Part shown: positions 1-64,000 of the stretch, piece after piece | Layout: every line of letters begins with the position of its first letter | How positions within the stretch are numbered: position 1 is the first letter of the stretch | DNA from: Anaerolinea sp. | GTDB lineage: Bacteria; Chloroflexota; Anaerolineae; Anaerolineales; Anaerolineaceae | Direction of reading: 5' to 3' | DNA: 64,000 nt | NCBI GenBank assembly: GCA_020725865.1 | Contig: DYEC01000012.1 | Location: 367,440-431,439, forward strand | Position numbers and translations under genes: made by a program | The notes under the pieces: model-generated | What the model was told of the DNA's origin: nothing | The model's input: the letters and a program-made list of their open reading frames with translations, nothing else | The model's database searches: none

Positions 1-312
1 CGTTTCCACGGAGAACTAGAAACGATTGATCCAATTGCCGGGCATATTCCTGGTGCCCTGAACCGTTATCACGCAGATAACTTGAATGAAGACGGCACCC
101 TGAAGCCCCGTGAACAACTTCGCAAGGAATTTGCCGAATTATTAGTAGGAAAATCTCCTGATAAATGTGTGGTATATTGTGGTTCGGGAGTTACTTCTTG
201 CTTTCATTTAGCTGTAATGGATTACTGTAACCTACCAGGGGCGAAACTGTACGTCGGCTCCTGGAGTGAATGGATACGCGACCCTAGAAGACCTATTGTT
301 ACTAAAACATAA
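1..312 (+). CDS. Thiosulfate/3-mercaptopyruvate sulfurtransferase, 3' end only
   Basis: The reading frame is open from base 1, so the gene starts left of the window and only the last 103 codons are present. They form the C-terminal part of a rhodanese domain: a GHIPGALN motif, then the active-site loop CGSGVT with the catalytic cysteine at codon 60 of the fragment, and the closing strand LYVGSWSEW. Tandem-domain rhodaneses (SseA type) transfer sulfur from thiosulfate or mercaptopyruvate to cyanide or thiols. The CG-S-G-V-T loop is that of mercaptopyruvate/thiosulfate enzymes, but substrate preference is not certain. It converges with the oxidoreductase beta gene and overlaps its 3' end by 11 bases. 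Confidence 0.9.
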   Translation, partial: RFHGELETIDPIAGHIPGALNRYHADNLNEDGTLKPREQLRKEFAELLVGKSPDKCVVYCGSGVTSCFHLAVMDYCNLPGAKLYVGSWSEWIRDPRRPIVTKT

Positions 313-1351
313 GCGCGTTTACTTTTTCTATGCTTTGTCTAGGAGGTCGTAAACGATCTTCGGACAAGCGGTTAAGTGGTGTTTCCGGTAAGTTATAGGC
401 GTCAAACATAGACGGACGGTCAGGGTCAATATAGATCAGTCCTGTAACCAGACGTCCACTATTGAATTCGTCAGCAAGCATACATAATGCTTGCGACCGA
501 TTTGTAGGGTCATAGTCTCTGCTCAATTTCTTAAGGACAATCACTGAGCCATCATGAAGCCTGACCTCTCGAATCTGTCCTTCGCTAAAATTCTCCAGAA
601 CAATTTCTTCGCGCCTGGGTACAAAACTGATTTCATGTAACGGGCTTTCCGTTTCTTTCCCACCTGTATAAGAATGGAGCGTACCTTCCCGATTGTGAAA
701 TGTCACGCATGGACTGATAATATCTATAACAGCTATACCGCGATGCATCAACCCTGCCTTTATCAACTCCTTTACCTGCCTAGGATCACCAGCAAAAGAA
801 CGAGCTACAAAAGTGGCGTTTGAAGCTAACGCCTCCAGACAAATATCAATTGGTTCATAAGGGTTTACACCTTGTTTCTTCAAGGTTAATCCCTGCTCTG
901 CAGTCGGCGCGAATTGACCCTTTGTTAAACCATAAACACCATTATTCTCGACGATATACAAAAATGGCAAATTTCGCCTGAGCAGGTGTTTGAATTGCCC
1001 CATACCAATACTAGCTGTATCGCCATCACCACTAACCCCCAAACCCCTTAAGTGCTTGTTGGCAAACAACGCCCCCAAAGCCAACGAAGGCATGCGCCCA
1101 TGAAGGCCATTAAAACCAAATGAGCGCCCCAGAAAATAGGCTGGACTTTTGCTTGAACAACCAATCCCGCTAAACTTAACAATTTGTTCCGGGGGAATAT
1201 TCAGCTCATAGCAAGCAGAGATGATTTGATTTGCAATTGCATTATGACCACAACCCTGACACAAGGAGCTCGGCGCTCCACGATAGTCATTTCGACTTAA
1301 TCCAATCGCATTAGTACCTTGTTCTTGAATAACATTTATTGCAGAAATCAT
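302..1351 (-). CDS. 2-oxoacid:ferredoxin oxidoreductase, beta subunit
   Basis: This 349-residue protein is the thiamine-pyrophosphate subunit of a 2-oxoacid:ferredoxin oxidoreductase (KorB/PorB class), which decarboxylates a 2-oxoacid to acyl-CoA while reducing ferredoxin. Visible features are the Fe-S cysteines in CQGCGHNA (C31, C34), C65 in GIGC, a later SPC cysteine, and the TPP/Mg motif GDGD...ENN around residues 108-140. The open frame runs further upstream, but the start at 1351 is chosen because it follows a strong GGAGG site and lies 2 bases after the stop of the alpha gene, so the pair is co-translated. The preferred 2-oxoacid cannot be read from the sequence. Confidence 0.92.
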   Translation of the reverse strand: MISAINVIQEQGTNAIGLSRNDYRGAPSSLCQGCGHNAIANQIISACYELNIPPEQIVKFSGIGCSSKSPAYFLGRSFGFNGLHGRMPSLALGALFANKHLRGLGVSGDGDTASIGMGQFKHLLRRNLPFLYIVENNGVYGLTKGQFAPTAEQGLTLKKQGVNPYEPIDICLEALASNATFVARSFAGDPRQVKELIKAGLMHRGIAVIDIISPCVTFHNREGTLHSYTGGKETESPLHEISFVPRREEIVLENFSEGQIREVRLHDGSVIVLKKLSRDYDPTNRSQALCMLADEFNSGRLVTGLIYIDPDRPSMFDAYNLPETPLNRLSEDRLRPPRQSIEKVNALMF

Positions 1352-1352
1352 C

Positions 1353-3203
1353 TTACCTCCCCTCCTCAACCAGAATTTGTTCTTTGATCCACCTTGCAGA
1401 AAGGGGAAGTCCATCTGCTCGAGAAATCTGCCGAAGATGTGTCGCAAATTCTGGCGTTTCAAGGGTCAAGAGTTGTTTTAGTTGCCCGTCCCTGTTAAGT
1501 TCAACAACGTAAATCCTTTCATGATCGCGTATAAAATCTCGCACCTCATTGCTGAAAGGGATAGATCTTATTCGCATATAATCTGTCACAATGCCCGCCT
1601 GCTCCAATTCATACCGAGCTTCATGAATCGCAAAATCTGCAGAGCCACAGGAAATGATGCCAAATTTTGAATTCTCCTGAATATCCATGACCGGTTTAGG
1701 TAAAATGCTTCTTGCAGTTTCAAACTTTTTAGAAAGGCGCTTCATGACACGTTCCCAGACCTCCGCTTCTTCGCTATAACTCCCAAATTCATCATGCCCT
1801 GTACCGCGCGTAAAATATGCGCTTCCTGGGTATGTATTACCCGGCAGAGTGCGATATGGAATACCATCGCCATCCAAATCCAGATAACGTCCCCAATGTA
1901 AATCTTTGTGGCTAAGTTTTTCAAGGTCGTCCTCCCAGAGGACTTTGCCACGATCCATTGGTTGATTGGGATATTCAAACGGCTCAGACATCCATTGATT
2001 CATTCCTAAATCTAGATCGCTCAATACAATTACCGGTGTCTGTAAACGCTCTGCAAAATCGAAGGCTTTCCACCCGAACTCAAAACACTCTTTTACAGAA
2101 CCCGGCAAGAGAATAACGTATTGGGTATCCCCATGACTTAGAAAATACGCCTCAGTTAAGTCACCTTGCGCTGTTCGTGTTGGGAGTCCGGTGCTCGGAC
2201 CCATCCTCTGAATATCCCAAACGACGACTGGGGTTTCAGCAAAATAGGCTAGTCCCAGATACTCTGTCATCAAACTCAGTCCAGGCCCAGAGGTCGAGGT
2301 CATGGCGCGCAAACCGCCCCACCCAGCTCCAATTGCCATTCCGATTGCGGCAATTTCGTCCTCTGCTTGAACAATAGCGTAAGTTTCCTTCCCGGTTTCA
2401 ACCGGATCCTGCCGTAGCAAAGGAGCATACTCATGAAGTGCCTCAGCCAGACTGGAAGCAGGTGTAATAGGATACCATGCAACAAACTGCACACCACCGT
2501 AGATTGAGCCCAAAGCAGCCGCTGTATTTCCATCGGTCATAATATGATCTTTTGTAATACTCATCGGCTCAACGTAATAAGGATCACGTTTTTCTAAATG
2601 CGCAGCAGCCCATTGAGCAGCTAACTTGATGATTGAAAAATTAAGATCAATCGCCGACGACTTGCCCTTGAAATGAAAGTCAAGTGCTAAATAAATCTTG
2701 TCCAGCTCAATTCCTAACATCTGAGCCAAAACACCAACGTAAACCATGTTCGCCGCGTAATCCCGTAATTTAGGCGGCACGTTGGCTTCTTGAACAATTT
2801 TCTTTACCGGCATTGGATAAACCGCTATATCAGTACGAGTTACAGGGAGTTTAATATCATCGGCATAATAAAAAGCTCCTCCCGGTAACACAAACTCTTG
2901 CTCTTTATAAAAAGTTGCAGGATTCATCGCGACAACAATATCGTCTTTTTCCAGGCGCCCCAAAAAACCATGCTTGCTGATTCGTAACGTATACCAAGTA
3001 GGCAAACCTTGAATATTGGAAGGAAAAATATTTTTACCTGAGACGGGGATCCCCATTTTAAACAATGCTCGTAACAGGGTTACATTAGCAGTTGCACTAC
3101 CCGAACCATTAATTGTGCTAAATGTAATACAAAAATTATTAACCACATCAGGTTGAATTTGTTTTATGGAATTCGGATACCCCATGCCCACTCCTTTACT
3201 CAT
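1353..3203 (-). CDS. 2-oxoacid:ferredoxin oxidoreductase, gamma-alpha fusion subunit
   Basis: The 616-residue protein combines a gamma (PorG-like) domain, about residues 25-200 with GSGSATANVTLLRALFKMG, with an alpha domain from about residue 225, marked by the YPITPAS motif and EDEIAAIGMAIGAGWGG. This is the KorA-type fusion found in two-subunit ferredoxin oxidoreductases of many anaerobes. With the beta subunit it would supply acyl-CoA and reduced ferredoxin, the electron partner also used by the AOR enzymes further along. Its ATG overlaps the stop of the upstream GntR gene as ATGA, so regulator and enzyme form one operon. Confidence 0.92.
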   Translation of the reverse strand: MSKGVGMGYPNSIKQIQPDVVNNFCITFSTINGSGSATANVTLLRALFKMGIPVSGKNIFPSNIQGLPTWYTLRISKHGFLGRLEKDDIVVAMNPATFYKEQEFVLPGGAFYYADDIKLPVTRTDIAVYPMPVKKIVQEANVPPKLRDYAANMVYVGVLAQMLGIELDKIYLALDFHFKGKSSAIDLNFSIIKLAAQWAAAHLEKRDPYYVEPMSITKDHIMTDGNTAAALGSIYGGVQFVAWYPITPASSLAEALHEYAPLLRQDPVETGKETYAIVQAEDEIAAIGMAIGAGWGGLRAMTSTSGPGLSLMTEYLGLAYFAETPVVVWDIQRMGPSTGLPTRTAQGDLTEAYFLSHGDTQYVILLPGSVKECFEFGWKAFDFAERLQTPVIVLSDLDLGMNQWMSEPFEYPNQPMDRGKVLWEDDLEKLSHKDLHWGRYLDLDGDGIPYRTLPGNTYPGSAYFTRGTGHDEFGSYSEEAEVWERVMKRLSKKFETARSILPKPVMDIQENSKFGIISCGSADFAIHEARYELEQAGIVTDYMRIRSIPFSNEVRDFIRDHERIYVVELNRDGQLKQLLTLETPEFATHLRQISRADGLPLSARWIKEQILVEEGR

Positions 3204-3895
3204 TCAAACCTTTGTCTGGATAATGGTTGTGATCGCTGCTGTATAAGTGTCATATGATCAATCAAAGCCTGATGACCAGAGGTATAATCTCCATTTGCAA
3301 TTGCCTCAACCATACGATCATGATATTCCCACACTCTTTGCAAATACTCAAAATCGGTATAAACATCCATTCCTATTGCTTCATAAACATCCCAATAAGC
3401 TTCCAAAAATCCAACAACAAATAAATTATTCAACCTCGAAAAAATTTTGAGATGAAGATTACGATGCTCTAAATGAGGGATTTGAATTGGATGCTTAGAT
3501 AATTTGGATTTTGCTAGCTGCACCAGTGCCCTTAGCTGCATAATATCTTCTTGGGTCAGCAACTCAACAGCTTGAAACCAGTACGCAGACTCAATCCGGT
3601 TTCTCATGTCGGAAAAACTTTGAAAGGTCCCGGGATCAATAGATACTGCATAAGTAACACTCTGACAGATCGCAGGACGAAAGGAATACGGTAATCGCCG
3701 TATACCCGTCTTTGGCTTAGCTTCAACAAAACCAAAGGTTCTCGCAGCTTCCATCTGCTCCCGCAAACTAGCAATGCTCATTCCTGTTTTTTTACTTAAT
3801 TCAGCAAGAGAAGGTAAACGGCCATCATTGGAGATTGGAGCGGTTTCTATCAAATAAAGAATGAACTCAGATAAGTGGGAAGAGTTGCCGCGCAT
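3200..3895 (-). CDS. GntR-family regulator, FadR/FCD type
   Basis: The 231-residue protein has an N-terminal winged helix (about residues 10-70) in which the recognition helix follows PSLAELSKKTGMS, and an all-helical C-terminal domain typical of FCD effector binding. Such regulators are usually repressors released by a carboxylate or acyl ligand. It is the first gene of the operon with the ferredoxin oxidoreductase subunits, so it most simply controls that enzyme. FadR-type proteins bind sites with a GT-N3-AC core. That matches the 17-bp palindrome found across the catabolic island, so it is one candidate for the island regulator. This link is inference. Confidence 0.85.
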   Translation of the reverse strand: MRGNSSHLSEFILYLIETAPISNDGRLPSLAELSKKTGMSIASLREQMEAARTFGFVEAKPKTGIRRLPYSFRPAICQSVTYAVSIDPGTFQSFSDMRNRIESAYWFQAVELLTQEDIMQLRALVQLAKSKLSKHPIQIPHLEHRNLHLKIFSRLNNLFVVGFLEAYWDVYEAIGMDVYTDFEYLQRVWEYHDRMVEAIANGDYTSGHQALIDHMTLIQQRSQPLSRQRFE

Positions 3896-3896
3896 A

Positions 3897-3923
3897 ATTA
3901 ATCCTATTAATCAGATTAATCAG
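3897..3923. repeat. Three tandem 9-bp repeats upstream of the GntR start codon
   Basis: ATTAATC occurs at 3897-3903, 3906-3912 and 3915-3921, spaced exactly 9 bases apart, in the 5' untranslated region of the GntR gene. It lies between the predicted transcription start and the ATG. Close helical-register repeats like this could be an autoregulatory operator or an mRNA element. No inverted symmetry dominates. Confidence 0.5.
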
Positions 3924-3941
3924 TTTATTTTTATTATTATG

Positions 3942-3970
3942 ATCATAACAGTTTTTGCGAGTAAAGTCAA
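3942..3970 (-). promoter_or_regulatory. Sigma-70-type promoter of the GntR-oxidoreductase operon
   Basis: On the minus strand TTGACT (3965-3970) and TATGAT (3942-3947) are separated by exactly 17 bases, a near-consensus pair. Transcription would start around 3935, just upstream of the tandem ATTAATC repeats. A half-site GTAAAGT of the island palindrome lies at 3961-3967 over the -35 box, but without a convincing second half. Confidence 0.7.
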
Positions 3971-3999
3971 CTGTCCTGGGATGATTATATGGGAAAAGT

Positions 4000-4887
4000 C
4001 TATGTCCTAAAAAATAAATCGGACAGTTGATCAAGTGCCTTCGCCAGACGCGTGCCAGGCCAGGTAATTAGACTTCCTTCAATCAAATAAACTCGATCAT
4101 TTTGTACGGCTGGGGTATTCGGTAGTATTTCGCAAATACGGATTCGGTCTGACTCTGCAAACGCATACGGTTCATCTGGAAGAATGATTACCTCAGGCTC
4201 AAGATCCTGAATTTCAGCAGGGGTAACACGCGGGTATCTATCGTCATGGCCTGGGGACTCTTCGGGTGTTAACATGCCAAGATCAGCAAGTAACGGAAAC
4301 TTCCGCGTACGGTCTGCAAAAATATTTTTGCCACCGAGCAAATCTAGCACATCATGCACATAGGTGTGTTTGTTAAAGGTCATCCAATAAAGCTGGCCTG
4401 TCTTTGACATCCCCTGCCATATTGGGCAAAAATATCGAACAGATTGATGGTCTTCGCGAGACAATTGAGCCCACTCGATGCTTCTTTCAAGAATCTGCAA
4501 CTTTTTCACAGCTACATCGCTGTGAAAAATCTGCGCCAATAACCACAAATCGCTCAAGCTATCTCGGATGTTTTTGGGAAATGTTAGCCATACAGGGACA
4601 CCTTTAACACGCAAATTCTCAACCAGTTTGCGAGAGTTTTCTTCCTGGTTGGCTAAAACTAAATCGGGGTTCAATCGTAGGATATGCTCAAGACGCGCAG
4701 TTTTTGTGCCACCCACTTTGGGTAAATTCTTGACCTCGTGGGCAGGATGAACACAGTAATTTGTTATTCCCACCAGCCATTGCCCCATACCCAAATCAAA
4801 CATACTCTCGGTGAGAGAGGGAACAAGTGATACCACCCTTTGTGGTATGGAATCAAGCTCTAGCGAGCACCCAGCCGAATTCAACAC
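4000..4887 (-). CDS. BtuF-like helical-backbone metal/cobalamin-receptor domain protein without signal peptide
   Basis: The 295-residue protein belongs to the periplasmic-binding family with a helical backbone (BtuF/FhuD fold): RVVSLVPSLTESMFDLG at the N-terminus, then LNPDLVLANQEE and a C-terminal WPGTRL. Members bind cobalamin, haem or ferric chelates. The usual lipoprotein or Sec signal is absent. The frame starts with GTG about 10 bases after the preceding stop, and the family motif begins within 20 residues. No BtuC or BtuD gene is adjacent. It could be a cytosolic binding or sensing protein, or a partner of a remote importer. The fold is secure and the ligand unknown. Confidence 0.75.
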   Translation of the reverse strand: MLNSAGCSLELDSIPQRVVSLVPSLTESMFDLGMGQWLVGITNYCVHPAHEVKNLPKVGGTKTARLEHILRLNPDLVLANQEENSRKLVENLRVKGVPVWLTFPKNIRDSLSDLWLLAQIFHSDVAVKKLQILERSIEWAQLSREDHQSVRYFCPIWQGMSKTGQLYWMTFNKHTYVHDVLDLLGGKNIFADRTRKFPLLADLGMLTPEESPGHDDRYPRVTPAEIQDLEPEVIILPDEPYAFAESDRIRICEILPNTPAVQNDRVYLIEGSLITWPGTRLAKALDQLSDLFFRT

Positions 4888-4896
4888 ATCGAATAT

Positions 4897-6075
4897 CTAT
4901 ATGCCCATCAACTCAAAAACTGCGCCTGTCATGATTGCAACTGCATAACCCAGCGCCTGTTCATCAAAATCAAACCTCGGGTGATGATGCCCATAGCAGA
5001 GACCCTTTTCAGGGTTAGCTGAGCCAACCATGACATAGCAACCAGGAATGTTTTCAAGGAAAAACGCCATATCCTCAGATACCATGGTGCGGAATTGCCA
5101 ATCAATCCCTATTGCCGGGTATAACTTCAATGCAGCTTTTTCAACGGCTTGTGTAACTCTCGAATCGTTAACCACTGGTGGGGTTAGCCCTTGAACATCA
5201 AGTTCAATCTGACAATTGAATGATTGAGCAATCCCAGCACAAATTTGACGCATACGTCCAACAACTAGTTCGCGTACACTTTTTTCAAACACGCGAATAG
5301 TTCCGCGTAATTCTACTTGCTGAGGAATAATGTTATAGGTATCACCCGCTTGCATACATGTTACGCTCAGTACTGCCGATTGCAACGGTGATACATTTCG
5401 AGATGTGATTGTCTGCAAAACCGTGATAAGGTGAGCGGCTACAACTATCGGATCAATCGTCTGGTCTGGTATTGCGCCATGCCCGCCCTGACCAGTAATT
5501 CGAATATTGAATATCTCAGCTCCCGCCATTATGGGGCCAGAAGTAATCCCCAACCAGCCAACCGGTCGGCCATTCCAGAGATGAAAGGCAAGAGCATAAT
5601 CTGGAGACGGACTCTCCAGAACACCTTCCTGTATCATTAATGCAGCACCGCCAAGGCCCTCCTCTGCAGGTTGAAATATGAACTTAACCCGCCCCTTCAT
5701 TCGCTCTCGACATTCTGACAGAATTCTGGCAATTGTGATACCAGCCGCCATATGCCCATCATGTCCGCAAGCGTGCATCACCCCAGCAGATTCGGAAGTA
5801 TAGTCAGCACCGGTTTCTTCTGTCACTGGTAAAGCATCCATATCAAAACGCAACAGAATCGTTGGACCTGGCATCCCCCCTTCTAGCAAGCCAACGACAC
5901 CCGTCTTTGCTATGCCCGTAGTAACCTCCAAACCTAATTGACCAAGTTCCCGAGCAATCACCCCGGAGGTCCTAGTTTCCTGAAAGCCAAGCTCAGGGTG
6001 TCTGTGAAAATCTCTTCGTAAACTTTGGGTATATTCAAAATAAAATTCGGTTTTCTCAATTATTTCGTTATTCAA
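4897..6075 (-). CDS. M20-family N-acyl-amino-acid amidohydrolase
   Basis: The 392-residue enzyme is of the HipO/IAA-amino-acid hydrolase branch of M20 metallopeptidases. It starts with LRRDFHRHPELGFQE, and the binuclear metal site is marked by FDMDALP, MHACGHDGHMA and PAEEGLGG. It would hydrolyse an N-acyl or N-acetyl amino acid (or similar amide) in the cytoplasm. The gene overlaps the stop of the RicT gene by 4 bases and is followed closely by the BtuF-like gene, so the three are probably co-transcribed. This is a different M20 branch from the YgeY-like hydrolase at 56947. Confidence 0.88.
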   Translation of the reverse strand: MNNEIIEKTEFYFEYTQSLRRDFHRHPELGFQETRTSGVIARELGQLGLEVTTGIAKTGVVGLLEGGMPGPTILLRFDMDALPVTEETGADYTSESAGVMHACGHDGHMAAGITIARILSECRERMKGRVKFIFQPAEEGLGGAALMIQEGVLESPSPDYALAFHLWNGRPVGWLGITSGPIMAGAEIFNIRITGQGGHGAIPDQTIDPIVVAAHLITVLQTITSRNVSPLQSAVLSVTCMQAGDTYNIIPQQVELRGTIRVFEKSVRELVVGRMRQICAGIAQSFNCQIELDVQGLTPPVVNDSRVTQAVEKAALKLYPAIGIDWQFRTMVSEDMAFFLENIPGCYVMVGSANPEKGLCYGHHHPRFDFDEQALGYAVAIMTGAVFELMGI

Positions 6076-7001
6076 ATCAACCCCTCATCATCGATGTTTT
6101 CTTCATCCGCATTAGAAACTTCAACGTTTTGGTTAGCTTCATCAGGAACAATGATATCCTCAAGTCGAAACTCACGTCTCCCAACCTCAGGTATCTCAAC
6201 CATTACACAACCTCTAAGAGGGAAGCTATCCACAACTTTGCCTTCACCAGCGGGTGTGACAACACGCTTTTTTTTCTTGGGCAGGCCTTTTCGCAATTCC
6301 AAATAAGTGTCATATTCGTAGATCAGACAACAGCGCAATCGACCACACATGCCAGTAATTTCGGAAGGCGTAAGAGATACACCCTGTTCCTTTGCCATAC
6401 GGATAGATATTGAATTAAAATCACACAAAAACCTCGAACAGCATCTCATTTCCAGACCGCAAGCTCCCATTCCGCCAAGCATTTTGGCAACGTCACGCGG
6501 CCCAATCTGACGCATTTCCACTTGAACCGGGTTAAAAAGCTTTTGCATGTCCTGGCGAAGGGACTTCAAATCAACCTTGTCTTCGGTTTCACAGCTATAC
6601 ATGATAGCAAGTTTTGAGCCGTCAAAGCTATATTCGGCAGCGATAATTTTCACACCCGAAAGTCGCAATTCCCTAATACGCTTTTGACAAGCTTCAACAA
6701 CGCCAGCTTCTTTTTGTTGCCATGACTGGCGCATCAACAAATCACGTGGTGTTGCCTTTCTATCAATAGGCTTTAGACTGTTGATATCAGCAAAAGTCGT
6801 GCCTTCCGCAAGAATTTGAACCACACGACCTAATTGCCAGCCACGCGAGGTTTCAACAACCACTGCATCTCCAACAGACAAATCGGGTATATTATTAGCG
6901 CTAAAATGGTAGATTTTACCGACTTTTGAAAATCTGACACCTGCAATTAAGGGGGAATCAGTCACCATCATATCTGCTCGCGAACTGTTATCGTAACACA
7001 C
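6072..7001 (-). CDS. PSP1-domain protein, RicT/YaaT-like
   Basis: The 309-residue protein begins with the RicT/YaaT pattern VGVRF-like IAGVRFSKVGKIYHF and carries the cysteine clusters MGACGLEMRCC, FLCDF and GMCGRLRCC that bind Fe-S in the B. subtilis Ric complex. In Firmicutes RicT acts with RicA and RicF on RNase Y-dependent mRNA processing and phosphorelay control. Whether that holds here is unknown. The acidic C-terminal tail is variable. The true start could be at one of the next methionines (MMVTDSP), because the first ten residues are not conserved family sequence. Confidence 0.85.
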   Translation of the reverse strand: MCYDNSSRADMMVTDSPLIAGVRFSKVGKIYHFSANNIPDLSVGDAVVVETSRGWQLGRVVQILAEGTTFADINSLKPIDRKATPRDLLMRQSWQQKEAGVVEACQKRIRELRLSGVKIIAAEYSFDGSKLAIMYSCETEDKVDLKSLRQDMQKLFNPVQVEMRQIGPRDVAKMLGGMGACGLEMRCCSRFLCDFNSISIRMAKEQGVSLTPSEITGMCGRLRCCLIYEYDTYLELRKGLPKKKKRVVTPAGEGKVVDSFPLRGCVMVEIPEVGRREFRLEDIIVPDEANQNVEVSNADEENIDDEGLI

Positions 7002-7008
7002 CTAACCT

Positions 7009-7350
7009 TTAGGAAGTGGTCTTTTTCCTTTCTATCAAGTAACGCTCAGCATCACGGTAAGCTTGATGATAGAGACGAATTATATCCTCATCTTTGCCAT
7101 GAAAACGGACGATCACCTGCCGCGCGCACTGCGTACACCCACGCAGTGCCCGATGAGAATCCGCGCCGCATGTGACACAACCGCATAATCTGACCATTAA
7201 CAAAACAAATCCCATTTTTTGAATCAGATTTGTTTCTTCAGATATCACACGATTTACCAAATCTCGCCAGGTTTCCTCTCGAATGTCAGTTAGCATGGGA
7301 ATTATGCGCAACGGAAAAATTAATTCTGTGTCAGGGTTATACACGGTCAT
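7009..7350 (-). CDS. Small Cys-rich protein of unknown function
   Basis: I do not recognise this 113-residue protein. It has a central cluster LCGCVTCGADSHRALRGCTQCAR with two CxxC-like pairs, suitable for a zinc or Fe-S site, flanked by helical segments and a basic C-terminus. It is 8 bases upstream of the RicT gene and just downstream of nuoI in the same operon. A role tied to Fe-S proteins or to the RicT complex is possible but not shown. Confidence 0.6.
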   Translation of the reverse strand: MTVYNPDTELIFPLRIIPMLTDIREETWRDLVNRVISEETNLIQKMGFVLLMVRLCGCVTCGADSHRALRGCTQCARQVIVRFHGKDEDIIRLYHQAYRDAERYLIERKKTTS

Positions 7351-7374
7351 TCTTCAATTCTTTGATTGGTTTCT

Positions 7375-7968
7375 TTAAGCGATAGTTTTTGCCGCTTCTT
7401 TCATCATGCGAGCTCTCTGCTCTTCCGCATAATTTCCGGGACGAATTTTAGCATAATAAGTTACTGGCTTGGAAATTTTTTGAAGATCGAAAACATGCTC
7501 CCGTTGACGATCAAAAGATGCTATTTCATAATCATGATCCATTTTTATGGCATCAAAAGGACAATACTCGGCACAAAAGCCACAATTCATGCATACATCA
7601 ACATCAATGTAAAATTCTGACGGTGCGGGCACAGGTCGCCCTGTTTCAGGATCAGTGCTTCTAACGATCCAGATACATTGTGGAGGACATACTTTTGCAC
7701 AAATACCACACGCGGTGCAACGCAATTTCCGCTGCCCGTTAACTTCTTCGTAAACCAAGAATGGAAGATACCGAAATTCTTCTGGAACAGGCAACTTTTC
7801 TTCAGGATATTGCACAGTAAAAATTCCCCGCGTCTTACTGCTCCGCCGTTGCTCAATCCCTTGAGCAGTAAAATAGCGTTTTTTACCTTGACGGAAATCC
7901 TCAATATATGTTTCGATAAAATGTTTCAAAGTAACGCCCAACCCACGCAAAATCCATAATCCATTCAT
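7375..7968 (-). CDS. nuoI: NADH-quinone oxidoreductase subunit I (two 4Fe-4S clusters)
   Basis: The 197-residue protein carries two complete 4Fe-4S ferredoxin motifs, CTACGICAKVC (C84, C87, C90, C94) and CMNCGFCAEYC (C126, C129, C132, C136), the N6a/N6b clusters of complex I subunit I. Electrons pass from here to the NuoB cluster N2. It follows nuoCD by 13 bases. In the usual order nuoH, the membrane subunit, would lie between nuoD and nuoI, but there is no room for it here. The N-terminal amphipathic segment would dock on the membrane arm. Confidence 0.93.
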   Translation of the reverse strand: MNGLWILRGLGVTLKHFIETYIEDFRQGKKRYFTAQGIEQRRSSKTRGIFTVQYPEEKLPVPEEFRYLPFLVYEEVNGQRKLRCTACGICAKVCPPQCIWIVRSTDPETGRPVPAPSEFYIDVDVCMNCGFCAEYCPFDAIKMDHDYEIASFDRQREHVFDLQKISKPVTYYAKIRPGNYAEEQRARMMKEAAKTIA

Positions 7969-7981
7969 TGTCGTACCTCAC

Positions 7982-9721
7982 CTATCGGTCGACCTCACCC
8001 AGCACAATATCAATAGAGCCAAGAATAGCCACTAAGTCTGCAACTTTTGCGCCGTGCGCCATGGTTTTAAGACTGGTAAGATTTATGAATGAGGGAGCTC
8101 GTACATGATATCGCCAGGGGTTGGGTTTACCATTTGATACCACATAGAACCCTAGTTCACCTTTTGGACCCTCAACTCTTCCATATGCCTCGCCAGGCGG
8201 AACGCGCACCTGAAATTGAGGCTTACCAGCCATGACAGGTCCGTTAGGTATATCCTTAAGCACCTGGCGCAATATCCGCAAACTCTGGCGCATTTCCTCG
8301 ATACGCACTAAATACCGATCATAAATATCCCCATGAATGCCATACGCCACATCAAACTCAAGCCGTTCATAAATGCTGTAAGGGTCAGCACGGCGGACAT
8401 CATAAGGTACACCAGAAGCTCGAAGAACTGGTCCCGCCACTGACAGCGCAATCGCCTGCTCGGGTGTTAAAACCCCGACCCCTTCGCAGCGGGATCTTAA
8501 AATTTCATTATGAGTCAAATATCGTTCGAACTCGTCCAGTTTTCTCGGCAAACGATCATGGACTAAAGTCTTGATTTTATCCAGTACCTGCTCAGGTACA
8601 TCGCGTGCGACGCCGCCAAAACGAAAATAATTACACATCATGCGTGATCCAGCAACTTCTTCAAATATGTCAAGGATCAATTCGCGCTCTTCAATAGCAT
8701 ACAGAGATGGCGTAAAAAACGCACCCAAGTCATTTAGTAGAAAGCCAATTGAAAACATGTGGTTGAGAAAACGTGTTAGCTCCGCCATCATGACACGGAT
8801 ATACTCCGCTCTTTCCGGTGGTTGAATCCCCATCAATTTTTCAACCGCAAGCGCGTATCCGAAATTATTGCTCATCGAGCAAATATAGTCTAAACGGTCT
8901 GTAAAGGGCATATTCTGCAAATATGTATTCCGCTCACCGATCTTCTCATGGTTGCGATGCAGGTACCCCATAACTGGCTTAAGATCAACTACTCTTTCCC
9001 CCTCTAATAAAACAACCATTCGAAATACTCCATGCGTGGAAGGGTGCTGAGGACCCAAGTTCACAACAATGCGCTCCGTCTTTATTTCCGAATCTTCCTC
9101 AAAAGACTGCAAACCCCCATAAAGCAATTCATCTTTATCTGGTACCCATTTTCCCGGATCAAAATCAGGCGGGTAACTCACATTATTCTTATAAGGATTG
9201 TTATCCTCCACACGAATGAAATGTCCTTCGGGCCAACGGCTTTTGAATGGTTTTGCATCTTCCTCAAAGAAGGGCTCCCGCCAATCCTTTCGGAGAGGAT
9301 GTCCTGCAAAACCTTCCCACATCAGTATCCTTCTCAAATCAGGATGACCTTCAAACCGAATACCAAGCAAATCCCAGGCTTCGCGCTCCTGAAAATCAGC
9401 GCCGGGATATAAGGAACACAATGATGGCACCGTCGGATTATCTCGGGGAGCTTGTGTCTTCATAACAAGAGCAGAACCGCCGGTGCTTTTATAAAAATGA
9501 TAAACAACCTCCATAAATGGCTCTGGATGATAATCCACCCCCGTCACTGACGATAAATAATCAAACCCAAATTCATCGCGAAGTGAGCGGCAGACCTCCA
9601 GTAATTTATTCCTTGCAACTAAAAAACCAAGATAACCTGGACGGCTGTCCGGTTGAACAGCTTCTCCAAAGCGTTCTAACAAATACTCGGTTAGTTGTGT
9701 TTCAATCCAGCTGGTTGTCAT
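7982..9721 (-). CDS. nuoCD: NADH-quinone oxidoreductase subunit C/D fusion
   Basis: This 579-residue fusion joins NuoC (about residues 1-170, with the [26 protein letters not shown] region) to NuoD (from about residue 195, beginning [15 protein letters not shown]). Together they form the quinone-binding face of complex I next to cluster N2. The open frame extends 14 codons further, but the start at 9721 is preferred for its GGAGG site 6 bases upstream. Even so it overlaps the nuoB stop by 20 bases. NuoC-NuoD fusions occur in several phyla. Confidence 0.92.
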
Positions 9722-10385
9722 GGTGAGCCTCCAGATTTTCTGGGGTGCCCGCTGGCGATACATTGGATATCTGCGATTGGCAAAGCTCTTTTATCAAAGG
9801 TGATTGCCTCGGATCTATCAGGTCGGGTCCCAGTACCGGAATGGGAATCGGTTCAATTTTTCCTTTCTGATACCAACGGACGCTTTTCAATGACTCACTG
9901 TCAATCTTCTTTTGCAGGGTGATCAAACCATTCAACAACGCCTGTGGAGTTGGTGGACAGCCAGGTATATAAACATCTACCGGGATAAAACGATCAATAC
10001 CCGGGACAACATTGTACCCCTCTTTGAAAGGTCCCCCACCAGAAGCGCAAGCTCCCATCGCAATAACGTATTTGGGCTCTGCCATCTGATTATACAGGCG
10101 CACAATTTGTGGAATCATTTTCTTGGTAACCGTGCCAGATACAATCATAACATCCGCCTGTCTGGGACTGGCACGCATAACTTCCATGCCAAATCGTGAA
10201 AAGTCATATCGGCTTGCAGCCGTAGCTATCATTTCAATAGCACAACAAGCCAACCCAAACATCATAGGCCATATTGAGTTTCGTCTGCTCCAGTTGTATA
10301 TTCGATCAAGCGTCGTGACCGCAATGGATCCTTTCAGTTCCTCGGGAATTTGATTGGGTCGCAGGTTAAGCTCATTCTCATCCAT
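9702..10385 (-). CDS. nuoB: NADH-quinone oxidoreductase subunit B
   Basis: The 227-residue protein has all four ligands of cluster N2: the tandem cysteines C47-C48 in [10 protein letters not shown]113 in MGACASGGG and C143 in [11 protein letters not shown]. The core ends near residue 160, and the remaining 65 or so residues are a longer tail than usual. It is the first gene of the leftward run nuoB-nuoCD-nuoI and follows a strong promoter. NuoA is not upstream: the next gene is a divergent regulator. Confidence 0.93.
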
Positions 10386-10437
10386 CAGAAAAACCTCGCC
10401 AAAACACCTTTTATATCAAGTTTATATTCCCTTTTTC

Positions 10438-10465
10438 ATTCTATCACTGGTACTGCTAATGTCAA
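10438..10465 (-). promoter_or_regulatory. Sigma-70-type promoter of the nuoB operon
   Basis: Minus-strand TTGACA (10460-10465) and TAGAAT (10438-10443) with a 16-base spacer lie about 55 bases before the nuoB ATG. It is a consensus -35 and near-consensus -10 in an AT-rich divergent intergenic region. Confidence 0.75.
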
Positions 10466-10509
10466 GAATGAGTATTTAATTAAAATTATTTTTATTTTAA
10501 TCCCTGATG

Positions 10510-10515
10510 TATAAT
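10510..10515 (+). promoter_or_regulatory. Extended -10 element (TGTATAAT) of the divergent regulator gene
   Basis: A perfect TATAAT preceded by TG lies 9 bases before the ATG at 10525. Transcription would begin at or within a few bases of that ATG, giving a leaderless or near-leaderless mRNA. A more upstream ATG at 10507 overlaps this box and is therefore unlikely to be used. Confidence 0.6.
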
Positions 10516-10524
10516 AGAAAAAAA

Positions 10525-11148
10525 ATGAAAAACTCCTCAATACGCAAACAAATCATTGAGTACCTGCAAAATCATCAAGCGGCAACTGTGTCCACATTGA
10601 GCCGGGCGCTGGGCGTAACAATTCCAGATATTCATTATCACCTAAAACAGTTGCTGGAAGAAAGAATCATCGTTGCTTCAAAATCACCCGAGAAGTTACA
10701 ACAGGGCCGCCCTGAACTCTATTACCATCTTTCTCCAACTGCAGTTGGCAGTAACTATGAAAAGCTTTCTGAAACATTTCTTGCGTTCGTCGCAAACATG
10801 TCTCCTGATACAAAACAAAAATCGATTCTACGACAATTGGCATGGCACTTTACAAGCCCAATAAACCTGCCAGAAAGCAGCCTGGAACGTCTGGCCAACG
10901 TTGTTAAAATTCTACAACAGTGGGATTACCAGCCAGGCTGGGAAGCCCACAAAGATGGGCCGCGTATATATCTCAAATCGTGTCCTTATGCTTCTCTGGT
11001 TAATAAATATCCGCTTTTATGCAACCTTGACCAATATATTCTGGAAGAACTAACCGGTTTTTCCGCAAAAATGATTCGAAAAATCGATTTTCGTACGCCT
11101 TATACCAAGTGCGTTTTCACATTGGTTCTAACAACACCGGAAAGGTGA
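10525..11148 (+). CDS. Winged-helix regulator with C-terminal Cys cluster (SufR-like, COG2345 type)
   Basis: The 207-residue protein starts with a winged helix (STLSRALGVTIPDIHYHLKQL, residues about 22-42 and the following wing). It ends with the pattern SCPYASLVNKYPLLCNLDQYI...TKCVF. The spacing of cysteines in CPY...LC...C is that of SufR-like ArsR/DeoR regulators, which bind an Fe-S cluster. I infer an Fe-S- or redox-responsive regulator. It is divergent from the nuoBCDI operon, which it may control. I prefer the start at 10525 over 10507 because the -10 box sits between them. It converges on glmS with a 3-base gap. Confidence 0.75.
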   Translation: MKNSSIRKQIIEYLQNHQAATVSTLSRALGVTIPDIHYHLKQLLEERIIVASKSPEKLQQGRPELYYHLSPTAVGSNYEKLSETFLAFVANMSPDTKQKSILRQLAWHFTSPINLPESSLERLANVVKILQQWDYQPGWEAHKDGPRIYLKSCPYASLVNKYPLLCNLDQYILEELTGFSAKMIRKIDFRTPYTKCVFTLVLTTPER

Positions 11149-11151
11149 ATC

Positions 11152-12993
11152 TCACTCTACAGTCACAGATTTCGCCAGATTCCGAGGTTGATCTACATCT
11201 AACCCACGCAGCGAAGCAATGTGATACGCAAACAGTTGTAACGGTATAACCGTCACTACCGGACTTAACAGCCACGGTGTTTGAGGAATCCAAAACACAT
11301 AATCCGCAAGAGCAGGAACACGCTGATCACCATCTGTTGCTACAACAATAAGTGTCCCGCCCCGCGCCTTTACCTGCTCTACCTGACTGATCATTTTCTC
11401 ATACCATGGATCAAGTGGCGTCAGCGCCATTACAGGCATGTCCCGGTCAATCAGGGCAATTGGGCCGTGTTTCATCTCACCTGCGGGATAAGCCTCGGCA
11501 TGGATATACGAAATTTCTTTTAGCTTTAGCGCGCCCTCATAGGCGATAGGCATATTTATTCCCCGTCCCAAATAAAGCATGTTGCGAGCCTCTTTTAAGG
11601 CGCGCGCAACCGATAGCACATCTGCCTCCCGGTCAAGGCAACGGCCGACAAGATCTGGAATAAGCCGCAGGTCAGCAACAAGTCTGCGTCTTTGGTTCTC
11701 AGTTAAGACACCTCGAAGATCTGCCAACAGAATTGCCAACATGTATAAATCAACCAAAGGTGCTGTGAATGCCTTGGTAGATGCCACACCGATTTCGGGT
11801 CCCGTTTGCATAGAAATAAATCCATCAGCCAACCGCATTGCCTGCGAACCAACAGCATTTACTATTGACCACAGAACTGCTCCTCGTTTTCTCCCTTCTT
11901 CCATTGCAGCCAGAGTATCAGCCGTCTCACCTGATTGACTGATAGCCAGAACCACTGTATCAGCGTCAATGATGGGATCACTATAGCGAAATTCTGACGC
12001 GATTTCCAGGGTCGTCGGGATGCGCGCAATTCGCTCAAAATAAAGGCGACCAACCATTCCAGCATGAGCAGCAGTGCCGCAAGCAGTAATCACTATCTTC
12101 TTAATCCGATTAGCAAGCTCAGATGATAAATTCAACTCGGGTAAACGTATACTCATTTCCTCAAAATCGACACGCCCTGCCAGTGTGTCTGTTAAAGACC
12201 GAACCTGTTCATGGATTTCCTTTTGCATAAAATGACGATACTCGCCTTTTTCGGCAGAAACCGGATCCCATGGCACCGTGTGAACCTGAAAAGTCACTGG
12301 TTCGCCATTTAATGTCTGAATTTGAACATCATTCCGGGTTACCACTGCCATTTGAAACGAGTCTAAAAAGACGACCCGCCGCGTATGTTCCAAAATAGCT
12401 GGAATATCTGAGGCGATAAACATTTCACCTTCGCCAAAACCAATGACCACACCACCAGCATTTCCGATACGCGCCGCAATAATCTTGTCCGGTTCCTCTG
12501 AGGACATGATGACGATTCCGTGTGCCCCTTTTAGGTGAGTCAGTGCTTTTCTGGCTGAATGTTCCAGCCCCATTCCTAAACTTAAGTAGCGTTCCACCAA
12601 ATGAACGATAGTTTCTGTGTCAGTATCTGAATTAAAGACGACACCCTCGCTGGACAATTCCTCACGTAATTCCAAAAAATTTTCAACGATACCATTATGA
12701 ACAACTACAACACGTCCCGTAGAGCCGACATGGGGATGAGCATTTCGAGCGCTTGGTTCACCATGAGTTGCCCATCGCGTATGTCCAATACCAATATTCC
12801 CCTCAATCGGTTGTTCGGAAACGAGAGAAGCCAGCCGTGTCAGCTTTCCAACATCTCGCCGGACTTCAATTTGTCCATTTTTCATTACTGCCAACCCTGC
12901 GGAGTCGTAACCACGGTATTCCAACCGCTTCAGACCATTTAGGATAATCGGGGTCGCATTCCTTTCACCTATATATCCTACAATTCCACACAT
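11152..12993 (-). CDS. glmS: Glutamine-fructose-6-phosphate aminotransferase (isomerizing)
   Basis: The 613-residue protein begins MCGIVGYIG with the catalytic N-terminal cysteine (C2) of class II glutamine amidotransferases, followed by two SIS isomerase domains (GTAAHAG around residue 310, ISQSGETADT, and EGALKLKEISYIHAEAYPAGE near the C-terminus). It ends in the typical KSVTVE. It makes glucosamine-6-phosphate, the first step to cell-envelope amino sugars. The length equals the family norm. A good AAAGGAG site precedes the ATG. Upstream lies a structured leader of about 300 bases that may regulate it through its own product. Confidence 0.96.
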   Translation of the reverse strand: MCGIVGYIGERNATPIILNGLKRLEYRGYDSAGLAVMKNGQIEVRRDVGKLTRLASLVSEQPIEGNIGIGHTRWATHGEPSARNAHPHVGSTGRVVVVHNGIVENFLELREELSSEGVVFNSDTDTETIVHLVERYLSLGMGLEHSARKALTHLKGAHGIVIMSSEEPDKIIAARIGNAGGVVIGFGEGEMFIASDIPAILEHTRRVVFLDSFQMAVVTRNDVQIQTLNGEPVTFQVHTVPWDPVSAEKGEYRHFMQKEIHEQVRSLTDTLAGRVDFEEMSIRLPELNLSSELANRIKKIVITACGTAAHAGMVGRLYFERIARIPTTLEIASEFRYSDPIIDADTVVLAISQSGETADTLAAMEEGRKRGAVLWSIVNAVGSQAMRLADGFISMQTGPEIGVASTKAFTAPLVDLYMLAILLADLRGVLTENQRRRLVADLRLIPDLVGRCLDREADVLSVARALKEARNMLYLGRGINMPIAYEGALKLKEISYIHAEAYPAGEMKHGPIALIDRDMPVMALTPLDPWYEKMISQVEQVKARGGTLIVVATDGDQRVPALADYVFWIPQTPWLLSPVVTVIPLQLFAYHIASLRGLDVDQPRNLAKSVTVE

Positions 12994-13039
12994 GATTCAC
13001 TCCTTTTTGATTAGTTGCAAGCACACCAAAAGTGACTGA

Positions 13040-13318
13040 GGAAAAAGGTCAACCATCCCTGATTAGGGCTGTCTCCTCGCCGTGGGCAAACATATTCTTT
13101 GAATTCGAAAGGAATGGATTTTTTAATCCGGAAGGCTTCCGCTGATCTCTCGATTTTCCCGACATCCCCACAACAGTCGGTTAACTCTATCTCGCGATAG
13201 AGAACCTTCCTCCTCGTCACTCGGTGATAACCCACCTGCCGAGCCATGCGCTGGTTCCTTTTCGAATGTTGAAAGAATCTCCCTTGCTACACCTCCAGAT
13301 AAAAGTTTACAGTCATAA
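13040..13318 (-). ncRNA. Structured glmS leader, candidate glmS ribozyme
   Basis: The minus-strand leader of glmS contains AGCGC (putative cleavage between A13252 and G13251), a helix CTCGG/CCGAG (13243-13239 with 13224-13220) and, directly after it, GACGAGGAGGAAGGTT (13218-13203). This order, AGCGC, helix, then GACGAGG, is the core of glucosamine-6-phosphate-activated glmS ribozymes, and the cleavage site would be about 60 bases from the predicted 5' end, as in known examples. A 7-bp hairpin with a GCGA loop follows (13202-13185). The canonical TTCGGCGGATG segment is not recognisable, so this may be a divergent member or another RNA. Confidence 0.55.
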
Positions 13319-13322
13319 TGCA

Positions 13323-13328
13323 ATTATA
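13323..13328 (-). promoter_or_regulatory. -10 element of the glmS promoter
   Basis: TATAAT on the minus strand at 13328-13323 would start the glmS transcript near 13316, giving a leader of roughly 320 bases. No good -35 box lies 17 bases upstream, so the assignment rests on the -10 and the position of the leader RNA. Confidence 0.45.
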
Positions 13329-13397
13329 CCCGAAAGCCCAAAAACCGAGAGCCACCTTATACACAAATGGGCTATGTGATATATTATCCGTTATGTA

Positions 13398-13425
13398 GTT
13401 AAGTTTTACTTAACTCGATTATAAT
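13398..13425 (+). promoter_or_regulatory. Palindromic operator (site 1) and -10 of the E2-like/deaminase operon
   Basis: A perfect inverted repeat GTTAAGT-TTT-ACTTAAC occupies 13398-13414, 5 bases before a TATAAT box at 13420-13425. The palindrome covers the region where a -35 box would sit, and no consensus -35 exists. Its 7-3-7 form recurs at four other promoters of this island (36850, 39935, 45948, 51417). Confidence 0.7.
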
Positions 13426-13464
13426 TACATAAATCTAGCGAAAACATTCACTGAGAGGAACAAT

Positions 13465-14163
13465 ATGATCCCGACCAGACGCGGTATAAGGGTTAGAGAA
13501 GTTGTGTCTCTAAACCGTATACAAAGGGTTATGGCTAAGACAATGAAAACTAGCGTTGAAACCGCAGCATTTAGCCAATTGAGCCGCGAAATTGACATGA
13601 CATCATTAGTCTCCCTTATCAAACTGCGTAAAGATCAAAATCCGTTATCACTAAACACTCTACTGATGGCAATCACAGCCCGTACATTGCCACAATGTCC
13701 ATATCTAAATTCGGAACTTGTGGACCAACAGATTTATGTCTATGAACAAATTAATTTAGGAATGGCTGTCGCTACTCAAGCCGGGCTGGTCGTTGTTGTC
13801 ATCCCTGATGCCAACCTGCTCTCGTTGGAGCAATTATCAGAAGCAATACAAACAAAAGTTCAAAAAGCTCGCACTGGAAATCTCTCGATTTCTGACATTG
13901 AGGGTGGCACGTTTACAGTAAGTAATCTCGGTATGTATGGTATAGATGCCGGCTTTCCAATCCCTCGACCACCAGAATGCGCAATTTTATTGATCGGCGC
14001 AATCCGTCCCCGTCCCGTAGTATTCGATGGTCAAATTACGATTAGAGATGTTGGTACATTAAGTCTGACCTTCGATCATCGCTTTATAGATGGCGAAAAG
14101 GCAGCAACCTTTCTCAATTACCTTAGTCAAAACATTCAGGCTCCCCAAACTTTATTGGAATGA
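13465..14163 (+). CDS. Stand-alone 2-oxoacid dehydrogenase E2 catalytic domain
   Basis: This 232-residue protein consists only of the acyltransferase core of E2 subunits. It has the N-terminal RIQRVMAKTM helix, the GMAVATQAGLVVVVIPDA strand pair, FTVSNLGMYGIDAGFPI, and the catalytic DHRFIDG motif with the active-site His and Asp intact. Lipoyl and E3/E1-binding domains are missing. It follows GAGAGG plus ATG and a palindromic operator and leads an operon with a deaminase. It could form the E2 core with the other E2-like proteins at 32756 and 36906, or be a free acyltransferase. Confidence 0.85.
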   Translation: MIPTRRGIRVREVVSLNRIQRVMAKTMKTSVETAAFSQLSREIDMTSLVSLIKLRKDQNPLSLNTLLMAITARTLPQCPYLNSELVDQQIYVYEQINLGMAVATQAGLVVVVIPDANLLSLEQLSEAIQTKVQKARTGNLSISDIEGGTFTVSNLGMYGIDAGFPIPRPPECAILLIGAIRPRPVVFDGQITIRDVGTLSLTFDHRFIDGEKAATFLNYLSQNIQAPQTLLE

Positions 14164-14197
14164 GATTTTTTCTCTCCCCAGACACAAGGAGGCAATA

Positions 14198-15580
14198 ATG
14201 ACAAATATATTGATCAAAGATGGCACAATCCTTCCTTGCAATCAAGACTTCAAAGAAATTATTACACCCGGATATGTATATATCCGCGGGGAAGTCATTG
14301 AAGCTGTTGCCGCTGGAGAACCACCAGAAAGATTTCTTAATGAAAGTGATGAAATTATATCTGCGACCGGGTTTGTAGTAATCCCTGGGCTGATTAATGC
14401 CCACACTCACCTCTTCCAAACATTTATCCGAGGGTTGGCAGACGACAAACCGCTATTACAATGGCTGGCATCAGCTACATGGCCCGGCGCTCTGGCAATG
14501 ACAGAGGAAGATTTTTATCTGTCCGCATTGATTGGTTATGCCGAAAACTTAAAATGTGGTGCCACATCAGTTCTCAGCCAGGATTACGTACAGACCTCAA
14601 AAAGAAACATGGACCGCGTTGCTGATGCCGCGTATGAGATTGGCGTGAGAGCCTTGCTGGCGCGCGGCTACGCCGATCGTGATCCTTATAAGCCTGAGTT
14701 TCAGGAAACTCCAGAAGTTGTTATTCGGGAAACAGAGCGCTTGGTAAAGCATTGGAATCACCGCGAAGGCGGGAGAATACGGGTTGAGTTTGGGCCTTTA
14801 ATTCCATGGGGATGCCGGCCAGACACGTTGCAAAAAATTAACCAGCTAGCACAAGAATGGGACACAGGTATCCACATTCACGTCAACGAAACGCAACCCG
14901 AGGTTCAAATGAGCCTTGACGAGTATGGTGTTCGTCCGGTTCGCTGGCTTTATGAGCTTGGCATTCTCAACGACAGATGGCAATTGGTACACTGCGTTTG
15001 GCTGGACGAAGAAGAGATGGACATCATCGCACAAACAGGTGGAACAATTATTCACAACCCGGTCAGCAATATGTATCTGGCATCTGGCATACCAAAAGTG
15101 ACCGAATGGCGAAAACGCAATATCCCAACCGCTCTGGCAACAGATGGTCCTGGATCGAATAATTCACAAGATATGATGGAAGTCTTGAAATTTACCGCTT
15201 GTCTGCAAAAAGTCGGAACACTAGACGCCACAGCGCTGTTACCTGAGGATGTGCTTGAAATGGCATATCATGGTGGCGCAAGAGCAATGCGTTTACCAGG
15301 AAAAATTGGACGTTTAGCTCCAGGAGCTTTTGCGGACATTGTTTTGCTTAACCTGAAACGTCCCCACATTGCCCCCGTTCATTCCCCGGCATCTGCCTTA
15401 GTGTACAACGCAAACGGGAATGATGTAGACACAGTGATGGTGAATGGCAAAATTGTCGTTCGCAATGGCAAGTTACTAACGGTGAATGAAGACAAGCTAA
15501 TTGCCGATTGTCAACGCGCAGCAGAGAAAATGGCTGACCGAGCAGGCATTCAATCTTGGCGTTCAAAAAATTGGTTCTAG
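14198..15580 (+). CDS. ATZ/TRZ-family amidohydrolase (aminohydrolase) 1
   Basis: The 460-residue enzyme belongs to the metal-dependent amidohydrolases that deaminate guanine, adenosine derivatives or s-triazines (SsnA/AtzA/TrzN branch). Metal ligands are all present: NAHTHLFQT (H69, H71), HIHVNETQPE, VHCVWLDEEE and the catalytic Asp in ATDGPGSNNSQDM. The frame is open 36 codons further upstream, but the start at 14198 follows an AAGGAGG site. Its stop shares the CTAG with the stop of the convergent kinase. It is one of four paralogues in the window and most similar by eye to the one at 54237. Confidence 0.88.
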   Translation: MTNILIKDGTILPCNQDFKEIITPGYVYIRGEVIEAVAAGEPPERFLNESDEIISATGFVVIPGLINAHTHLFQTFIRGLADDKPLLQWLASATWPGALAMTEEDFYLSALIGYAENLKCGATSVLSQDYVQTSKRNMDRVADAAYEIGVRALLARGYADRDPYKPEFQETPEVVIRETERLVKHWNHREGGRIRVEFGPLIPWGCRPDTLQKINQLAQEWDTGIHIHVNETQPEVQMSLDEYGVRPVRWLYELGILNDRWQLVHCVWLDEEEMDIIAQTGGTIIHNPVSNMYLASGIPKVTEWRKRNIPTALATDGPGSNNSQDMMEVLKFTACLQKVGTLDATALLPEDVLEMAYHGGARAMRLPGKIGRLAPGAFADIVLLNLKRPHIAPVHSPASALVYNANGNDVDTVMVNGKIVVRNGKLLTVNEDKLIADCQRAAEKMADRAGIQSWRSKNWF

Positions 15581-17085
15581 CTCAACCCAGACTCCTCTTT
15601 GCCCATAAACACAAAAGGCTTTTCTAGAGCCTCGTCAAACTTGCAATAATACTTAAACAAACGATCATACAAGCCTGTAACTTCAGGATCCGGATCGGTA
15701 ACGATTGGGTCCTGAAGCCATTTATGATTGATCTCAGCAAAGTCCTTTTTTAAGCCCGTTGCATAGCCGGCGAGAAAAGCAATACCCAATGCTCCACTTG
15801 ATTTTGGATGATATATCAACTGTACGTTCAATATGTTAGACATAATTTCTCGCCATAAAGCGCTACGAGCACCTCCAGCAGTCACGACAACACGCTTGAT
15901 AGACTCCTTTAACTCTTCGTACCCCTGACGAATATTAAAAGCAAATGCCTCCAGAAGACCACGGTAAACATGTCCAGAGGTATGGAAAGGTGTTAATCCC
16001 AAGATCACTCCCCGTAAATATGGGTTTTGGACAGGTGTCCTTCTTCCTAAGAAGTGTGGAAGTATGATCAATCCATCAGCACCTGGTGTGATAAGTCGGG
16101 CCTGGTTTTCTAAGAGCAAAAATTCGCTTATTTTTGACCGCTCTGCAACTAATCGTTCTGCGTGTGCAAACTGTTCTCGAAACCATTGAACCATACGGCC
16201 CGCAGATAATACATTTGCTCCCCACTTTACCGCTCCTGGAGAGAAGTCACTTTGGAAATGTGGACCTTCGATGGCTTCTACTAACGGACGAACTGTCAAT
16301 GTCAGCAAACCGGTCGTTCCGAAAGAGATCATAGCATCACCAGGATTGATCGCCCCGCATCCTACAATGGTGGGAAAAGTATCTCCCGTGCCGGCGATCA
16401 CAGGAATGCCAGGTTTCAATCCAGTTATTTGCGCCGCTTCAGCCGACACCTCGCCGACAATACCCGTGACAGGCAAAGGTTTTGGCCAGATGGAAACGGG
16501 TAAACCAAGCATCCTGAGAACCTCTTCTTTCCACTGATGCGTCCGCGTATCAAAGATTCCCCCCATAATTGAGGCATTATCATAATCCATGGACAGTCTA
16601 CCAGTTAACCGATATACGACGTAACCATTTGCCGTGACCGTTACCATCATACGCTCAAACACTTCAGGCTCATGACGCCGCAACCAGACAAGCTTCGGGA
16701 CAACTGCCTCTGCGCTTAAAGACAGCCCCGTAAGTTGATTAACCCAGGTCAATTCATCTACAGCGCGATTGTCTGAATACAGAATTGCAGGACGCAAAGG
16801 TTGTCCATACTTGTCCAGTGGACACAAACAACATGCCAGCGCAGTGACGCCAATGGCTTGAATCAAATTCGAAGCATCCTTGTGGCATGACAATAGATTA
16901 CGAATTACATGAACACAAGCAAGCCACCAATCTTGCTCAGCGTCCATCTCTGTCCAACCTGGTTGAGGATGTCTTGGATGACGTTCGAAACTAGCCTCAA
17001 AAACCACATCACCTTGTGTGTTAACTAGCACTCCTTTAATTGCTTGAGTACCTAAATCCAACCCCAAAATTAATCCTGAAGTCAT
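15577..17085 (-). CDS. FGGY-family carbohydrate kinase (xylulokinase-like)
   Basis: The 502-residue kinase has the ATPase fold signatures of the FGGY family: GLDLGTQAIKG at the N-terminus, the DTFPTIVGCGAINPGDAMISFG phosphate segment and VVTAGGARSALWREIMSN near the end. It would phosphorylate a sugar or polyol, with xylulokinase the nearest named relative. It is the last gene of the long leftward cluster and is preceded by an intrinsic terminator 23 bases before its start. The start at 17085 is chosen for its GGAGG site. Confidence 0.85.
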   Translation of the reverse strand: MTSGLILGLDLGTQAIKGVLVNTQGDVVFEASFERHPRHPQPGWTEMDAEQDWWLACVHVIRNLLSCHKDASNLIQAIGVTALACCLCPLDKYGQPLRPAILYSDNRAVDELTWVNQLTGLSLSAEAVVPKLVWLRRHEPEVFERMMVTVTANGYVVYRLTGRLSMDYDNASIMGGIFDTRTHQWKEEVLRMLGLPVSIWPKPLPVTGIVGEVSAEAAQITGLKPGIPVIAGTGDTFPTIVGCGAINPGDAMISFGTTGLLTLTVRPLVEAIEGPHFQSDFSPGAVKWGANVLSAGRMVQWFREQFAHAERLVAERSKISEFLLLENQARLITPGADGLIILPHFLGRRTPVQNPYLRGVILGLTPFHTSGHVYRGLLEAFAFNIRQGYEELKESIKRVVVTAGGARSALWREIMSNILNVQLIYHPKSSGALGIAFLAGYATGLKKDFAEINHKWLQDPIVTDPDPEVTGLYDRLFKYYCKFDEALEKPFVFMGKEESGLS

Positions 17086-17107
17086 TTTTCCAAAACCTCC
17101 AATCGTT

Positions 17108-17144
17108 AAAAAAGCACGGTCTGCCAATTTCATTACAGACCGTG
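17108..17144 (-). terminator. Intrinsic terminator/attenuator between Zn-dehydrogenase and FGGY kinase
   Basis: On the minus strand a perfect 9-bp stem CACGGTCTG/CAGACCGTG (17144-17136 with 17123-17115, 12-base loop) is followed after one base by six T residues. The kinase ribosome-binding site begins only about 10 bases later, so kinase expression depends on read-through or on antitermination. Confidence 0.7.
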
Positions 17145-17164
17145 TCACTTTGAAAAAATTTCCG

Positions 17165-18199
17165 CTAGAAAGTCACAATAACCCTGTAGGTATCTGGGCT
17201 GATCGCACGCTCAAAAGCATACCCAACGCTGGAAAACGGCACGCGTTCGCTGATAAAGGGCGCAATATTAATCATTCCTTGTGATAACATAGATACCGCT
17301 TGGCGGAAACTGTTTTTTGTATGAGAAAAAGTCCCGGTAACAACCCACTCGTTATAATGAATGTCGTTCGGATCAATCTCAAGCATTCCTTTGGGATGCA
17401 CAGAACCATAAAGACAAAGCCAACCACCCTTTGAAAGAAAACTTAAGGCTTGCTGGATGGCAGGTATTCCGCCCGCCGTGAAAAAGATTGCACGAAATTT
17501 TCTTCCGCCGTTGAAATCCAGCACAGTTCGTTCAAAAGTCGGGGACATTGGGTCTGCTGCCAGATCTGCGCCCAAAGCCAAAGCTTTCCCCCTTCGAACA
17601 GCATCTGGCTCACTCACCATCACTTGTACACCAAGCTGTTTCAGCAAAAGCACATGGAGCAATCCCATTATTCCTGTACCCTGAACAAGAACGTGATCCC
17701 CAAATTCTAATTCGGGGCGGCTGACGCTCCGTATCACACAGGCAACTGGTTCAGCCAGGGCTAAATGATCAAAATTGCTACCAAGCTTTGCTTTATAAAC
17801 CTGGTAATCTTCCAAAATTACAAACTCACTCAGCCCGCCGGGACCCCATAGCTGATAGGGAGGATGCCCGCCCTCATCTAACTCGCAAAAGTTATCCATT
17901 CCACGGCGGCAATGATCACAGACACCACAGCGCGTCATAATAGCAAGCGCGACCGGATCGCCAACTGCAGCAACATCTATCACATTCGATCCGAGTTCAA
18001 CTACTTCTCCTGAAACCTCATGTCCGCCCCGAAATGGATATTCTTCTGGTGAACAGCCTTTGTAAAAACGCTGTTCCCAGGTACATATTGCGCAACTTTT
18101 TACCTTGATCAAAACCTGTCGAGGACCCAAAGGCGGCAATTCAATTTCCTGAATTTCGACTTTTTGGGGTCCTGTAATAACAGCTGTTTGCGTTTTCAT
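17165..18199 (-). CDS. Zinc-dependent medium-chain alcohol/polyol dehydrogenase
   Basis: The 344-residue protein is a medium-chain dehydrogenase. Catalytic zinc ligands sit in CAICTWEQRF and GHEVSGEVVELG, the structural zinc site is CGVCDHCRRGMDNFC, and a Rossmann fold begins at VLVQGTGIMGLLHV. It resembles sorbitol/threonine-dehydrogenase-like enzymes and would oxidise a secondary alcohol with NAD(P). It lies between an SDR and the kinase in the leftward cluster, suggesting a sugar or polyol side-chain as substrate. Confidence 0.87.
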   Translation of the reverse strand: MKTQTAVITGPQKVEIQEIELPPLGPRQVLIKVKSCAICTWEQRFYKGCSPEEYPFRGGHEVSGEVVELGSNVIDVAAVGDPVALAIMTRCGVCDHCRRGMDNFCELDEGGHPPYQLWGPGGLSEFVILEDYQVYKAKLGSNFDHLALAEPVACVIRSVSRPELEFGDHVLVQGTGIMGLLHVLLLKQLGVQVMVSEPDAVRRGKALALGADLAADPMSPTFERTVLDFNGGRKFRAIFFTAGGIPAIQQALSFLSKGGWLCLYGSVHPKGMLEIDPNDIHYNEWVVTGTFSHTKNSFRQAVSMLSQGMINIAPFISERVPFSSVGYAFERAISPDTYRVIVTF

Positions 18200-18243
18200 A
18201 GTCTACCTTGTGGATATCTTTTAGTAGAAAGTCTTACCTCACC

Positions 18244-19029
18244 TCAACTCATCACCATTCCGCCGTCAACCTCGATTGCTTGCCCGGTGATGTAGCGCGA
18301 ATCCTTAGAGGCCAGAAAGGCAATCACCCCAGCAATTTCCCAAGGCTCCGCCAGACGTTTCATCGGGCAGTCGTTTGCACGCATTTGTAACCATTCTTCA
18401 GCAGTCATACCGTCCCGCGTGCCCACTTGCTCTGCAACTCCTCTGACCATTTCCGTCAATGTATTTCCCGGACAAACTGCATTCACAGTGACACCATACG
18501 GCGCCAATTCTTGCGCTACTGAGCGCGTCAAACCAATTACACCGCTCTTTGACGCTGAATATTCCATCGTGCCTGGCCAGCTCGTTTTTCCTGCCATAGA
18601 AGAAATATTAACGATACTGCCAGAGCGTTGTTGCATCATGATCGGAGCTACCGCCTGGTTGCACAAAAATACGCCCGTCAAGTTAATGTCAATTGTCCGT
18701 TGCCACTGTTCCAATGAAACATCCACCAGCGGTGCCCCAGTATATATCCCTGCTGACGTGACCAGGACGTCAATTCGCCCCCAGCGTTCTAAAATGGACG
18801 CAAATACCGTTTTGACATTCTCCATATCAGCCACGTTGCAATGTAATGCAATAGCATCTACGCCATACTGATGCAAACTTCTTGCCGTCGCTTCATTCGC
18901 AACATCATCAACATCCAAACAGGCCACATTTGCACCTTCTTCAGCAAAACGAATAGCGGTTGCCTGCCCGATACCCTTTGCCGCTCCTGTGATTACAGCA
19001 ACCTGACCAACAAATCGCTTCTGTTCCAT
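18244..19029 (-). CDS. Short-chain dehydrogenase/reductase 1
   Basis: The 261-residue SDR is classical: cofactor motif TGAAKGIG, NNAG-equivalent VTSAGIY, and an intact catalytic Ser-Tyr-Lys (NISSMAG, YSASK). The acidic residue after the second strand (CLDVDD) favours NAD. It is separated by 21 bases from the HcnB-like gene upstream and would be a 3-hydroxy or polyol dehydrogenase. It is similar in layout to the SDR at 29044, and both keep the Tyr that the two pteridine-reductase-like SDRs lack. Confidence 0.85.
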   Translation of the reverse strand: MEQKRFVGQVAVITGAAKGIGQATAIRFAEEGANVACLDVDDVANEATARSLHQYGVDAIALHCNVADMENVKTVFASILERWGRIDVLVTSAGIYTGAPLVDVSLEQWQRTIDINLTGVFLCNQAVAPIMMQQRSGSIVNISSMAGKTSWPGTMEYSASKSGVIGLTRSVAQELAPYGVTVNAVCPGNTLTEMVRGVAEQVGTRDGMTAEEWLQMRANDCPMKRLAEPWEIAGVIAFLASKDSRYITGQAIEVDGGMVMS

Positions 19030-19050
19030 ATCACTTAGCCTCCATTCCAG

Positions 19051-20490
19051 TCATTCTGAAAAATTTAATTCTTGTGCCGCCTTGGCCAGTTCTTCCACCG
19101 TCATCGGTTCAAGTGGCGGACGAATTGAGTATGCCCCCCCCTTATCTATATCCAAATAACTTTGTCCGGTAAATGCCATCACCGCATTTCTCACCGAGTG
19201 TTCACACATTCTACCTTGACAATTCCCCATCCCAGTTCTCGTCAGCATTTTAACTTCAGTTACTGATCGAGCACCCATCTCTATCGCTGCGCGTATTTCC
19301 CGACGCGTAATCTCTTCGCACCGACAGATAGTTGTTTCATCCGTCGAAAGATTAAACAGGTCTGATCCTCGTACAAAAACCTTGCCCAGCATTTCAGCAA
19401 AGCGCTGCTGTCGTCTTAAAAGCGAGCGCAGTTTTCCATACTCCCACTGAGCAGTTGAGTGACCAAGCCTACCCAAGCGGCTGGCAACTGCTACCCCAGC
19501 CACTCGCCCCTCGAGACGTGCTAGTTCTGCCCCGCCAATTCCACCTGCATCCCCAACCACATATACGCTCGGCAGAGATGTTTGCATAGTTTCATCGCGC
19601 TCTGGAATAATGCCTCCTTTTTCGCCTACGTAGCTATGCTTACACCCCATCATGCGGCTTAGGTAATTATTCGGTACAAGCCCGTATCCTGAAATAATTG
19701 TGTCAACCTTCACAGTTCGCCTCGAAGATGGAACAGGATTCAAGCGGTTGTCTAAACGGGCAATAACTGCCTCTTCAACTTTACCATTACCACGTGCTTC
19801 TACGACCGACCAGCCAATTCGATATGGAGCTTTTGCCCTCAGGATCGTGCTCAAATACTTGAACCCCTCTTCAATCCGATTGGTTTGCCCTAAGATAAAT
19901 GGAATATACGGTATCGCTTTCCAAAACGGTCTAGATGCCTCGCAAATTTCAACCACTTCGGCACCGCCTTCAATAAGATGCGCCGCAACAGAAAGCAACA
20001 AAGGTCCGCTACCGGTCACAAGCACGCGTTTGCCAGGAAGAATGCGCTGCGTCTTCACCAAAATCAGAGCTGCTCCTGCGCTGATCACCCCAGGCAAAGT
20101 CCAACCAGGGAAAGGCATCGGCAAGTCATATGCCCCTGTAGCTAGAATAACCGAATCTGCGGTTATCAATCTAGGCGACTCGTTGCCCGTTAAGGCAATT
20201 AACCATCCTTTTTCACCCTCTTTTGGAAAGATTCCCCATACTAACGTACCAAAGTAGCGTGTTATCTCAACCCCGCCTAACAGCCTGATAAGCATATCCC
20301 CTTCAGCTTCAACTTTGGTTCGATGGCGAGCAGAAAACTCCGCAGGCAACTCTTTATAATATTGTCCGCCCGGCTGCGGATAACGATCAATGAGCACTGT
20401 ACTGACCCCCGCCTCTGCGGCAGTGATGGCAGCCTCCATTCCTGCTGGTCCCCCACCAACAACTGCCAGCTCATAACGCACTTCTTTCAT
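19051..20490 (-). CDS. FAD/NAD(P)-binding oxidoreductase with BFD-like [2Fe-2S] domain (HcnB-like)
   Basis: The 479-residue protein has two nucleotide-binding motifs (VVGGGPAGMEAA near the start, VLVTGSGPLLLS in the middle) and a C-terminal Cys-rich domain, CRCEEITRREI...GMGNCQGRMC, of the BFD type. It matches the alpha subunit of hydrogen-cyanide synthase, opine oxidase and D-hydroxyproline dehydrogenase complexes, which pass electrons from an amine oxidase subunit. The start at 20490 overlaps the stop of the ferredoxin-like gene as ATGA and follows AGGAGG. Confidence 0.87.
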   Translation of the reverse strand: MKEVRYELAVVGGGPAGMEAAITAAEAGVSTVLIDRYPQPGGQYYKELPAEFSARHRTKVEAEGDMLIRLLGGVEITRYFGTLVWGIFPKEGEKGWLIALTGNESPRLITADSVILATGAYDLPMPFPGWTLPGVISAGAALILVKTQRILPGKRVLVTGSGPLLLSVAAHLIEGGAEVVEICEASRPFWKAIPYIPFILGQTNRIEEGFKYLSTILRAKAPYRIGWSVVEARGNGKVEEAVIARLDNRLNPVPSSRRTVKVDTIISGYGLVPNNYLSRMMGCKHSYVGEKGGIIPERDETMQTSLPSVYVVGDAGGIGGAELARLEGRVAGVAVASRLGRLGHSTAQWEYGKLRSLLRRQQRFAEMLGKVFVRGSDLFNLSTDETTICRCEEITRREIRAAIEMGARSVTEVKMLTRTGMGNCQGRMCEHSVRNAVMAFTGQSYLDIDKGGAYSIRPPLEPMTVEELAKAAQELNFSE

Positions 20491-20792
20491 GCTGCAACCT
20501 CCTCTTGCGTAACTACGGTCATACCATCCGTGACTGGGGTCAAACAGGCTCGTACATTCTTGACGCCATTGATTGTTACAAGACATTCAAAACAAATTCC
20601 CATACCGCAGTACATCCCGCGCGGCATTTTGTCCTTTGCTGTGGTACGGAACACACGAAACCCAGACGCCATCATTGCCGCAGCCACAGTTTCCCCTTCA
20701 AAAGCCTCTATTGGCTTTCCATCAACGGTGATCTGTACCTTCCTGCCACGCTTAACCTCAGGAAGCAACGAGGTGCTTTTTTCAATGCGCAT
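20487..20792 (-). CDS. Small [2Fe-2S] subunit (HcnA-like)
   Basis: The 101-residue protein is a plant-type ferredoxin domain with CGMGICFECLVTINGVKNVRAC supplying the cluster cysteines. In opine oxidase, D-hydroxyproline dehydrogenase and HcnABC complexes this small subunit lies next to the HcnB-like FAD protein, as here. It overlaps the DAO gene upstream by 11 bases, so the four genes from 23086 to 19051 are translationally coupled. Confidence 0.87.
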   Translation of the reverse strand: MRIEKSTSLLPEVKRGRKVQITVDGKPIEAFEGETVAAAMMASGFRVFRTTAKDKMPRGMYCGMGICFECLVTINGVKNVRACLTPVTDGMTVVTQEEVAA

Positions 20793-21939
20793 AGCTCATT
20801 GTCCTTTCTGGAGAAAAGTTTTCAATATTCAAATCCGTCTTACCTTGAACAACTAACTGGGCAACCGTCTCTCCTGCTAATGGAGTAACAACAACGGTTG
20901 AGCGAAAAGCCGTTGCTAGGATTAATCCTCTTATACTCTTAAGAGAACCTAACATTGGGCAACTATCACTCGTATGCGCCACTGCAGCAGACCACCCTCT
21001 CAAAACTCTCAGTCCTGCCATTGATGGAAAATGACGAACAAAAGCCTTGGATACAGCAGGCATTGAAGAATAAGGAACATCGGTTCGAAAATGATCTGCT
21101 TCATACATTGCCTCACCTAGTAATAAATGACCGTGAGGAGACTGACTAATTGCAAAGTTTGCAATAATTTCGCCCTTTTCATGATCTGCTGTACGTTCAA
21201 AAAAAGACGCGGAAGCTATGTGATTACGCAAGCAAAGCCGAATTGGCTCTGTGACTGCTGCTTGCCCCAGAACATAATGAATATCCAAGTCCAGCCCCAG
21301 TGCTCTAACCAGATGTCGAGTCCTTGCTCCAGTGCAAAGAATAACTGTCCCAGCATAAAAATCACCTTGTGTCGTCTTTGCTCCTAATACACGATCCCCC
21401 TCAACCAGAAAACCATCCACTTCGGTATAACAGAATTCGTTCAAACCCATCTGTCTTGCACGAAGTAAATAAGCAGATATAAACTGAAATGGATCTACCT
21501 GTCCTTCGTGAGCATGATATAAAGCTCCTAACAAGTGAGTTGGATCAATCTCCGGCTCAACTTCTTTTAGTTGCTCAGCTGGCACCAGCTCGGATTGAAT
21601 CCCAGCCCCTCGAACAACATTAAGGCGTTCTTCCATCATCCGCCATTGTATTTCATTTTCAATTAACAACAATCCCCCAATCTTGCGATATCCAATCGGA
21701 TATCCCAATTCTTCTTCCAAGTTCTGGAACTTTGGAACAGCCGCCTTGTTCATTGAAACACTTTTCTCGAGCTCCATATCTTGGATTTGAATGTTGCCGT
21801 AATTAGCACGCGAAGCACCGGCAGCTAAACTACCGCGCTCTATCAATGCGACCTTGAGGCCTGCAGAACAAAGATGATAGGAAACAGAACAACCAATATA
21901 ACCGGCACCCACAACGATTACATCAAAGGTCTTTGCCAT
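20782..21939 (-). CDS. DAO-family FAD-dependent amine oxidase/dehydrogenase A (HcnC-like)
   Basis: The 385-residue protein begins with the FAD-binding VIVVGAGYIGCSVSYHL and ends with a GLILATAFRSTVVVTPLAGE segment, as in glycine/sarcosine oxidase-like DAO proteins. It would oxidise a secondary or D-amino acid, passing electrons through the HcnA/B-like subunits. The C-terminal GH(G) FAD motif is replaced by AFRSTV, which may alter catalysis. It overlaps the second DAO gene by 17 bases. Confidence 0.83.
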   Translation of the reverse strand: MAKTFDVIVVGAGYIGCSVSYHLCSAGLKVALIERGSLAAGASRANYGNIQIQDMELEKSVSMNKAAVPKFQNLEEELGYPIGYRKIGGLLLIENEIQWRMMEERLNVVRGAGIQSELVPAEQLKEVEPEIDPTHLLGALYHAHEGQVDPFQFISAYLLRARQMGLNEFCYTEVDGFLVEGDRVLGAKTTQGDFYAGTVILCTGARTRHLVRALGLDLDIHYVLGQAAVTEPIRLCLRNHIASASFFERTADHEKGEIIANFAISQSPHGHLLLGEAMYEADHFRTDVPYSSMPAVSKAFVRHFPSMAGLRVLRGWSAAVAHTSDSCPMLGSLKSIRGLILATAFRSTVVVTPLAGETVAQLVVQGKTDLNIENFSPERTMSYAH

Positions 21940-23086
21940 GATTGCCTCCCGAGGTAAAGCGGCCCGGAGAAAATGAAGACAAAGCTGGTATTTCCTGTCG
22001 CTCCAAAATCATTTTGGCAGACCATTCAGCCAGTATTGGAACGGTTGGTATCGCCAGGTGTAAGCCCGCCAAGATAAAAAGGTTTTCAAATCCCGGCAAC
22101 CAGCCGACTGCGGGTAAATAATCTGGCAAAAAAGGGCTGGGAGCAGCCCAAGCGCGCATTACACGAACTTGCGACAGCGCAGGAAAGTATTTTTTTAGAG
22201 CCCTGGATAACGCAGGCATTCCCCAAGCAGTGCTGGCTTGATCAATTTCAGATAATTGCTGTATTGCGTTTGAAACCACTAATGTGCCATTCGGATGTTG
22301 TCCAACACCTAAAGTTACAGTAGGTTTATTACCATGTACCGTTTCATAAAAACCAGCCATGCCAACGTGGTGATGGATAATCCGAGGAATTGGTTCCGTG
22401 ACGAGAGCCTCAGCATGAGTAAAACGCATAGGAAGTTCACCGCCCGCCCACTCAGCCAATATTCCAGTCCATGCACCACAAGCCAGAACCACTGTATCGG
22501 CAACAAACTTCTCTCTTTTGCTTAGAATTGCCAGAATTGTTCCATTTTCCACCTGAAAACCAGTTACCGGCGTTTGTGTTAAGATTGTCGCTCCCAATCG
22601 CCTTGCAGCATTGGCATAGCCAATTAGAAAGTTAAATGGATTGAGATGTGCCTCTTGAGAGCACACCGCTCCGAGCAACCCGCGAACAGAAAGCGCAGGT
22701 TCGTATTTTTGCAGAGTTCCACAATCCAGCATCTCAGCCACTATACCCTTGCGTTGCAAACAATTTACCCGCTCCTGGTAAGCGTTCCATTGTTCAATCG
22801 TGGAAAGCAATGTAATATGACCCGGCAATTCCCATTCCAGGTCTATTTCTAGTTCTTCCCTTGTGGCTGCCAGACGATTGAAACCTGATAATGCCAAATC
22901 AAGATATTCTTCCGTTTCGCTTTCGATAAGCTGAACACGCCCAGCACAGGCACCCGAAGAGCCGCAGCCAAGAGAACCGGCTTCTAGAAGAACAACACGG
23001 CTGCCAGCTAGGCTCAGATAATATGTTAATAAGAGGCCAGAAAAACCACCGCCAATAACAATGACATCAGAAGACGGCACCCTCAT
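21923..23086 (-). CDS. DAO-family FAD-dependent amine oxidase/dehydrogenase B
   Basis: The 387-residue paralogue of the preceding protein has VIVIGGGFSGLLLTYYL at the N-terminus, LEAGSLGCGSSGACAGRVQ and a C-terminal LFILAGLHLAIPTVPILAE. Two DAO-type subunits with one HcnA/B-like pair resembles heterotetrameric arrangements such as sarcosine oxidase or D-hydroxyproline dehydrogenase, but the exact pairing is unclear. Its start overlaps the permease stop as ATGA, tying amine oxidation to the importer. Confidence 0.83.
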   Translation of the reverse strand: MRVPSSDVIVIGGGFSGLLLTYYLSLAGSRVVLLEAGSLGCGSSGACAGRVQLIESETEEYLDLALSGFNRLAATREELEIDLEWELPGHITLLSTIEQWNAYQERVNCLQRKGIVAEMLDCGTLQKYEPALSVRGLLGAVCSQEAHLNPFNFLIGYANAARRLGATILTQTPVTGFQVENGTILAILSKREKFVADTVVLACGAWTGILAEWAGGELPMRFTHAEALVTEPIPRIIHHHVGMAGFYETVHGNKPTVTLGVGQHPNGTLVVSNAIQQLSEIDQASTAWGMPALSRALKKYFPALSQVRVMRAWAAPSPFLPDYLPAVGWLPGFENLFILAGLHLAIPTVPILAEWSAKMILERQEIPALSSFSPGRFTSGGNHGKDL

Positions 23087-24045
23087 CCTTCCTCACGCTT
23101 AAACGGACTGCCGTATGAAGCAGGCCAGCTAGCCCGCCCTACCACAGAAATCAATGCAATCATCGTAACAACGTAAGGCAACATTACAAGAAACTGATAC
23201 GGGATTCCCAAATTCAAGGCCTGGATACGTAACTGCAGTGCGTCCGCAGCTCCAAAGAGAAGTGTTCCCAAAAATACCCCAACCGGCTGCCATTTTCCAA
23301 AAACGATTGCAGTATATGCAATAAATCCACGCCCTGCCGTCATGTTTTCCATATATGATCCTAACAATCCGATAGATAGAAACGAGCCAGCTAATCCGCT
23401 GAACGCACCAGCAAAAATTATTGTGGCGTAGCGTACTTTCGAAACACTGATTCCAACTGTATCCGCTGCATGTGGATGTTCACCAACCGCTCGTATCTTT
23501 AATCCCCATGATGTACGATACAAAATAAACCATACAACTGGCACAAGCACATAACCCACATAAACAACTGGGAGGTGATTGAAAAGGACAGGACCTAAAA
23601 TTGGGATATCTCCTAAAAGTGGTATCTTCACTAGAGGAAGCTTTGGAACCTTTATAACCGTTTGTATAACTTCAGAGCCACGCGTAAAGACGAGAGCATA
23701 TAGAACCGCTGAAAGTCCAACTGCTCCGAGATTCAGTCCAACGCTGGTAACAATTTGGTGCGCACCTACAGAAACCGCCATGAGTGAATAGGCGAATCCA
23801 ACAAGCATCCCGAAGACAATAGCTAACAAAACTCCCATCCACACATTCCCGAAAACCCCGCTACCAATAATTCCTCCCACGGCACCCATCAACATCATAG
23901 CTTCCATGCTAAACGTGACAACACCAGAGCGTTCAGCTAACACACTACCCACTGCCGCTAACAGCAACGGAGTGGTCATGCGGACAACTGCAACATAAAA
24001 GTCGAGATTTAGAAAGATGGACGCTAAATCGCTAAGCATTGGCAA
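23083..24045 (-). CDS. BMP-type ABC importer 1, permease (NupQ-like)
   Basis: The 320-residue membrane protein has about nine hydrophobic segments and the ABC-2 sugar/nucleoside permease family signature (LAERSGVVTFSMEAMMLMGA, SWGLKIRAVGEHPHAADTVGIS). It matches the second permease of BmpA/NupABC-class nucleoside importers. It overlaps the other permease by 14 bases. Ligands of this class include purine and pyrimidine nucleosides and related heterocycles. Confidence 0.88.
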   Translation of the reverse strand: MPMLSDLASIFLNLDFYVAVVRMTTPLLLAAVGSVLAERSGVVTFSMEAMMLMGAVGGIIGSGVFGNVWMGVLLAIVFGMLVGFAYSLMAVSVGAHQIVTSVGLNLGAVGLSAVLYALVFTRGSEVIQTVIKVPKLPLVKIPLLGDIPILGPVLFNHLPVVYVGYVLVPVVWFILYRTSWGLKIRAVGEHPHAADTVGISVSKVRYATIIFAGAFSGLAGSFLSIGLLGSYMENMTAGRGFIAYTAIVFGKWQPVGVFLGTLLFGAADALQLRIQALNLGIPYQFLVMLPYVVTMIALISVVGRASWPASYGSPFKREEG

Positions 24046-25306
24046 CCTCTTCTTTTGCAGGTTCTAGTTTTTGTTCAGACACTTCCCTGGCAAGGCGCTT
24101 CTTCTTTAGGTTTGCCCCTATATCTACTGTGGTACCAGCAATTGCAAACACTATAGCCAAAGCTTGAATAATATACACTACAGCAATGGGAACGGAGGTG
24201 ATAACTTGCATTTTGTTCGCACCTGCACGCAACGCGCCAAAAAAGGTCGCGCTTAACAACACTCCTAACGGATGTAACTGACCAATTAAAGCTACAGGAA
24301 TGCCATCAAAACCAGCATTCACCAGAAAATTGGGGATAACACGATGCTGGGTACCAAGCACTTCCATGCCACCTGCTAGTCCAGCCAATGTCCCGCTAAT
24401 CAACGCAGTAACAAAAAGGGTGCGCGGCACATTAATGCCCATAAACCTAGCTGCTTCTGGATTGATCCCTACAGCACGCGAGCGATATCCGGTTACTGTC
24501 TTAAACATCACAAAGAAGATCACAAGGGCAGTCAACAAAGCTAGCAGGGGTGCAAGTGATATTCTTCCGAAAGCCGTAATGCCCAACAATTCTTTATACC
24601 ACTCAGCACCACCAAATAAGCTTGAAAACAGATTACTTTCAAGCAAGGACTTCATAGTGGGAAGATGAGCAGCATCCACTAGGAAAGCAGATTTGGGATG
24701 CGGTTGAGTCGCATCCTTAATACCAAGCCAGTTTTGAAATGTCCAAATAGGCTCAACACCGCCAAATAACAAAATTCCTTCCTGAATGTGATCAACCCGA
24801 ATCACCCATTCAAAATATTGGATGGCAATGTAATTCATCAGCAAAGTTGTTAATACCTCATTGATGCCACGTTTAGCCTTTAGATAGGCAGGTAAAAGGA
24901 CCCATACTAACCCCATAAAGCCAGAAGCAAATATACACAGTGTTATTAACAACCAAGAGGGTAAATTCGGAAAAGTGATAGCAAACCATACTGCGGCAAT
25001 AGCACCCATATAAAGTTGCCCCTCAGCACCGATATTAAAAAACCCTCCTCGATATCCATATGCAACTGCTAAGCCAGTGAAAACCAGTGGGGTTAGCCTT
25101 TGCAAAGTTGTCGCTATGCCACTTATGCTACCAAAAGCGCCGCTAAAAAGCGCTGTGTATGCAGCCATGGGACTGCTTCCCCACGCCAGGATAATAAAAC
25201 CACTAACCAAAAATGCTGCCATAATCGCTGCGACTGGAATCGCAATACTGAACGAGCGCTCTAGAAACTCACGCCAGAGTATCCATAGTCTATTTTTGCT
25301 CTTCAT
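24032..25306 (-). CDS. BMP-type ABC importer 1, permease (NupP-like)
   Basis: This is a 424-residue membrane permease of the same family: GGFFNIGAEGQLYMGA and RSRAVGINPEAARFMGINV are the diagnostic loops. An insertion of about 70 residues between the two halves (near residues 180-250), absent from the second importer's permease, probably lies in an extracytoplasmic loop. The C-terminus is basic and cytoplasmic. It pairs with the NupQ-like permease downstream. Confidence 0.88.
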   Translation of the reverse strand: MKSKNRLWILWREFLERSFSIAIPVAAIMAAFLVSGFIILAWGSSPMAAYTALFSGAFGSISGIATTLQRLTPLVFTGLAVAYGYRGGFFNIGAEGQLYMGAIAAVWFAITFPNLPSWLLITLCIFASGFMGLVWVLLPAYLKAKRGINEVLTTLLMNYIAIQYFEWVIRVDHIQEGILLFGGVEPIWTFQNWLGIKDATQPHPKSAFLVDAAHLPTMKSLLESNLFSSLFGGAEWYKELLGITAFGRISLAPLLALLTALVIFFVMFKTVTGYRSRAVGINPEAARFMGINVPRTLFVTALISGTLAGLAGGMEVLGTQHRVIPNFLVNAGFDGIPVALIGQLHPLGVLLSATFFGALRAGANKMQVITSVPIAVVYIIQALAIVFAIAGTTVDIGANLKKKRLAREVSEQKLEPAKEEVANA

Positions 25307-25334
25307 TTGTCTCTTCCTAATCGTTAATCTTCTA

Positions 25335-26870
25335 CTAAATGTCCATCGCTGTCAGATCGCCAACACGCAGAACCCCTGCCATCATTTCGCTAATCTCATG
25401 AATATCGGCGCCCTTTGCAGGGACAATACCCACAATTTCGCCCTCGTACATTACGGCTATACGATCAGACAATGTAAGAATCTCCTCCAGTTCGGTGGAA
25501 ATTAGCAGAATAGCCGCTCCTGTGTTGCGAGCTTCAACCATTTGATTGCGAACATATTCTGTAGCTCCAACATCTAGTCCGCGCGTAGGCTGTGCTGCGA
25601 TAACCAGGGCAGGATTACCGCTCATCTCGCGCGCCAGCACAACCTTTTGCTGATTACCTCCTGATAAGAGCTTGACTTTTAGATCCGGGCCTGGTGTACG
25701 AATATCGAATTTTTTTATTGAACTAGCAGCAAACTCAGCAATAGGTCTTGACTGAAATATTCCGTTCTTTGACAAAGGTAGCTTATAGTATGACTTACCA
25801 ATCAAGTTTTCGGTAATTGTGAAATCCAATAACAAACCAGTGTGCTGGCGGTCTGGTGGAATGTAAGCCACTCCCCTGTTAATAATCTCTAGAGGTGAAC
25901 AATTCGTAACATCATATCCCAACACTTCCACCGTGCCGTTAGTAGCTTTCCGCATACCAAATAAAACTTCAGCCAGTTCGGTTTGACCATTCCCGTCTAC
26001 ACCAGCTATTCCTAATATCTCATTACGCCTGATGTAAAAACTCACGCTCTTGACAGCAGGCAATTCACGATTATCAAGTGCCGAAAGATTCTTTACTCTG
26101 AGAACAACCTCTCCCGGCATCAGATCTGGTTTCTTAATGTCCAAAAATACCTCACGTCCGACCATCATCTTTGCAAGTTCACGCGTATTTGTGTCAGACG
26201 TATTGACCGTCGCCACCTTACGACCATTCCGCAAGACCGTCACCCGGTCGCAAAGCGCCATTACCTCTTCCAACTTGTGGGTAATAAAGATGATCGAGAT
26301 TCCCTGGTTAGCAAGAGATCTGAGTACCTTAAACAGCTCTTCCACTTCGCCTGGAGTAAGAACCGCCGTTGGCTCATCCAATATAAGTAATTCAGCTTTT
26401 CGATAGAGTGCCTTCAAAATTTCAACCCGCTGTTGCACTCCTACAGGGAGCTGCCATATTTGCGCCTTAGGATTAACTAACAGACCGTAGCGTTCACCCG
26501 TCTGTTGAACCTCTTTTTCCACAGCAGATAAATCCAAAAGAGGCTCGCGGGGCAAAGGTAACCCAAGAACCACATTTTCTGCTACTGTCAATGGGGGTAC
26601 AAGCATAAAATGTTGATGAACCATGCCGATTCCTAGCGCAATCGCATCACGCGCTTGGTGGACAGAAACCTCTTTTCCTTTCCAGAATATCTTTCCACTA
26701 TCGGGACGATATAACCCATATACACAGTTCATCAAAGTAGTTTTTCCTGCACCATTTTCTCCTAATAAGGCATGAATTTCACCCTGCTCAATTGATAAAT
26801 CAACATCATCATTGGCTAAAACCCCAGGAAAGGTTTTGCGAATCTTCTCCAGACGAAGCAGTTCTGTCAT
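25335..26870 (-). CDS. BMP-type ABC importer 1, dual ATPase (NupO-like)
   Basis: The 511-residue protein has two ABC domains. The N-terminal one has Walker A GENGAGKTT, and the C-terminal one has the degenerate Walker A GVDGNGQTE and signature LSGGNQQK, typical of nucleoside/ribose ATPases (NupO, RbsA). It energises importer 1. It is preceded by the substrate-binding lipoprotein gene and a strong intergenic hairpin. Confidence 0.92.
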   Translation of the reverse strand: MTELLRLEKIRKTFPGVLANDDVDLSIEQGEIHALLGENGAGKTTLMNCVYGLYRPDSGKIFWKGKEVSVHQARDAIALGIGMVHQHFMLVPPLTVAENVVLGLPLPREPLLDLSAVEKEVQQTGERYGLLVNPKAQIWQLPVGVQQRVEILKALYRKAELLILDEPTAVLTPGEVEELFKVLRSLANQGISIIFITHKLEEVMALCDRVTVLRNGRKVATVNTSDTNTRELAKMMVGREVFLDIKKPDLMPGEVVLRVKNLSALDNRELPAVKSVSFYIRRNEILGIAGVDGNGQTELAEVLFGMRKATNGTVEVLGYDVTNCSPLEIINRGVAYIPPDRQHTGLLLDFTITENLIGKSYYKLPLSKNGIFQSRPIAEFAASSIKKFDIRTPGPDLKVKLLSGGNQQKVVLAREMSGNPALVIAAQPTRGLDVGATEYVRNQMVEARNTGAAILLISTELEEILTLSDRIAVMYEGEIVGIVPAKGADIHEISEMMAGVLRVGDLTAMDI

Positions 26871-26935
26871 GGGCTCTCCATAAGTAAATCAGATAATGAA
26901 CATCCTTATCGTTAAGAAACTCAAACTTCAGGGGA

Positions 26936-26965
26936 ATGTTCCCCGGGCCGTAGCCCGGGGAACAT
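26936..26965 (-). terminator. 13-bp GC-rich intergenic hairpin after the importer 1 lipoprotein gene
   Basis: ATGTTCCCCGGGC (26936-26948) pairs perfectly with 26953-26965 across a 4-base CGTA loop. No T-tract follows on the minus strand, so it is more likely an mRNA-stabilising or partial-termination element that raises the level of the binding protein relative to the ABC subunits. Confidence 0.65.
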
Positions 26966-26987
26966 CAAGCAAGATCAAGCAGATGGA

Positions 26988-28118
26988 TTACAGATCGGTA
27001 CGCACGACCAAATTAGGGATAGCGCTCTGACCCTCTTTTTGATACTTGTGGAAGAGATCGAACACCTGCTTTTCAGCCTCAGGCGGCAACAAACCATAGG
27101 TTGGATTTAATGAAACAACACCCTCCATAACGCCCTGAGGCATTCCCTTGCCCACCGGTTTGCCATTGAGCGCAAACGCAACAGCCCCATTTTCCATCTG
27201 TTTCCATACACGCTCTTCCCAACCACCAAGGACAAACTCGGGCGCCAAGTAATTCTTATCTTTGACCCAAGAAATACCCCAGACTTCTTTTCCTGCCTCG
27301 CGGGCCTCCTTAATTGCCTCAATCGTACCAACATCGCCGGCATCGGCAAGAAGGACAAAGACATCATATCCCTGCTCAATCAGGCTTTTGGCAAGTTCTT
27401 TAGCCTTTGCCGGGTCATTCCAGGAGCCAACAGCAACTTCATCCACCTGAACATCTTTGCCTAAATCCTTAACAGCTTGCCTTGCCATTTCGGGCTGCCA
27501 GTCAAGATTGGGATAGGACTGTCCAACAATGAATGCTGTCTTGCCAGTTTTTGTCAAGGCTGCCATTTGCATTCCAATGAAATAACCACCCTCGCCAGTT
27601 GAATAGCACAAACCTACAACATTTGGCTCCTGCCCGGTGCAGCGGCTGGTTTGCAGGAATTGAATATCCGGATATTCTTGAGCAACCGCGTTGATCTGAT
27701 CGGCATATTCAAAACCATGTGCAAAAATAATATTGCAACCAGCTTCCGCATACTCACGCATTACTGCTTCCGCTTCTTCCACTTTGGTTTCCTCACGGTA
27801 AGCAATTTCCATGCCCCAATTGTCCCGCAGGTTCACCAAACCGTTATAGGCGCTGGTCGTCCATCCAGCATCATTTACGGGGCCCGGCAATACTGCACAG
27901 ATTTTCTTGCCAGCCAGGAACTCTTTCGCCTTTGTCATCGGGTCTTCTGCTTGCTGCTCTACGACAACGGTCTTCTCAACAACCTTTTCCACTTCTTTCT
28001 CAACCACTACGGTCTCAACAACCTTCTCGGGTGTTGCAGGGGCTGGCTGGCAGGCCGCAAGCACCAACGCAACAAGAACCATCAGCGAAAACAGAACTAA
28101 CAGGAAACGGGTTTTCAT
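26988..28118 (-). CDS. BMP-family substrate-binding lipoprotein, importer 1
   Basis: The 376-residue protein has a type II signal peptide with lipobox VLAAC (C23), then a Val/Glu/Lys linker repeat (VVEKEVEKVVEKTVVVE) common in Chloroflexota lipoproteins. The BMP domain follows from about residue 70 (KICAVLPGPVNDAGWTTSAYN). BmpA/PnrA proteins bind purine nucleosides. It is the first gene of importer 1 and has AAGGAGA before the ATG. No copy of the island palindrome is visible in its 121-base upstream gap, so it is probably read from upstream. Confidence 0.9.
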   Translation of the reverse strand: MKTRFLLVLFSLMVLVALVLAACQPAPATPEKVVETVVVEKEVEKVVEKTVVVEQQAEDPMTKAKEFLAGKKICAVLPGPVNDAGWTTSAYNGLVNLRDNWGMEIAYREETKVEEAEAVMREYAEAGCNIIFAHGFEYADQINAVAQEYPDIQFLQTSRCTGQEPNVVGLCYSTGEGGYFIGMQMAALTKTGKTAFIVGQSYPNLDWQPEMARQAVKDLGKDVQVDEVAVGSWNDPAKAKELAKSLIEQGYDVFVLLADAGDVGTIEAIKEAREAGKEVWGISWVKDKNYLAPEFVLGGWEERVWKQMENGAVAFALNGKPVGKGMPQGVMEGVVSLNPTYGLLPPEAEKQVFDLFHKYQKEGQSAIPNLVVRTDL

Positions 28119-28239
28119 TTCTCTTTCTCCTTTCAGACCTTTATAAAACTTTTTGCCAATTTATTCTTGTAAGACTTGAGAGCTATTTTTATTCGGTAGC
28201 AACCTCCTTTCTACACTCATCACCAAACACCGCAGCTTG

Positions 28240-29034
28240 CTAAATCTGCAATCTGCCCTCGAGGATTTTCACCGCGTCGTCAACAGAGGCTTCTGCATGC
28301 AAAATTGCTGCTACCGCCGCCGTCATCCGACGCGGATCATCCGCTTGAAAAATATTACGCCCAATGGCAACGCCCGCTGCCCCACTGTCCACTGCCCTCT
28401 TAATTTCAGCCAGCATGTCATGTTCTTTGCCGCGTTTAGCACCGCCAAGAATAACCACTGGCGCATAAACTACGCTGGTAACTTGATCAAAATTTTCGCA
28501 GTAAGGTGTTTTGATAAAATCAGCGCCCAATTCAACACCCAAACGCGCACCCAATGCAATATTCTCTACTGTGCGATATTCGAGAGCACTATCAAAACCA
28601 CCTGGCACCATCTCAGCTAATACAGCAACCCCCCAAGCATGGGCATTTCGCACCGCAGTTGCAATGTTTTCCAAAGATGCCGCCTCTCTAGGCGAGCCAG
28701 GATAACCAGAGACCGCAAGTGCATCTGCTCCCAACCTCAATGCTTCCTCGATATCAAAAAAAATCGGGGTTGAATTATCTTTATCACCAATTTTTGTTGC
28801 TGCGCCATCCGAGCGGAGAATAAGCCCCAGCGGCGCCAATTGCTTTGCAAAACGTCTTGCCAGCCCGTAGGAAGTCAGCACTGCATCGGCGCCACCTTCA
28901 ACGATTTTTTTGATTGTTTCTGCGGGCTGCTCCAGCCCTTTACAGGGACCATCAATCAGCCCATGATCCATTGCCACGATTAAGGCACGTCCATCTGGAC
29001 GAAATATTCGATTTAATCTTCTCTCAATATTCAT
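28240..29034 (-). CDS. Class I aldolase of the DeoC/LsrF family
   Basis: The 264-residue TIM-barrel protein matches the LsrF / ADH-synthase / archaeal FBA class I group. It has [14 protein letters not shown] near the start, Schiff-base lysine K175 in GADFIKTPY, and the phosphate-binding ends [10 protein letters not shown] and [10 protein letters not shown]. It would cleave or transfer a phosphorylated ketose, or transfer an acetyl group as LsrF does. Its association with SDRs, an FGGY kinase and an isomerase suggests breakdown of a sugar-like side-chain. The exact reaction is not determined. Confidence 0.82.
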
Positions 29035-29043
29035 TTTTTCTCC

Positions 29044-29817
29044 TTAGTAGAATACCATGCCGCCATCAATATTGATAGACTGACCGTTGATAAAGCCTGC
29101 CTCATCCGACGCCAGGAAAGCCACTAGAGCCGCTACTTCAGAGGGCAAGCCAAAACGGCGAACGGGAATGGTTTGTCTGATTTTCTCCCGCCAATCCTCC
29201 AAAGTGACGCCAAATTCATCTGCCAGCGTTTGATAAGTTCTTCTAAGCATATCAGTCTCTATGGGACCTGGACATATTGCATTGACCGTAATACCCAATG
29301 GGCCCAATTCAGCCGCTAGCGATCTGGTCAACCCCAGAACAGCCGCTTTGGTTGAGCAATATGCCGCTTCCTTCTCAAAAGCCACTTTTGCCGCCATTGA
29401 TGATATATTGATAATACGCCCAGACCCTTGAGCAATCATCATTGGGGCGACTGTTTTTGTACATAAAAACATCGAAGTATAATTAATTTTAACAACATGT
29501 TCCCAGCGGTCTTCGCTCAATTCGACTGTTGCAGTGTTATCAAATACACCAGCATTATTGACCCAAACATCAATCCGACCCCATTTTAATAATAGCGACT
29601 GAATCCCTTTCTCAATCTCTGATAACGAAGCAACATCCATATTTTGAGCAAAAACCTCAGCACCAGCATTTTTGCACAGGGCCTCGGTCTCATCAGTTGC
29701 CGCCACATCAAACACACCTACGCACCCCCCCTCCTGCGCAAAGCGAAGTGCAATCGCCTGCCCAATACCACGCGCTGCACCAGTCACAGCGACGACCTTA
29801 CCATCAAATCGCCTCAT
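29044..29817 (-). CDS. Short-chain dehydrogenase/reductase 2
   Basis: This is a classical 257-residue SDR with TGAARGIG, VNNAG, NISSMAA and YCSTK, so the Ser-Tyr-Lys catalytic set is intact. FDVAATDE after the second strand suggests NAD. The start at 29817 overlaps the stop of the upstream deaminase as ATGA, and the GAGGAA site supports it. It is the closest relative in the window to the SDR at 18244 by motif layout. Confidence 0.85.
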   Translation of the reverse strand: MRRFDGKVVAVTGAARGIGQAIALRFAQEGGCVGVFDVAATDETEALCKNAGAEVFAQNMDVASLSEIEKGIQSLLLKWGRIDVWVNNAGVFDNTATVELSEDRWEHVVKINYTSMFLCTKTVAPMMIAQGSGRIINISSMAAKVAFEKEAAYCSTKAAVLGLTRSLAAELGPLGITVNAICPGPIETDMLRRTYQTLADEFGVTLEDWREKIRQTIPVRRFGLPSEVAALVAFLASDEAGFINGQSINIDGGMVFY

Positions 29818-31220
29818 ACATTCCTCGCCGAAACCCACTTGCGTCCTAACCGCCTATTCGATCCGCAACGGTTTGCCAGCCCAAGGGCTGCCTGCTGACA
29901 ATCACCAATTAACTTTTTCTCATCAAAAGACTGAATAATCCCATCCTTCATCAGAATTTTTCCATCTGCAATGGTTAGCACGACATTTTCTTCACCGCAA
30001 GAATATACAAGACTGGCAACCGGATCGTGAATTGGCACAATTTTTGGAGTGTTGATAGCAACCGCAAATAAGTCTGCTCGTTTACCTACCTCTAGTGATC
30101 CAATCTCCTTTTCCAGCCCAAGTGCCTTTGCGCCATCGCGCGTTGCCCAATCCAAAACCTGCTGTGCATTCACGACAGAGGCATCTCTGTCGTTCACCTT
30201 CTGTAGCAAGGCCGCCACTTTCATTGTTTCGATCATATCCTGGGAATTGTTCGAACCTGCTCCATCCACGCCAAGGCCAATCGTTAACCCTGCCCGCTGC
30301 ATTTTGATAATAGGCGCAATACCCGAGCCCAAATACATATTGCTAACCGGATTATACGAAATTTTGACATCATTTTTTACCAATAATTCAATATCTTTAT
30401 CATCAGTAACTACGCAGTGAACTGCTAACAAATCCGAGCGTAAAAAGCCCACCTCGTTCAGAAACGGAATAACATTCTTGCCATGTCTTTGCTGACTCAG
30501 CAGGTTATCTACTTCATTCTCGTTAATATGCATAACCAAGCGCGTACCAGTACGGTTGGCGTATTCCATTGCCCTTAACAATCCGTCATCGGATATCGTC
30601 CATGGTGCACCAATTGCCATCCATATCCCCATCCGATCGCTATCAGGATAACGAGCCCGAAGCCTCGAATAGACATCCAAAAACCAGTCTATTGGTCTGA
30701 TGAGTTGCGGTAAAACACCATATTCCTCGCCAAAATCGGATATGATGGTTGTATAACGGCCACGCAAACCGCTGTCGTGAATCGCTCGAATATTTTCCTC
30801 GTGCAATTCAAAGGTATGAGCCATGTAACTCATATCCACCAGCGTTGTAACCCCACAATGGATATGTTCCAGGCAACCAATTAAGCAAAACAAGTACATT
30901 TCTTCAGGCGTTATATGAATAGCAGTGGGCGCCGTTACAGCTTCTACCCAGTCTTGAACGGACATATCTTCGCCCAAACCTTTTGTGGCAACTTGGAACA
31001 AATGTGTGTGCGTATCAATTAATCCTGGAAACACAACCTGATCGGTGAGGTCAATCACTTCAGAAGCTTGATAAGCGGGCACTAATTGAGAAGTGGAATC
31101 GACCGCTATGATTTTGCCGTCCCGAATCGCAATCGCTCCATTCGGGATTATCCGCCTCTGTTCATCTTGCGTGACGATCAGAGCATGGACAAGAAGCAAA
31201 TCAACAACTTCCTTTTCCAT
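29814..31220 (-). CDS. ATZ/TRZ-family amidohydrolase (aminohydrolase) 2
   Basis: The 468-residue enzyme has the full set of ligands: DTHTHLFQ, VMHINENEVD, AVHCVVTDDKD and GVDGAGSNNSQDM. It belongs to the same deaminase group as those at 14198 and 54237. The start at 31220 is supported by TAAGGAG directly upstream. It sits in the leftward operon between the pteridine-reductase-like SDRs and SDR 2, so a heterocyclic amine (for example a pterin or purine) is a reasonable substrate guess. Confidence 0.88.
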   Translation of the reverse strand: MEKEVVDLLLVHALIVTQDEQRRIIPNGAIAIRDGKIIAVDSTSQLVPAYQASEVIDLTDQVVFPGLIDTHTHLFQVATKGLGEDMSVQDWVEAVTAPTAIHITPEEMYLFCLIGCLEHIHCGVTTLVDMSYMAHTFELHEENIRAIHDSGLRGRYTTIISDFGEEYGVLPQLIRPIDWFLDVYSRLRARYPDSDRMGIWMAIGAPWTISDDGLLRAMEYANRTGTRLVMHINENEVDNLLSQQRHGKNVIPFLNEVGFLRSDLLAVHCVVTDDKDIELLVKNDVKISYNPVSNMYLGSGIAPIIKMQRAGLTIGLGVDGAGSNNSQDMIETMKVAALLQKVNDRDASVVNAQQVLDWATRDGAKALGLEKEIGSLEVGKRADLFAVAINTPKIVPIHDPVASLVYSCGEENVVLTIADGKILMKDGIIQSFDEKKLIGDCQQAALGLANRCGSNRRLGRKWVSARNV

Positions 31221-31227
31221 TGTCTCC

Positions 31228-31980
31228 TTAAGCCGCTTCGCGTTTTCTGTGCCCGTAAATCTCGCCACCATCCACAATAATGGTCTGACCTGTAATGTAA
31301 TCGGCGTCTATCAAGAACAATAGTGTTTTGGCAATATCTTCTGGCGATCCCCAACGCTCTAAAAGTGTTTTCTTGGCTGTACGCGCAATCCGTTCTGGAG
31401 TGTATTCTTTGGGAGGCAGGACAGGGCCTGGAGCAATTGCATTTACCCGTACCTTTGGTGCAAGCTCTAAAGCCAATTGGCGCGTCATGGCAAGCAGTGC
31501 TGCCTTACCAACACTATGGGCTGAGAAATTAGGCCATGGCTCCCATGCAGACAAATCCACAATGTTCACAATAACTCCCTGCCCGCGCGCTAACATACCT
31601 GGAGCGAAAAGACTGGAGCAATAATATGCACCATTGATCAGGATTCCTGTCACTTGATGCCAGTCGCTGAAATCTTCTGCTGGAAAAGGCGTTTGTTTGA
31701 ATACAGACGCATTATTTACCAGAATGTCAATAGTCCCAAATGTCTGAAAAACCCGATTAGCCATGTCTCTGACCTGTTCCAGATCAGAGACATCCGCCTG
31801 CACCGCCATTGCCTGCACCCCAAGTGCTTGAGCTTCAGTAGCAGTTTCTAACGCCTGGGAACCAGAGGAATGATAATTAATCACCACGTTGGCACCCGCT
31901 TTTGCCAATGCTAAAGTCATCGCTTTTCCAACTCTTTGAGCACCCCCTGTAACCAGCGCAGTTTTTCCTCTTATCTCCAT
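31228..31980 (-). CDS. Pteridine-reductase-like SDR A with Asp-His-Lys active site
   Basis: The 250-residue SDR has the TGxxxRxG cofactor motif (TGGAQRVG, residues 11-18) of pteridine reductases PTR1/FolM. It also has Asp (D142, in NIVDLSA) where classical SDRs have the catalytic Ser, another PTR1 hallmark. The catalytic Tyr is replaced by His (H155 in AHSVGK), while Lys159 is kept. NNAS replaces NNAG. It may reduce a pterin-like ring or have changed chemistry. The paralogue directly upstream shows the same substitutions. Confidence 0.8.
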   Translation of the reverse strand: MEIRGKTALVTGGAQRVGKAMTLALAKAGANVVINYHSSGSQALETATEAQALGVQAMAVQADVSDLEQVRDMANRVFQTFGTIDILVNNASVFKQTPFPAEDFSDWHQVTGILINGAYYCSSLFAPGMLARGQGVIVNIVDLSAWEPWPNFSAHSVGKAALLAMTRQLALELAPKVRVNAIAPGPVLPPKEYTPERIARTAKKTLLERWGSPEDIAKTLLFLIDADYITGQTIIVDGGEIYGHRKREAA

Positions 31981-31998
31981 CTCTCTCCTTGAAGAAAG

Positions 31999-32730
31999 CT
32001 ATACAAGGGAACGACCACCATCTACAAAATACACCGCGCCTGTGGTGAAATCATTTTGGATTAAGAATTCCACCATCTTGGCTACATCAATGGGATCTCC
32101 AATCCGCTTCAACAAAGATTTTTCCTCAGCCCACCGCCGTTTTTCTGGGGGAGCATTGTCCGGCAACAACACAGTTCCCGGAGCAATGGCATTAACCCGC
32201 ACATGCGGCGCCAGCTCAACAGCCATGCTTTTGGTCAATGCCACCAAACCAGCTTTGCTTGCTGAATGGTGAGCATACTCAGGCCAGACCTGAAAAGCCG
32301 AAAGATCAGTTATATTGATAATCACACCACGTTGCTGTTGTAGCATGAAAGGGGCAACTGCTTTGGATGCCAAAAAAGCCCCTTTCAAATTTACATCCAT
32401 CGCCAAGTCCCATTCAGCCTCGCTAATGTCTAAAAACGGTGATTTCAACCAAACGGAGGCATTATTTATCAACACATCAATCCGCCCGAATGCCTCAATT
32501 GTCGAAGCAACAAGATGTTGAACTTGTTCAGCACAACGAATTTCAGTCTGCACAGCAATCCCCATAACACCACAGTTTCTGACATCAGTTAAGGTCTGCT
32601 GCCAGGGTTCGCTCTCTAGGTAATAACTAAACGCAATATGCGCACCTTGCGAGGCAAGATGAAGCGCTATTTTGCGTCCAACTCGAGCTGCTGCTCCAGT
32701 GATTAAGATAACAGAATCCTTTATGACCAT
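31999..32730 (-). CDS. Pteridine-reductase-like SDR B with Asp-His-Lys active site
   Basis: The 243-residue paralogue of the SDR at 31228 has TGAAARVG at residues 11-18, NNAS at 89-92, and D142, H155 and K159 (NITDLSA, HHSASK) in the same positions. Two adjacent copies with identical unusual active-site residues suggest either a heteromeric enzyme or two successive reductions. The genes are 18 bases apart, downstream of the full-length E2 gene. Confidence 0.8.
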   Translation of the reverse strand: MVIKDSVILITGAAARVGRKIALHLASQGAHIAFSYYLESEPWQQTLTDVRNCGVMGIAVQTEIRCAEQVQHLVASTIEAFGRIDVLINNASVWLKSPFLDISEAEWDLAMDVNLKGAFLASKAVAPFMLQQQRGVIINITDLSAFQVWPEYAHHSASKAGLVALTKSMAVELAPHVRVNAIAPGTVLLPDNAPPEKRRWAEEKSLLKRIGDPIDVAKMVEFLIQNDFTTGAVYFVDGGRSLV

Positions 32731-32755
32731 ATGTGCCTATGCGAAATCTATATCT

Positions 32756-33961
32756 TCAAATGAAACGATGTGAGTACAATAATATCGGTCGCTCAATGAG
32801 CTGAACCACACGCTGTAAAAATCGTGCTGCCGGAGCACCATCCAAGAGACGATGATCAAAAGCAAAGCTCAAGATCATAGTTTCTCGCACAGCAAGCTGT
32901 CCATTGAAGACAAACGGACGCTGCGCTATTCGTCCAACTGCCAGGATACCAATTTCAGGTGGGTTAATAATAGGAGCAAAGGAATCAACTCCATACGCAC
33001 CCAGATTGGTAATTGTGAAGGAGCCATTGGTAAGCTCGTCTGGCAGGCTTTTACCCTCTAAAGCTCTTCGAGCAACTTGCTGAATTTCCTGATCAATCTC
33101 AAGCAACTCTTTCTTATCCACGTTTTTAATTACCGGTACCATCAAACCACGCGGAGTATCGACAGCCAAACCTATATTTATTTCTTGTAGCTGAACTAAA
33201 CCCTTTTCAGTTAAGCGGATATTTACATGAGGTTGCTCCACAAATGTCCGTGCAACCGCAAGCATCAAAAAAGCATTGTAAGAAACTTTTCTGCCCGTTT
33301 CTAGTTCAATTTGTTGACGGGCGCTAACCAGATTGCTCGCATCCAATTCAACCGATAAAGTTGCTTGCGGTCTTTCGCGCCAGCCGACCGTTAATCTTTC
33401 CGCAATGATCGCTCGTAAACCACTAAGAGAAGCATACGGCTTACTTTCTGTCTCGCGCAATGATCGCCATTGTTGTTTCACATTTGAAAAGTCATTGGCT
33501 ACGATCATCCCACGTGGGCCGCTACCAGCTATACCTATCAATGAGATACCAGCTTTTCGAGCAAGAAAACGAGCACGTGGAGAGGCGGCTAAAAAGGAAG
33601 GAAAACTATCCTTAGCAACCACATGGCGTTCAACAGCAACCTGCTCAGACACTAGCGACACGCTTTGCTGAGCGACCTCGGAAACCGAAGGCAGAGAAGT
33701 TGTTTGTTCTAGCGTTGATTCAATAATCGCAATAGGAGTTTGGACGGGCACAACTTTGCCTGCCGTTACAAGAATACGGACATAACCGCTAGCGGGAGAC
33801 TCGATTTCAAGAGTAGATTTATCGCTCTCAAGAGTAAATAGAACCTCTCCTTTATCAATCCATTCGCCATCCTGACGTCGCCATTCAACCAACAGTGCCT
33901 CGGTCATAATCAAACCGAGCTTTGGCATCACAACCGTATAACCACTCTTATTTTCCGCCAT
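32756..33961 (-). CDS. 2-oxoacid dehydrogenase complex E2, full length
   Basis: The 401-residue protein has a lipoyl domain (residues about 8-82, lipoyl-lysine in ESDKSTLEIES), a peripheral-subunit-binding domain (SPRARFLARKAGISLIGIAGSG, about 125-160), and an acyltransferase core ending with the active DHRLLDG motif. It is the dihydrolipoamide acyltransferase partner of the E1 subunits two genes upstream. It overlaps the isomerase stop by one base. No E3 gene is present in the window. Confidence 0.92.
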   Translation of the reverse strand: MAENKSGYTVVMPKLGLIMTEALLVEWRRQDGEWIDKGEVLFTLESDKSTLEIESPASGYVRILVTAGKVVPVQTPIAIIESTLEQTTSLPSVSEVAQQSVSLVSEQVAVERHVVAKDSFPSFLAASPRARFLARKAGISLIGIAGSGPRGMIVANDFSNVKQQWRSLRETESKPYASLSGLRAIIAERLTVGWRERPQATLSVELDASNLVSARQQIELETGRKVSYNAFLMLAVARTFVEQPHVNIRLTEKGLVQLQEINIGLAVDTPRGLMVPVIKNVDKKELLEIDQEIQQVARRALEGKSLPDELTNGSFTITNLGAYGVDSFAPIINPPEIGILAVGRIAQRPFVFNGQLAVRETMILSFAFDHRLLDGAPAARFLQRVVQLIERPILLYSHRFI

Positions 33962-34764
33962 TATTGTTCCACCCCAAACAGCTTCTTGACACGCTCAAAA
34001 GCCAGCTCTTCACGATCTGATGGACGAAACTCCATCCCAATCAAGCCATCAAATCCAAGCTCCTTGAGTTTCTTGACTAGATTGGGAAAGTTGATTTCTC
34101 CAGTACCCGGCTCCTGCCGAGTTGGCACGTCCCCAATGTGAAAAGTGGGATACAAACCATAATAAGCTTCGAGCCCATACATCAGGTTACCGGCAGTTCT
34201 CTGTTGATGATAGCAATCAAACGCCAAGCGGAGCTGCGGATGATTAAATCGCCGCACCCAATCAGCCGCCAAATCGTGGTCATGAACTAACACTCCCCCT
34301 TGAATATGAAATTCATTAAGCGCTTCCACCCACACTTCAACTTTGGTTTGCTCCACCAGTTTGAGGATTCGCTCAGTTTGCTGTAATAAATTGGCATATT
34401 GTTCTGCAAGTGTAACATTACGAGATAAACGACGAGTCCATTCCCGACCATTAACAATATCAACTTGATTGGAAAAAATAAATAGGTGCTCAACACCATG
34501 CTGTTCTGCCATCTCAAGGCTTTCCTGCCATGTGCGGAGTGTCAATTCGTTATCTCCCGGATCGGCTAGTGAACCCATCTGCTCATCAAATGTAGAATTC
34601 AATATGCAGCCATGTCGCTTACACTCAGCCGCAAGGTCCGCCATTGGAACACTACGCCAGCACCATACATCTAATCGTTTGATTCCTAAGTCCGCAAAAA
34701 GCTCAACGCGCTCAACCAGCGGACGATCCGTGAACCAAAAATCGAGGTAGCCAGTAAATTCCAT
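33961..34764 (-). CDS. Xylose-isomerase-like TIM-barrel sugar isomerase/epimerase
   Basis: The 267-residue protein is of the AP2Ec/hydroxypyruvate-isomerase-like family: metal-binding acidic and His residues occur in VEALNEFHI, LAFDCYHQQ, FHIGDVPTRQEPGTGEI and IGMEFRPS. This family includes hydroxypyruvate isomerase (Hyi), and the GDVPGR-like signature GDVPTRQEPGTGEINF is close to Hyi. It would interconvert a short keto/aldehyde sugar acid such as hydroxypyruvate and tartronate semialdehyde. It sits between E1-beta and E2, which is an odd place for it. Confidence 0.82.
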   Translation of the reverse strand: MEFTGYLDFWFTDRPLVERVELFADLGIKRLDVWCWRSVPMADLAAECKRHGCILNSTFDEQMGSLADPGDNELTLRTWQESLEMAEQHGVEHLFIFSNQVDIVNGREWTRRLSRNVTLAEQYANLLQQTERILKLVEQTKVEVWVEALNEFHIQGGVLVHDHDLAADWVRRFNHPQLRLAFDCYHQQRTAGNLMYGLEAYYGLYPTFHIGDVPTRQEPGTGEINFPNLVKKLKELGFDGLIGMEFRPSDREELAFERVKKLFGVEQ

Positions 34765-34775
34765 GTATTTTCTCC

Positions 34776-35762
34776 TTATGCTTTGCCGGGCCAGAATGAC
34801 TTGGCTGCTTCAACAATGTCGTTCACATTCGGAAGCACGTAATTTTCCAGCACCGGGCTGTATGGTAAGGGCACATTCTTGGCGGCAACACGGACAATCG
34901 GACCGTCTAGATATTCAACCGCATCTTCTGCTAACATGGCAGCAATCTCCGCACCAGGACCTGCACGCTTGTGTGCCTCATGGGCAATAATCACATGGTT
35001 TGTTTTCGCCACAGATCGAATCAGTGTCTCCCTGTCTAAGGGTACCAACGTTCGCACGTCAATAACTTCCGCTTCAATACCTTCCTTAGCCAGCACATCA
35101 GCCGCCTGTAACGCTTTTTTGACCATAATGCTCACACCAACAATGGTTACGTCCTTTCCCTCGCGTATGATATTTGCTTGCCCAAAGGGAACAACAAAGT
35201 TTTCATCTTCGGGTACTGGACCAACTTCACCATAGAGCATTTTATGCTCAAGAAAAATCACGGGGTCTTCGCCGCGAATAGCGGTTTTTAGAAGCCCCTT
35301 TGCATCTGCCGGTGTAGCAGGTACAACAATCTTCAGACCAGGGATATTCATAAACCAAGACTCAGGACTTTGAGAATGTTGTGCTGCCGCAGATCCCGGA
35401 GCACCGGTAGTTACGCGAATAGTCAACGGAACTTGCGCCTTACCTCCGCTCATAAACCGAGCCTTTGCTACCTGATTAACAATCTGATCACCTGCGCACA
35501 TCAAAAAATCGCCAAACATGATCTCAGCAATCGGGCGCATTCCCATCATTGCCGCACCAAGACCAGCCCCAATGATTGCAATCTCACTAATTGGGGTATC
35601 GCGCACTCTCTCTTCTCCAAACTCTGCCAGCATGTCATGAGAAACCCCCCAGACACCTCCAAAAACCCCAACGTCTTCACCCATCAGGAACACCGTCGGA
35701 TCGCGGCGCATTTCCTCGCACATCGCTTCCCGTATTGCTTCGGAGTAACTAATCTCGCGCAT
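34776..35762 (-). CDS. 2-oxoacid dehydrogenase E1 beta subunit
   Basis: The 328-residue protein is a typical transketolase-like E1 beta (REISYSEAIREAM start, FLMGEDVGVFGG, EHKMLYGEVGPVP, VIDVRTLVPLD). With E1 alpha it decarboxylates a 2-oxoacid (pyruvate, branched-chain or acetoin class) and acylates the lipoyl group of E2. The frame continues upstream, but the start at 35762 is just after the stop of E1 alpha at 35764 with a GGAAAGG site. The substrate is not readable. Confidence 0.9.
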   Translation of the reverse strand: MREISYSEAIREAMCEEMRRDPTVFLMGEDVGVFGGVWGVSHDMLAEFGEERVRDTPISEIAIIGAGLGAAMMGMRPIAEIMFGDFLMCAGDQIVNQVAKARFMSGGKAQVPLTIRVTTGAPGSAAAQHSQSPESWFMNIPGLKIVVPATPADAKGLLKTAIRGEDPVIFLEHKMLYGEVGPVPEDENFVVPFGQANIIREGKDVTIVGVSIMVKKALQAADVLAKEGIEAEVIDVRTLVPLDRETLIRSVAKTNHVIIAHEAHKRAGPGAEIAAMLAEDAVEYLDGPIVRVAAKNVPLPYSPVLENYVLPNVNDIVEAAKSFWPGKA

Positions 35763-35763
35763 A

Positions 35764-36747
35764 TTAAAACACCTTTCCATCATGGGTATCAGCGTAAACG
35801 CCAGAAAGGGCATCTTCTAACTGGGGGACCGGTGACGAAGTCGCAAAAGCCACCGCTTCATCCAATTTTTGTTGAACCTGTTGCTCAATTTCTCTTATGG
35901 CTTCCTCGGTTTCCCCTTCATCCAGTAAACGTTTACGGAATGTGAGTATAGGATCCTTTTTTAGCCATTCTTCCATTTCGCCAGGAAGGCGATATACTTG
36001 CGGATCGCCCTCATAGTGCCCACGGAAGCGATAGGTTTTACCTTCAATGAAAGTTGGTCCCTCGCCTCGACGCGCCCGCTCAACAGCTTCTCTGGTAACC
36101 TCATAGACAGCAATTGGATCGTTGCCATCCACAATCACCCCAGGGAAACAGTAGGAAGCACTTCGATTTGCCAGGTCGCAAATCGGGGCTTGCTTGCTTT
36201 GCGGTGTTCCTTCGCCATATAAATTATTTTCACAAAAGAAAACTACCGGCAATTTCCATAACCCTGCTAAGTTCGCCGCTTCATGAAAGGACCCTTGATT
36301 CGTCGCACCATCGCCAAAAAACGAAAGCGCAACGCGTTTTTCTTTTCGCATTGAAAAAGCCAGTGCAGCCCCCACTGCAGCAGGTATCCCACCGCCAACA
36401 ATTCCATTAGCGCCCAGAATACCCAAATCAAAATCGGCTATGTGAAGTGAACCACCGCGTCCCCGGCAGTAGCCTGAGGAACGAGCCGCCAGTTCTGCCA
36501 TCATGAACTTTGGTTCCCCTCCTTTTGCAAGCAGATGCCCATGTCCGCGATGAGTGCTAGTAATCACATCTTCCTGATTTAACGCTAGACAGGCTCCAAC
36601 CGCGGTTGCCTCCTGTCCTACACAGGAATGAATAAAACCTGGGATCAAACCGCGCCTACGCTCCTCAATAGAGCGAAGCTCAAACTCCCGAATAAGATAC
36701 ATCCGTCGATATACTTCACAAAGAAAATCTTGGGAATATTTGCTCAT
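35764..36747 (-). CDS. 2-oxoacid dehydrogenase E1 alpha subunit
   Basis: The 327-residue protein carries the TPP-binding motif GDGATNQGSFHE...FFCENN and the phosphorylation-loop-like region common to E1 alpha (RGRGGSLHIAD). It is AcoA/PdhA-like. A TTG 5 codons earlier could start the frame, but the ATG at 36747 (MSKYSQDF) fits the family. It is the first gene of the long leftward operon behind the promoter/operator at 36826-36866. Confidence 0.9.
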   Translation of the reverse strand: MSKYSQDFLCEVYRRMYLIREFELRSIEERRRGLIPGFIHSCVGQEATAVGACLALNQEDVITSTHRGHGHLLAKGGEPKFMMAELAARSSGYCRGRGGSLHIADFDLGILGANGIVGGGIPAAVGAALAFSMRKEKRVALSFFGDGATNQGSFHEAANLAGLWKLPVVFFCENNLYGEGTPQSKQAPICDLANRSASYCFPGVIVDGNDPIAVYEVTREAVERARRGEGPTFIEGKTYRFRGHYEGDPQVYRLPGEMEEWLKKDPILTFRKRLLDEGETEEAIREIEQQVQQKLDEAVAFATSSPVPQLEDALSGVYADTHDGKVF

Positions 36748-36825
36748 ATCTGCACCAAGCAAGGATGAAATGTTTTTGTTTGAGTATTCTTGGGAAGAAG
36801 TTTTTGTAAAGGATAGTCACTGAAA

Positions 36826-36866
36826 AGCTTACAATAACACACTGAGTTTGTCAAGTGGTATTTGAC
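36826..36866 (-). promoter_or_regulatory. Promoter with palindromic operator (site 2) of the E1/E2/deaminase/importer operon
   Basis: Minus-strand TTGACA (36854-36849) is followed after 17 bases by TAAGCT (36831-36826). The -35 lies inside the near-palindrome GTCAAGT-GGT-ATTTGAC (36850-36866), with symmetry extending 3 more bases on each side. A second inverted repeat GTCAA-AC-TTGAC sits at 36877-36888. The arrangement suits repression by blocking the -35. Confidence 0.72.
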
Positions 36867-36905
36867 AAAAGTTTTAGTCAAACTTGACATTTGTCTAATA
36901 AAAAG

Positions 36906-37682
36906 TTACAGACTTAATTTTTCAATATTTAGTAATCGAAAAGGCTGTTCAAGCAATTCAATTACCCGTGTTAAGAACTTTGCTGCTGACAAATAATCGA
37001 CTGTTTTTGAATCAAAACGCAGGATGACTGGCAATGTATCCAAAAGACAAACTTTAGCGTTGCAGCCAAACGGGCGTGGGGAAATTCCAGCAAAACCAAT
37101 TGAAAAAATGAATGGGTTATCAAACTGCGGCACAAACCAATCTACGCGCGACTCGGTTAAGTCCGTCATAAGAAAAGAATTCCCAACTATGCTTGCATCA
37201 AAAGTCATTCCGGGTTCCTGCTTTCTAAGGCGTTTCATATCAGACAATGATATGCTTTCCGTTTTTGAAATAGCATAAACCTGATAATTGTTTTGAGTTT
37301 CATCAAACACTGCCAGGTTTAGAGGAACAAACCTGTCTGTATGTGCATTCCGTTTCAATTTCAATAGATCATCTGAGTCTAGCAAAGCACACGCCACAAT
37401 GTATGCCAGCAAATCCCTCTTCTTGAGCATTTGGTTGAAACGGCTAGACCACAACGGCTGAAATGCGTCCAAAACGCTCAAAAATTCGGTGGCATTTGCC
37501 GTACCACTTACTAAGGCGAGCGTATCTATCGCTGGTTTGTCCTGCTCTAGCGTCCTCTTCGTAGAAACAGCGCGATAAATATCTTCCTTAAGAATACGGC
37601 CTCGCACCCCCGATCCCCGGACTTCAGTCAGGTCAATACCCGCTTCAGAAGCAATTTTCCTTGCTAAAGGTGTAATCTTCAT
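36906..37682 (-). CDS. Degenerate E2-like protein (binding domain plus decayed acyltransferase core)
   Basis: The 258-residue protein starts with a peripheral-subunit-binding domain (ITPLARKIASEAGIDLTEVRGSG), then a diverged E2 core. Where active E2 has DHRxxDG, this protein has DSKTVDYLS, so the catalytic His and the Gly are lost. The lipoyl domain is absent. It is therefore probably a structural or regulatory member of the complex, binding E1 or E3, or a remnant. The reading frame is intact. It lies between the MoaD gene and the E1 promoter, in the AOR-1 operon. Confidence 0.78.
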   Translation of the reverse strand: MKITPLARKIASEAGIDLTEVRGSGVRGRILKEDIYRAVSTKRTLEQDKPAIDTLALVSGTANATEFLSVLDAFQPLWSSRFNQMLKKRDLLAYIVACALLDSDDLLKLKRNAHTDRFVPLNLAVFDETQNNYQVYAISKTESISLSDMKRLRKQEPGMTFDASIVGNSFLMTDLTESRVDWFVPQFDNPFIFSIGFAGISPRPFGCNAKVCLLDTLPVILRFDSKTVDYLSAAKFLTRVIELLEQPFRLLNIEKLSL

Positions 37683-37704
37683 AAAGTCCTGTGTCTCCTA
37701 ACAT

Positions 37705-37986
37705 CTAGGAATAACACCCACCAGATACCGCAGGAAACATCTGAATCTCGTCTTGATCCGCCAGACGGATATTCGCATCTACTATCATTTGACCATTCCG
37801 AAAAATACGCAACCGATGGCTGATTTTGCCTTCATCAGTGAAAGCTAGTCGGCGGAAACTTTCGTTCTCCTCAGAGAGCACTCGAACCAATGAATAGCAG
37901 GTTGCGCCATCCTCTAAAAAACGCTCTTCTGTTTTGCGTCCCAAGTAATCGGCAACCAAGTTGTAATATCTAACTTTAACCTTCAT
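37705..37986 (-). CDS. MoaD/ThiS-like small sulfur-carrier protein, C-terminal GG-CYS
   Basis: The 93-residue ubiquitin-like protein (MKVKVRYYNL start, FRNGQ, DEIQMFPAVSGG) resembles MoaD, which donates sulfur for molybdopterin. The Gly-Gly that must be C-terminal for adenylation is at residues 89-90, followed by Cys-Tyr-Ser. Either the three residues are trimmed or this protein works differently from MoaD. It overlaps the AOR-1 gene end by 11 bases, consistent with service to the tungsten cofactor of that enzyme. Confidence 0.78.
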   Translation of the reverse strand: MKVKVRYYNLVADYLGRKTEERFLEDGATCYSLVRVLSEENESFRRLAFTDEGKISHRLRIFRNGQMIVDANIRLADQDEIQMFPAVSGGCYS

Positions 37987-39862
37987 ACACTGACAAACGC
38001 AGGTCAAGCCGGCGCAATGTTTGCTGCGTTGGAATACCTTCCTTTGACCAACCTCTCAATTCGTAATAGCGATCCAACATACGTTCAAGATTTTGAATTA
38101 CCACACCATTTCGAATAGGTTTTTCAGAAGGAATGCCCATGCCTGTTTCTGGATCAATTTTATATTCCCACACGTCTACTGGCTCAGTCAAAAAGCGCTC
38201 AGGAAGACAATCATCCTTCCTATTAAAACCATGTCGCACATTATACATACGTTCGAGATTAACAATACGTTCGCCAATAGTCAAAAGCTCCTGAACAGTA
38301 ACGTCTCTTCCCCACAAAGCGCTTAATCCTTCTGCCAAGTCCTCTGGCGTTGTAGCATAGTTTTCTGCAGAAACAAGTTTACAGATTCCCAAAGCATCAA
38401 CAACAGCACAAAAATGCTCGCTGTGCACCACAATATCTGGTTTGTATTTCTCGTTGTTAGTATCCATTAACTCGTCTAAAATTTCTGCAGGAAAATAGCG
38501 TCGGGCTGCGTCCCAAATTCCCGCCGCATCCATAGTCGGCAGAGCATACAAATGATCAGCCCCACGATTGCCTGTAGCATGGGCTAATCCAAAACTCTTC
38601 GCAACGCGTGGGTCCTGGCGTGGAAGCTCGAGCCCCTTGACTTGCATGGCAAAACGTTCAGCACCAAAACCAATTCGCTCTGCTGCCTTTTTTGTTCCAT
38701 CAGCAAGAATATCCCCAATCCCTTCACGACGTGCAATTTTTTCGATTAACCCCAGAACCGATTTCTCATCTCCCCATTCCAAAGAGAGTTCAGGATCCTT
38801 GAGAAGACCATGTTCAGCACATTCGAGAGCAAAAGCGATCGTAACACCAGTCGAGATAGTATCCAATCCAAGTTCATTACATCTGAGATTAGAGTAAATG
38901 ATCGCTTCCATATTTGAAACCCATGGCATCGGTCCTAGGGCTGAAATGCTTTCATATTCGGGACCTCCAGTACCGCAGGCATATTCTCCATCTGGCACGA
39001 CGCTTTCTCGTCCACAATGTACTGGACAAGCATAACAGCCTTTATGGCGGGGCACATACTGATCTAGCGTCTTGGCGCTAATCTTCTGAACAAAAGGAAC
39101 CTGTACCCGCTGATGATTTCTGGACGGCATTGCTCCAGACATATTTTGAATATCTACTAGAATCGAGGTTCCATATCGTCTCAAGTCTTCCAGCCTTGGG
39201 TCTGAAGACAATCGTCCCATCATTTCTTTAGCTTTTGCCTTGAACGCTTCTGGTAAATCGTGACGGCTAGCTTGGGCTTTGACAACCACAGCCTTGAGCA
39301 ATTTACTACCCATCACTGCACCACCGCCACCTCTGGCGGTAGCGCGGCTACGATCATTAATCACCCCTGCTATTAAGACACGGTTTTCTCCCGCGGGACC
39401 TATACAAGCAACACGTCCAAGTTTTTCTAGTGTTTCGCTGGTTGGGGTGATCTCTTTTCCCCAAAGATCGTTCGCGGGTCGTATTTCTATTTTGGAATCG
39501 GTTACGAAAACATAAACAGGGCTGGAAGCCTTGCCGGTAATTACCAGAGCATCGTAACCGGCTCGAGCCAGTTCGGCGCCAAAATAACCGCCCGAATTAG
39601 CGTGTCCATACGCACCTGTAACAGGAGACTTGAATGTAATGTGACCTCGTGAGGAAGTTGGCCAAGTGGTACCACAAAAAGCACCCGCAGAAAAGATCAA
39701 AACGTTTTCAGGGGATAAAGGATCAACATCAGGACCAGCGAGTTCATACAATAATTTGCTGCCATAACCGCGCCCCCCAATAAATAGCAACAGGTCTTCC
39801 CTATTGGTGGTCCTAACAATAACTTCACCAGTGGTTAGGTTAACAAAAGCTGTATTTGCCAT
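37976..39862 (-). CDS. Tungsten aldehyde:ferredoxin oxidoreductase family protein, AOR-1
   Basis: The 628-residue protein has the pterin-binding GGRGYGSKLL (residues 29-38), the 4Fe-4S ligands C276, C279 and C283 (CYACPVHC) plus C494 in DALGICKLV, and the GPEYES motif. AOR-family enzymes oxidise aldehydes (or reduce acids) with ferredoxin, or act on other substrates such as benzoyl-CoA. The start at 39862 is chosen because GGAG lies 6 bases upstream. Earlier in-frame starts are closer to the transcription start. It leads an operon with MoaD and the degenerate E2. Confidence 0.9.
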   Translation of the reverse strand: MANTAFVNLTTGEVIVRTTNREDLLLFIGGRGYGSKLLYELAGPDVDPLSPENVLIFSAGAFCGTTWPTSSRGHITFKSPVTGAYGHANSGGYFGAELARAGYDALVITGKASSPVYVFVTDSKIEIRPANDLWGKEITPTSETLEKLGRVACIGPAGENRVLIAGVINDRSRATARGGGGAVMGSKLLKAVVVKAQASRHDLPEAFKAKAKEMMGRLSSDPRLEDLRRYGTSILVDIQNMSGAMPSRNHQRVQVPFVQKISAKTLDQYVPRHKGCYACPVHCGRESVVPDGEYACGTGGPEYESISALGPMPWVSNMEAIIYSNLRCNELGLDTISTGVTIAFALECAEHGLLKDPELSLEWGDEKSVLGLIEKIARREGIGDILADGTKKAAERIGFGAERFAMQVKGLELPRQDPRVAKSFGLAHATGNRGADHLYALPTMDAAGIWDAARRYFPAEILDELMDTNNEKYKPDIVVHSEHFCAVVDALGICKLVSAENYATTPEDLAEGLSALWGRDVTVQELLTIGERIVNLERMYNVRHGFNRKDDCLPERFLTEPVDVWEYKIDPETGMGIPSEKPIRNGVVIQNLERMLDRYYELRGWSKEGIPTQQTLRRLDLRLSVYEG

Positions 39863-39917
39863 GGGCATCTCCAGTTTCTTAAACGATTGCCAGGGAAACA
39901 AATAAATAACTATGTTG

Positions 39918-39946
39918 ATTATATTTTAATTTTTGTAAAGTGGCAA
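39918..39946 (-). promoter_or_regulatory. Promoter of the AOR-1 operon
   Basis: Minus-strand TTGCCA (39946-39941) and TATAAT (39923-39918), exactly 17 bases apart, give transcription start near 39911 and a 5' leader of about 50 bases. The -35 lies within the operator at 39935-39951. Confidence 0.75.
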
Positions 39947-39951
39947 TTGAC
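39935..39951. promoter_or_regulatory. Shared operator (site 3) over two divergent promoters
   Basis: GTAAAGT-GGC-AATTGAC is the site 3 copy of the island palindrome. It covers the full -35 of the AOR-1 promoter (39941-39946) and most of the -35 of the cyclohydrolase-homologue promoter (39947-39952). One bound protein would control both directions. Confidence 0.72.
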
Positions 39952-39975
39952 ATTGGTCATGCTTAAAGCTAGAAT
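39947..39975 (+). promoter_or_regulatory. Promoter of the Mch homologue
   Basis: TTGACA (39947-39952) and TAGAAT (39970-39975) with a 17-base spacer form a near-consensus promoter, about 70 bases before the ATG at 40047, which has a GGGAG site 12 bases upstream. Confidence 0.78.
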
Positions 39976-40046
39976 TATCTTGTCCCACTGTAATTTTACT
40001 CTTTAGCAAAGAGAACTGAAGCAAATTATGGGAGAAAACCAAGACT

Positions 40047-41003
40047 ATGATCAGTGTAAACAGAGAAGCACTAAAAATCGTTGGAACCATCCTGGATAAT
40101 GCTGAAAGACTGGGGGTTTCGATATCAAAGCTCAGCAACGGGACAACCGTGATTGACATGGGACAGAAGGTTCCAGGAAGTTGGCTGGCTGGGAAGTACT
40201 TCGCAGAAATTACAATGGGAGGAATGGGAGAGGTAACCTTTGGTACCTTCAACCTGGATGGTTACATGCTTCCTTCCGTGATCGTTAACTCAGCCAACCC
40301 CTTAATCGCCGGTTGGGTTTGTCAAAAACATGCCGAGCCAATTCCTGGGTCAGAACATCAACCTATCCTGACCGGGCCCGCCAAAGCATTGTTACATCCC
40401 CCAGATTTCAGCGTTACTTATGTGAATTACCATGACGATAGTCCTTACGCGGTAGCTCCACTGCAAACCAGTTACCCAATCACTGATGATATTGCTTTGT
40501 CTTTTGCAAGGGCATGTCAAATTAATCCTGAAAATCTGTTTATTCTGGTTGCTCCCTCAAACAGCTTGGTCTGTGCGATTCAGGTAACCGCCAGACCATT
40601 GGATAATCTTATGCACCGGCTACAAGAGGAAGGATTTGACATTAAGAAAACACGCTACGCAATTGCGAGTGCGCCACTGCCGCCTTTAGCTAACGATGAA
40701 TTAGAGGCAATGGGAAGAATCAACGACAGCCTACTATATGGTGGTCACGTTGTCATCTACGTAGAAGCGAAGGATGAGGAGATTGAACAGGTTTTGGAAA
40801 AACTACCAACAAAAGCCTGTTCGGAGTATGGTAAACCGTTCCGTCAAATTTTTGAAGAAAATGACTGTGACTTTCATAAAATTGATTTGCGAGTCCATTC
40901 AACAGCACGAATACAGTTCAACAATATCACATCTGGACATAGCTTTATTACCGGTGAAATCAATTATGATCTATTGAAGAAATCGTTCTTTGGAAATTAC
41001 TAA
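40047..41003 (+). CDS. mch: Methenyl-tetrahydromethanopterin cyclohydrolase homologue
   Basis: The 318-residue protein is recognisably Mch: ISVNREALKIV start, a GTTVIDMG-type strand, the GMGEVTFG loop, and the LTGPAKALLHPP and SPYAV segments are conserved, and the length equals the archaeal enzymes. Mch hydrolyses methenyl-H4MPT to formyl-H4MPT. No other H4MPT gene (formyltransferase, Mtd, Fae) is in the window, and the cofactor is unusual outside archaea and methylotrophs. It may act on a folate-type or other ring. It is the only rightward gene among leftward neighbours and is co-regulated with AOR-1. Confidence 0.87.
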   Translation: MISVNREALKIVGTILDNAERLGVSISKLSNGTTVIDMGQKVPGSWLAGKYFAEITMGGMGEVTFGTFNLDGYMLPSVIVNSANPLIAGWVCQKHAEPIPGSEHQPILTGPAKALLHPPDFSVTYVNYHDDSPYAVAPLQTSYPITDDIALSFARACQINPENLFILVAPSNSLVCAIQVTARPLDNLMHRLQEEGFDIKKTRYAIASAPLPPLANDELEAMGRINDSLLYGGHVVIYVEAKDEEIEQVLEKLPTKACSEYGKPFRQIFEENDCDFHKIDLRVHSTARIQFNNITSGHSFITGEINYDLLKKSFFGNY

Positions 41004-41034
41004 AAAATTCAAAAGCAAAAATTTTGTGTCAAAA

Positions 41035-41074
41035 GAATTGCTCCAGCCCACTAATTTGTTAGCTGGAGCAATTC
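41035..41074. terminator. Bidirectional terminator between Mch homologue and importer 2
   Basis: A perfect 13-bp stem GAATTGCTCCAGC/GCTGGAGCAATTC (41035-41047 with 41062-41074, 14-base loop) sits between the convergent genes. Only a short T-run follows on the minus strand (TTCTTTTG), so termination may be partial in each direction. Confidence 0.65.
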
Positions 41075-41096
41075 CTTCCAAATCCATTTCAATTAA

Positions 41097-42035
41097 TCAT
41101 AAGGTGCGTTTCTCACGATCATAATTCTTTCCTAGGAAAGCTGGTGTCGTAGACCGCTTGAAGGTTAACATCATTACCAGAATAGTTGCTACATAAGGCA
41201 ACATTAACAGAAACTGGTATGGTATCCCTACACTCTGAACCTGGACACGGTAAGAAAGTACTTCGATTCCAGCAAAAAACAGTGAACCGAGAAAAATGGG
41301 CAGAGGACGCCATCCACCAAAGAATGCTAGCGCGCTAGATAGCCAGCCGCGTCCGCGTGTCATCTGCTCGGTAAATGTGCCCGTGTATACCATAGGAAGA
41401 TAAACCCCTGCCAACCCAATCAACATGCATCCGATAATCACCGCAATATAGCGCTGAAGACTTACATTAATCCCCAGACTATCTGCAGCTTTGGGATTTT
41501 CGCCCACAGAGCGCATTTCCAATCCCCAGCTGGTTTTATACAAGAAATAGTACAAAAGCATCGAAATCAGTATAGAGAGATAAACTAGGATGTTATGATT
41601 GAAGAAGATATCACCAATTATTGGAATTTGTCGTAAGGCGGGAATAGGAACATCTTGCAATGTCGGAATGAGCGGAGGTGTTAACGTTACCCCAATAACC
41701 AGTTTTGGGATCAGGGTAGATAGTCCCACCCCAACAAAATAAAATGACAATCCAATCACAAACTGATTCATCTTCAGCGTAGTTGTCATGTATGCAATCA
41801 GGACCCCATATATCCCCCCTACCAATAAAGCAGCCAACATACCATAAAAAAGACTTCCGGTTTTATAAGACACAATGAAACCCACCGACGCACTGGTAAG
41901 CATAATTCCTTCTTGGGCTACAATAAATACACCCGTACGTCCAGCAAGCATTGTCCCTTGTGCTGCTAAAACAAACGGAACCATCGTTAACAGTAAAGAT
42001 CTTAGAAAGGTGATAAAACCTTGTGAAATATCCAT
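41097..42035 (-). CDS. BMP-type ABC importer 2, permease (NupQ-like)
   Basis: The 312-residue membrane protein has the family loops LAGRTGVFIVAQEGIMLTSA and SWGLEMRSVGENPKAADSLGIN. It is the second permease of a nucleoside-class importer and the last gene of the operon that runs leftward from 49758. Compared with the importer 1 counterpart it is similar in length and layout but clearly diverged. Confidence 0.88.
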   Translation of the reverse strand: MDISQGFITFLRSLLLTMVPFVLAAQGTMLAGRTGVFIVAQEGIMLTSASVGFIVSYKTGSLFYGMLAALLVGGIYGVLIAYMTTTLKMNQFVIGLSFYFVGVGLSTLIPKLVIGVTLTPPLIPTLQDVPIPALRQIPIIGDIFFNHNILVYLSILISMLLYYFLYKTSWGLEMRSVGENPKAADSLGINVSLQRYIAVIIGCMLIGLAGVYLPMVYTGTFTEQMTRGRGWLSSALAFFGGWRPLPIFLGSLFFAGIEVLSYRVQVQSVGIPYQFLLMLPYVATILVMMLTFKRSTTPAFLGKNYDREKRTL

Positions 42036-42040
42036 AACGA

Positions 42041-43078
42041 TTATCTCCTCCTCACCACATCAGACAAGAGGACAAACAACAGCACAAGAGCCTCAACGAT
42101 GTAAACCACTTCAATCGGGATCATAAGCGTGCGCTGCATCGCACTGGCGCCAACTTCAAGAATAGAGATGAAAAACGCCACAAAAGGCACCGCCAGACTG
42201 CTCCCCCCGGAGATCAATCCAATAATGATCCCAAGAATTTTGAAATTAGAGTGCATTCCTTCAATTAAGTGATGTTGAATACCAGCTACTTCAATCGCTC
42301 CGCCCAATCCTGCCAGTGCACCGGCTATAAGTAGTCCCAGCACAAACATCACTCGTGTATTGATGCCATAAACCGAAGCTGCTCTTGGATTTGCACCAGT
42401 GGCGACAATATCATAACCTAATGTGCTTCGATCTGTAAAATAATAAATCCCCACAGCAACCAACAACAGGATAATAATACCAGAATGCAGTGGGGGATTG
42501 CCAACCAACATGGGCAAATGCCCACCATCACCAATTGGTAATGTAGTCGGGTGACCCGCCGTTGGATCTCCCCAAACCGCAGTAGCAATATAATTAACCA
42601 GAGCAAAACTGACAAAGTTCAAAAGTACTGTAGTCAGAATCTCACTGATCTTAAACTGATAGAGCAGCCAACCGGGAATAAGTCCCCATAAACCGCCCAT
42701 CACGATCCCCCCCAATAACACCAGCGGTAAGAGAATATATGTGGGCAAGTTGGCGCCTAAGATGCCAACAGCAGTTGCCCCAATCGCACCCATTAAGAAT
42801 TGACCTTCACCACCGATATTGAATTTACCAGTCTTGTAAGGTACCGTGAAGGAAAATGCCAATAAAGTCAACGGAATAAATTTCAAGAGCGTTTGGGTAA
42901 AACCGTTTACTGTTCGAAAAGACGTAAACAAAATGGTCTGGTAAGCCTTCAGCGGGTTATAACCCATAGCCGCGATAAAAACTCCTGAAGCAATGAACGC
43001 CAGTACAACGGCTAGAAAATAAGAAGCAAACGTGTTGGAAAGTATTTTTTTCATAATTTCACGATACCACCAGAACAT
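42041..43078 (-). CDS. BMP-type ABC importer 2, permease (NupP-like)
   Basis: The roughly 345-residue membrane protein contains TGKFNIGGEGQFLMGA and LGYDIVATGANPRAASVYGIN. The first ATG overlaps the stop of the ATPase gene (TGATG). A later ATG at 43054 (MKKILSNTF) is an alternative. It lacks the roughly 70-residue insertion seen in the importer 1 permease. Confidence 0.87.
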   Translation of the reverse strand: MFWWYREIMKKILSNTFASYFLAVVLAFIASGVFIAAMGYNPLKAYQTILFTSFRTVNGFTQTLLKFIPLTLLAFSFTVPYKTGKFNIGGEGQFLMGAIGATAVGILGANLPTYILLPLVLLGGIVMGGLWGLIPGWLLYQFKISEILTTVLLNFVSFALVNYIATAVWGDPTAGHPTTLPIGDGGHLPMLVGNPPLHSGIIILLLVAVGIYYFTDRSTLGYDIVATGANPRAASVYGINTRVMFVLGLLIAGALAGLGGAIEVAGIQHHLIEGMHSNFKILGIIIGLISGGSSLAVPFVAFFISILEVGASAMQRTLMIPIEVVYIVEALVLLFVLLSDVVRRR

Positions 43079-44637
43079 CAAAGGTTTCGTTTAACACCAC
43101 TCATCATGCGTCCTATCTCATACTTTTCAAACTGATCCCGGTTGAGAATTCCAACCAGCTCTCCACGATACATAACCCCAAGACGGTCACACAATAACAA
43201 TAACTCGTCTAAATCTTCCGACAGGAGCAAGGTGGAATACCCCTGACGCTTCCTCTCAAGCAACTTATGGTATACAAAATCCATGGAGGGGATATCCAGC
43301 CCGCGCGTTGGGTTATGTGCAACCAGTAGACTATCACCCGCATGAGCAAAAGCGCGAGCAATCATCACACGTTGTATGTTACCGCCAGATAGATTGGCGG
43401 CAGTATCTGCAGGCCCAGATGTCTTAATGTTGTATTCCTTAATCAGCTCTTTTGATACTTCATAGACTTTTCGCCAGTTAATAAAGCCCTTCTTACTGTA
43501 AGGCTCTTGGCGATGCGCTCCAAGTATCAAATTGTGAGCAACTGTTGCTTTGGGCAGGTAACCATCCTCAAGACGGTCTTCCGGAATATAAGTAATGCCT
43601 TCTCGGAGAAGGTCTGAGGAGATCATCTGCGACGACGACTTTCCATAGACCTTGATCTCGCCAGCACTGATTGGGCGTATCCCAACGATGACCTCAGCAA
43701 GCTCAAGCTGCCCATTGCCTGCTACTCCAGCGATTCCGAAAATTTCCCCTTCATGCACCCTTAAGGTAATGTTTTTCAACAATTCTATACCCTGTTCGGA
43801 AACACAATGTACTTTCTCCATTTCCAAAACAACGCGCTCGCTCAAAGAGCGATTGATTTGTTCGCTTGCACCTTTTGAAAAGATGACACTTTTACTGACG
43901 TCCATCGTCTCGCCCACCATGCCGCGAACAAGCTCCTCTTCAGTAGCAGCGCGCCGATCTATCGTTGTAACATTCTGACCATTGCGCAGAAGCGTAATAC
44001 GGTCACAAACGCTCATCACCTCGCGAAGTTTATGTGTAATAAATACAATACTCAATCCTTCGTTGACCATTACTTTGAGCGTTTGAAATAGGGCATCTAC
44101 TTCTTGGGGGGTTAAATTGGTAGTTGGCTCATCCAGAATCAAAATATCCACACCACGATAGAGCGCTTTCAGAATCTCCACCTTCTGCCGTGTCCCCATG
44201 GGCAATTCATTGACATTTGCAAACGGGTCAACCTCAATTGAAAACCGCTGACATAGCTCTTTGATTTTTCCAGCCTCATAATCAAGATTCAATGTGAAGC
44301 GATTCTTGACCGACGTACCCAAAACAATATTTTGCACAACGGGAAAACTTCCAATTTGCAAAAAATGCTGGTGTACCATTCCAATACCGTAACGAATCGC
44401 ATCTTTTGGAGAGTTAACGGCGATCTTTTTACCCTTCAAAAAAATCTCGCCGGAATCTTCCCGATAAAGTCCATACAATACGTTCATCAAGGTCGTCTTG
44501 CCCGCTCCGTTACCCCCTAAAAGACCATGAATTTCCCTAGCGCGCAACTCAAAATTGACATGATCAAGCGCCTGCAGCGTATCAAACCGCTTACAAATCT
44601 CCTGCATTTGGAGAATGACCTCATGTCCAGATGTCAT
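43078..44637 (-). CDS. BMP-type ABC importer 2, dual ATPase (NupO-like)
   Basis: The 519-residue double ABC ATPase has Walker A GGNGAGKTT in the first half, LDEPTTNLTPQE, and a degenerate second Walker A GVAGNGQLE with LSGGNIQR. It energises importer 2. It is separated from the lipoprotein gene by an intrinsic-terminator-like hairpin, as in importer 1. Confidence 0.92.
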   Translation of the reverse strand: MTSGHEVILQMQEICKRFDTLQALDHVNFELRAREIHGLLGGNGAGKTTLMNVLYGLYREDSGEIFLKGKKIAVNSPKDAIRYGIGMVHQHFLQIGSFPVVQNIVLGTSVKNRFTLNLDYEAGKIKELCQRFSIEVDPFANVNELPMGTRQKVEILKALYRGVDILILDEPTTNLTPQEVDALFQTLKVMVNEGLSIVFITHKLREVMSVCDRITLLRNGQNVTTIDRRAATEEELVRGMVGETMDVSKSVIFSKGASEQINRSLSERVVLEMEKVHCVSEQGIELLKNITLRVHEGEIFGIAGVAGNGQLELAEVIVGIRPISAGEIKVYGKSSSQMISSDLLREGITYIPEDRLEDGYLPKATVAHNLILGAHRQEPYSKKGFINWRKVYEVSKELIKEYNIKTSGPADTAANLSGGNIQRVMIARAFAHAGDSLLVAHNPTRGLDIPSMDFVYHKLLERKRQGYSTLLLSEDLDELLLLCDRLGVMYRGELVGILNRDQFEKYEIGRMMSGVKRNL

Positions 44638-44713
44638 TAGTCACCCTCCCTGGATAAAAGAGCAATTTCTGGTTTCATCAGGACGATCACAATATCCTCG
44701 AAATCAAAGAAGT

Positions 44714-44755
44714 AATAAGAAAAACAAGGGACAGCCACTTTCGTGACTGCCCCTT
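44714..44755 (-). terminator. Intrinsic terminator after the importer 2 lipoprotein gene
   Basis: Minus strand: AAGGGGCAGTCAC pairs with GTGGCTGTCCCTT across a GAAA tetraloop (44755-44726, two G-U pairs), followed by GTTTTTCTTATT. The two A-C mismatches on the plus strand become G-U pairs only on the minus strand, so the element is for minus-strand RNA. Partial read-through would feed the ABC genes. Confidence 0.75.
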
Positions 44756-44769
44756 CCCAACAAATTATA

Positions 44770-45864
44770 TTATTTAATCTCGGTTGAATCCCGGTTCACA
44801 ACTATTTTGCCGGATTTAATATCTTCAACCAGTTTGGTTACTTCCACATCCAATTCGGGCGGCACGTTCTTGAGCGGCTGTTGGATATTGGTTCCTTTGC
44901 CGAACTCAATCGGCACATAACCGCCCTTCTCTCCAGCTATAACCCTGGATACGACTTCCTTCAAGGGAGAAGCAAAATCATACAAGCTGGAGGTGATATA
45001 GTTGTCTTTGGCAAAATTCGTCTTATCGGTGTATTTTGCGGTTACCAATATCTTCTTGGTTTCACTGCTGGCGGCTTTGGCAGCCTCAAACAACCCAAAC
45101 ATGCCCAGATTCATGGACCCCATGATCACATCGCGTCCATCGGCGATCATTTCATCAGCCACCTGGCGTCCCTTAGTAGGATCATTGAAGTCACCCGTCC
45201 ACACTGGTTTCAAATCTACGGTAAGATTATTGTCCTTCAATGCCTGCTCAATTGCATGGACCTCCTGATACGAGAAAGGCAACGTCAATCCGCCAATATA
45301 GCCAATCTTGCCTGTCTTAGAAGCCCTTGCCGCAATATAGCCAATGACATAATAGCCATAGTGGAAATTGCGATCAATCACCCAGACATTAGCTGGCGCA
45401 TTATCAATCTTGCCATCGTTTTCAACCACAAAGGTCACATCTGGAAATTGCTCTGCAAGGGCAAGGCTCGCTTTATTGAACTGGTTGCCATGGGTAAAGA
45501 TAATATTGAAGCCCTGATCCAGATACTCGCGCATCACACGTTCTGCGTCAGGTACTGGAACAGCTTCTGAATAAGCCATCTCAACACCCAGCTCGGTTTG
45601 TACGGTCGTGGCTGCCACGTAGCCCAGTGTATTGTAATCGGCGTCCGTGATCACACCGGGTAGAATAACCGCCAATTTATAATTCGCAGCGGGGTTTTCT
45701 TTCTCCACTTCAACTACAACCGTCTTTTCCACTGCCTTTTCTACTTCGACAGTCTTTACAACTTCAACGGTCTTTTCAACAACTTGCGGCTGGCAGGCAC
45801 CAAGCACTATCGAAAACAGCACCAGCAGTGAAAACAAAAACATCAAACTTTTACTCCTTGACAT
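44770..45864 (-). CDS. BMP-family substrate-binding lipoprotein, importer 2
   Basis: The 364-residue protein has a lipobox VLGAC (C24) and a Val/Glu/Lys linker (VEKTVEVVKTVEVEKAVEK), then a BMP domain (KLAVILPGVITDADYNTLGY). The start at 45864 has a strong GAGGAGG site. It is expected to bind a nucleoside-like ligand outside the cell and deliver it to importer 2. It is preceded by its own operator copy at 45948, unlike importer 1. Confidence 0.9.
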   Translation of the reverse strand: MSRSKSLMFLFSLLVLFSIVLGACQPQVVEKTVEVVKTVEVEKAVEKTVVVEVEKENPAANYKLAVILPGVITDADYNTLGYVAATTVQTELGVEMAYSEAVPVPDAERVMREYLDQGFNIIFTHGNQFNKASLALAEQFPDVTFVVENDGKIDNAPANVWVIDRNFHYGYYVIGYIAARASKTGKIGYIGGLTLPFSYQEVHAIEQALKDNNLTVDLKPVWTGDFNDPTKGRQVADEMIADGRDVIMGSMNLGMFGLFEAAKAASSETKKILVTAKYTDKTNFAKDNYITSSLYDFASPLKEVVSRVIAGEKGGYVPIEFGKGTNIQQPLKNVPPELDVEVTKLVEDIKSGKIVVNRDSTEIK

Positions 45865-45947
45865 CTTTTCCTCCTCAAAAATAGTTAAACTAAAAACTCG
45901 GGAACAACCCCTCATTCGATATTAGTTTATATGATACAACCTCTATA

Positions 45948-45964
45948 AACAAGTGACATTTGTA
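45948..45964 (-). promoter_or_regulatory. Palindromic operator (site 5) upstream of importer 2
   Basis: AACAAGT-GAC-ATTTGTA shares the CAAGT-N3-ATTTG core with site 2 (36850) but has altered outer bases. It lies about 85 bases before the lipoprotein ATG. On the minus strand a weak promoter CTTGTT-16-TATAAA overlaps its left half. It is the least certain of the five sites. Confidence 0.5.
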
Positions 45965-45981
45965 ATTACTTATAGCAACTT

Positions 45982-47883
45982 TTACTTGGGCGCCGACCGA
46001 ATATAATCATCCAATCCATACATTTGCATCGCTCGCTCATCCGGGCAACCAGTTGAGCAATTCCAACCTAATGCCTCATAATACTCATCCAGCGCTTGCT
46101 CCACCTCCTCCCTGTCAAGCCGAGCACCTTGATAGGGTCCCCTGGACACCGGTATATCAAAAAAGCGTGCAGGTAACGTATCATCCTTTCGGGTAAACCC
46201 ACCCAACAAACAGGTCAAATAGCGCTCTAAAGTATGAAACTTTAATCCCATTCTATGGAGCTCTGATGCACCAATTTCACATCCCGTTATCAAGTTATAT
46301 AATGCAGACAATTCTTCTAAATTTGCGCTGCCAATATCGTACCAGCCATAAGCAAAATAACACAACCCCATGCTATCAACAATCGCCTTCAAACCCTCCG
46401 TCCAAGCCACCAACTTTCCTTTCCCTTTATATGATTGGGGTTCGCCAGCATATGGATTATCAAAAAGTTGCTCGCCAACCTCTGGGGAAATTCTTCTGTT
46501 CTCAGTTTGAGGTGAACCGCCCAAATGACCGCCACCCCGCGAAGATGTCATAACCCCCAGTGCCCATGCGCGATGGCTGCGCAATCCCTGTTCGTTAATG
46601 CCAACCTTTTTTGTCATTAGTGCAAATTGTTGTGTTGCGGGTCCGAGTTTCTGCGATGCACGAAAAACCCCATTCCCTAGAATTGCACCTAACCCTTGCC
46701 GCTTTCCAATTTGATCAACCAATTTTATGAGCGAGGGACCGTCTCCCCACTTTAAGAGAATGCCGTCAGGTTGTTGAGTGCCAATTACACCATGTTCTGC
46801 GCATTCAAGCGCAAAAGCTAAGGCTGATGATACACCATCAACATCTAAACCAAATTCATTACATAATTTATGCATGATTAAGACTTCTGTTGGATCATTT
46901 ACCCCTAAATTTGATCCAAAACCGCGCACAGAATTGGCATGCATTCCTTCGATTTCTACGCGGCCGAATTCATTTGTATCTAACGAGTATACATGCAGAC
47001 ACTGAATATGGCATCCTCTGCATCCTGCACGCCTCACTTCCCATTTCTTGAAGAGGCTCTCTCGCAAAGAAGCCGATTCTTCCGGGGATAAATATTCATC
47101 CTGAATATTCTTTACAGCGGTGGGTACAAGTCCGGAATAGCCACCAGCCGCAGCCATTCCATGTGTTCCACCCCTAATCAGCCCTGCCATAGCCTCTGAG
47201 CTATTCAGACGCCATACTAGTTCCCTAATTTTTCTGTCAAGTTGTTTTGGGTGTGCAACATCAACGGGTTTTGTCCCAACTGCAACAATCGCTTTCAAAC
47301 GCTTCGCACCAAAAATCCAACCGCTTCCACCCCAGCCTGCTGCGTGAGCACGGTCAACGATTAAACATGAAACAGGCACGAGATTCTCACCCCCCTGCCC
47401 AATCCCAATAAAGCTAACCTTACCGGTTCCGTATTTTTCATCCAATATATCTTTGATATTAGAAATCTGTAATCCCCATAGTTCATCGGCTGATTCAATT
47501 ACAGCCCGGTCATCAACGAGTAATAAATACACCGGATATTCACTGTAACCGCGTATCACAACGGCATCAAACCCCGCACTTTTCATTACAGTGCCAAAAT
47601 CTCCACCCACATTTGAGTAGCTGATACCACCTGAAATCAAATTGCGTGCTGACACAGAAGTACGAGTAGCCAAAGGAACCCCGGTGCCAACCGCAAGCCC
47701 AGCAGCAACGACGATTGGCTGTTCTTCTGGCTTTTCTGATTTTAGTTCAGGAAGTTGCGCTAGGAGATGGATTGCAAGCCCTCTTCCACCAATCCACTCT
47801 TGATAGCGATCACTGGGCTCAATATGTATCTCCTTGCTGGACAAATCTACCCAAAGGATCTTTCCCGCGTATCCGTTTTTCAT
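45982..47883 (-). CDS. Tungsten aldehyde:ferredoxin oxidoreductase family protein, AOR-2
   Basis: The 633-residue protein has IGGRGLAIHLL (residues 31-41), 4Fe-4S ligands C288, C291 and C295 (CRGCHIQC) and a later DSMGLCYF. In place of the GPEYE motif of the other two AORs it has RVEIEGMHANSVRGFG, so its active-site surroundings differ. The start at 47883 follows AAAGGAC. It lies between a GntR regulator and importer 2 in the same operon, which suggests its substrate comes from the imported compound. Confidence 0.88.
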   Translation of the reverse strand: MKNGYAGKILWVDLSSKEIHIEPSDRYQEWIGGRGLAIHLLAQLPELKSEKPEEQPIVVAAGLAVGTGVPLATRTSVSARNLISGGISYSNVGGDFGTVMKSAGFDAVVIRGYSEYPVYLLLVDDRAVIESADELWGLQISNIKDILDEKYGTGKVSFIGIGQGGENLVPVSCLIVDRAHAAGWGGSGWIFGAKRLKAIVAVGTKPVDVAHPKQLDRKIRELVWRLNSSEAMAGLIRGGTHGMAAAGGYSGLVPTAVKNIQDEYLSPEESASLRESLFKKWEVRRAGCRGCHIQCLHVYSLDTNEFGRVEIEGMHANSVRGFGSNLGVNDPTEVLIMHKLCNEFGLDVDGVSSALAFALECAEHGVIGTQQPDGILLKWGDGPSLIKLVDQIGKRQGLGAILGNGVFRASQKLGPATQQFALMTKKVGINEQGLRSHRAWALGVMTSSRGGGHLGGSPQTENRRISPEVGEQLFDNPYAGEPQSYKGKGKLVAWTEGLKAIVDSMGLCYFAYGWYDIGSANLEELSALYNLITGCEIGASELHRMGLKFHTLERYLTCLLGGFTRKDDTLPARFFDIPVSRGPYQGARLDREEVEQALDEYYEALGWNCSTGCPDERAMQMYGLDDYIRSAPK

Positions 47884-47937
47884 TATGTAGTCCTTTATCA
47901 AACAAACTCAAAAAGAGGGGGTTGGCGTCGCATCTTA

Positions 47938-48669
47938 TTAACTGGTCGAAAGGTTGCGACGCCGCACAATGGAGAAACGAAAGAGTTGAGTATTGTAATA
48001 ATTCCTGGAAAAGTTTATCGGTCGTCCATAATCGTCGTAAAGAGTTTCTTCCAGCACTAACAAAGCTGTTCCCTTTGGAACCTTCAATAAACTAGCCAGT
48101 TCTTTGCCGGCATTTTCAGATAAAAGATGGGTCAAAGCAAACGAAGGAATTACCCTGGAATGCTCCTGGAAATAATCCAATACCGAACCGGTAAATTTCA
48201 TTTGTACATCTTCTAATCTTGCAATAGACGCAGGAATCACATCATACATATATGCGATTATATTTTCATCTGCCGTTCTTGTACGGGAGATAACTATCAC
48301 CTTTTCACCACTCGGAAGTTGTAACTTTTGCTCGGTTGCAATATCCGGTGTTTCTTCTCTGATGGATAAATTTGCAAAGCCACATTGTTTTCCCATTCTG
48401 GAAAGAAATTCATCCAGACTCTCCAGAACCTCCAGCCCGGTTTCAAAAATCGCATGGGATGGGGCAATAAATGTCCCCACCCCATGCTTGCGAACGATCA
48501 ACCCGCGCTCCTCAAAAGTCCGCAGGGCTTCCCGAATGGTGACGCGCGAGACTCCCAAACGTCTGGAAAGTTCAGTCTCTGAGGGTATTCGTTCACCAAC
48601 CTGATACTTTTGAAGAATCGAGGCAAGCGCTTCCTCTACACGTACGTACAGTGGACGAGTATCCAGCAT
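47938..48669 (-). CDS. GntR-family regulator, HutC/UTRA type
   Basis: The 243-residue regulator has an N-terminal winged helix (SETELSRRLGVSRVTIREAL) and a C-terminal UTRA domain (about residues 95-235) that binds small effectors. It is the second gene in the operon from the carbamoyltransferase at 49758, so it probably regulates itself, AOR-2 and importer 2. The imperfect palindrome at 49807-49822 at the operon's transcription start is a plausible own operator. Confidence 0.88.
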   Translation of the reverse strand: MLDTRPLYVRVEEALASILQKYQVGERIPSETELSRRLGVSRVTIREALRTFEERGLIVRKHGVGTFIAPSHAIFETGLEVLESLDEFLSRMGKQCGFANLSIREETPDIATEQKLQLPSGEKVIVISRTRTADENIIAYMYDVIPASIARLEDVQMKFTGSVLDYFQEHSRVIPSFALTHLLSENAGKELASLLKVPKGTALLVLEETLYDDYGRPINFSRNYYNTQLFRFSIVRRRNLSTS

Positions 48670-48699
48670 TGTCTCGACCTTCGCAAAGGTTATAATTTT

Positions 48700-49758
48700 T
48701 TACATAACCAGACTCATTACAGCCTTTTGAACATGAAGCCGATTTTCAGCCTCATCAAAAGCCGCTGAGACCCAACCAGGACCAGAGGTCTTGTCAAGAA
48801 CCTCGTTGGTCACCTCATATCCTCGGTCTGCTGGTAAACAATGTAAGTAAATGGCATTCTTGTCAGCCATTTCCATGATCTCTCTGGTTGTCTTCCAGTC
48901 TTTATACTGGTCAAAAACCTCTTGAGCACCTTTCGGATCATCCTTTCCGACCGGCTCTTTAAACATGATCACTGGACACCAGGCTTTGGCATATACAACA
49001 TGCGCACCTCGCACTCCTTCTTCGAAGCTATTGGTTATACGAAAAGAACTATTCGCTTCTTTGGCATAAGCTTCGCATTGAGCAAGGATCGCCGGATCAA
49101 GCTCCATGCCCTTTGGATGAGCAAGTGTAACATCACAACCAAGCATCGTTGCATACAAAATCGCTGATTGCGGCACAGCGCGTGGTTTGTGAACACTCGG
49201 TGAGTAAGCCCATGACATGGTAAACTTAATTCCCTTAAACCCACCGAATTTTTCCTTAACGGTCAGCAAATCGGCAAGACCCTGAAACGGATGGTAAATG
49301 TCATCTTCCATGTTCAGCACCGGAATATCAGCCCAACGCGCAAACTCCAATAGCAGGTTGTGAGCACCACCATATTCCCAGTCTACTGGATCTCCGTAAC
49401 AACGAATAGCAATTGCGTCCCCCATCCGGTCCAGCACCCGTGCGACGTCCGAGACGCGTTCTGTTGAATAAGCCACCTCTCGACCTTCCAAAGCTGGAGT
49501 ATAAATCTTCGATGGATCCAGATAGTGGGCATGTCCTCCCAATTGAGTCATTCCAGCTTCAAAAGAATTGCGCGTCCGCAGTGATTGATTGTAGAAGATC
49601 ATGAATAGCGTTTTACTTCTTAAAAGGTCATCATGAGGAATTCCCATAGCGCGCTGGCGTTTTAGTTCCTGCGCCACTTCCAGAATGGTTTCGATTTCTT
49701 CACGCGTATAGTCTGTCTCAGCCAGAAAATCTCGCCCCTTAAAACCTGTAGTTTTCAT
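48700..49758 (-). CDS. YgeW-like knotted carbamoyltransferase 1
   Basis: The 352-residue protein is of the ornithine/aspartate carbamoyltransferase superfamily. It has the carbamoyl-phosphate motif SLRTR, the HPFQGLAD loop and HCLPADRG, and is closest in layout to YgeW. In the anaerobic purine pathway YgeW is thought to remove a carbamoyl group from a ureido compound. The second copy is at 58200. Neither a carbamate kinase nor YgeX lies in the window. It leads the operon with the UTRA-GntR, AOR-2 and importer 2. Confidence 0.87.
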   Translation of the reverse strand: MKTTGFKGRDFLAETDYTREEIETILEVAQELKRQRAMGIPHDDLLRSKTLFMIFYNQSLRTRNSFEAGMTQLGGHAHYLDPSKIYTPALEGREVAYSTERVSDVARVLDRMGDAIAIRCYGDPVDWEYGGAHNLLLEFARWADIPVLNMEDDIYHPFQGLADLLTVKEKFGGFKGIKFTMSWAYSPSVHKPRAVPQSAILYATMLGCDVTLAHPKGMELDPAILAQCEAYAKEANSSFRITNSFEEGVRGAHVVYAKAWCPVIMFKEPVGKDDPKGAQEVFDQYKDWKTTREIMEMADKNAIYLHCLPADRGYEVTNEVLDKTSGPGWVSAAFDEAENRLHVQKAVMSLVM

Positions 49759-49806
49759 TTTAGCAAACCTCCTCTAGAAAAATAATAGAGACTTTTTACG
49801 ACTTGA

Positions 49807-49822
49807 TGTTAGTCGTCTAACA
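49807..49822 (-). promoter_or_regulatory. Imperfect palindrome at the start of the carbamoyltransferase-GntR operon
   Basis: TGTTAGTC-GTCTAACA (7 of 8 pairs) straddles the predicted transcription start and differs from the GTNAAGT-N3 family of the island. A position just downstream of the -10 is typical of an autorepressor site, most simply for the UTRA-GntR encoded next. Confidence 0.55.
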
Positions 49823-49825
49823 ACC

Positions 49826-49853
49826 ATAATACCATAATCAAAATAAAAGTCAA
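49826..49853 (-). promoter_or_regulatory. Promoter of the carbamoyltransferase-GntR-AOR-2 operon
   Basis: TTGACT (49853-49848) and TATTAT (49831-49826) on the minus strand have a 16-base spacer. The transcript would start near 49819, about 60 bases before the ATG, which has a GAGGAGG site. Confidence 0.7.
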
Positions 49854-49885
49854 CCCTAAATTTCTAGAATCAAGCCCCGAAGCAC

Positions 49886-51262
49886 TTATTGAGCGCCAAG
49901 AAACCGTCTTATAAGCTGACCATCGGGTTTGTCACATACCAGTTGATTCTGACCTACCAATACCTTACCACGCAAAATTGTCATGACTGGTTTCCCTATA
50001 ATCTGCCAGCCTTCATATGGAAGACAATCTGTATTCATATGCAAGCTTTCAGCGCGTATTGTCCAATTCTGAGCGGAATCAAAAAGAACCAGATCAGCAT
50101 CGCTACCAATTGCAATTTGTCCCTTTCGAGGGTACAAACCAAAAGTTTTTGCTGGTGCGGTAGCCCATAGATTCACAAAACGCTCAAAAGATAGTCTTCC
50201 TTTTCTAACGCCCTCGCTAAATATTAAAGGCAAACGTAATTCAACTCCCCCAATCCCTCCAGGGATAGTGGAGAAGTTGCCCAGATTCTCAAGTTTTTGC
50301 TGTTTAGAGTAAGGACAGTGATCGGTTGCCAATATGGACAGACTGTCATCTGCTAATGAATGCCATAATGCTTCTTGATTTTCCGATCCTTTTATTGAGG
50401 GTGCACAAATCATAAACGCAGCCATTTGCTGATCTCCCCCATGACTATCCGCATTTAAGAGCAAATAATGCGGACAAGTCTCACCCGTCACTGGCATGCC
50501 TTTTTGGCGAGAGCGGCCAATCAATTCTGCGCCGGCGGCGGTGCTAACATGATGAATATGGGTACGTGTTCCATAAACTTGTGCATATGCTAAAACCCTT
50601 TGAATCGCTTCAGTCTCACAAATTTCGGGACGCGCCATGGCATAATAAGTTGGTGCAGTTCTCCCTTTCTCGATCAGTTGCGCAGTGATACGATCGGCAA
50701 TCAGACCGTTTTCAGCATGTACATCCAACATTCCGCCTGCTGTCTGTATTGCTTGCATGATGTTAAGAAGCTCAACATCCTCTATTCGAAAACCCTCATA
50801 CGCCATAAACACCTTAAAACTCGGAAACCCCAAAGTAACCATCTCTGGGATTTCGGCAATCTTTTTATCAACTGCCCCTCTAATATTGAGATGAAAACTA
50901 TAATCTACCCACGCGTTGTTCTGTGCCTCATTCAGCTTCCTTTCCAATGCAGCTGCCAGGGGTTCTTGCTCATCGGGTATTACAAAGTCAATAATAGTTG
51001 TCACTCCACCAAATGCTGCTGCCTTCGTACCCTGATTAATATCATCTAAGGAAATATATTGTCCTTTGGGCCAAGGCAAATGAACATGCACATCCACTCC
51101 CCCCGGCAAAACAAATAATCCATTCGCATCAATAATTTCGGCGTCAACAATTTGGATATCCTGATCAAGTGCAACGATCACACCATTCTCTACTAAAACA
51201 TCCTGCCGCAATCTAGCCTCGGCGGTAACGCATGTTCCACCCTTGATAACCAGTTTACTCAT
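49886..51262 (-). CDS. Dihydropyrimidinase-like cyclic amidohydrolase 1 (HyuA-like)
   Basis: The 458-residue enzyme has the binuclear-metal set of dihydropyrimidinase/hydantoinase: DVHVHLPWP, the carbamylated Lys in FPSFKVFMAYEGF, DVHAEN, THIHHVSTA and ATDHCPY. It opens a cyclic ureide or amide ring. HyuA of E. coli in the ygeW cluster is the nearest named relative by context. It is divergent from the second copy at 51488 with about 225 bases between them. It is transcribed from a TATAAT box at 51300-51295. Confidence 0.9.
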   Translation of the reverse strand: MSKLVIKGGTCVTAEARLRQDVLVENGVIVALDQDIQIVDAEIIDANGLFVLPGGVDVHVHLPWPKGQYISLDDINQGTKAAAFGGVTTIIDFVIPDEQEPLAAALERKLNEAQNNAWVDYSFHLNIRGAVDKKIAEIPEMVTLGFPSFKVFMAYEGFRIEDVELLNIMQAIQTAGGMLDVHAENGLIADRITAQLIEKGRTAPTYYAMARPEICETEAIQRVLAYAQVYGTRTHIHHVSTAAGAELIGRSRQKGMPVTGETCPHYLLLNADSHGGDQQMAAFMICAPSIKGSENQEALWHSLADDSLSILATDHCPYSKQQKLENLGNFSTIPGGIGGVELRLPLIFSEGVRKGRLSFERFVNLWATAPAKTFGLYPRKGQIAIGSDADLVLFDSAQNWTIRAESLHMNTDCLPYEGWQIIGKPVMTILRGKVLVGQNQLVCDKPDGQLIRRFLGAQ

Positions 51263-51294
51263 AAGTGCCTCCCAAATGTACCAGCTCTTTTAAT

Positions 51295-51300
51295 ATTATA
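51295..51300 (-). promoter_or_regulatory. -10 element of dihydropyrimidinase-like gene 1
   Basis: TATAAT on the minus strand lies 32 bases before the ATG, which has a GGGAGG site. No convincing -35 box is found at the right distance. The rest of the 225-base divergent gap holds the site 4 operator and an unassigned AT-rich stretch. Confidence 0.4.
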
Positions 51301-51416
51301 GCTACAATAACAAAAACCGACTTATGTACAACTCTCAAAAAATAAAACATATCCACCGATGAAAGAGCGAAACTCCAATCTGAATCAATCTAAATTTGGT
51401 GGAGCTTATCGAGGCT

Positions 51417-51449
51417 GTAAAGTTTCACTTTACTTAATTGTAGTATAAT
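51417..51449 (+). promoter_or_regulatory. Palindromic operator (site 4) and -10 of the right-arm operon
   Basis: GTAAAGT-TTC-ACTTTAC is a perfect 7-3-7 inverted repeat at 51417-51433, followed 10 bases on by TATAAT (51444-51449). It controls the rightward operon from 51494 to 61414. It matches site 1 (13398) most closely. The usual -35 position falls inside the palindrome and has no consensus. Confidence 0.7.
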
Positions 51450-51493
51450 TTTTAAAGATACGTTTCGCTATTTACCCCAAAACGAGGTTGCAA

Positions 51494-52867
51494 ATGGATT
51501 TTGATCTCGTTATTCAGAATGGAACTCTCGTAATTGGCAACCAAATCATGCCATCAGATATCGGGATCCTGGATGGCAAAATTGCTGCCATTGCAAGGGG
51601 GCTTTCAGGACGAAAAACTTTTTCTGCCCAAAATATGCTTGTCATCCCCGGAGGTATTGATCCCCACGTCCATCTTGAGATGCCGACGCCCACTACAATT
51701 ACTAGTGATGATTGGTTTACCGGAACACGAGCAGCAGCATTTGGTGGCACAACCACTGTGATAGATTTCATTGAACCAGAAAAAGGCGAAACACTACTTG
51801 AGGCTTTTCATAAGCGCCGTGCTCAAGCTGAGGCAAAGTGTGTCATTGACTTTAGCCTTCACATGACCATCAGCCGCACCGACCCGCAAACTCTTGCTGA
51901 AATTCAAACGGTTATTCGCACTGGTATTCCGTCCTTTAAGCATTATACAACTTACGAGGGGTTCGCCTTGCCAGATGAAGGGTTGCTGGCGGCGTTCAAT
52001 GCGATTGCACAGGCTGGCGGGTTGGTTTTGGTTCATGCCGAAAATGATGCGATCATTAAACACAGCACGTTACAGCTCAAATCCAGTGGACAGCTAGAAC
52101 CTGGGTTTTACCCCTTAAGCAGGCCTGCTATTGCAGAAGTAGAAGCAATTCGGCGTGTTATTTTACTGGCTCGCTTCACTAGTGTTCCTTTGTATATTGT
52201 CCATATCTCTACTGCTACCGGGGCAAGCGCGGTGGAGAAAGCCCGTTATCACGGACAGGCTGTTTTCGGAGAGACTTGCCCTCAATATTTACTTTTAGAT
52301 CAGGGTCGTTACCAAGACAAAGACCCGCTATATGCCGCAGGGCACATTTGTGCTCCTCCATTGCGTGAACCAAAAGATAACTTGTCACTTTGGCGAATGC
52401 TACAAAACGGTACCTTACAAACCATTGGCACAGATCATTGTGCTTTTAACCTTCATGGGCAAAAAGATAAAGGACTGAATTGCTTCACAAACGTTCCTGG
52501 GGGTGTGCCCGGCATTGAATCCCGATTGGCTCTTATGTACACATATGGCGTTAGAAGGGGCTATCTGACTCTAGAACAGTGGATTGACTGTTGCTGCACA
52601 CTGCCAGCGCGCATATTCGGCCTCGCACCGCGAAAAGGTGTTCTTGCCATTGGTGCTGATGCGGACATTGTTATTTTTGATCCTAACCGTAAGGTCACCA
52701 TTACAAAAGATCTATTACACGAAAATGTGGACTATACTCCCTACGAAGGTTTCGAATTGCATGGGTATCCTGTTGCTACTTTTCTGCGAGGTGAACTACT
52801 GGTGGATCAAGGTCAGTGGGTCGCTACAGGGTTTAATGGAAAGTTTATCCCACGATTTATTGGCTGA
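51494..52867 (+). CDS. Dihydropyrimidinase-like cyclic amidohydrolase 2 (HyuA-like)
   Basis: The roughly 457-residue enzyme has DPHVHLEMP, the Lys in SFKHYTTYEGF, VHAEND, VHISTATGA and TDHCAF, so all metal residues are present. Differences near the substrate loops from the first copy (for example SFKHYTTYEGF versus SFKVFMAYEGF) suggest a different ring. It is the first gene of the rightward operon. The start is at the ATG in GCAAATGGATTTTGAT (51494). An in-frame ATG 2 codons earlier is an alternative. Confidence 0.88.
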   Translation: MDFDLVIQNGTLVIGNQIMPSDIGILDGKIAAIARGLSGRKTFSAQNMLVIPGGIDPHVHLEMPTPTTITSDDWFTGTRAAAFGGTTTVIDFIEPEKGETLLEAFHKRRAQAEAKCVIDFSLHMTISRTDPQTLAEIQTVIRTGIPSFKHYTTYEGFALPDEGLLAAFNAIAQAGGLVLVHAENDAIIKHSTLQLKSSGQLEPGFYPLSRPAIAEVEAIRRVILLARFTSVPLYIVHISTATGASAVEKARYHGQAVFGETCPQYLLLDQGRYQDKDPLYAAGHICAPPLREPKDNLSLWRMLQNGTLQTIGTDHCAFNLHGQKDKGLNCFTNVPGGVPGIESRLALMYTYGVRRGYLTLEQWIDCCCTLPARIFGLAPRKGVLAIGADADIVIFDPNRKVTITKDLLHENVDYTPYEGFELHGYPVATFLRGELLVDQGQWVATGFNGKFIPRFIG

Positions 52868-52884
52868 GGATAAGGAGAAAAAAC

Positions 52885-54216
52885 ATGGCTGAAGCGGGAA
52901 CAATCATCTTACCTGACTGGATAATTACCACTCCATTAGAACCCCCAAAGGCAGGTTGGGGAATTCGCATACTGGATGACCTAATCGCGGACATTGCCCC
53001 GAATCAAGAGCTACGCCAGCGTTATCCCAATGATACAGTCTGGAATGCCAACGAACATATTTTGGCACCGGGTTTCGTGGATGCCCATACCCATCTTTAC
53101 GGTGTATTGGCACACGGCATTCCTTTAGCCAAAGCTCCTTCAGGATTTTGGCCCTTTCTTGAAGATTTTTGGTGGCCCTTGGTAGAGAATCAACTGACAC
53201 AAGAAATGATTTGCGCCGCCACTGATCTTCAATGTGCCAAAATGCTCAAATCGGGCATCACTTCTTTCTATGATTGCACTGAGGCGCCTTTTGCTCTTCC
53301 TGGATGTCTCTTCGCACAGGCAGAAGTTGTTAAAAAGCGCGGGCTGCGGGGTATTTTATCCTTTGAAGCAACCGAACGGGTCAGCAAAGAAAATGGACAG
53401 CTCGGCCTAAAAGAAAACGCAGATTTTATTGATTATTGTCAAAGCACCCCCGGCATTGTAAGTGGCTTAATGTGTTTTCACACTACGTTTACTTGTTCGA
53501 AAGAGTTCATCCTCCAAGCTTTTGAGATAGCGAACGAACGTCGAGTGCTCACACATATGCACTGTTCCGAAGGCACGTATGAACCAGAATACGCCCGTAA
53601 ACACTTTGGTATGCGTCCAATTCATTATTACAAGAGCCTAGGGGTAGCCGGGCCGGGTATGCTAGCGTCCCAATGTGTTCAGATTGATGCCTCTGAAATT
53701 GCCGTCATGGCAGAAATGGGGATAAAGATGTCCCACATGCCGCTGTCCAACTGTGAAGTAGGCGGCGGAATTGCGCCACTTCCAGAATTAGTTGAAGCAG
53801 GGGTAACTGCAGGTTTAGGAACTGACGGCTATATTATTGATTTCTTTGAAGTCATGCGCGGTGCCTTCCTAATCCACAAAGCTTCTCATCGTGATCCGCG
53901 TGTAATGCCAGCTAATCAAGTTTGGTATCTAGCGACTGAAGGCGGTGCAAAAGTTATAGGACTAGAGAAAGTCGGAAGACTGGAAATTGGCTGGAAAGCA
54001 GATTGTCAATTAATCAAAGCGAATTTACCAACGCCAATCGAGGAACACAACCTGTATGAGCAGACCCTGTTGTATTGCAATCACAACGATGTCCAGGCAA
54101 CAATAGTCAATGGGCAAATCCTTGTCCAAGACGGCAATGTGTTAAACGTTGATATGAGTGAACTAAGGCAAAAAAGTCAACAAGCAGCCTTGCAATTATG
54201 GGAAAAGGCATCTTGA
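52885..54216 (+). CDS. ATZ/TRZ-family amidohydrolase 3, one metal-site His replaced
   Basis: The 443-residue enzyme has DAHTHLYG, HMHCSEG and GTDGYIID, but where the group has VHCV it has ASQCVQID, so the fourth conserved His is a Gln. It may bind metal differently or use another chemistry, such as SsnA-like ring opening. It follows the dihydropyrimidinase by 17 bases with AAGGAG upstream. It is the most diverged of the four paralogues in the window. Confidence 0.85.
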   Translation: MAEAGTIILPDWIITTPLEPPKAGWGIRILDDLIADIAPNQELRQRYPNDTVWNANEHILAPGFVDAHTHLYGVLAHGIPLAKAPSGFWPFLEDFWWPLVENQLTQEMICAATDLQCAKMLKSGITSFYDCTEAPFALPGCLFAQAEVVKKRGLRGILSFEATERVSKENGQLGLKENADFIDYCQSTPGIVSGLMCFHTTFTCSKEFILQAFEIANERRVLTHMHCSEGTYEPEYARKHFGMRPIHYYKSLGVAGPGMLASQCVQIDASEIAVMAEMGIKMSHMPLSNCEVGGGIAPLPELVEAGVTAGLGTDGYIIDFFEVMRGAFLIHKASHRDPRVMPANQVWYLATEGGAKVIGLEKVGRLEIGWKADCQLIKANLPTPIEEHNLYEQTLLYCNHNDVQATIVNGQILVQDGNVLNVDMSELRQKSQQAALQLWEKAS

Positions 54217-54236
54217 ATTAATCCAAGAGCTCAACG

Positions 54237-55544
54237 ATGGCGCAATCATTTGACCTCTTGATTCAAAACGGTCATGTTTTCACTGAAACAGGATGGTTAT
54301 CCCCAGGCTACGTGGTTATTGATTCGGGCTGTATCCGACAGATTAAAAATGGAGAGGCACCCCAAGAAATCGTATCCCTGGCGAAGAGAGTGATCAATGC
54401 TTCGGGAATGGCTGTCATTCCTGGTCTCACTAACGCTCATACGCACTTATGTCAGACCTTTATGCGCGGACTGGCAAATGGACGTCCGCTGCTTTCATGG
54501 CTTAAAGAGCTGATTTGGCCCCTGCAGGCTGCAATGGGGTCAAGCGAAGTGGCTCTAGCTGCTACGCTCGGATTAGTCGAAAATTTGCATTCCGGCGTCA
54601 CCCACGTTGTCAATCATCATAAGATCACGCACACCTTAGAACACACCCAGGTTGTTTGTCAAGCAGCACAAAAAATTGGAATACGTTGCACAATTGCGCG
54701 TGCATGGTCAGATCGCGGTTCAGGAGCAGAAGGTCAGCGAGCTATCCTGGACGAACTAGAAGAATTATTCTCTACTTGCCATAACGTCAGTCCTCTCATT
54801 AGGATAGCAAACGGTCCGCTAACTCCTTGGCGTGCAACCGCCGAAACGCTACAACGTACTCACGCACTGGCACAACACTACAATAGCTTTACACACATCC
54901 ATGTTGCTGAAACAAGAGATGAAGTTCAGATGACGCTCAACGAGACCGGATTAAGACCCATCGCTTGGTTAGATGCACTCGGTGTGCTTGGGACGGATTG
55001 TCAAATCGTCCATGGCGTTTGGGTAGATGAACAAGAAATTAGTTTACTACGCGAACGAAAATCCCTGGTAATCCATTGTCCAGTGAGTAATGCAGTTCTA
55101 GGTTCGGGCATTGCGCCGGTGGTTCAATTCCTACAGCAGGACATTCAAGTGCTCTTAGGAACAGATGGTTCAGCCAGCAATGATACACAAGACATGTTTG
55201 AAACCATGAAAATGGCTTTGTGCCTTGGACGCGTCAAGGCACTGGACCCAATGGTGCTTTCGCCGCAGAAAGTGCTTGAAATGGGTTTTGCCGGAAAATC
55301 AATCCGTGAGAATCAACCTGCTGATTTGGTTTTGGTTGAGCTAGACTCCAGCCATACTGTGCCTGTTCACGACATCGTCTCTGCGCTTATTTTGTGTAGT
55401 CGCAGCTCGGATGTACATACAGTGATTGTGGATGGCAAGATTGTTCTGGAAAACCATCAGATATGCGCATTGGACGAAAAAGCCTTAATCCAAGAGTGCA
55501 ATCATGCCGCTAAAAAATTGCTTGAAAGAGCAGGGATTTCCTGA
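54237..55544 (+). CDS. ATZ/TRZ-family amidohydrolase (aminohydrolase) 4
   Basis: The 435-residue enzyme has NAHTHLCQTFMRG, HIHVAETRDEVQ, VHGVWVDEQE and GTDGSASNDTQDMFE. It is of the same group as the enzymes at 14198 and 29814, and resembles the 14198 copy closely through the metal motifs. It starts 20 bases after the stop of amidohydrolase 3, and its ATG lacks a strong ribosome-binding site, so coupling is likely. Confidence 0.87.
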   Translation: MAQSFDLLIQNGHVFTETGWLSPGYVVIDSGCIRQIKNGEAPQEIVSLAKRVINASGMAVIPGLTNAHTHLCQTFMRGLANGRPLLSWLKELIWPLQAAMGSSEVALAATLGLVENLHSGVTHVVNHHKITHTLEHTQVVCQAAQKIGIRCTIARAWSDRGSGAEGQRAILDELEELFSTCHNVSPLIRIANGPLTPWRATAETLQRTHALAQHYNSFTHIHVAETRDEVQMTLNETGLRPIAWLDALGVLGTDCQIVHGVWVDEQEISLLRERKSLVIHCPVSNAVLGSGIAPVVQFLQQDIQVLLGTDGSASNDTQDMFETMKMALCLGRVKALDPMVLSPQKVLEMGFAGKSIRENQPADLVLVELDSSHTVPVHDIVSALILCSRSSDVHTVIVDGKIVLENHQICALDEKALIQECNHAAKKLLERAGIS

Positions 55545-55557
55545 AGAGGGAAAAAAG

Positions 55558-56937
55558 ATGACCACCAAGATTTACAATCTGCGCACTTTCCTTGATAAGT
55601 TGAACGAAACTGGACAATTGACCAGAATCAGCAAGCCAGTTTCTATCGTGCATGAACTGGCAAATGTGGCGGCAACACTTGTCCGTCAAGGCGGCGGAGC
55701 AGTGTTATTTGAACATCCTGTTGGCACAAAAGAAACGTTTTCCTGGCCCATTTTCACAAACGCCGTGGCAAATCAGACTTCAGCCGCAATTGCTCTTAAC
55801 TGTGCCACTGCTGAAGTTACGGAACGAATGGGCTGGGCGTTAGAACCTGCCAATGGTATTCGCCCGCAATTCACAGATGAACAACCACCTTGGAAACAAA
55901 ACATTATCAAGGGAAATGACATCGATCTCTATCGCCTTCCCATTCCAACCCACGGCAAACTAGATGGCGGTCCCTTTATCACGGGCGGGGTTACCGTGAC
56001 ACGTGATCCAATTTCTGGGCGCGGCAATCTTTCCTATAACCGTATGCAGGTGCTGGGAAAAAGCACCTTTGGTTTCAATGTCAACGAATGGCGGCATGTT
56101 ATGCAGTTTTACAAGGTGCAACAAGAAAAAAATGAACCCTTACAGGTTGCAATCATCATTGGTTTGGATCCGGCAATCAGTATCGCCGCGGGCGCTCGTT
56201 ATGATGATGATGAATTGCTGATCGCTGGCGCCATTCGCGGTGAACCCGTCAAGGTGACCAAAGGTGTTACCGTTGATTTAGATATTCCCGTCGAAGCTGA
56301 GATTGTGATAGAAGGATACTTACCGCCACACAAACGTCAAAAAGAAGGTCCGCTTGCAGAATTTCATGGATATTATGGTGAGCTTTGGGAAAGCCCGATC
56401 TTTGAAGTAACTGCCATTTGCTATCGTGATAATCCCATCTATCAAACGATCATTCCCGGCTGGTCTGAGCATATTTATATTGGCAATGTTTTGCCGCGTG
56501 AACCTTTACTGCTCAGATTTGTCCGCCATGTTAGTAAGAATGTTGTCGGATTACACATTCCTCCTTACAGCAATGGATTCACTGCAATCGTGCAGATTAA
56601 TAAAAGCAATCCCGGCGAACCCAAGAACGTCGCTATGGCGGCTTTCACAGCGCATGTCAACATCGCGAAAGTAATTGTCATTGATTCAGATGTGAACATG
56701 TATGATCCAGCGGACATCCTATGGGCATTATCGAACCGCGTTGACTGGTCGCGCGATATCTTTTTGGTGCCAGGCGCTCAGGGACATGAGATGGATCCAA
56801 CCGCAGATATGCGCGGCGTGCAAACCAAAATTGGCATTGACGCCACATATAAACCCGAACGCAGGGATTATGGTGAACGCATTCAATACCCTGAAGTAGA
56901 TCTCAGTCAGTATCTAAATTCCGCGAGAAAAGGATAA
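55558..56937 (+). CDS. UbiD-family prenylated-FMN decarboxylase
   Basis: The 459-residue protein is a UbiD-type (de)carboxylase: RTFLDKLNETGQL start, PVGTKETFSWPIFTN, HGKLDGGPFITGG, and EFHGYYGELWESPIF are family segments. UbiD enzymes need prenylated FMN made by UbiX, which is not in the window. In this operon it could decarboxylate an imidazole or other heterocyclic carboxylate. The start at 55558 is the ATG after AAGAGGG. The open frame begins 18 codons earlier inside the deaminase gene. Confidence 0.85.
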   Translation: MTTKIYNLRTFLDKLNETGQLTRISKPVSIVHELANVAATLVRQGGGAVLFEHPVGTKETFSWPIFTNAVANQTSAAIALNCATAEVTERMGWALEPANGIRPQFTDEQPPWKQNIIKGNDIDLYRLPIPTHGKLDGGPFITGGVTVTRDPISGRGNLSYNRMQVLGKSTFGFNVNEWRHVMQFYKVQQEKNEPLQVAIIIGLDPAISIAAGARYDDDELLIAGAIRGEPVKVTKGVTVDLDIPVEAEIVIEGYLPPHKRQKEGPLAEFHGYYGELWESPIFEVTAICYRDNPIYQTIIPGWSEHIYIGNVLPREPLLLRFVRHVSKNVVGLHIPPYSNGFTAIVQINKSNPGEPKNVAMAAFTAHVNIAKVIVIDSDVNMYDPADILWALSNRVDWSRDIFLVPGAQGHEMDPTADMRGVQTKIGIDATYKPERRDYGERIQYPEVDLSQYLNSARKG

Positions 56938-56946
56938 TGTATTCCA

Positions 56947-58158
56947 ATGAGCAACGATATTGCTTCACTGGCAAAGGAAATTGCCAAAGTTGCAGACAGC
57001 CTAAATTCTCAGATGATAAACTTTCTAGCTGATCTTATCCGCATCCAAAGTTACACCGGACAGGAACGAGAAGCTGTTGAACGCACCCTTAAGGAGCTAA
57101 CCGCAATCGGGTGCGAAGAAGTATGGATGGATAGTGCCGGCAACGCTTTAGGAAGAATTGGTTCGGGGAAACAGCTCATCTTATATGACGCTCACCTGGA
57201 TACAAACGAAGTTGCCGATGAAAGTGAATGGCCTCACCTACCGTTAGAGCCTGTCATACAAAATGGAGCCATGTGGGGACTAGGTGCGTCGGATTGTAAA
57301 GGAGGTGTGGCATCCATTGTTTATGGCGCTGCTATTCTCAAGGCACTCAAATTAAGCGGTGATTTCTCTTTGATCGTCATGGGTGCAACTCTGGAAGAGG
57401 ATGCAGAAGGCTTTGCCCTACGTTCTTTGGTGGAAAAAGATGGACTAAAGCCGGATGTGGTCTTAATAGCCGAAGCAACTGATTTGGCATTAAGTATCGG
57501 ACAACGCGGACGCTGCGAGGTGCGTGTCAGAACAACTGGCAAAGCTGCCCATGCCAGTCAGCCAGAACTAGGTGAGAACGCTATTATGAAAATGGTCCCG
57601 GTTCTTCAAGGATTAGATGCCATGATTCCTTCTCTGCCCAAGCATCCTGTCTTTGGCACAGGACATCAGGTTGTGTCCCTGATTACTGGACCAAATACGC
57701 CAAACTCTGTTCCAAGCTGGTGCGAAGTAACGCTTGATCGTCGTATCGTTCCCGGTGAAACTGCCGAATCGGTATTGGAGGGTATTCGCCGCGTTGTCGA
57801 ACCTTTAGGCGCACAAGCGTATATTCCCGACCAACCTGTATTAACCCACACTGGTCAACGCCTTGATGGACCGAGCTTCTATCCGGGCTGGGAATTATCC
57901 CAAGACTCACCTTTATTCAAATCAAGCCAGAAAACCTGCCAAATGCTGTGGGGAAAGCCAGCCGACGTGATTGTCTGGAAGTTTAGCACAGATGGCGCCT
58001 ATTCCGCCGGAACAGCCGGCATACCCACAATTGGCTTTGGACCACAGGAAGCTCAATACATCCATACGCCACAGGATCAAGTGAATCTTGAAAAAGTCCG
58101 CAAGGCGGCAATGTTTTACGCGCTGTTTCCAATTTTGTATACTATGCAAAATACATGA
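56947..58158 (+). CDS. YgeY-like M20 hydrolase
   Basis: The 403-residue protein is of the M20 family, with LYDAHLDTNEV, WGLGASDCKGGVAS, ATLEEDAEGF and HASQPELG as metal and catalytic regions. The layout is that of YgeY, the hydrolase linked to ygeW and hyuA in E. coli purine-type clusters. It acts on an N-carbamoyl or peptide-like bond; the true substrate is unknown. It directly precedes the second YgeW-like gene, as the E. coli ygeW-ygeX-ygeY set would suggest. Confidence 0.85.
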   Translation: MSNDIASLAKEIAKVADSLNSQMINFLADLIRIQSYTGQEREAVERTLKELTAIGCEEVWMDSAGNALGRIGSGKQLILYDAHLDTNEVADESEWPHLPLEPVIQNGAMWGLGASDCKGGVASIVYGAAILKALKLSGDFSLIVMGATLEEDAEGFALRSLVEKDGLKPDVVLIAEATDLALSIGQRGRCEVRVRTTGKAAHASQPELGENAIMKMVPVLQGLDAMIPSLPKHPVFGTGHQVVSLITGPNTPNSVPSWCEVTLDRRIVPGETAESVLEGIRRVVEPLGAQAYIPDQPVLTHTGQRLDGPSFYPGWELSQDSPLFKSSQKTCQMLWGKPADVIVWKFSTDGAYSAGTAGIPTIGFGPQEAQYIHTPQDQVNLEKVRKAAMFYALFPILYTMQNT

Positions 58159-58199
58159 CATTCACAACTAAAAAAATTTTTTTCATAAGGAGAGAAAAA

Positions 58200-59192
58200 A
58201 TGCAAACCACGTTATTTAATAAAGACTTTATTACCACTGAAGATTGGTCAGTTCATGAATTAGAGGCAATGCTTGAGGCTGCTGGTGAGCTCAAGCGCCG
58301 TTTTGCCTTTGGCGAGCCCCATGATCATATCCTCCGCGCAAAAACACTCTTTATGTTGTTCTTCGAAGAGTCGACTCGCACACGAAATTCGTTTGAATCG
58401 GGCATCACCCAATTAGGCGGACACGCCATCTATCTCACGCCAAGCGCCACTCAAGTGGGACATGGCGAAAGCGCCAAAGATACCGGTATGGTACTGGAAC
58501 GTTACGGACATGGCATCGCCGTTCGCGATTGCCGGACAAATATTGGTCAAGCCTATCAATATGACTTGGCAAAATGGATTGACATTCCGGTAATTTCCAT
58601 GCAAGACGATGTAGATCACCCCTGTCAGGCTATGGCTGACCTGATGACTATCCGTGAAAAGTTCGGCACCAACCTGCGCGGTCTGAAATTTGTGATTTCC
58701 TGGACCTATGCCCCCAAATACGTCCGTCCGCTCTCAGTTCCACAAGCATTGATTATGCTGATGACTCGTTTTGGCATGGATGTTACTCTGGCACATCCAA
58801 AAGGTTTTGAAATGATGCCCAAATGCCTCGAAGCCGCTCGCAAACACGCAGAAGAAAACGGCACAAAATTCGAGGTTATTGACGATATGGATGAAGCTTT
58901 CAAAGACGCTGATATTGTGTACCCCAAGAGCTGGGGTCCCATTATGGTCACCGAAGAACCCAAGGAAGTCCAAGCCATGTGTGATCAGCACAAAGATTGG
59001 ATTGCCGATGAGCGGAGAATGGCGTTAACTCGCAAGCATTCAATTTACATGCACTGCATGCCTATTGACCGAGGTTATGAGGCAACCGACGCTGTTATTG
59101 ATGGACCACACTCCGTCATCTATGACGAAGCAGAAAACCGCCTACACGTGCAAAAAGCGCTCATGGCATTGACAATGGGTGGGCGGATTTAA
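58200..59192 (+). CDS. YgeW-like knotted carbamoyltransferase 2
   Basis: The 330-residue paralogue of the enzyme at 48700 has STRTR, HPCQAMAD and HCMPIDRG. The start at 58200 follows AAGGAGAG; the frame is open 15 codons earlier. Two different YgeW-like enzymes in one island could serve two ureido groups of one intermediate, or two pathways. This one is coupled to YgeY-like, MoaD-like and AOR-3 genes. Confidence 0.87.
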   Translation: MQTTLFNKDFITTEDWSVHELEAMLEAAGELKRRFAFGEPHDHILRAKTLFMLFFEESTRTRNSFESGITQLGGHAIYLTPSATQVGHGESAKDTGMVLERYGHGIAVRDCRTNIGQAYQYDLAKWIDIPVISMQDDVDHPCQAMADLMTIREKFGTNLRGLKFVISWTYAPKYVRPLSVPQALIMLMTRFGMDVTLAHPKGFEMMPKCLEAARKHAEENGTKFEVIDDMDEAFKDADIVYPKSWGPIMVTEEPKEVQAMCDQHKDWIADERRMALTRKHSIYMHCMPIDRGYEATDAVIDGPHSVIYDEAENRLHVQKALMALTMGGRI

Positions 59193-59213
59193 TCCTGTAT
59201 CTTAAAGGGGTGT

Positions 59214-59498
59214 TTGCTCGAGATACCTGAAAACGGGCAAACACCCTACCTTTCTCAGAACGAGACTATGGAAAAAGCCGTCAGCATCTGGATGGAGAAA
59301 TCTTTGCTGGGCACGAATACCAGCCAAACAGTGATTGTTGACGCCGGACAAAACATCCTGCAGACATTACAATACATAAACATTCGATTGCGTCAGCCCG
59401 TTGCAGCCATCGTTAACGGCAAAACGGTAGATTTAACCGAGTATATCTTACAACCGGGTGACAACGTTCAGCTCATCCCCCAAATTGGAGGAGGGTAA
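59214..59498 (+). CDS. MoaD/ThiS-like protein ending in Gly-Gly-Gly
   Basis: The short protein (94 residues from a TTG, or 76 from the ATG at 59268) has the ubiquitin-like pattern VNGKTVDL...LQPGDNVQLIPQIGGG with a free C-terminal GGG. Unlike the first MoaD-like protein it can be adenylated directly. It precedes AOR-3 by 5 bases. The N-terminal part up to residue 18 is not typical of MoaD. Confidence 0.72.
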   Translation: MLEIPENGQTPYLSQNETMEKAVSIWMEKSLLGTNTSQTVIVDAGQNILQTLQYINIRLRQPVAAIVNGKTVDLTEYILQPGDNVQLIPQIGGG

Positions 59499-59503
59499 AT
59501 CCC

Positions 59504-61414
59504 ATGACCATTATCGGAAAAACCTTTTCCATCAATAACCGTCCCGAAACACTTACAAAGGAACTATCCTATACCGGGAAAATATTGAGGGTAAATCTGA
59601 ACAACGGCAGAATCTGGGTAGAAGAACCCGAGGAAGCATTTTACCGAAAGTTAATTGGAGGACGCGGATTCATTCTCCATTATTTGCTTACAGAGTTACC
59701 CTCTAGAATAGATGCACTGGACGCACAAAACTTGCTGATATTTGCGCCCGGTGTATTAAGCGGAACAGTGTTGCCCGGAACGGGTCGCCACGCAGTGGGC
59801 GCCAAATCGCCGCTCACCGGGGCACTCGCCAGTGCAGAAGCGGGTGGGTGGTTTGGATCAGAGTTAAAACGAACAGGTTTTGACGCAATTATTATTCAGG
59901 GACGCAGTGATGTCCCTGTGTACTTATGGATTAAAGATGGAACTGTCGAAATCAAAGATGCCAGCCATCTATGGGGAAAAACGGTGGGGGATACTCACCA
60001 AATGATTGCCGACGAACTGGACGAACCAAAGATTCGCTCTGCAATTATAGGGCCTGCCGGTGAAAATCTGGTGCGGTACGCAGCCGTTATCCATGATAAG
60101 AATCGCGCTGCAGGGCGCTCCGGTTTGGGCGCTGTGATGGGAAGCAAAAACTTGAAAGCTGTTATCGTGCGCGGCTCAAATAAAGTCGGGCTGGCGGATA
60201 AAGCGTTGATGCAAACCGTCCAGCGATGGATCAACAGTAATTATAAAACTCTTATGAGCTGGGCAGTTACCTATGGTACTTCGGGATCAGTCAAGTTTAA
60301 CCATGACTCGGGCGGTACAGCGATACGCAATTATCTGGATAACGCGCTGGAAGGTATAGAAAATCTTGATGCGCGCTCGTTTTTCCAGTATTTACTTAAA
60401 GACCGCGATACCTGCAATCAATGCCCGGTGCGCTGCAAGCTCGTTGTGGAGTATCACGACAAGGATTTACATATTGATCCTCGATACGGCGGACCAGAAT
60501 ACGAAACAATTGGTGCGATGGGTCCGCTATGCGGTATTAATGATGCAATTGCGGTAGCAAAAGCACATGAGCTCTGTTCTGCCTATGGATTGGATACGAT
60601 TTCAACCGGCGCTACCATTGCTTTCACCATGGAATGCGCGGCAGAAGGATTGCTGAGCGGTTACGATTTTCTGCCGTCTTTTGGCAATGCCGAATCATTG
60701 ATTGAGAGCATTCATCGAATAGCCAAACGGGAAGGAATTGGCAATGAGATGGCAGAAGGCAGCGCACGCATGGCACAAAAACTCGGTGAAAAAGCCCAAT
60801 CTATACTGGCGGTTGCGCGCGGTCAAGAGCTGCCATTGCACGATCCCCGCTACAAAAATTTATGCGCTATGGGATATGCGTTATCAGCAACCGGGGCAGA
60901 CCATCAACATAATCTGATTGACAATTTCGCGAATTTTCCCGGTTCGGAAGTTTGCTTACGTCTGGAGGAAATGGGAGTGCAAACTCCACTGCCGCTTTGG
61001 GGAATCAATGATCATAAAATTGAAGGGTTTGTCTACGAAACTGCATTCAAAAACTTTCTCGACAGCGCAGTAATCTGTCATTTTTATCCTTATCAGTTCA
61101 AGCACGTGGCAGATGCGCTTGGCGGAGCTTGCGGCTGGGATATGACACCGACAGAAATTTATGAAATTGGTTCGAGAATCATTAACATGGCTCGATTGTT
61201 CCTGATTCGAGAAGGATTTACGGATAAGGATGATACCTTATCGGCGCGAGCTTTCTATAAGCTTTCAAGCGGGCCGATTGCCGGCAGAGGATTGACACCA
61301 GAGGAATTGAAATATTGGATACAAAAGTACTATATGTGCATGGGATGGTCAAACGAAGGTGCTCCTACCCCTGAAACGCTGGCTCACCTGAACATAAACT
61401 ACCCCATTGCCTGA
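59504..61414 (+). CDS. Tungsten aldehyde:ferredoxin oxidoreductase family protein, AOR-3
   Basis: The 636-residue protein has IGGRGFILHYLL (residues 51-62), C304, C307 and C311 (CNQCPVRC), a fourth ligand C525 in SAVICHF, and GPEYETIGAMGP. It is the last gene of the rightward operon and precedes an intrinsic terminator. An N-terminal extension of about 20 residues before the core GKILRVNL distinguishes it from the other two. Confidence 0.9.
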   Translation: MTIIGKTFSINNRPETLTKELSYTGKILRVNLNNGRIWVEEPEEAFYRKLIGGRGFILHYLLTELPSRIDALDAQNLLIFAPGVLSGTVLPGTGRHAVGAKSPLTGALASAEAGGWFGSELKRTGFDAIIIQGRSDVPVYLWIKDGTVEIKDASHLWGKTVGDTHQMIADELDEPKIRSAIIGPAGENLVRYAAVIHDKNRAAGRSGLGAVMGSKNLKAVIVRGSNKVGLADKALMQTVQRWINSNYKTLMSWAVTYGTSGSVKFNHDSGGTAIRNYLDNALEGIENLDARSFFQYLLKDRDTCNQCPVRCKLVVEYHDKDLHIDPRYGGPEYETIGAMGPLCGINDAIAVAKAHELCSAYGLDTISTGATIAFTMECAAEGLLSGYDFLPSFGNAESLIESIHRIAKREGIGNEMAEGSARMAQKLGEKAQSILAVARGQELPLHDPRYKNLCAMGYALSATGADHQHNLIDNFANFPGSEVCLRLEEMGVQTPLPLWGINDHKIEGFVYETAFKNFLDSAVICHFYPYQFKHVADALGGACGWDMTPTEIYEIGSRIINMARLFLIREGFTDKDDTLSARAFYKLSSGPIAGRGLTPEELKYWIQKYYMCMGWSNEGAPTPETLAHLNINYPIA

Positions 61415-61423
61415 CAAGAAGAC

Positions 61424-61452
61424 AAAAATCGGGCAACCAACGCCCGATTTTT
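61424..61452 (+). terminator. Intrinsic terminator of the right-arm operon
   Basis: A perfect 11-bp stem AAAAATCGGGC/GCCCGATTTTT (61424-61434 with 61442-61452, 7-base loop) with a T-rich flank on the plus strand closes the operon ending with AOR-3. Confidence 0.85.
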
Positions 61453-61558
61453 ATTTTGCTCAATGAGTTTTTTACAAGCGAAACATTAAAACCGTTTTTT
61501 TACGGTACAATCTCAAAAGGCTACGGATATATCGAAACGTATAGGCTTGATAAACACC

Positions 61559-62113
61559 ATGAATAATAAGCAAAGCACTCGTCTCCGCATTGTCGGCATT
61601 CTATCCGTGATTGTGATTGTAGGGCTGACTGTTTACGCATATTCAATGCGCGAGCAGATCATCGGCCTGCGCCGATATGGATATATTGGCATTTGGTTGA
61701 TTGAGTTTATTGCCAATGCTTCGGTTTTATTACCCATCCCCGGCTCGCTGGTCACTGCGGCGATGATCCCTTTGCTTCATTCTCCTTTGCTGGCGATCAT
61801 CTCCAGCAACGCGGCTGCGGTTGGCGAACTCACCGCTTATATGGCGGGGCTTGGAGGGAGCATCGTCGTCGAAAATCAACAGTGGTATGACAGAGTGAAA
61901 AAGTGGATCACTAAATTTGGCGGTGTAACGATTATGGTACTGGCGGCAATACCAAATCCGTTATTCGACACCGCCGGCTTGGTGGCAGGTGCGGCACGCA
62001 TGAATATGGTTCAGTTTTTCTTGTGGTGCTGGCTTGGTAAGTTCATCAACAGAACGATCCTGGTATTTGGCGGAGCTGCCTTATTCGAGTGGCTAAAATT
62101 CCTGATCGGTTAA
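61559..62113 (+). CDS. DedA/VTT-domain membrane protein
   Basis: The roughly 184-residue protein has several hydrophobic segments and the VTT/SNARE-associated motif FIANASVLLPIPGSLVTAA, with a re-entrant loop GELTAYMAGLGGS and PNPLFDTAGLVAGA. DedA-like proteins affect lipid transport and membrane homeostasis. It follows the island terminator, so it is the first gene outside it. The ATG at 61559 is preferred to an upstream TTG. It overlaps the FdhD stop by 21 bases. Confidence 0.82.
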   Translation: MNNKQSTRLRIVGILSVIVIVGLTVYAYSMREQIIGLRRYGYIGIWLIEFIANASVLLPIPGSLVTAAMIPLLHSPLLAIISSNAAAVGELTAYMAGLGGSIVVENQQWYDRVKKWITKFGGVTIMVLAAIPNPLFDTAGLVAGAARMNMVQFFLWCWLGKFINRTILVFGGAALFEWLKFLIG

Positions 62114-62887
62114 AGTTTCTCTGACTACAGCAAACCCTGCAACCCGTTGCGGATGGGAGTAGACAACAAACCGCTGATGTCTGGCATATCCAATCAGGGT
62201 CACATTGAGCGTTTCAGCCATCTGCACTGCCAAAGTTGTCGGTGAGGTCCGCGACATGACCACCTGAGCGCCCATTCGGACGGACTTCTGCACCATTTCC
62301 GAACTGATGCGTCCGGTGGTCAAAACCACCCGCCGCTCAATCTGAACGGAGCTGAAAAGCATCAATCCAGCCAGTTTATCCAGCGTATTATGACGACCAA
62401 TATCTACCGCATAAAGTTGGATGGCGACGCCGTCACTCAAGGCAGAACAATGCAACCCTCTGGTTTGCTGATAGACCCCCTCCACCTGATAAAGCTGATC
62501 CATGTTTTCCAATAACCGTTGCGGATCGAACCGTTCAAAACGCGCCAGAGGACGGACATGCCTCGCCGGCTCCGCATTGGCAATCCCGCCAGTACAACCG
62601 GAAGTGCGCAGCCATTTTTCCGGCTTTTCCGCGGCGTGATTCAACCAAACGTCAATATTGGTTAAGTCCGCACAAACGCGCACGGATGCAATTTGGTCAG
62701 CCGATTCAATGACCCCTTCATTGTACAGGAAGCCAACCCCTAAAGCGTCTAAATCATACGGACTGCACGAAAAAATCAGCCAGATTTCACCGTTCACGGT
62801 AAGCGAAACGGGCGTCTCGGCAATCAGATTTTCGGTATTCACCAAGGACCAGTTGCCCGAATAATATTGAAAGCGCATGTCGCTCAT
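62093..62887 (-). CDS. fdhD: FdhD-like formate-dehydrogenase accessory sulfurtransferase
   Basis: The 264-residue protein has the FdhD fold signatures FLYNEGVI, DIGRHNTLDKL and TTGRISSEMVQK. FdhD transfers sulfur to the molybdenum or tungsten bis-MGD cofactor of formate dehydrogenases. The active Cys loop here is SGCTGG, with a single cysteine in place of the two of the CGxCG loop. Since only AOR-type tungsten enzymes are present, it may serve an enzyme elsewhere. The convergent VTT gene overlaps its end. Confidence 0.85.
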   Translation of the reverse strand: MSDMRFQYYSGNWSLVNTENLIAETPVSLTVNGEIWLIFSCSPYDLDALGVGFLYNEGVIESADQIASVRVCADLTNIDVWLNHAAEKPEKWLRTSGCTGGIANAEPARHVRPLARFERFDPQRLLENMDQLYQVEGVYQQTRGLHCSALSDGVAIQLYAVDIGRHNTLDKLAGLMLFSSVQIERRVVLTTGRISSEMVQKSVRMGAQVVMSRTSPTTLAVQMAETLNVTLIGYARHQRFVVYSHPQRVAGFAVVRETLTDQEF

Positions 62888-62991
62888 TTTTGAATCTCAC
62901 ACTCACCGTTCAAATTGCATAAAACCGATATAAAATGTAGTGGTATTATAATGCAGTGAGCCACAAAATTCCTGAGTGAGGTTTCGTAAAA

Positions 62992-63861
62992 TTGAGTACC
63001 AAAACGATGTCCGAGAAAATCACAAGAGTTGCCTTTCAAGGAGAACATGGTGCATATTCAGAAGAAGCGGTGATCGAACACTTTGGCGAGACTGTTGAGC
63101 CTGTTCCCTGCGAGAGCTTTGATGCGGTTTTTCAAAGCGTGCAGGAAGGGAACTGCGACTACGGAATGATCCCCATCGAGAACTCACTGACTGGGAGCAT
63201 TCATCGCAACTATGACCTTCTTTTGCAGTTTCCGTTATCGGTCGTCGGCGAGCAGTATCTGCGCATCTCGCATTGCCTGATTGGCGTTCCCGGTACATCG
63301 CTGGAACGTATTAAGAAGGTAATCAGCCATCCGCAGGCATTGGCGCAGTGCCAGCAATTTCTGGCTTCGCTGCAGGGCATCGCCACCGAGCCGGTTTACG
63401 ATACCGCCGGCAGTGTGAAAATGGTCAAAGATACAGGAAGCGCGGAAATTGCCGCCATCGCCTCTCAACGGGCAGCGCAGATTTACGAGATGGCGATTCT
63501 AGCAAAAGGGATTGAGGACAACCCGGCAAATTTCACCCGCTTTCAGGTTATCGCCCGTGAGCCTGTTTCGCCAAGTGATGACGCCAAAACATCCATCGTG
63601 TTTTCTCTGAACAACCGGCCGGGCGAGCTTTATCGAGCGATGAGCGTTTTTGCACTGCGCAATATTGATTTGACCAAAATCGAATCCCGCCCGCTGATTG
63701 GAAAACCCTGGGAATACTTTTTTTACATTGATTTCGTCGGCTCGATAGAAGACCCGGTCACCCAGCGCGCCTTAGCCAATCTGGAAGAGTTTTCAACCTT
63801 CATGCGGGTTTTGGGGTCTTATCCCCGCCACCGCCCCCAACCCAAAATCGAAAGCGGATAA
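62992..63861 (+). CDS. pheA: Prephenate dehydratase (PheA)
   Basis: The 289-residue protein has the periplasmic-binding-like catalytic region (AFQGEHGAYSEEAV, PIENSLTGSI, VISHPQALAQC, ASQRAA) and a C-terminal ACT domain (LNNRPGELYRAMSVFALRNI, ESRPLIGKPWEYFFYI), in which ESRP is the phenylalanine site. It converts prephenate to phenylpyruvate. It is a stand-alone dehydratase without chorismate mutase. The start is a TTG at 62992 after GTGAGG. An ATG five codons later (63007) is possible. Confidence 0.92.
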   Translation: MSTKTMSEKITRVAFQGEHGAYSEEAVIEHFGETVEPVPCESFDAVFQSVQEGNCDYGMIPIENSLTGSIHRNYDLLLQFPLSVVGEQYLRISHCLIGVPGTSLERIKKVISHPQALAQCQQFLASLQGIATEPVYDTAGSVKMVKDTGSAEIAAIASQRAAQIYEMAILAKGIEDNPANFTRFQVIAREPVSPSDDAKTSIVFSLNNRPGELYRAMSVFALRNIDLTKIESRPLIGKPWEYFFYIDFVGSIEDPVTQRALANLEEFSTFMRVLGSYPRHRPQPKIESG

Positions 63862-63902
63862 ACGCGAAAACCAGACCGCAGACAAAAAAGCCGCCACACA
63901 AC

Positions 63903-63931
63903 TTGACGAAGCCAGCGTTTTATGATACACT
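63903..63931 (+). promoter_or_regulatory. Promoter of the tRNA-Asp gene
   Basis: TTGACG (63903-63908) and TACACT (63926-63931) with a 17-base spacer lie 12 bases before the tRNA 5' end. Confidence 0.65.
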
Positions 63932-63942
63932 TCAACCTGTCC

Positions 63943-64000
63943 GGGGGCGTGGTGTAGCGGTTAACATGCGGCCCTGTCAAGGCCGAGATCGCGGGTTCGA
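63943..64000 (+). tRNA. tRNA-Asp (GTC), cut by the window edge
   Basis: A 7-base acceptor GGGGGCG is followed by a D arm GTGT/ACAT, an anticodon stem CGGCC/GGCCG with loop CTGTCAA (anticodon GTC at 63976-63978) and the T arm start GCGGGTTCGA. The sequence ends in the T loop, so the 3' acceptor half is outside the window. Confidence 0.93.

Follow-up and report, generated by a model that had tools for sequence, protein, structure and literature searches.

A gene island in Anaerolinea sp.

A run of 41 genes occupies positions 13465..61414 of the window, by which we mean the whole 64,000-nt stretch analyzed (GCA_020725865.1, contig DYEC01000012.1, 367,440 to 431,439, forward strand; host genome coded G000). 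The features are given below with position, strand and, where scored, bits followed by the model cut-off in parentheses.

13465..14163, +, E2 acyltransferase, catalytic core only, lacking a lipoyl domain (NCBIfam sucB-type core, residues 7-231)
14090..15580, +, AHa, AtzA-superfamily amidohydrolase with HxH motif; 5'-deoxyadenosine deaminase family 378 (522), SsnA 233 (455.5)
15577..17148, -, FGGY carbohydrate kinase; XylB 302 (380)
17165..18199, -, MDR zinc dehydrogenase (family profile match)
18244..19029, -, SDR1 dehydrogenase (family profile match)
19051..20586, -, SoxA/HcnB-like FAD oxidoreductase (family profile match)
20782..21939, -, SoxB/ThiO-like FAD amine dehydrogenase 1 (family profile match)
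21923..23086, -, SoxB/ThiO-like FAD amine dehydrogenase 2 (family profile match)
23083..28118, -, BMP-type ABC importer 1, made up of a binding protein, an ATPase and two permeases, with no NF047927-30 'B6' match reaching its cut-off
28240..29034, -, DhnA/LsrF-type aldolase
29044..29838, -, SDR2 dehydrogenase
29814..31277, -, AHb, AtzA-superfamily amidohydrolase
31228..31980, -, FolM1, pteridine-reductase-like SDR; PRK09134 219.7 (281), pteridine reductase PRK09135 210 (288)
31999..32730, -, FolM2, pteridine-reductase-like SDR; best family pteridine reductase PRK09135, 213 (288)
32756..33961, -, E2 lipoyl acyltransferase
33961..34764, -, HypI, hydroxypyruvate-isomerase-like TIM barrel
34776..35813, -, E1 beta, PDH/acetoin-DH class; PRK09212 399.8 (321)
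35764..36762, -, E1 alpha, PDH/acetoin-DH class; 348 (393.9)
36906..37682, -, E3-binding domain and degenerate E2 core
37705..38007, -, MoaD/SAMP-like protein
37976..39901, -, AOR1, aldehyde:ferredoxin oxidoreductase family; PF01314 415 bits, PF02730, CxxCxxxC
40047..41003, +, Mch homologue of the methenyl-H4MPT cyclohydrolase family; residue 186 is Asp
41097..45915, -, BMP-type ABC importer 2 (best models 'B6' BMP family, below cut-off)
45982..47901, -, AOR2
47938..48669, -, GntR-family regulator
48700..49758, -, OTC-fold carbamoyltransferase 1, SLRTR motif
49886..51262, -, D-hydantoinase 1 (HydA1); 469 (393)
51488..52867, +, D-hydantoinase 2; 483 (393)
52885..54216, +, AHc, AtzA/SsnA-superfamily amidohydrolase; SsnA 259 (444) and 243.5 (455.5)
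54237..55544, +, AHd, AtzA-superfamily amidohydrolase
55504..56937, +, UbiD-family decarboxylase; 321.7 (244.9)
56947..58158, +, YgeY-family M20 hydrolase; 373.7 (321)
58155..59192, +, OTC-fold carbamoyltransferase 2, STRTR motif
59214..59498, +, ThiS/MoaD-like protein
59504..61414, +, AOR3

A preliminary description had read this region as a catabolic island for an N-heterocycle, which our analysis supports, and pterin is among the substrates it had allowed. Its UbiD decarboxylase, YgeY-like hydrolase and three AORs are borne out, as are its two HyuA-like hydrolases in that both D-hydantoinases exceed the cut-off of TIGR02033, a model that is not HyuA-specific. Other assignments hold only at a broader level. 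The two carbamoyltransferases called YgeW-like have the OTC fold but score 165.2 and 227.5 bits with the YgeW model, short of its cut-off of 453, the four SsnA/AtzA-like amidohydrolases belong to that superfamily but at 243, 233, 190 and 189 bits none reaches the SsnA cut-off of 455.5, and the two importers, described as nucleoside-class, are BMP-type systems with best matches to 'B6' models. Mch, FolM1 and FolM2, E1 alpha, E1 beta and E2, the Sox-type FAD genes (19051-23086, minus strand), the FGGY kinase, the DhnA aldolase and the hydroxypyruvate-isomerase-like protein had not been listed.

Recurrence in related genomes

Parts of the island co-occur in ten related genomes more often than expected by chance. 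These genomes were picked by the presence of a HypI gene and are not phylogenetically independent, for which reason the Fisher values come out too strong; the counts that follow refer to at least 50% identity within the contig stretches read. The aldolase recurs in nine genomes, SDR1 in eight and AOR3 in five, while AOR1 is found in one and AOR2 in none; carbamoyltransferase 1 (1/10), importer 2 and D-hydantoinase 1 (both 0/10) are also non-recurring. AOR3, the only AOR that belongs to the recurring core, is the partner of UbiD, YgeY and carbamoyltransferase 2, the last being 90–91% identical to the copy in G025. AOR1 and Mch are divergently oriented both in the window and in G025, the sole genome of the ten in which Mch was found at this identity in the stretches read. 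Islands lacking the hydrolases or the importers had been named in the preliminary description as evidence against it; this is borne out by half, as G007 and G058 have the hydrolases but yielded no importer 1 in the stretches examined.

It is conceivable that two unrelated pathways adjoin here, a polyol or sugar route with E1/E2 on the left and a set of N-heterocycle hydrolases on the right. The halves lie on separate contigs in G031, and E1 alpha and FolM2 are not island-specific, as their relatives number in the thousands. However, both halves share one contig in G007, G025 and G058, and in G086 they are interleaved as a single run, UbiD-AHd-Xdh-FolM2-E2-HypI-E1, which makes a chance juxtaposition unlikely.

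FolM-like proteins and the E1/E2 complex

Both FolM-like proteins fall below the NCBIfam pteridine-reductase cut-off, and among solved structures FolM1 comes closest to generic SDRs, ahead of FolM and PTR1. The hallmarks of FolM and PTR1 are a TGxxxRxG motif and an aspartate replacing the SDR serine. In an alignment of relatives limited to identities of at least 40% (26 rows from 25 genes, one of them entered twice), the motif is found in all 24 rows covering the site and the aspartate in all 26. Histidine occupies the YxxxK tyrosine position in 26/26 rows, giving HxxxK.

The E1 alpha, E1 beta and E2 proteins are of the same PDH/acetoin class as AcoABC, the acetoin dehydrogenase complex, but they are set among pterin-type and N-heterocycle genes. 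Pyruvate dehydrogenase is the commonest source name among the 120 E1 alpha relatives listed, and acetoin oxidoreductase is the name attached to some of the close ones. Judged by family models and names, which do not separate the two, E1 could act on either a ketol or pyruvate.

The island might alternatively degrade a ribityl flavin or deazaflavin (riboflavin, FO or F420), with polyol enzymes stripping the ribityl chain, hydantoinase opening the pyrimidinedione and UbiD decarboxylating the product. The XylB-type kinase, UbiD, the hydantoinase and the BMP importers, whose family includes riboflavin carriers, would all suit such a substrate, and the genome carries the F420 genes cofD and cofE. 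Yet flavins have no exocyclic amino group to match four AtzA-type amidohydrolases (although PMC12507026 describes ring opening by SsnA itself), and FolM, Mch and the PF00809 relatives point to pterins. We consider a flavin improbable.

A family of Mch paralogues

The window Mch matches both the family model and the fold, and the Chloroflexota, Bacillota and Actinomycetota members that were tested also exceed the model cut-off. Glu186 is reportedly a catalytic residue of Mch. Because the window protein and its four closest homologues (5/5) have Asp in place of the Glu186 of solved Mch, the activity of this clade may be altered. Compared with the methenyl-H4MPT cyclohydrolase of archaeal and methylotroph C1 metabolism, the window Mch also differs in having QKH at 93–95, in being multi-copy and in not lying beside C1 genes; the C1-type copy of the same genome is on contig C11, with the C1 formyltransferase Ftr beside it. 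Mch paralogues occur in four phyla, up to five per genome, with E1/E2, SDR, amidohydrolase, importer or Sox genes as neighbors, and 9 of 79 Mch loci hold at least two copies. Active-site segments are context-specific, QFS-type copies lying near Sox genes, and in some Bacillota loci E3 is present beside E1/E2. Mch is not essential to the island, since G001, G058 and G086 have core genes and no Mch match. The next closest copies (in G031, G054 and G009) have no adjoining island genes.

Another reading is that Mch and its neighbors process C1 units bound to a tetrahydropterin, and that the island is devoted to an N-methylated or C1-yielding substrate by way of Sox-type amine oxidation, Mer-like reduction and a methyltransferase. 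In keeping with this, a luciferase-family (Mer-like) gene lies near Mch in 31/31 Actinomycetota loci, Sox genes accompany the QFS-type copies, and PF00809, the methyl-H4F:corrinoid methyltransferase family, is found near Mch in 6/79 loci (by clustering, with one member scanned). However, the copy number, the loci with several copies and the context-specific segments argue against a C1 role. Additionally, Ftr matches are found in six of 14 Mch-bearing genomes (one a fragment) and missing from eight, and RFAP synthase, the methanopterin marker enzyme, exceeds its cut-off in 0/14, by a model whose matching controls were archaeal and which could miss a divergent bacterial enzyme. A C1 pathway appears distinctly unlikely.

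AORs and molybdenum hydroxylases

The AORs carry the AFOR_C domain and the CxxCxxxC motif, and AFOR_N is present in AOR1 and AOR2, the two scanned for it; tungsten use cannot be read from sequence. The proposal that AORs here replace molybdenum enzymes does not stand. PF20256 has 11 matches at ten loci in the genome, contig C14 carries a Mo-hydroxylase, an AOR, an Fe-ADH and a SoxB together, and in G025, G058 and G086 the corresponding island itself includes a related Mo-hydroxylase. Molybdenum hydroxylases are not replaced by AORs.

A separate SsnA locus

The true SsnA of the genome maps to the same contig (C10:326448-327773), some 40 kb to the left of the window, scoring 526 bits (cut-off 444) and 494 bits (455.5). 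Its neighborhood includes CofE and CofD (F420 biosynthesis), a Mer-like F420-type oxidoreductase, molybdenum xanthine dehydrogenase (XDH) subunits and YqeB/YqeC. The locus resembles the Chloroflexota uric-acid cluster variant outlined in the accessible portion of PMC12507026, in which a luciferase-family F420 enzyme replaces YgfK or UacX, but differs in the presence of XDH.

With the reductive uric-acid pathway (xdhD-ygfK-ssnA-hyuA-ygeW-ygeY-ygeX), as far as the same portion describes it, the island has in common a YgeY-family hydrolase, hydantoinase, an OTC-fold carbamoyltransferase and amidohydrolases of the same superfamily, and both could plausibly finish by removing a ureido group with formation of carbamoyl phosphate. 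It differs in having no SsnA, YgfK, XdhD or YgeX above cut-off and in its additional UbiD, AORs, E1/E2, FolM-like SDRs, Mch, FGGY kinase and aldolase. As previously described, ygeX, ygfK and xdhD are absent: a profile search of the whole genome found no YgfK or XdhD match above cut-off, and the best YgeX match scores 45 bits against 532. No luciferase-family or Mo-hydroxylase model is the best match of any of 40 island proteins scanned. The earlier idea of a reductive purine or ureide pathway with AORs for the redox steps could draw on the YgeY and hydantoinase matches, the carbamoyltransferases, these absences, and a xanthine-type permease and XdhA-type subunit at another Mch locus (L118), but is rendered very doubtful by the separate SsnA locus of published type, the low SsnA scores of the island amidohydrolases, AOR3 as the sole recurring AOR, and a two-oxoacid/ketol complex, kinase, aldolase, FolM and Mch that have no role in the pathway as excerpted from PMC12507026. 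The island is separate from the genome's own purine-type locus and does not represent an AOR version of the ygeW/ssnA pathway.

Proposed pterin catabolism

We observed directly the gene content, its recurrence in relatives, a separate SsnA locus and an Mch family present in several copies outside C1 contexts; the substrate and every reaction step we infer. We propose, with a probability of roughly 0.4, that the island serves for uptake and breakdown of a reduced pterin whose side chain is a short polyol or ketol. The compound would enter through a BMP importer, and FolM1 and FolM2 would set the oxidation state of the ring. The side chain could be worked down by the FGGY kinase, the SDR/MDR dehydrogenases, the HypI isomerase and the DhnA aldolase, and the resulting ketol split oxidatively by the lipoyl E1/E2 complex as in acetoin dehydrogenase. 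AOR3 (and AOR1) would convert the aldehyde from this split to an acid for decarboxylation by UbiD. Where present, Mch is predicted to hydrolyze the C=N adjacent to N5 in the reduced ring, in parallel to methenyl-H4MPT opening; the SoxA/SoxB amine dehydrogenases would then act on the N-substituted glycine that is left. Amidohydrolases and D-hydantoinase, aided by the contig C14 Mo-hydroxylase, would deaminate and open the pyrimidine ring. Removal of the ureido group would fall to YgeY and to carbamoyltransferase 2, whose product, carbamoyl phosphate, would serve to make ATP.

Against a pterin, no island gene names the substrate, PF00809 near Mch may reflect C1 chemistry, and the SsnA locus, too, has a Mer-like gene. 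The islands that lack Mch, its Asp186, the sub-threshold FolM scores, the abundance of E1 alpha and FolM2 relatives and the non-recurring genes count against it as well.

More tentatively, the island may represent a previously undescribed family of reduced-pterin pathways in Anaerolineae, Acidimicrobiia, Clostridia and Spirochaetes. In these, an Mch radiation would have turned into ring-opening hydrolases whose 93–95 segment varies with the partner genes; the dihydropterin pyrazine ring would be opened hydrolytically, the exposed ketol split by lipoyl E1/E2, and the pyrimidine dismantled by UbiD, amidohydrolases and hydantoinase.

Pterins (monapterin, neopterin, biopterin, and fragments of folate and methanopterin) are produced by cells of many kinds. 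In the open literature searched we found no described gene set for anaerobic breakdown of the pterin ring. Bacterial pterin catabolism is represented by Variovorax sp. F1, which breaks down folic acid by a pterin deaminase (Arad3529 orthologue)/carboxypeptidase G route (PMC9513972). The available part of that account names these two enzymes and no ring-opening set, and does not mention Mch, FolM, E1/E2, UbiD or AOR.

If our proposal is correct, the Mch family model would be labeling catabolic enzymes as C1-pathway markers, because the tested members of three phyla pass its cut-off, and this would bear on metagenomic claims of methane cycling. The same module is carried by Clostridium sp. 1001271st1 H5 and Pseudoflavonifractor, presumably gut isolates, and in such carrier strains bacterial loss of biopterin or neopterin would be directly testable.

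Gene content and recurrence of the island

The window is the final 64 kb of contig C10 (431 kb), which belongs to a 3.12 Mb genome (G000) that is 99% complete. We counted 41 genes between positions 13465 and 61414, of which 40 were scanned against NCBIfam and the remaining small ORF (59214–59498) against Pfam. The genes listed in the preliminary description are confirmed, except that the carbamoyltransferases and amidohydrolases, though members of the YgeW and SsnA superfamilies, score far under the curated YgeW and SsnA cut-offs. Missing from that list were a homologue of methenyl-H4MPT cyclohydrolase (Mch, 40047–41003), two pteridine-reductase-like SDRs (FolM1 and FolM2), the E1alpha, E1beta and E2 components of a PDH/acetoin-class lipoyl complex together with additional E2 fragments, flavoproteins of the SoxA/SoxB type, an FGGY kinase, a DhnA aldolase, a hydroxypyruvate-isomerase-like TIM barrel (HypI), and two MoaD-like proteins. 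One odd E2 piece (window 13465–14163) is an acyltransferase core lacking the lipoyl domain, and another (36906–37682) consists of an E3-binding domain and a degenerate core. The substrate-binding protein of importer 1 is encoded at 26988–28118.

We consider it solid that this is a recurring island of catabolic type, that it is distinct from the SsnA locus of G000, and that a family of non-C1 Mch paralogues stands behind it. HypI is present in 11 of 101 genomes, the relatives being Anaerolineae MAGs. In the 10 HypI genomes besides G000 we counted matches of at least 50% identity within the 18–100 kb covered per genome, a few percentages being measured against references drawn from G004 or G054 themselves. 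HypI occurs in all 10, DhnA in nine, and SDR1, FolM1 and FolM2 in eight each, followed by E1alpha and E1beta (seven), UbiD (six), and YgeY, the carbamoyltransferase CTase2 and the aldehyde:ferredoxin oxidoreductase AOR3 (five). The amidohydrolases AHd and AHa (three), the D-hydantoinase HydA2 (two), and AOR1, Mch and the carbamoyltransferase CTase1 (one each) are sparse, and AOR2, HydA1 and importer 2 reach 50% identity in none of the 10. These counts indicate that the 41–51 kb segment is peripheral and that AOR3 is the sole core partner among the three AORs.

In one relative (G025) most of the set lies on a single contig, arranged as Mch, AOR1, E1, an ORF matching MoaD1, a second AOR1-like gene, E1, HypI, E2, FolM2, FolM1, the amidohydrolase AHb, SDR2, DhnA, importer, SoxB2, SoxA, SDR1, MDR, FGGY, AHa, AHd, a second Mch, SDR, E1, SoxB1, Mo-hydroxylase, the amidohydrolase AHc, HydA2, regulator, AOR, Fe-ADH, UbiD, YgeY, CTase2, MoaD2 and AOR3. 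The two halves of the island are interleaved in G086, where AOR3, CTase2, YgeY, a luciferase-family gene, UbiD, AHd, Mo-hydroxylase, FolM2, E2, HypI, E1 and AHc precede HydA2.

The suggestion that AORs take the place of molybdenum enzymes is rejected, as Mo-hydroxylases occur at 10 loci in G000 (11 matches to PF20256) and inside the islands of three relatives. The gene lies between AHd and FolM2 in G058 and G086, and in G025 it is found with the regulator, AOR and Fe-ADH between SoxB1 and UbiD. A 10.6 kb contig of G000 (C14) groups the subunits of a Mo-hydroxylase with an HTH-cupin regulator, an AOR, Fe-ADH, SoxB and a gene of the luciferase family.

A separate SsnA locus

G000 encodes a true SsnA (C10:326448–327773, 526 bits against a cut-off of 444) outside the island, and the reading of the island as the purine cluster is therefore rejected. 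The reported absence of YgfK, YgeX and XdhD stands, as G000 has no match over the cut-off for any of the three. Ten proteins around SsnA were scanned. To its right lie CofE, CofD, a Mer-like F420-type oxidoreductase, a diphosphatase, an XdhC-type maturase, a fused XdhB-C, XdhA/PucD, YqeB and YqeC-MocA, and tblastn found no hydantoinase, carbamoyltransferase or YgeY match in the 20 kb on this side. The locus (C10:326448–340300) holds selenium/Mo cofactor genes. PMC12507026 describes Chloroflexota SsnA loci as being without the usual partners and having a luciferase-family F420 enzyme in their place. The G000 locus resembles that arrangement, although it holds XDH, which the wording of that paper possibly excludes.

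A second purine/pyrimidine-type cluster (C17:155400–174950) includes adenine deaminase, XDH, a D-hydantoinase, a BMP importer, carbamate kinase and a carbamoyltransferase. The PALP match at C17:166758 was rejected as YgeX because its best models are threonine synthase, and PALP proteins near Mch in Peptococcaceae were likewise rejected, the one scanned being a tryptophan synthase beta. A carbamoyltransferase approximately 50% identical to CTase2 is found in most of the 75 genomes matched among the 101.

The Mch paralogue family

The 79 Mch loci derive from the best 80 of 106 confirmed, several being from one genome; phyla were assigned by record title, with Halanaerobiales placed in Bacillota. 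The loci yielded 89 Mch sequences; 19 sharing a stretch with copies already included and two fragments from G070 were dropped, leaving 105 for a FastTree phylogeny. Of the 14 genomes with Mch, 12 count as non-C1 Mch genomes; in the other two, G018 and G038, the single copy is part of the C1 cluster.

The C1 copies cluster with 1qlm (support 0.999). All five members of the window clade (support 1.0) have QKH or QRH at positions 93–95 and aspartate at 186, and a separate clade (17 of 17, support 1.0) has QFS. In the structural model of the window Mch, residues 91–110, where the active-site segment differs, are of low confidence (pLDDT 70 and 62). Arg183 is kept in all 105 sequences. Position 186 is glutamate in 95 copies plus three with His93 (89 + 3 + 5 + 1 by group), aspartate in six, and alanine in one C1 copy. 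Arg183, Glu186 and segment 93–95 are reported to have catalytic roles (Upadhyay et al. 2012). A QIA-type copy outside the window clade (G054:C46:7879–8832) likewise has Asp186.

Among 70 locus-derived copies, with neighbors counted within 6 kb, QIA types occur with E1 in 42 of 52 cases and with Sox in none, and QFS types with Sox in six of 10 and with E1 in none. A PF01522 polysaccharide-deacetylase-family protein adjoins QFS-type copies at L139:8121–8921, G009:C9:8847 and G031:C9:62617.

It is quite improbable that Mch and its neighbors act on C1 units. That reading draws on PF00809, a family named for methyl-H4F:corrinoid methyltransferase. Genome-specific duplication and partner-specific active sites fit better with different substrates than with copies serving one C1 carrier. 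The window Mch was also rejected as the C1 enzyme of G000, whose C1 copy sits on C11 alongside genes for Fwd-type subunits and Ftr (C11:5040–15246). An MptN-like ligase, at 268 bits under a cut-off of 350, lies near these C1 genes, as does an ECF T component at 75 bits under a cut-off of 112. RFAP synthase has no match over the cut-off in G000; methanopterin may be scavenged from methanogens, or a different carrier may be used.

At least two Mch paralogues share a locus in L117, L113, L131, L133, L112, L116, L144, L135 and L072. The copies sharing a locus mostly fall in different tree clades, which suggests successive Mch-type steps.

Candidate substrates

We favor a reduced pterin as the island substrate (probability roughly 0.4), judging from family function, with each single clue weak. 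Several pterin-binding or pterin-reducing families recur around the island and the Mch loci: Mch, FolM-like SDRs, luciferase-family proteins, PF00809 (one protein near Mch scanned) and RibD_C. The FolM-like SDRs have TGxxxRxG in all 24 rows covering the motif and the aspartate in 26 of 26, which we take to be PTR1/FolM hallmarks, with histidine in place of tyrosine. FolM1 and FolM2 fall under the pteridine-reductase cut-off and are thus weak clues, as are PF00809, given its methyltransferase name, and the Mer-like gene, which is also present in the SsnA locus. The one luciferase-family protein scanned near Mch is nearest to Mer (192 bits, under the cut-off of 276). The DHFR-fold RibD_C protein of some Clostridia loci has 5xux, which we take to be an archaeal Rib7, and its kin as nearest solved relatives.

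A flavin substrate is unlikely. BMP carriers include riboflavin carriers, but a flavin offers no amino group for the deaminases. Acetoin-dehydrogenase chemistry is the basis for the proposed ketol cleavage by E1/E2, and a purine, degraded by a variant route, is likewise an unlikely candidate as it has no side chain on which such a complex could act. For a reduced pterin, one might speculate that Mch is a hydrolase that opens the pyrazine ring. One Mch locus (L118, with a Clostridium homologue of Mch at 10001–10939) combines E1/E2/E3 and a lipoate ligase with a xanthine-type permease and an XdhA-type subunit.
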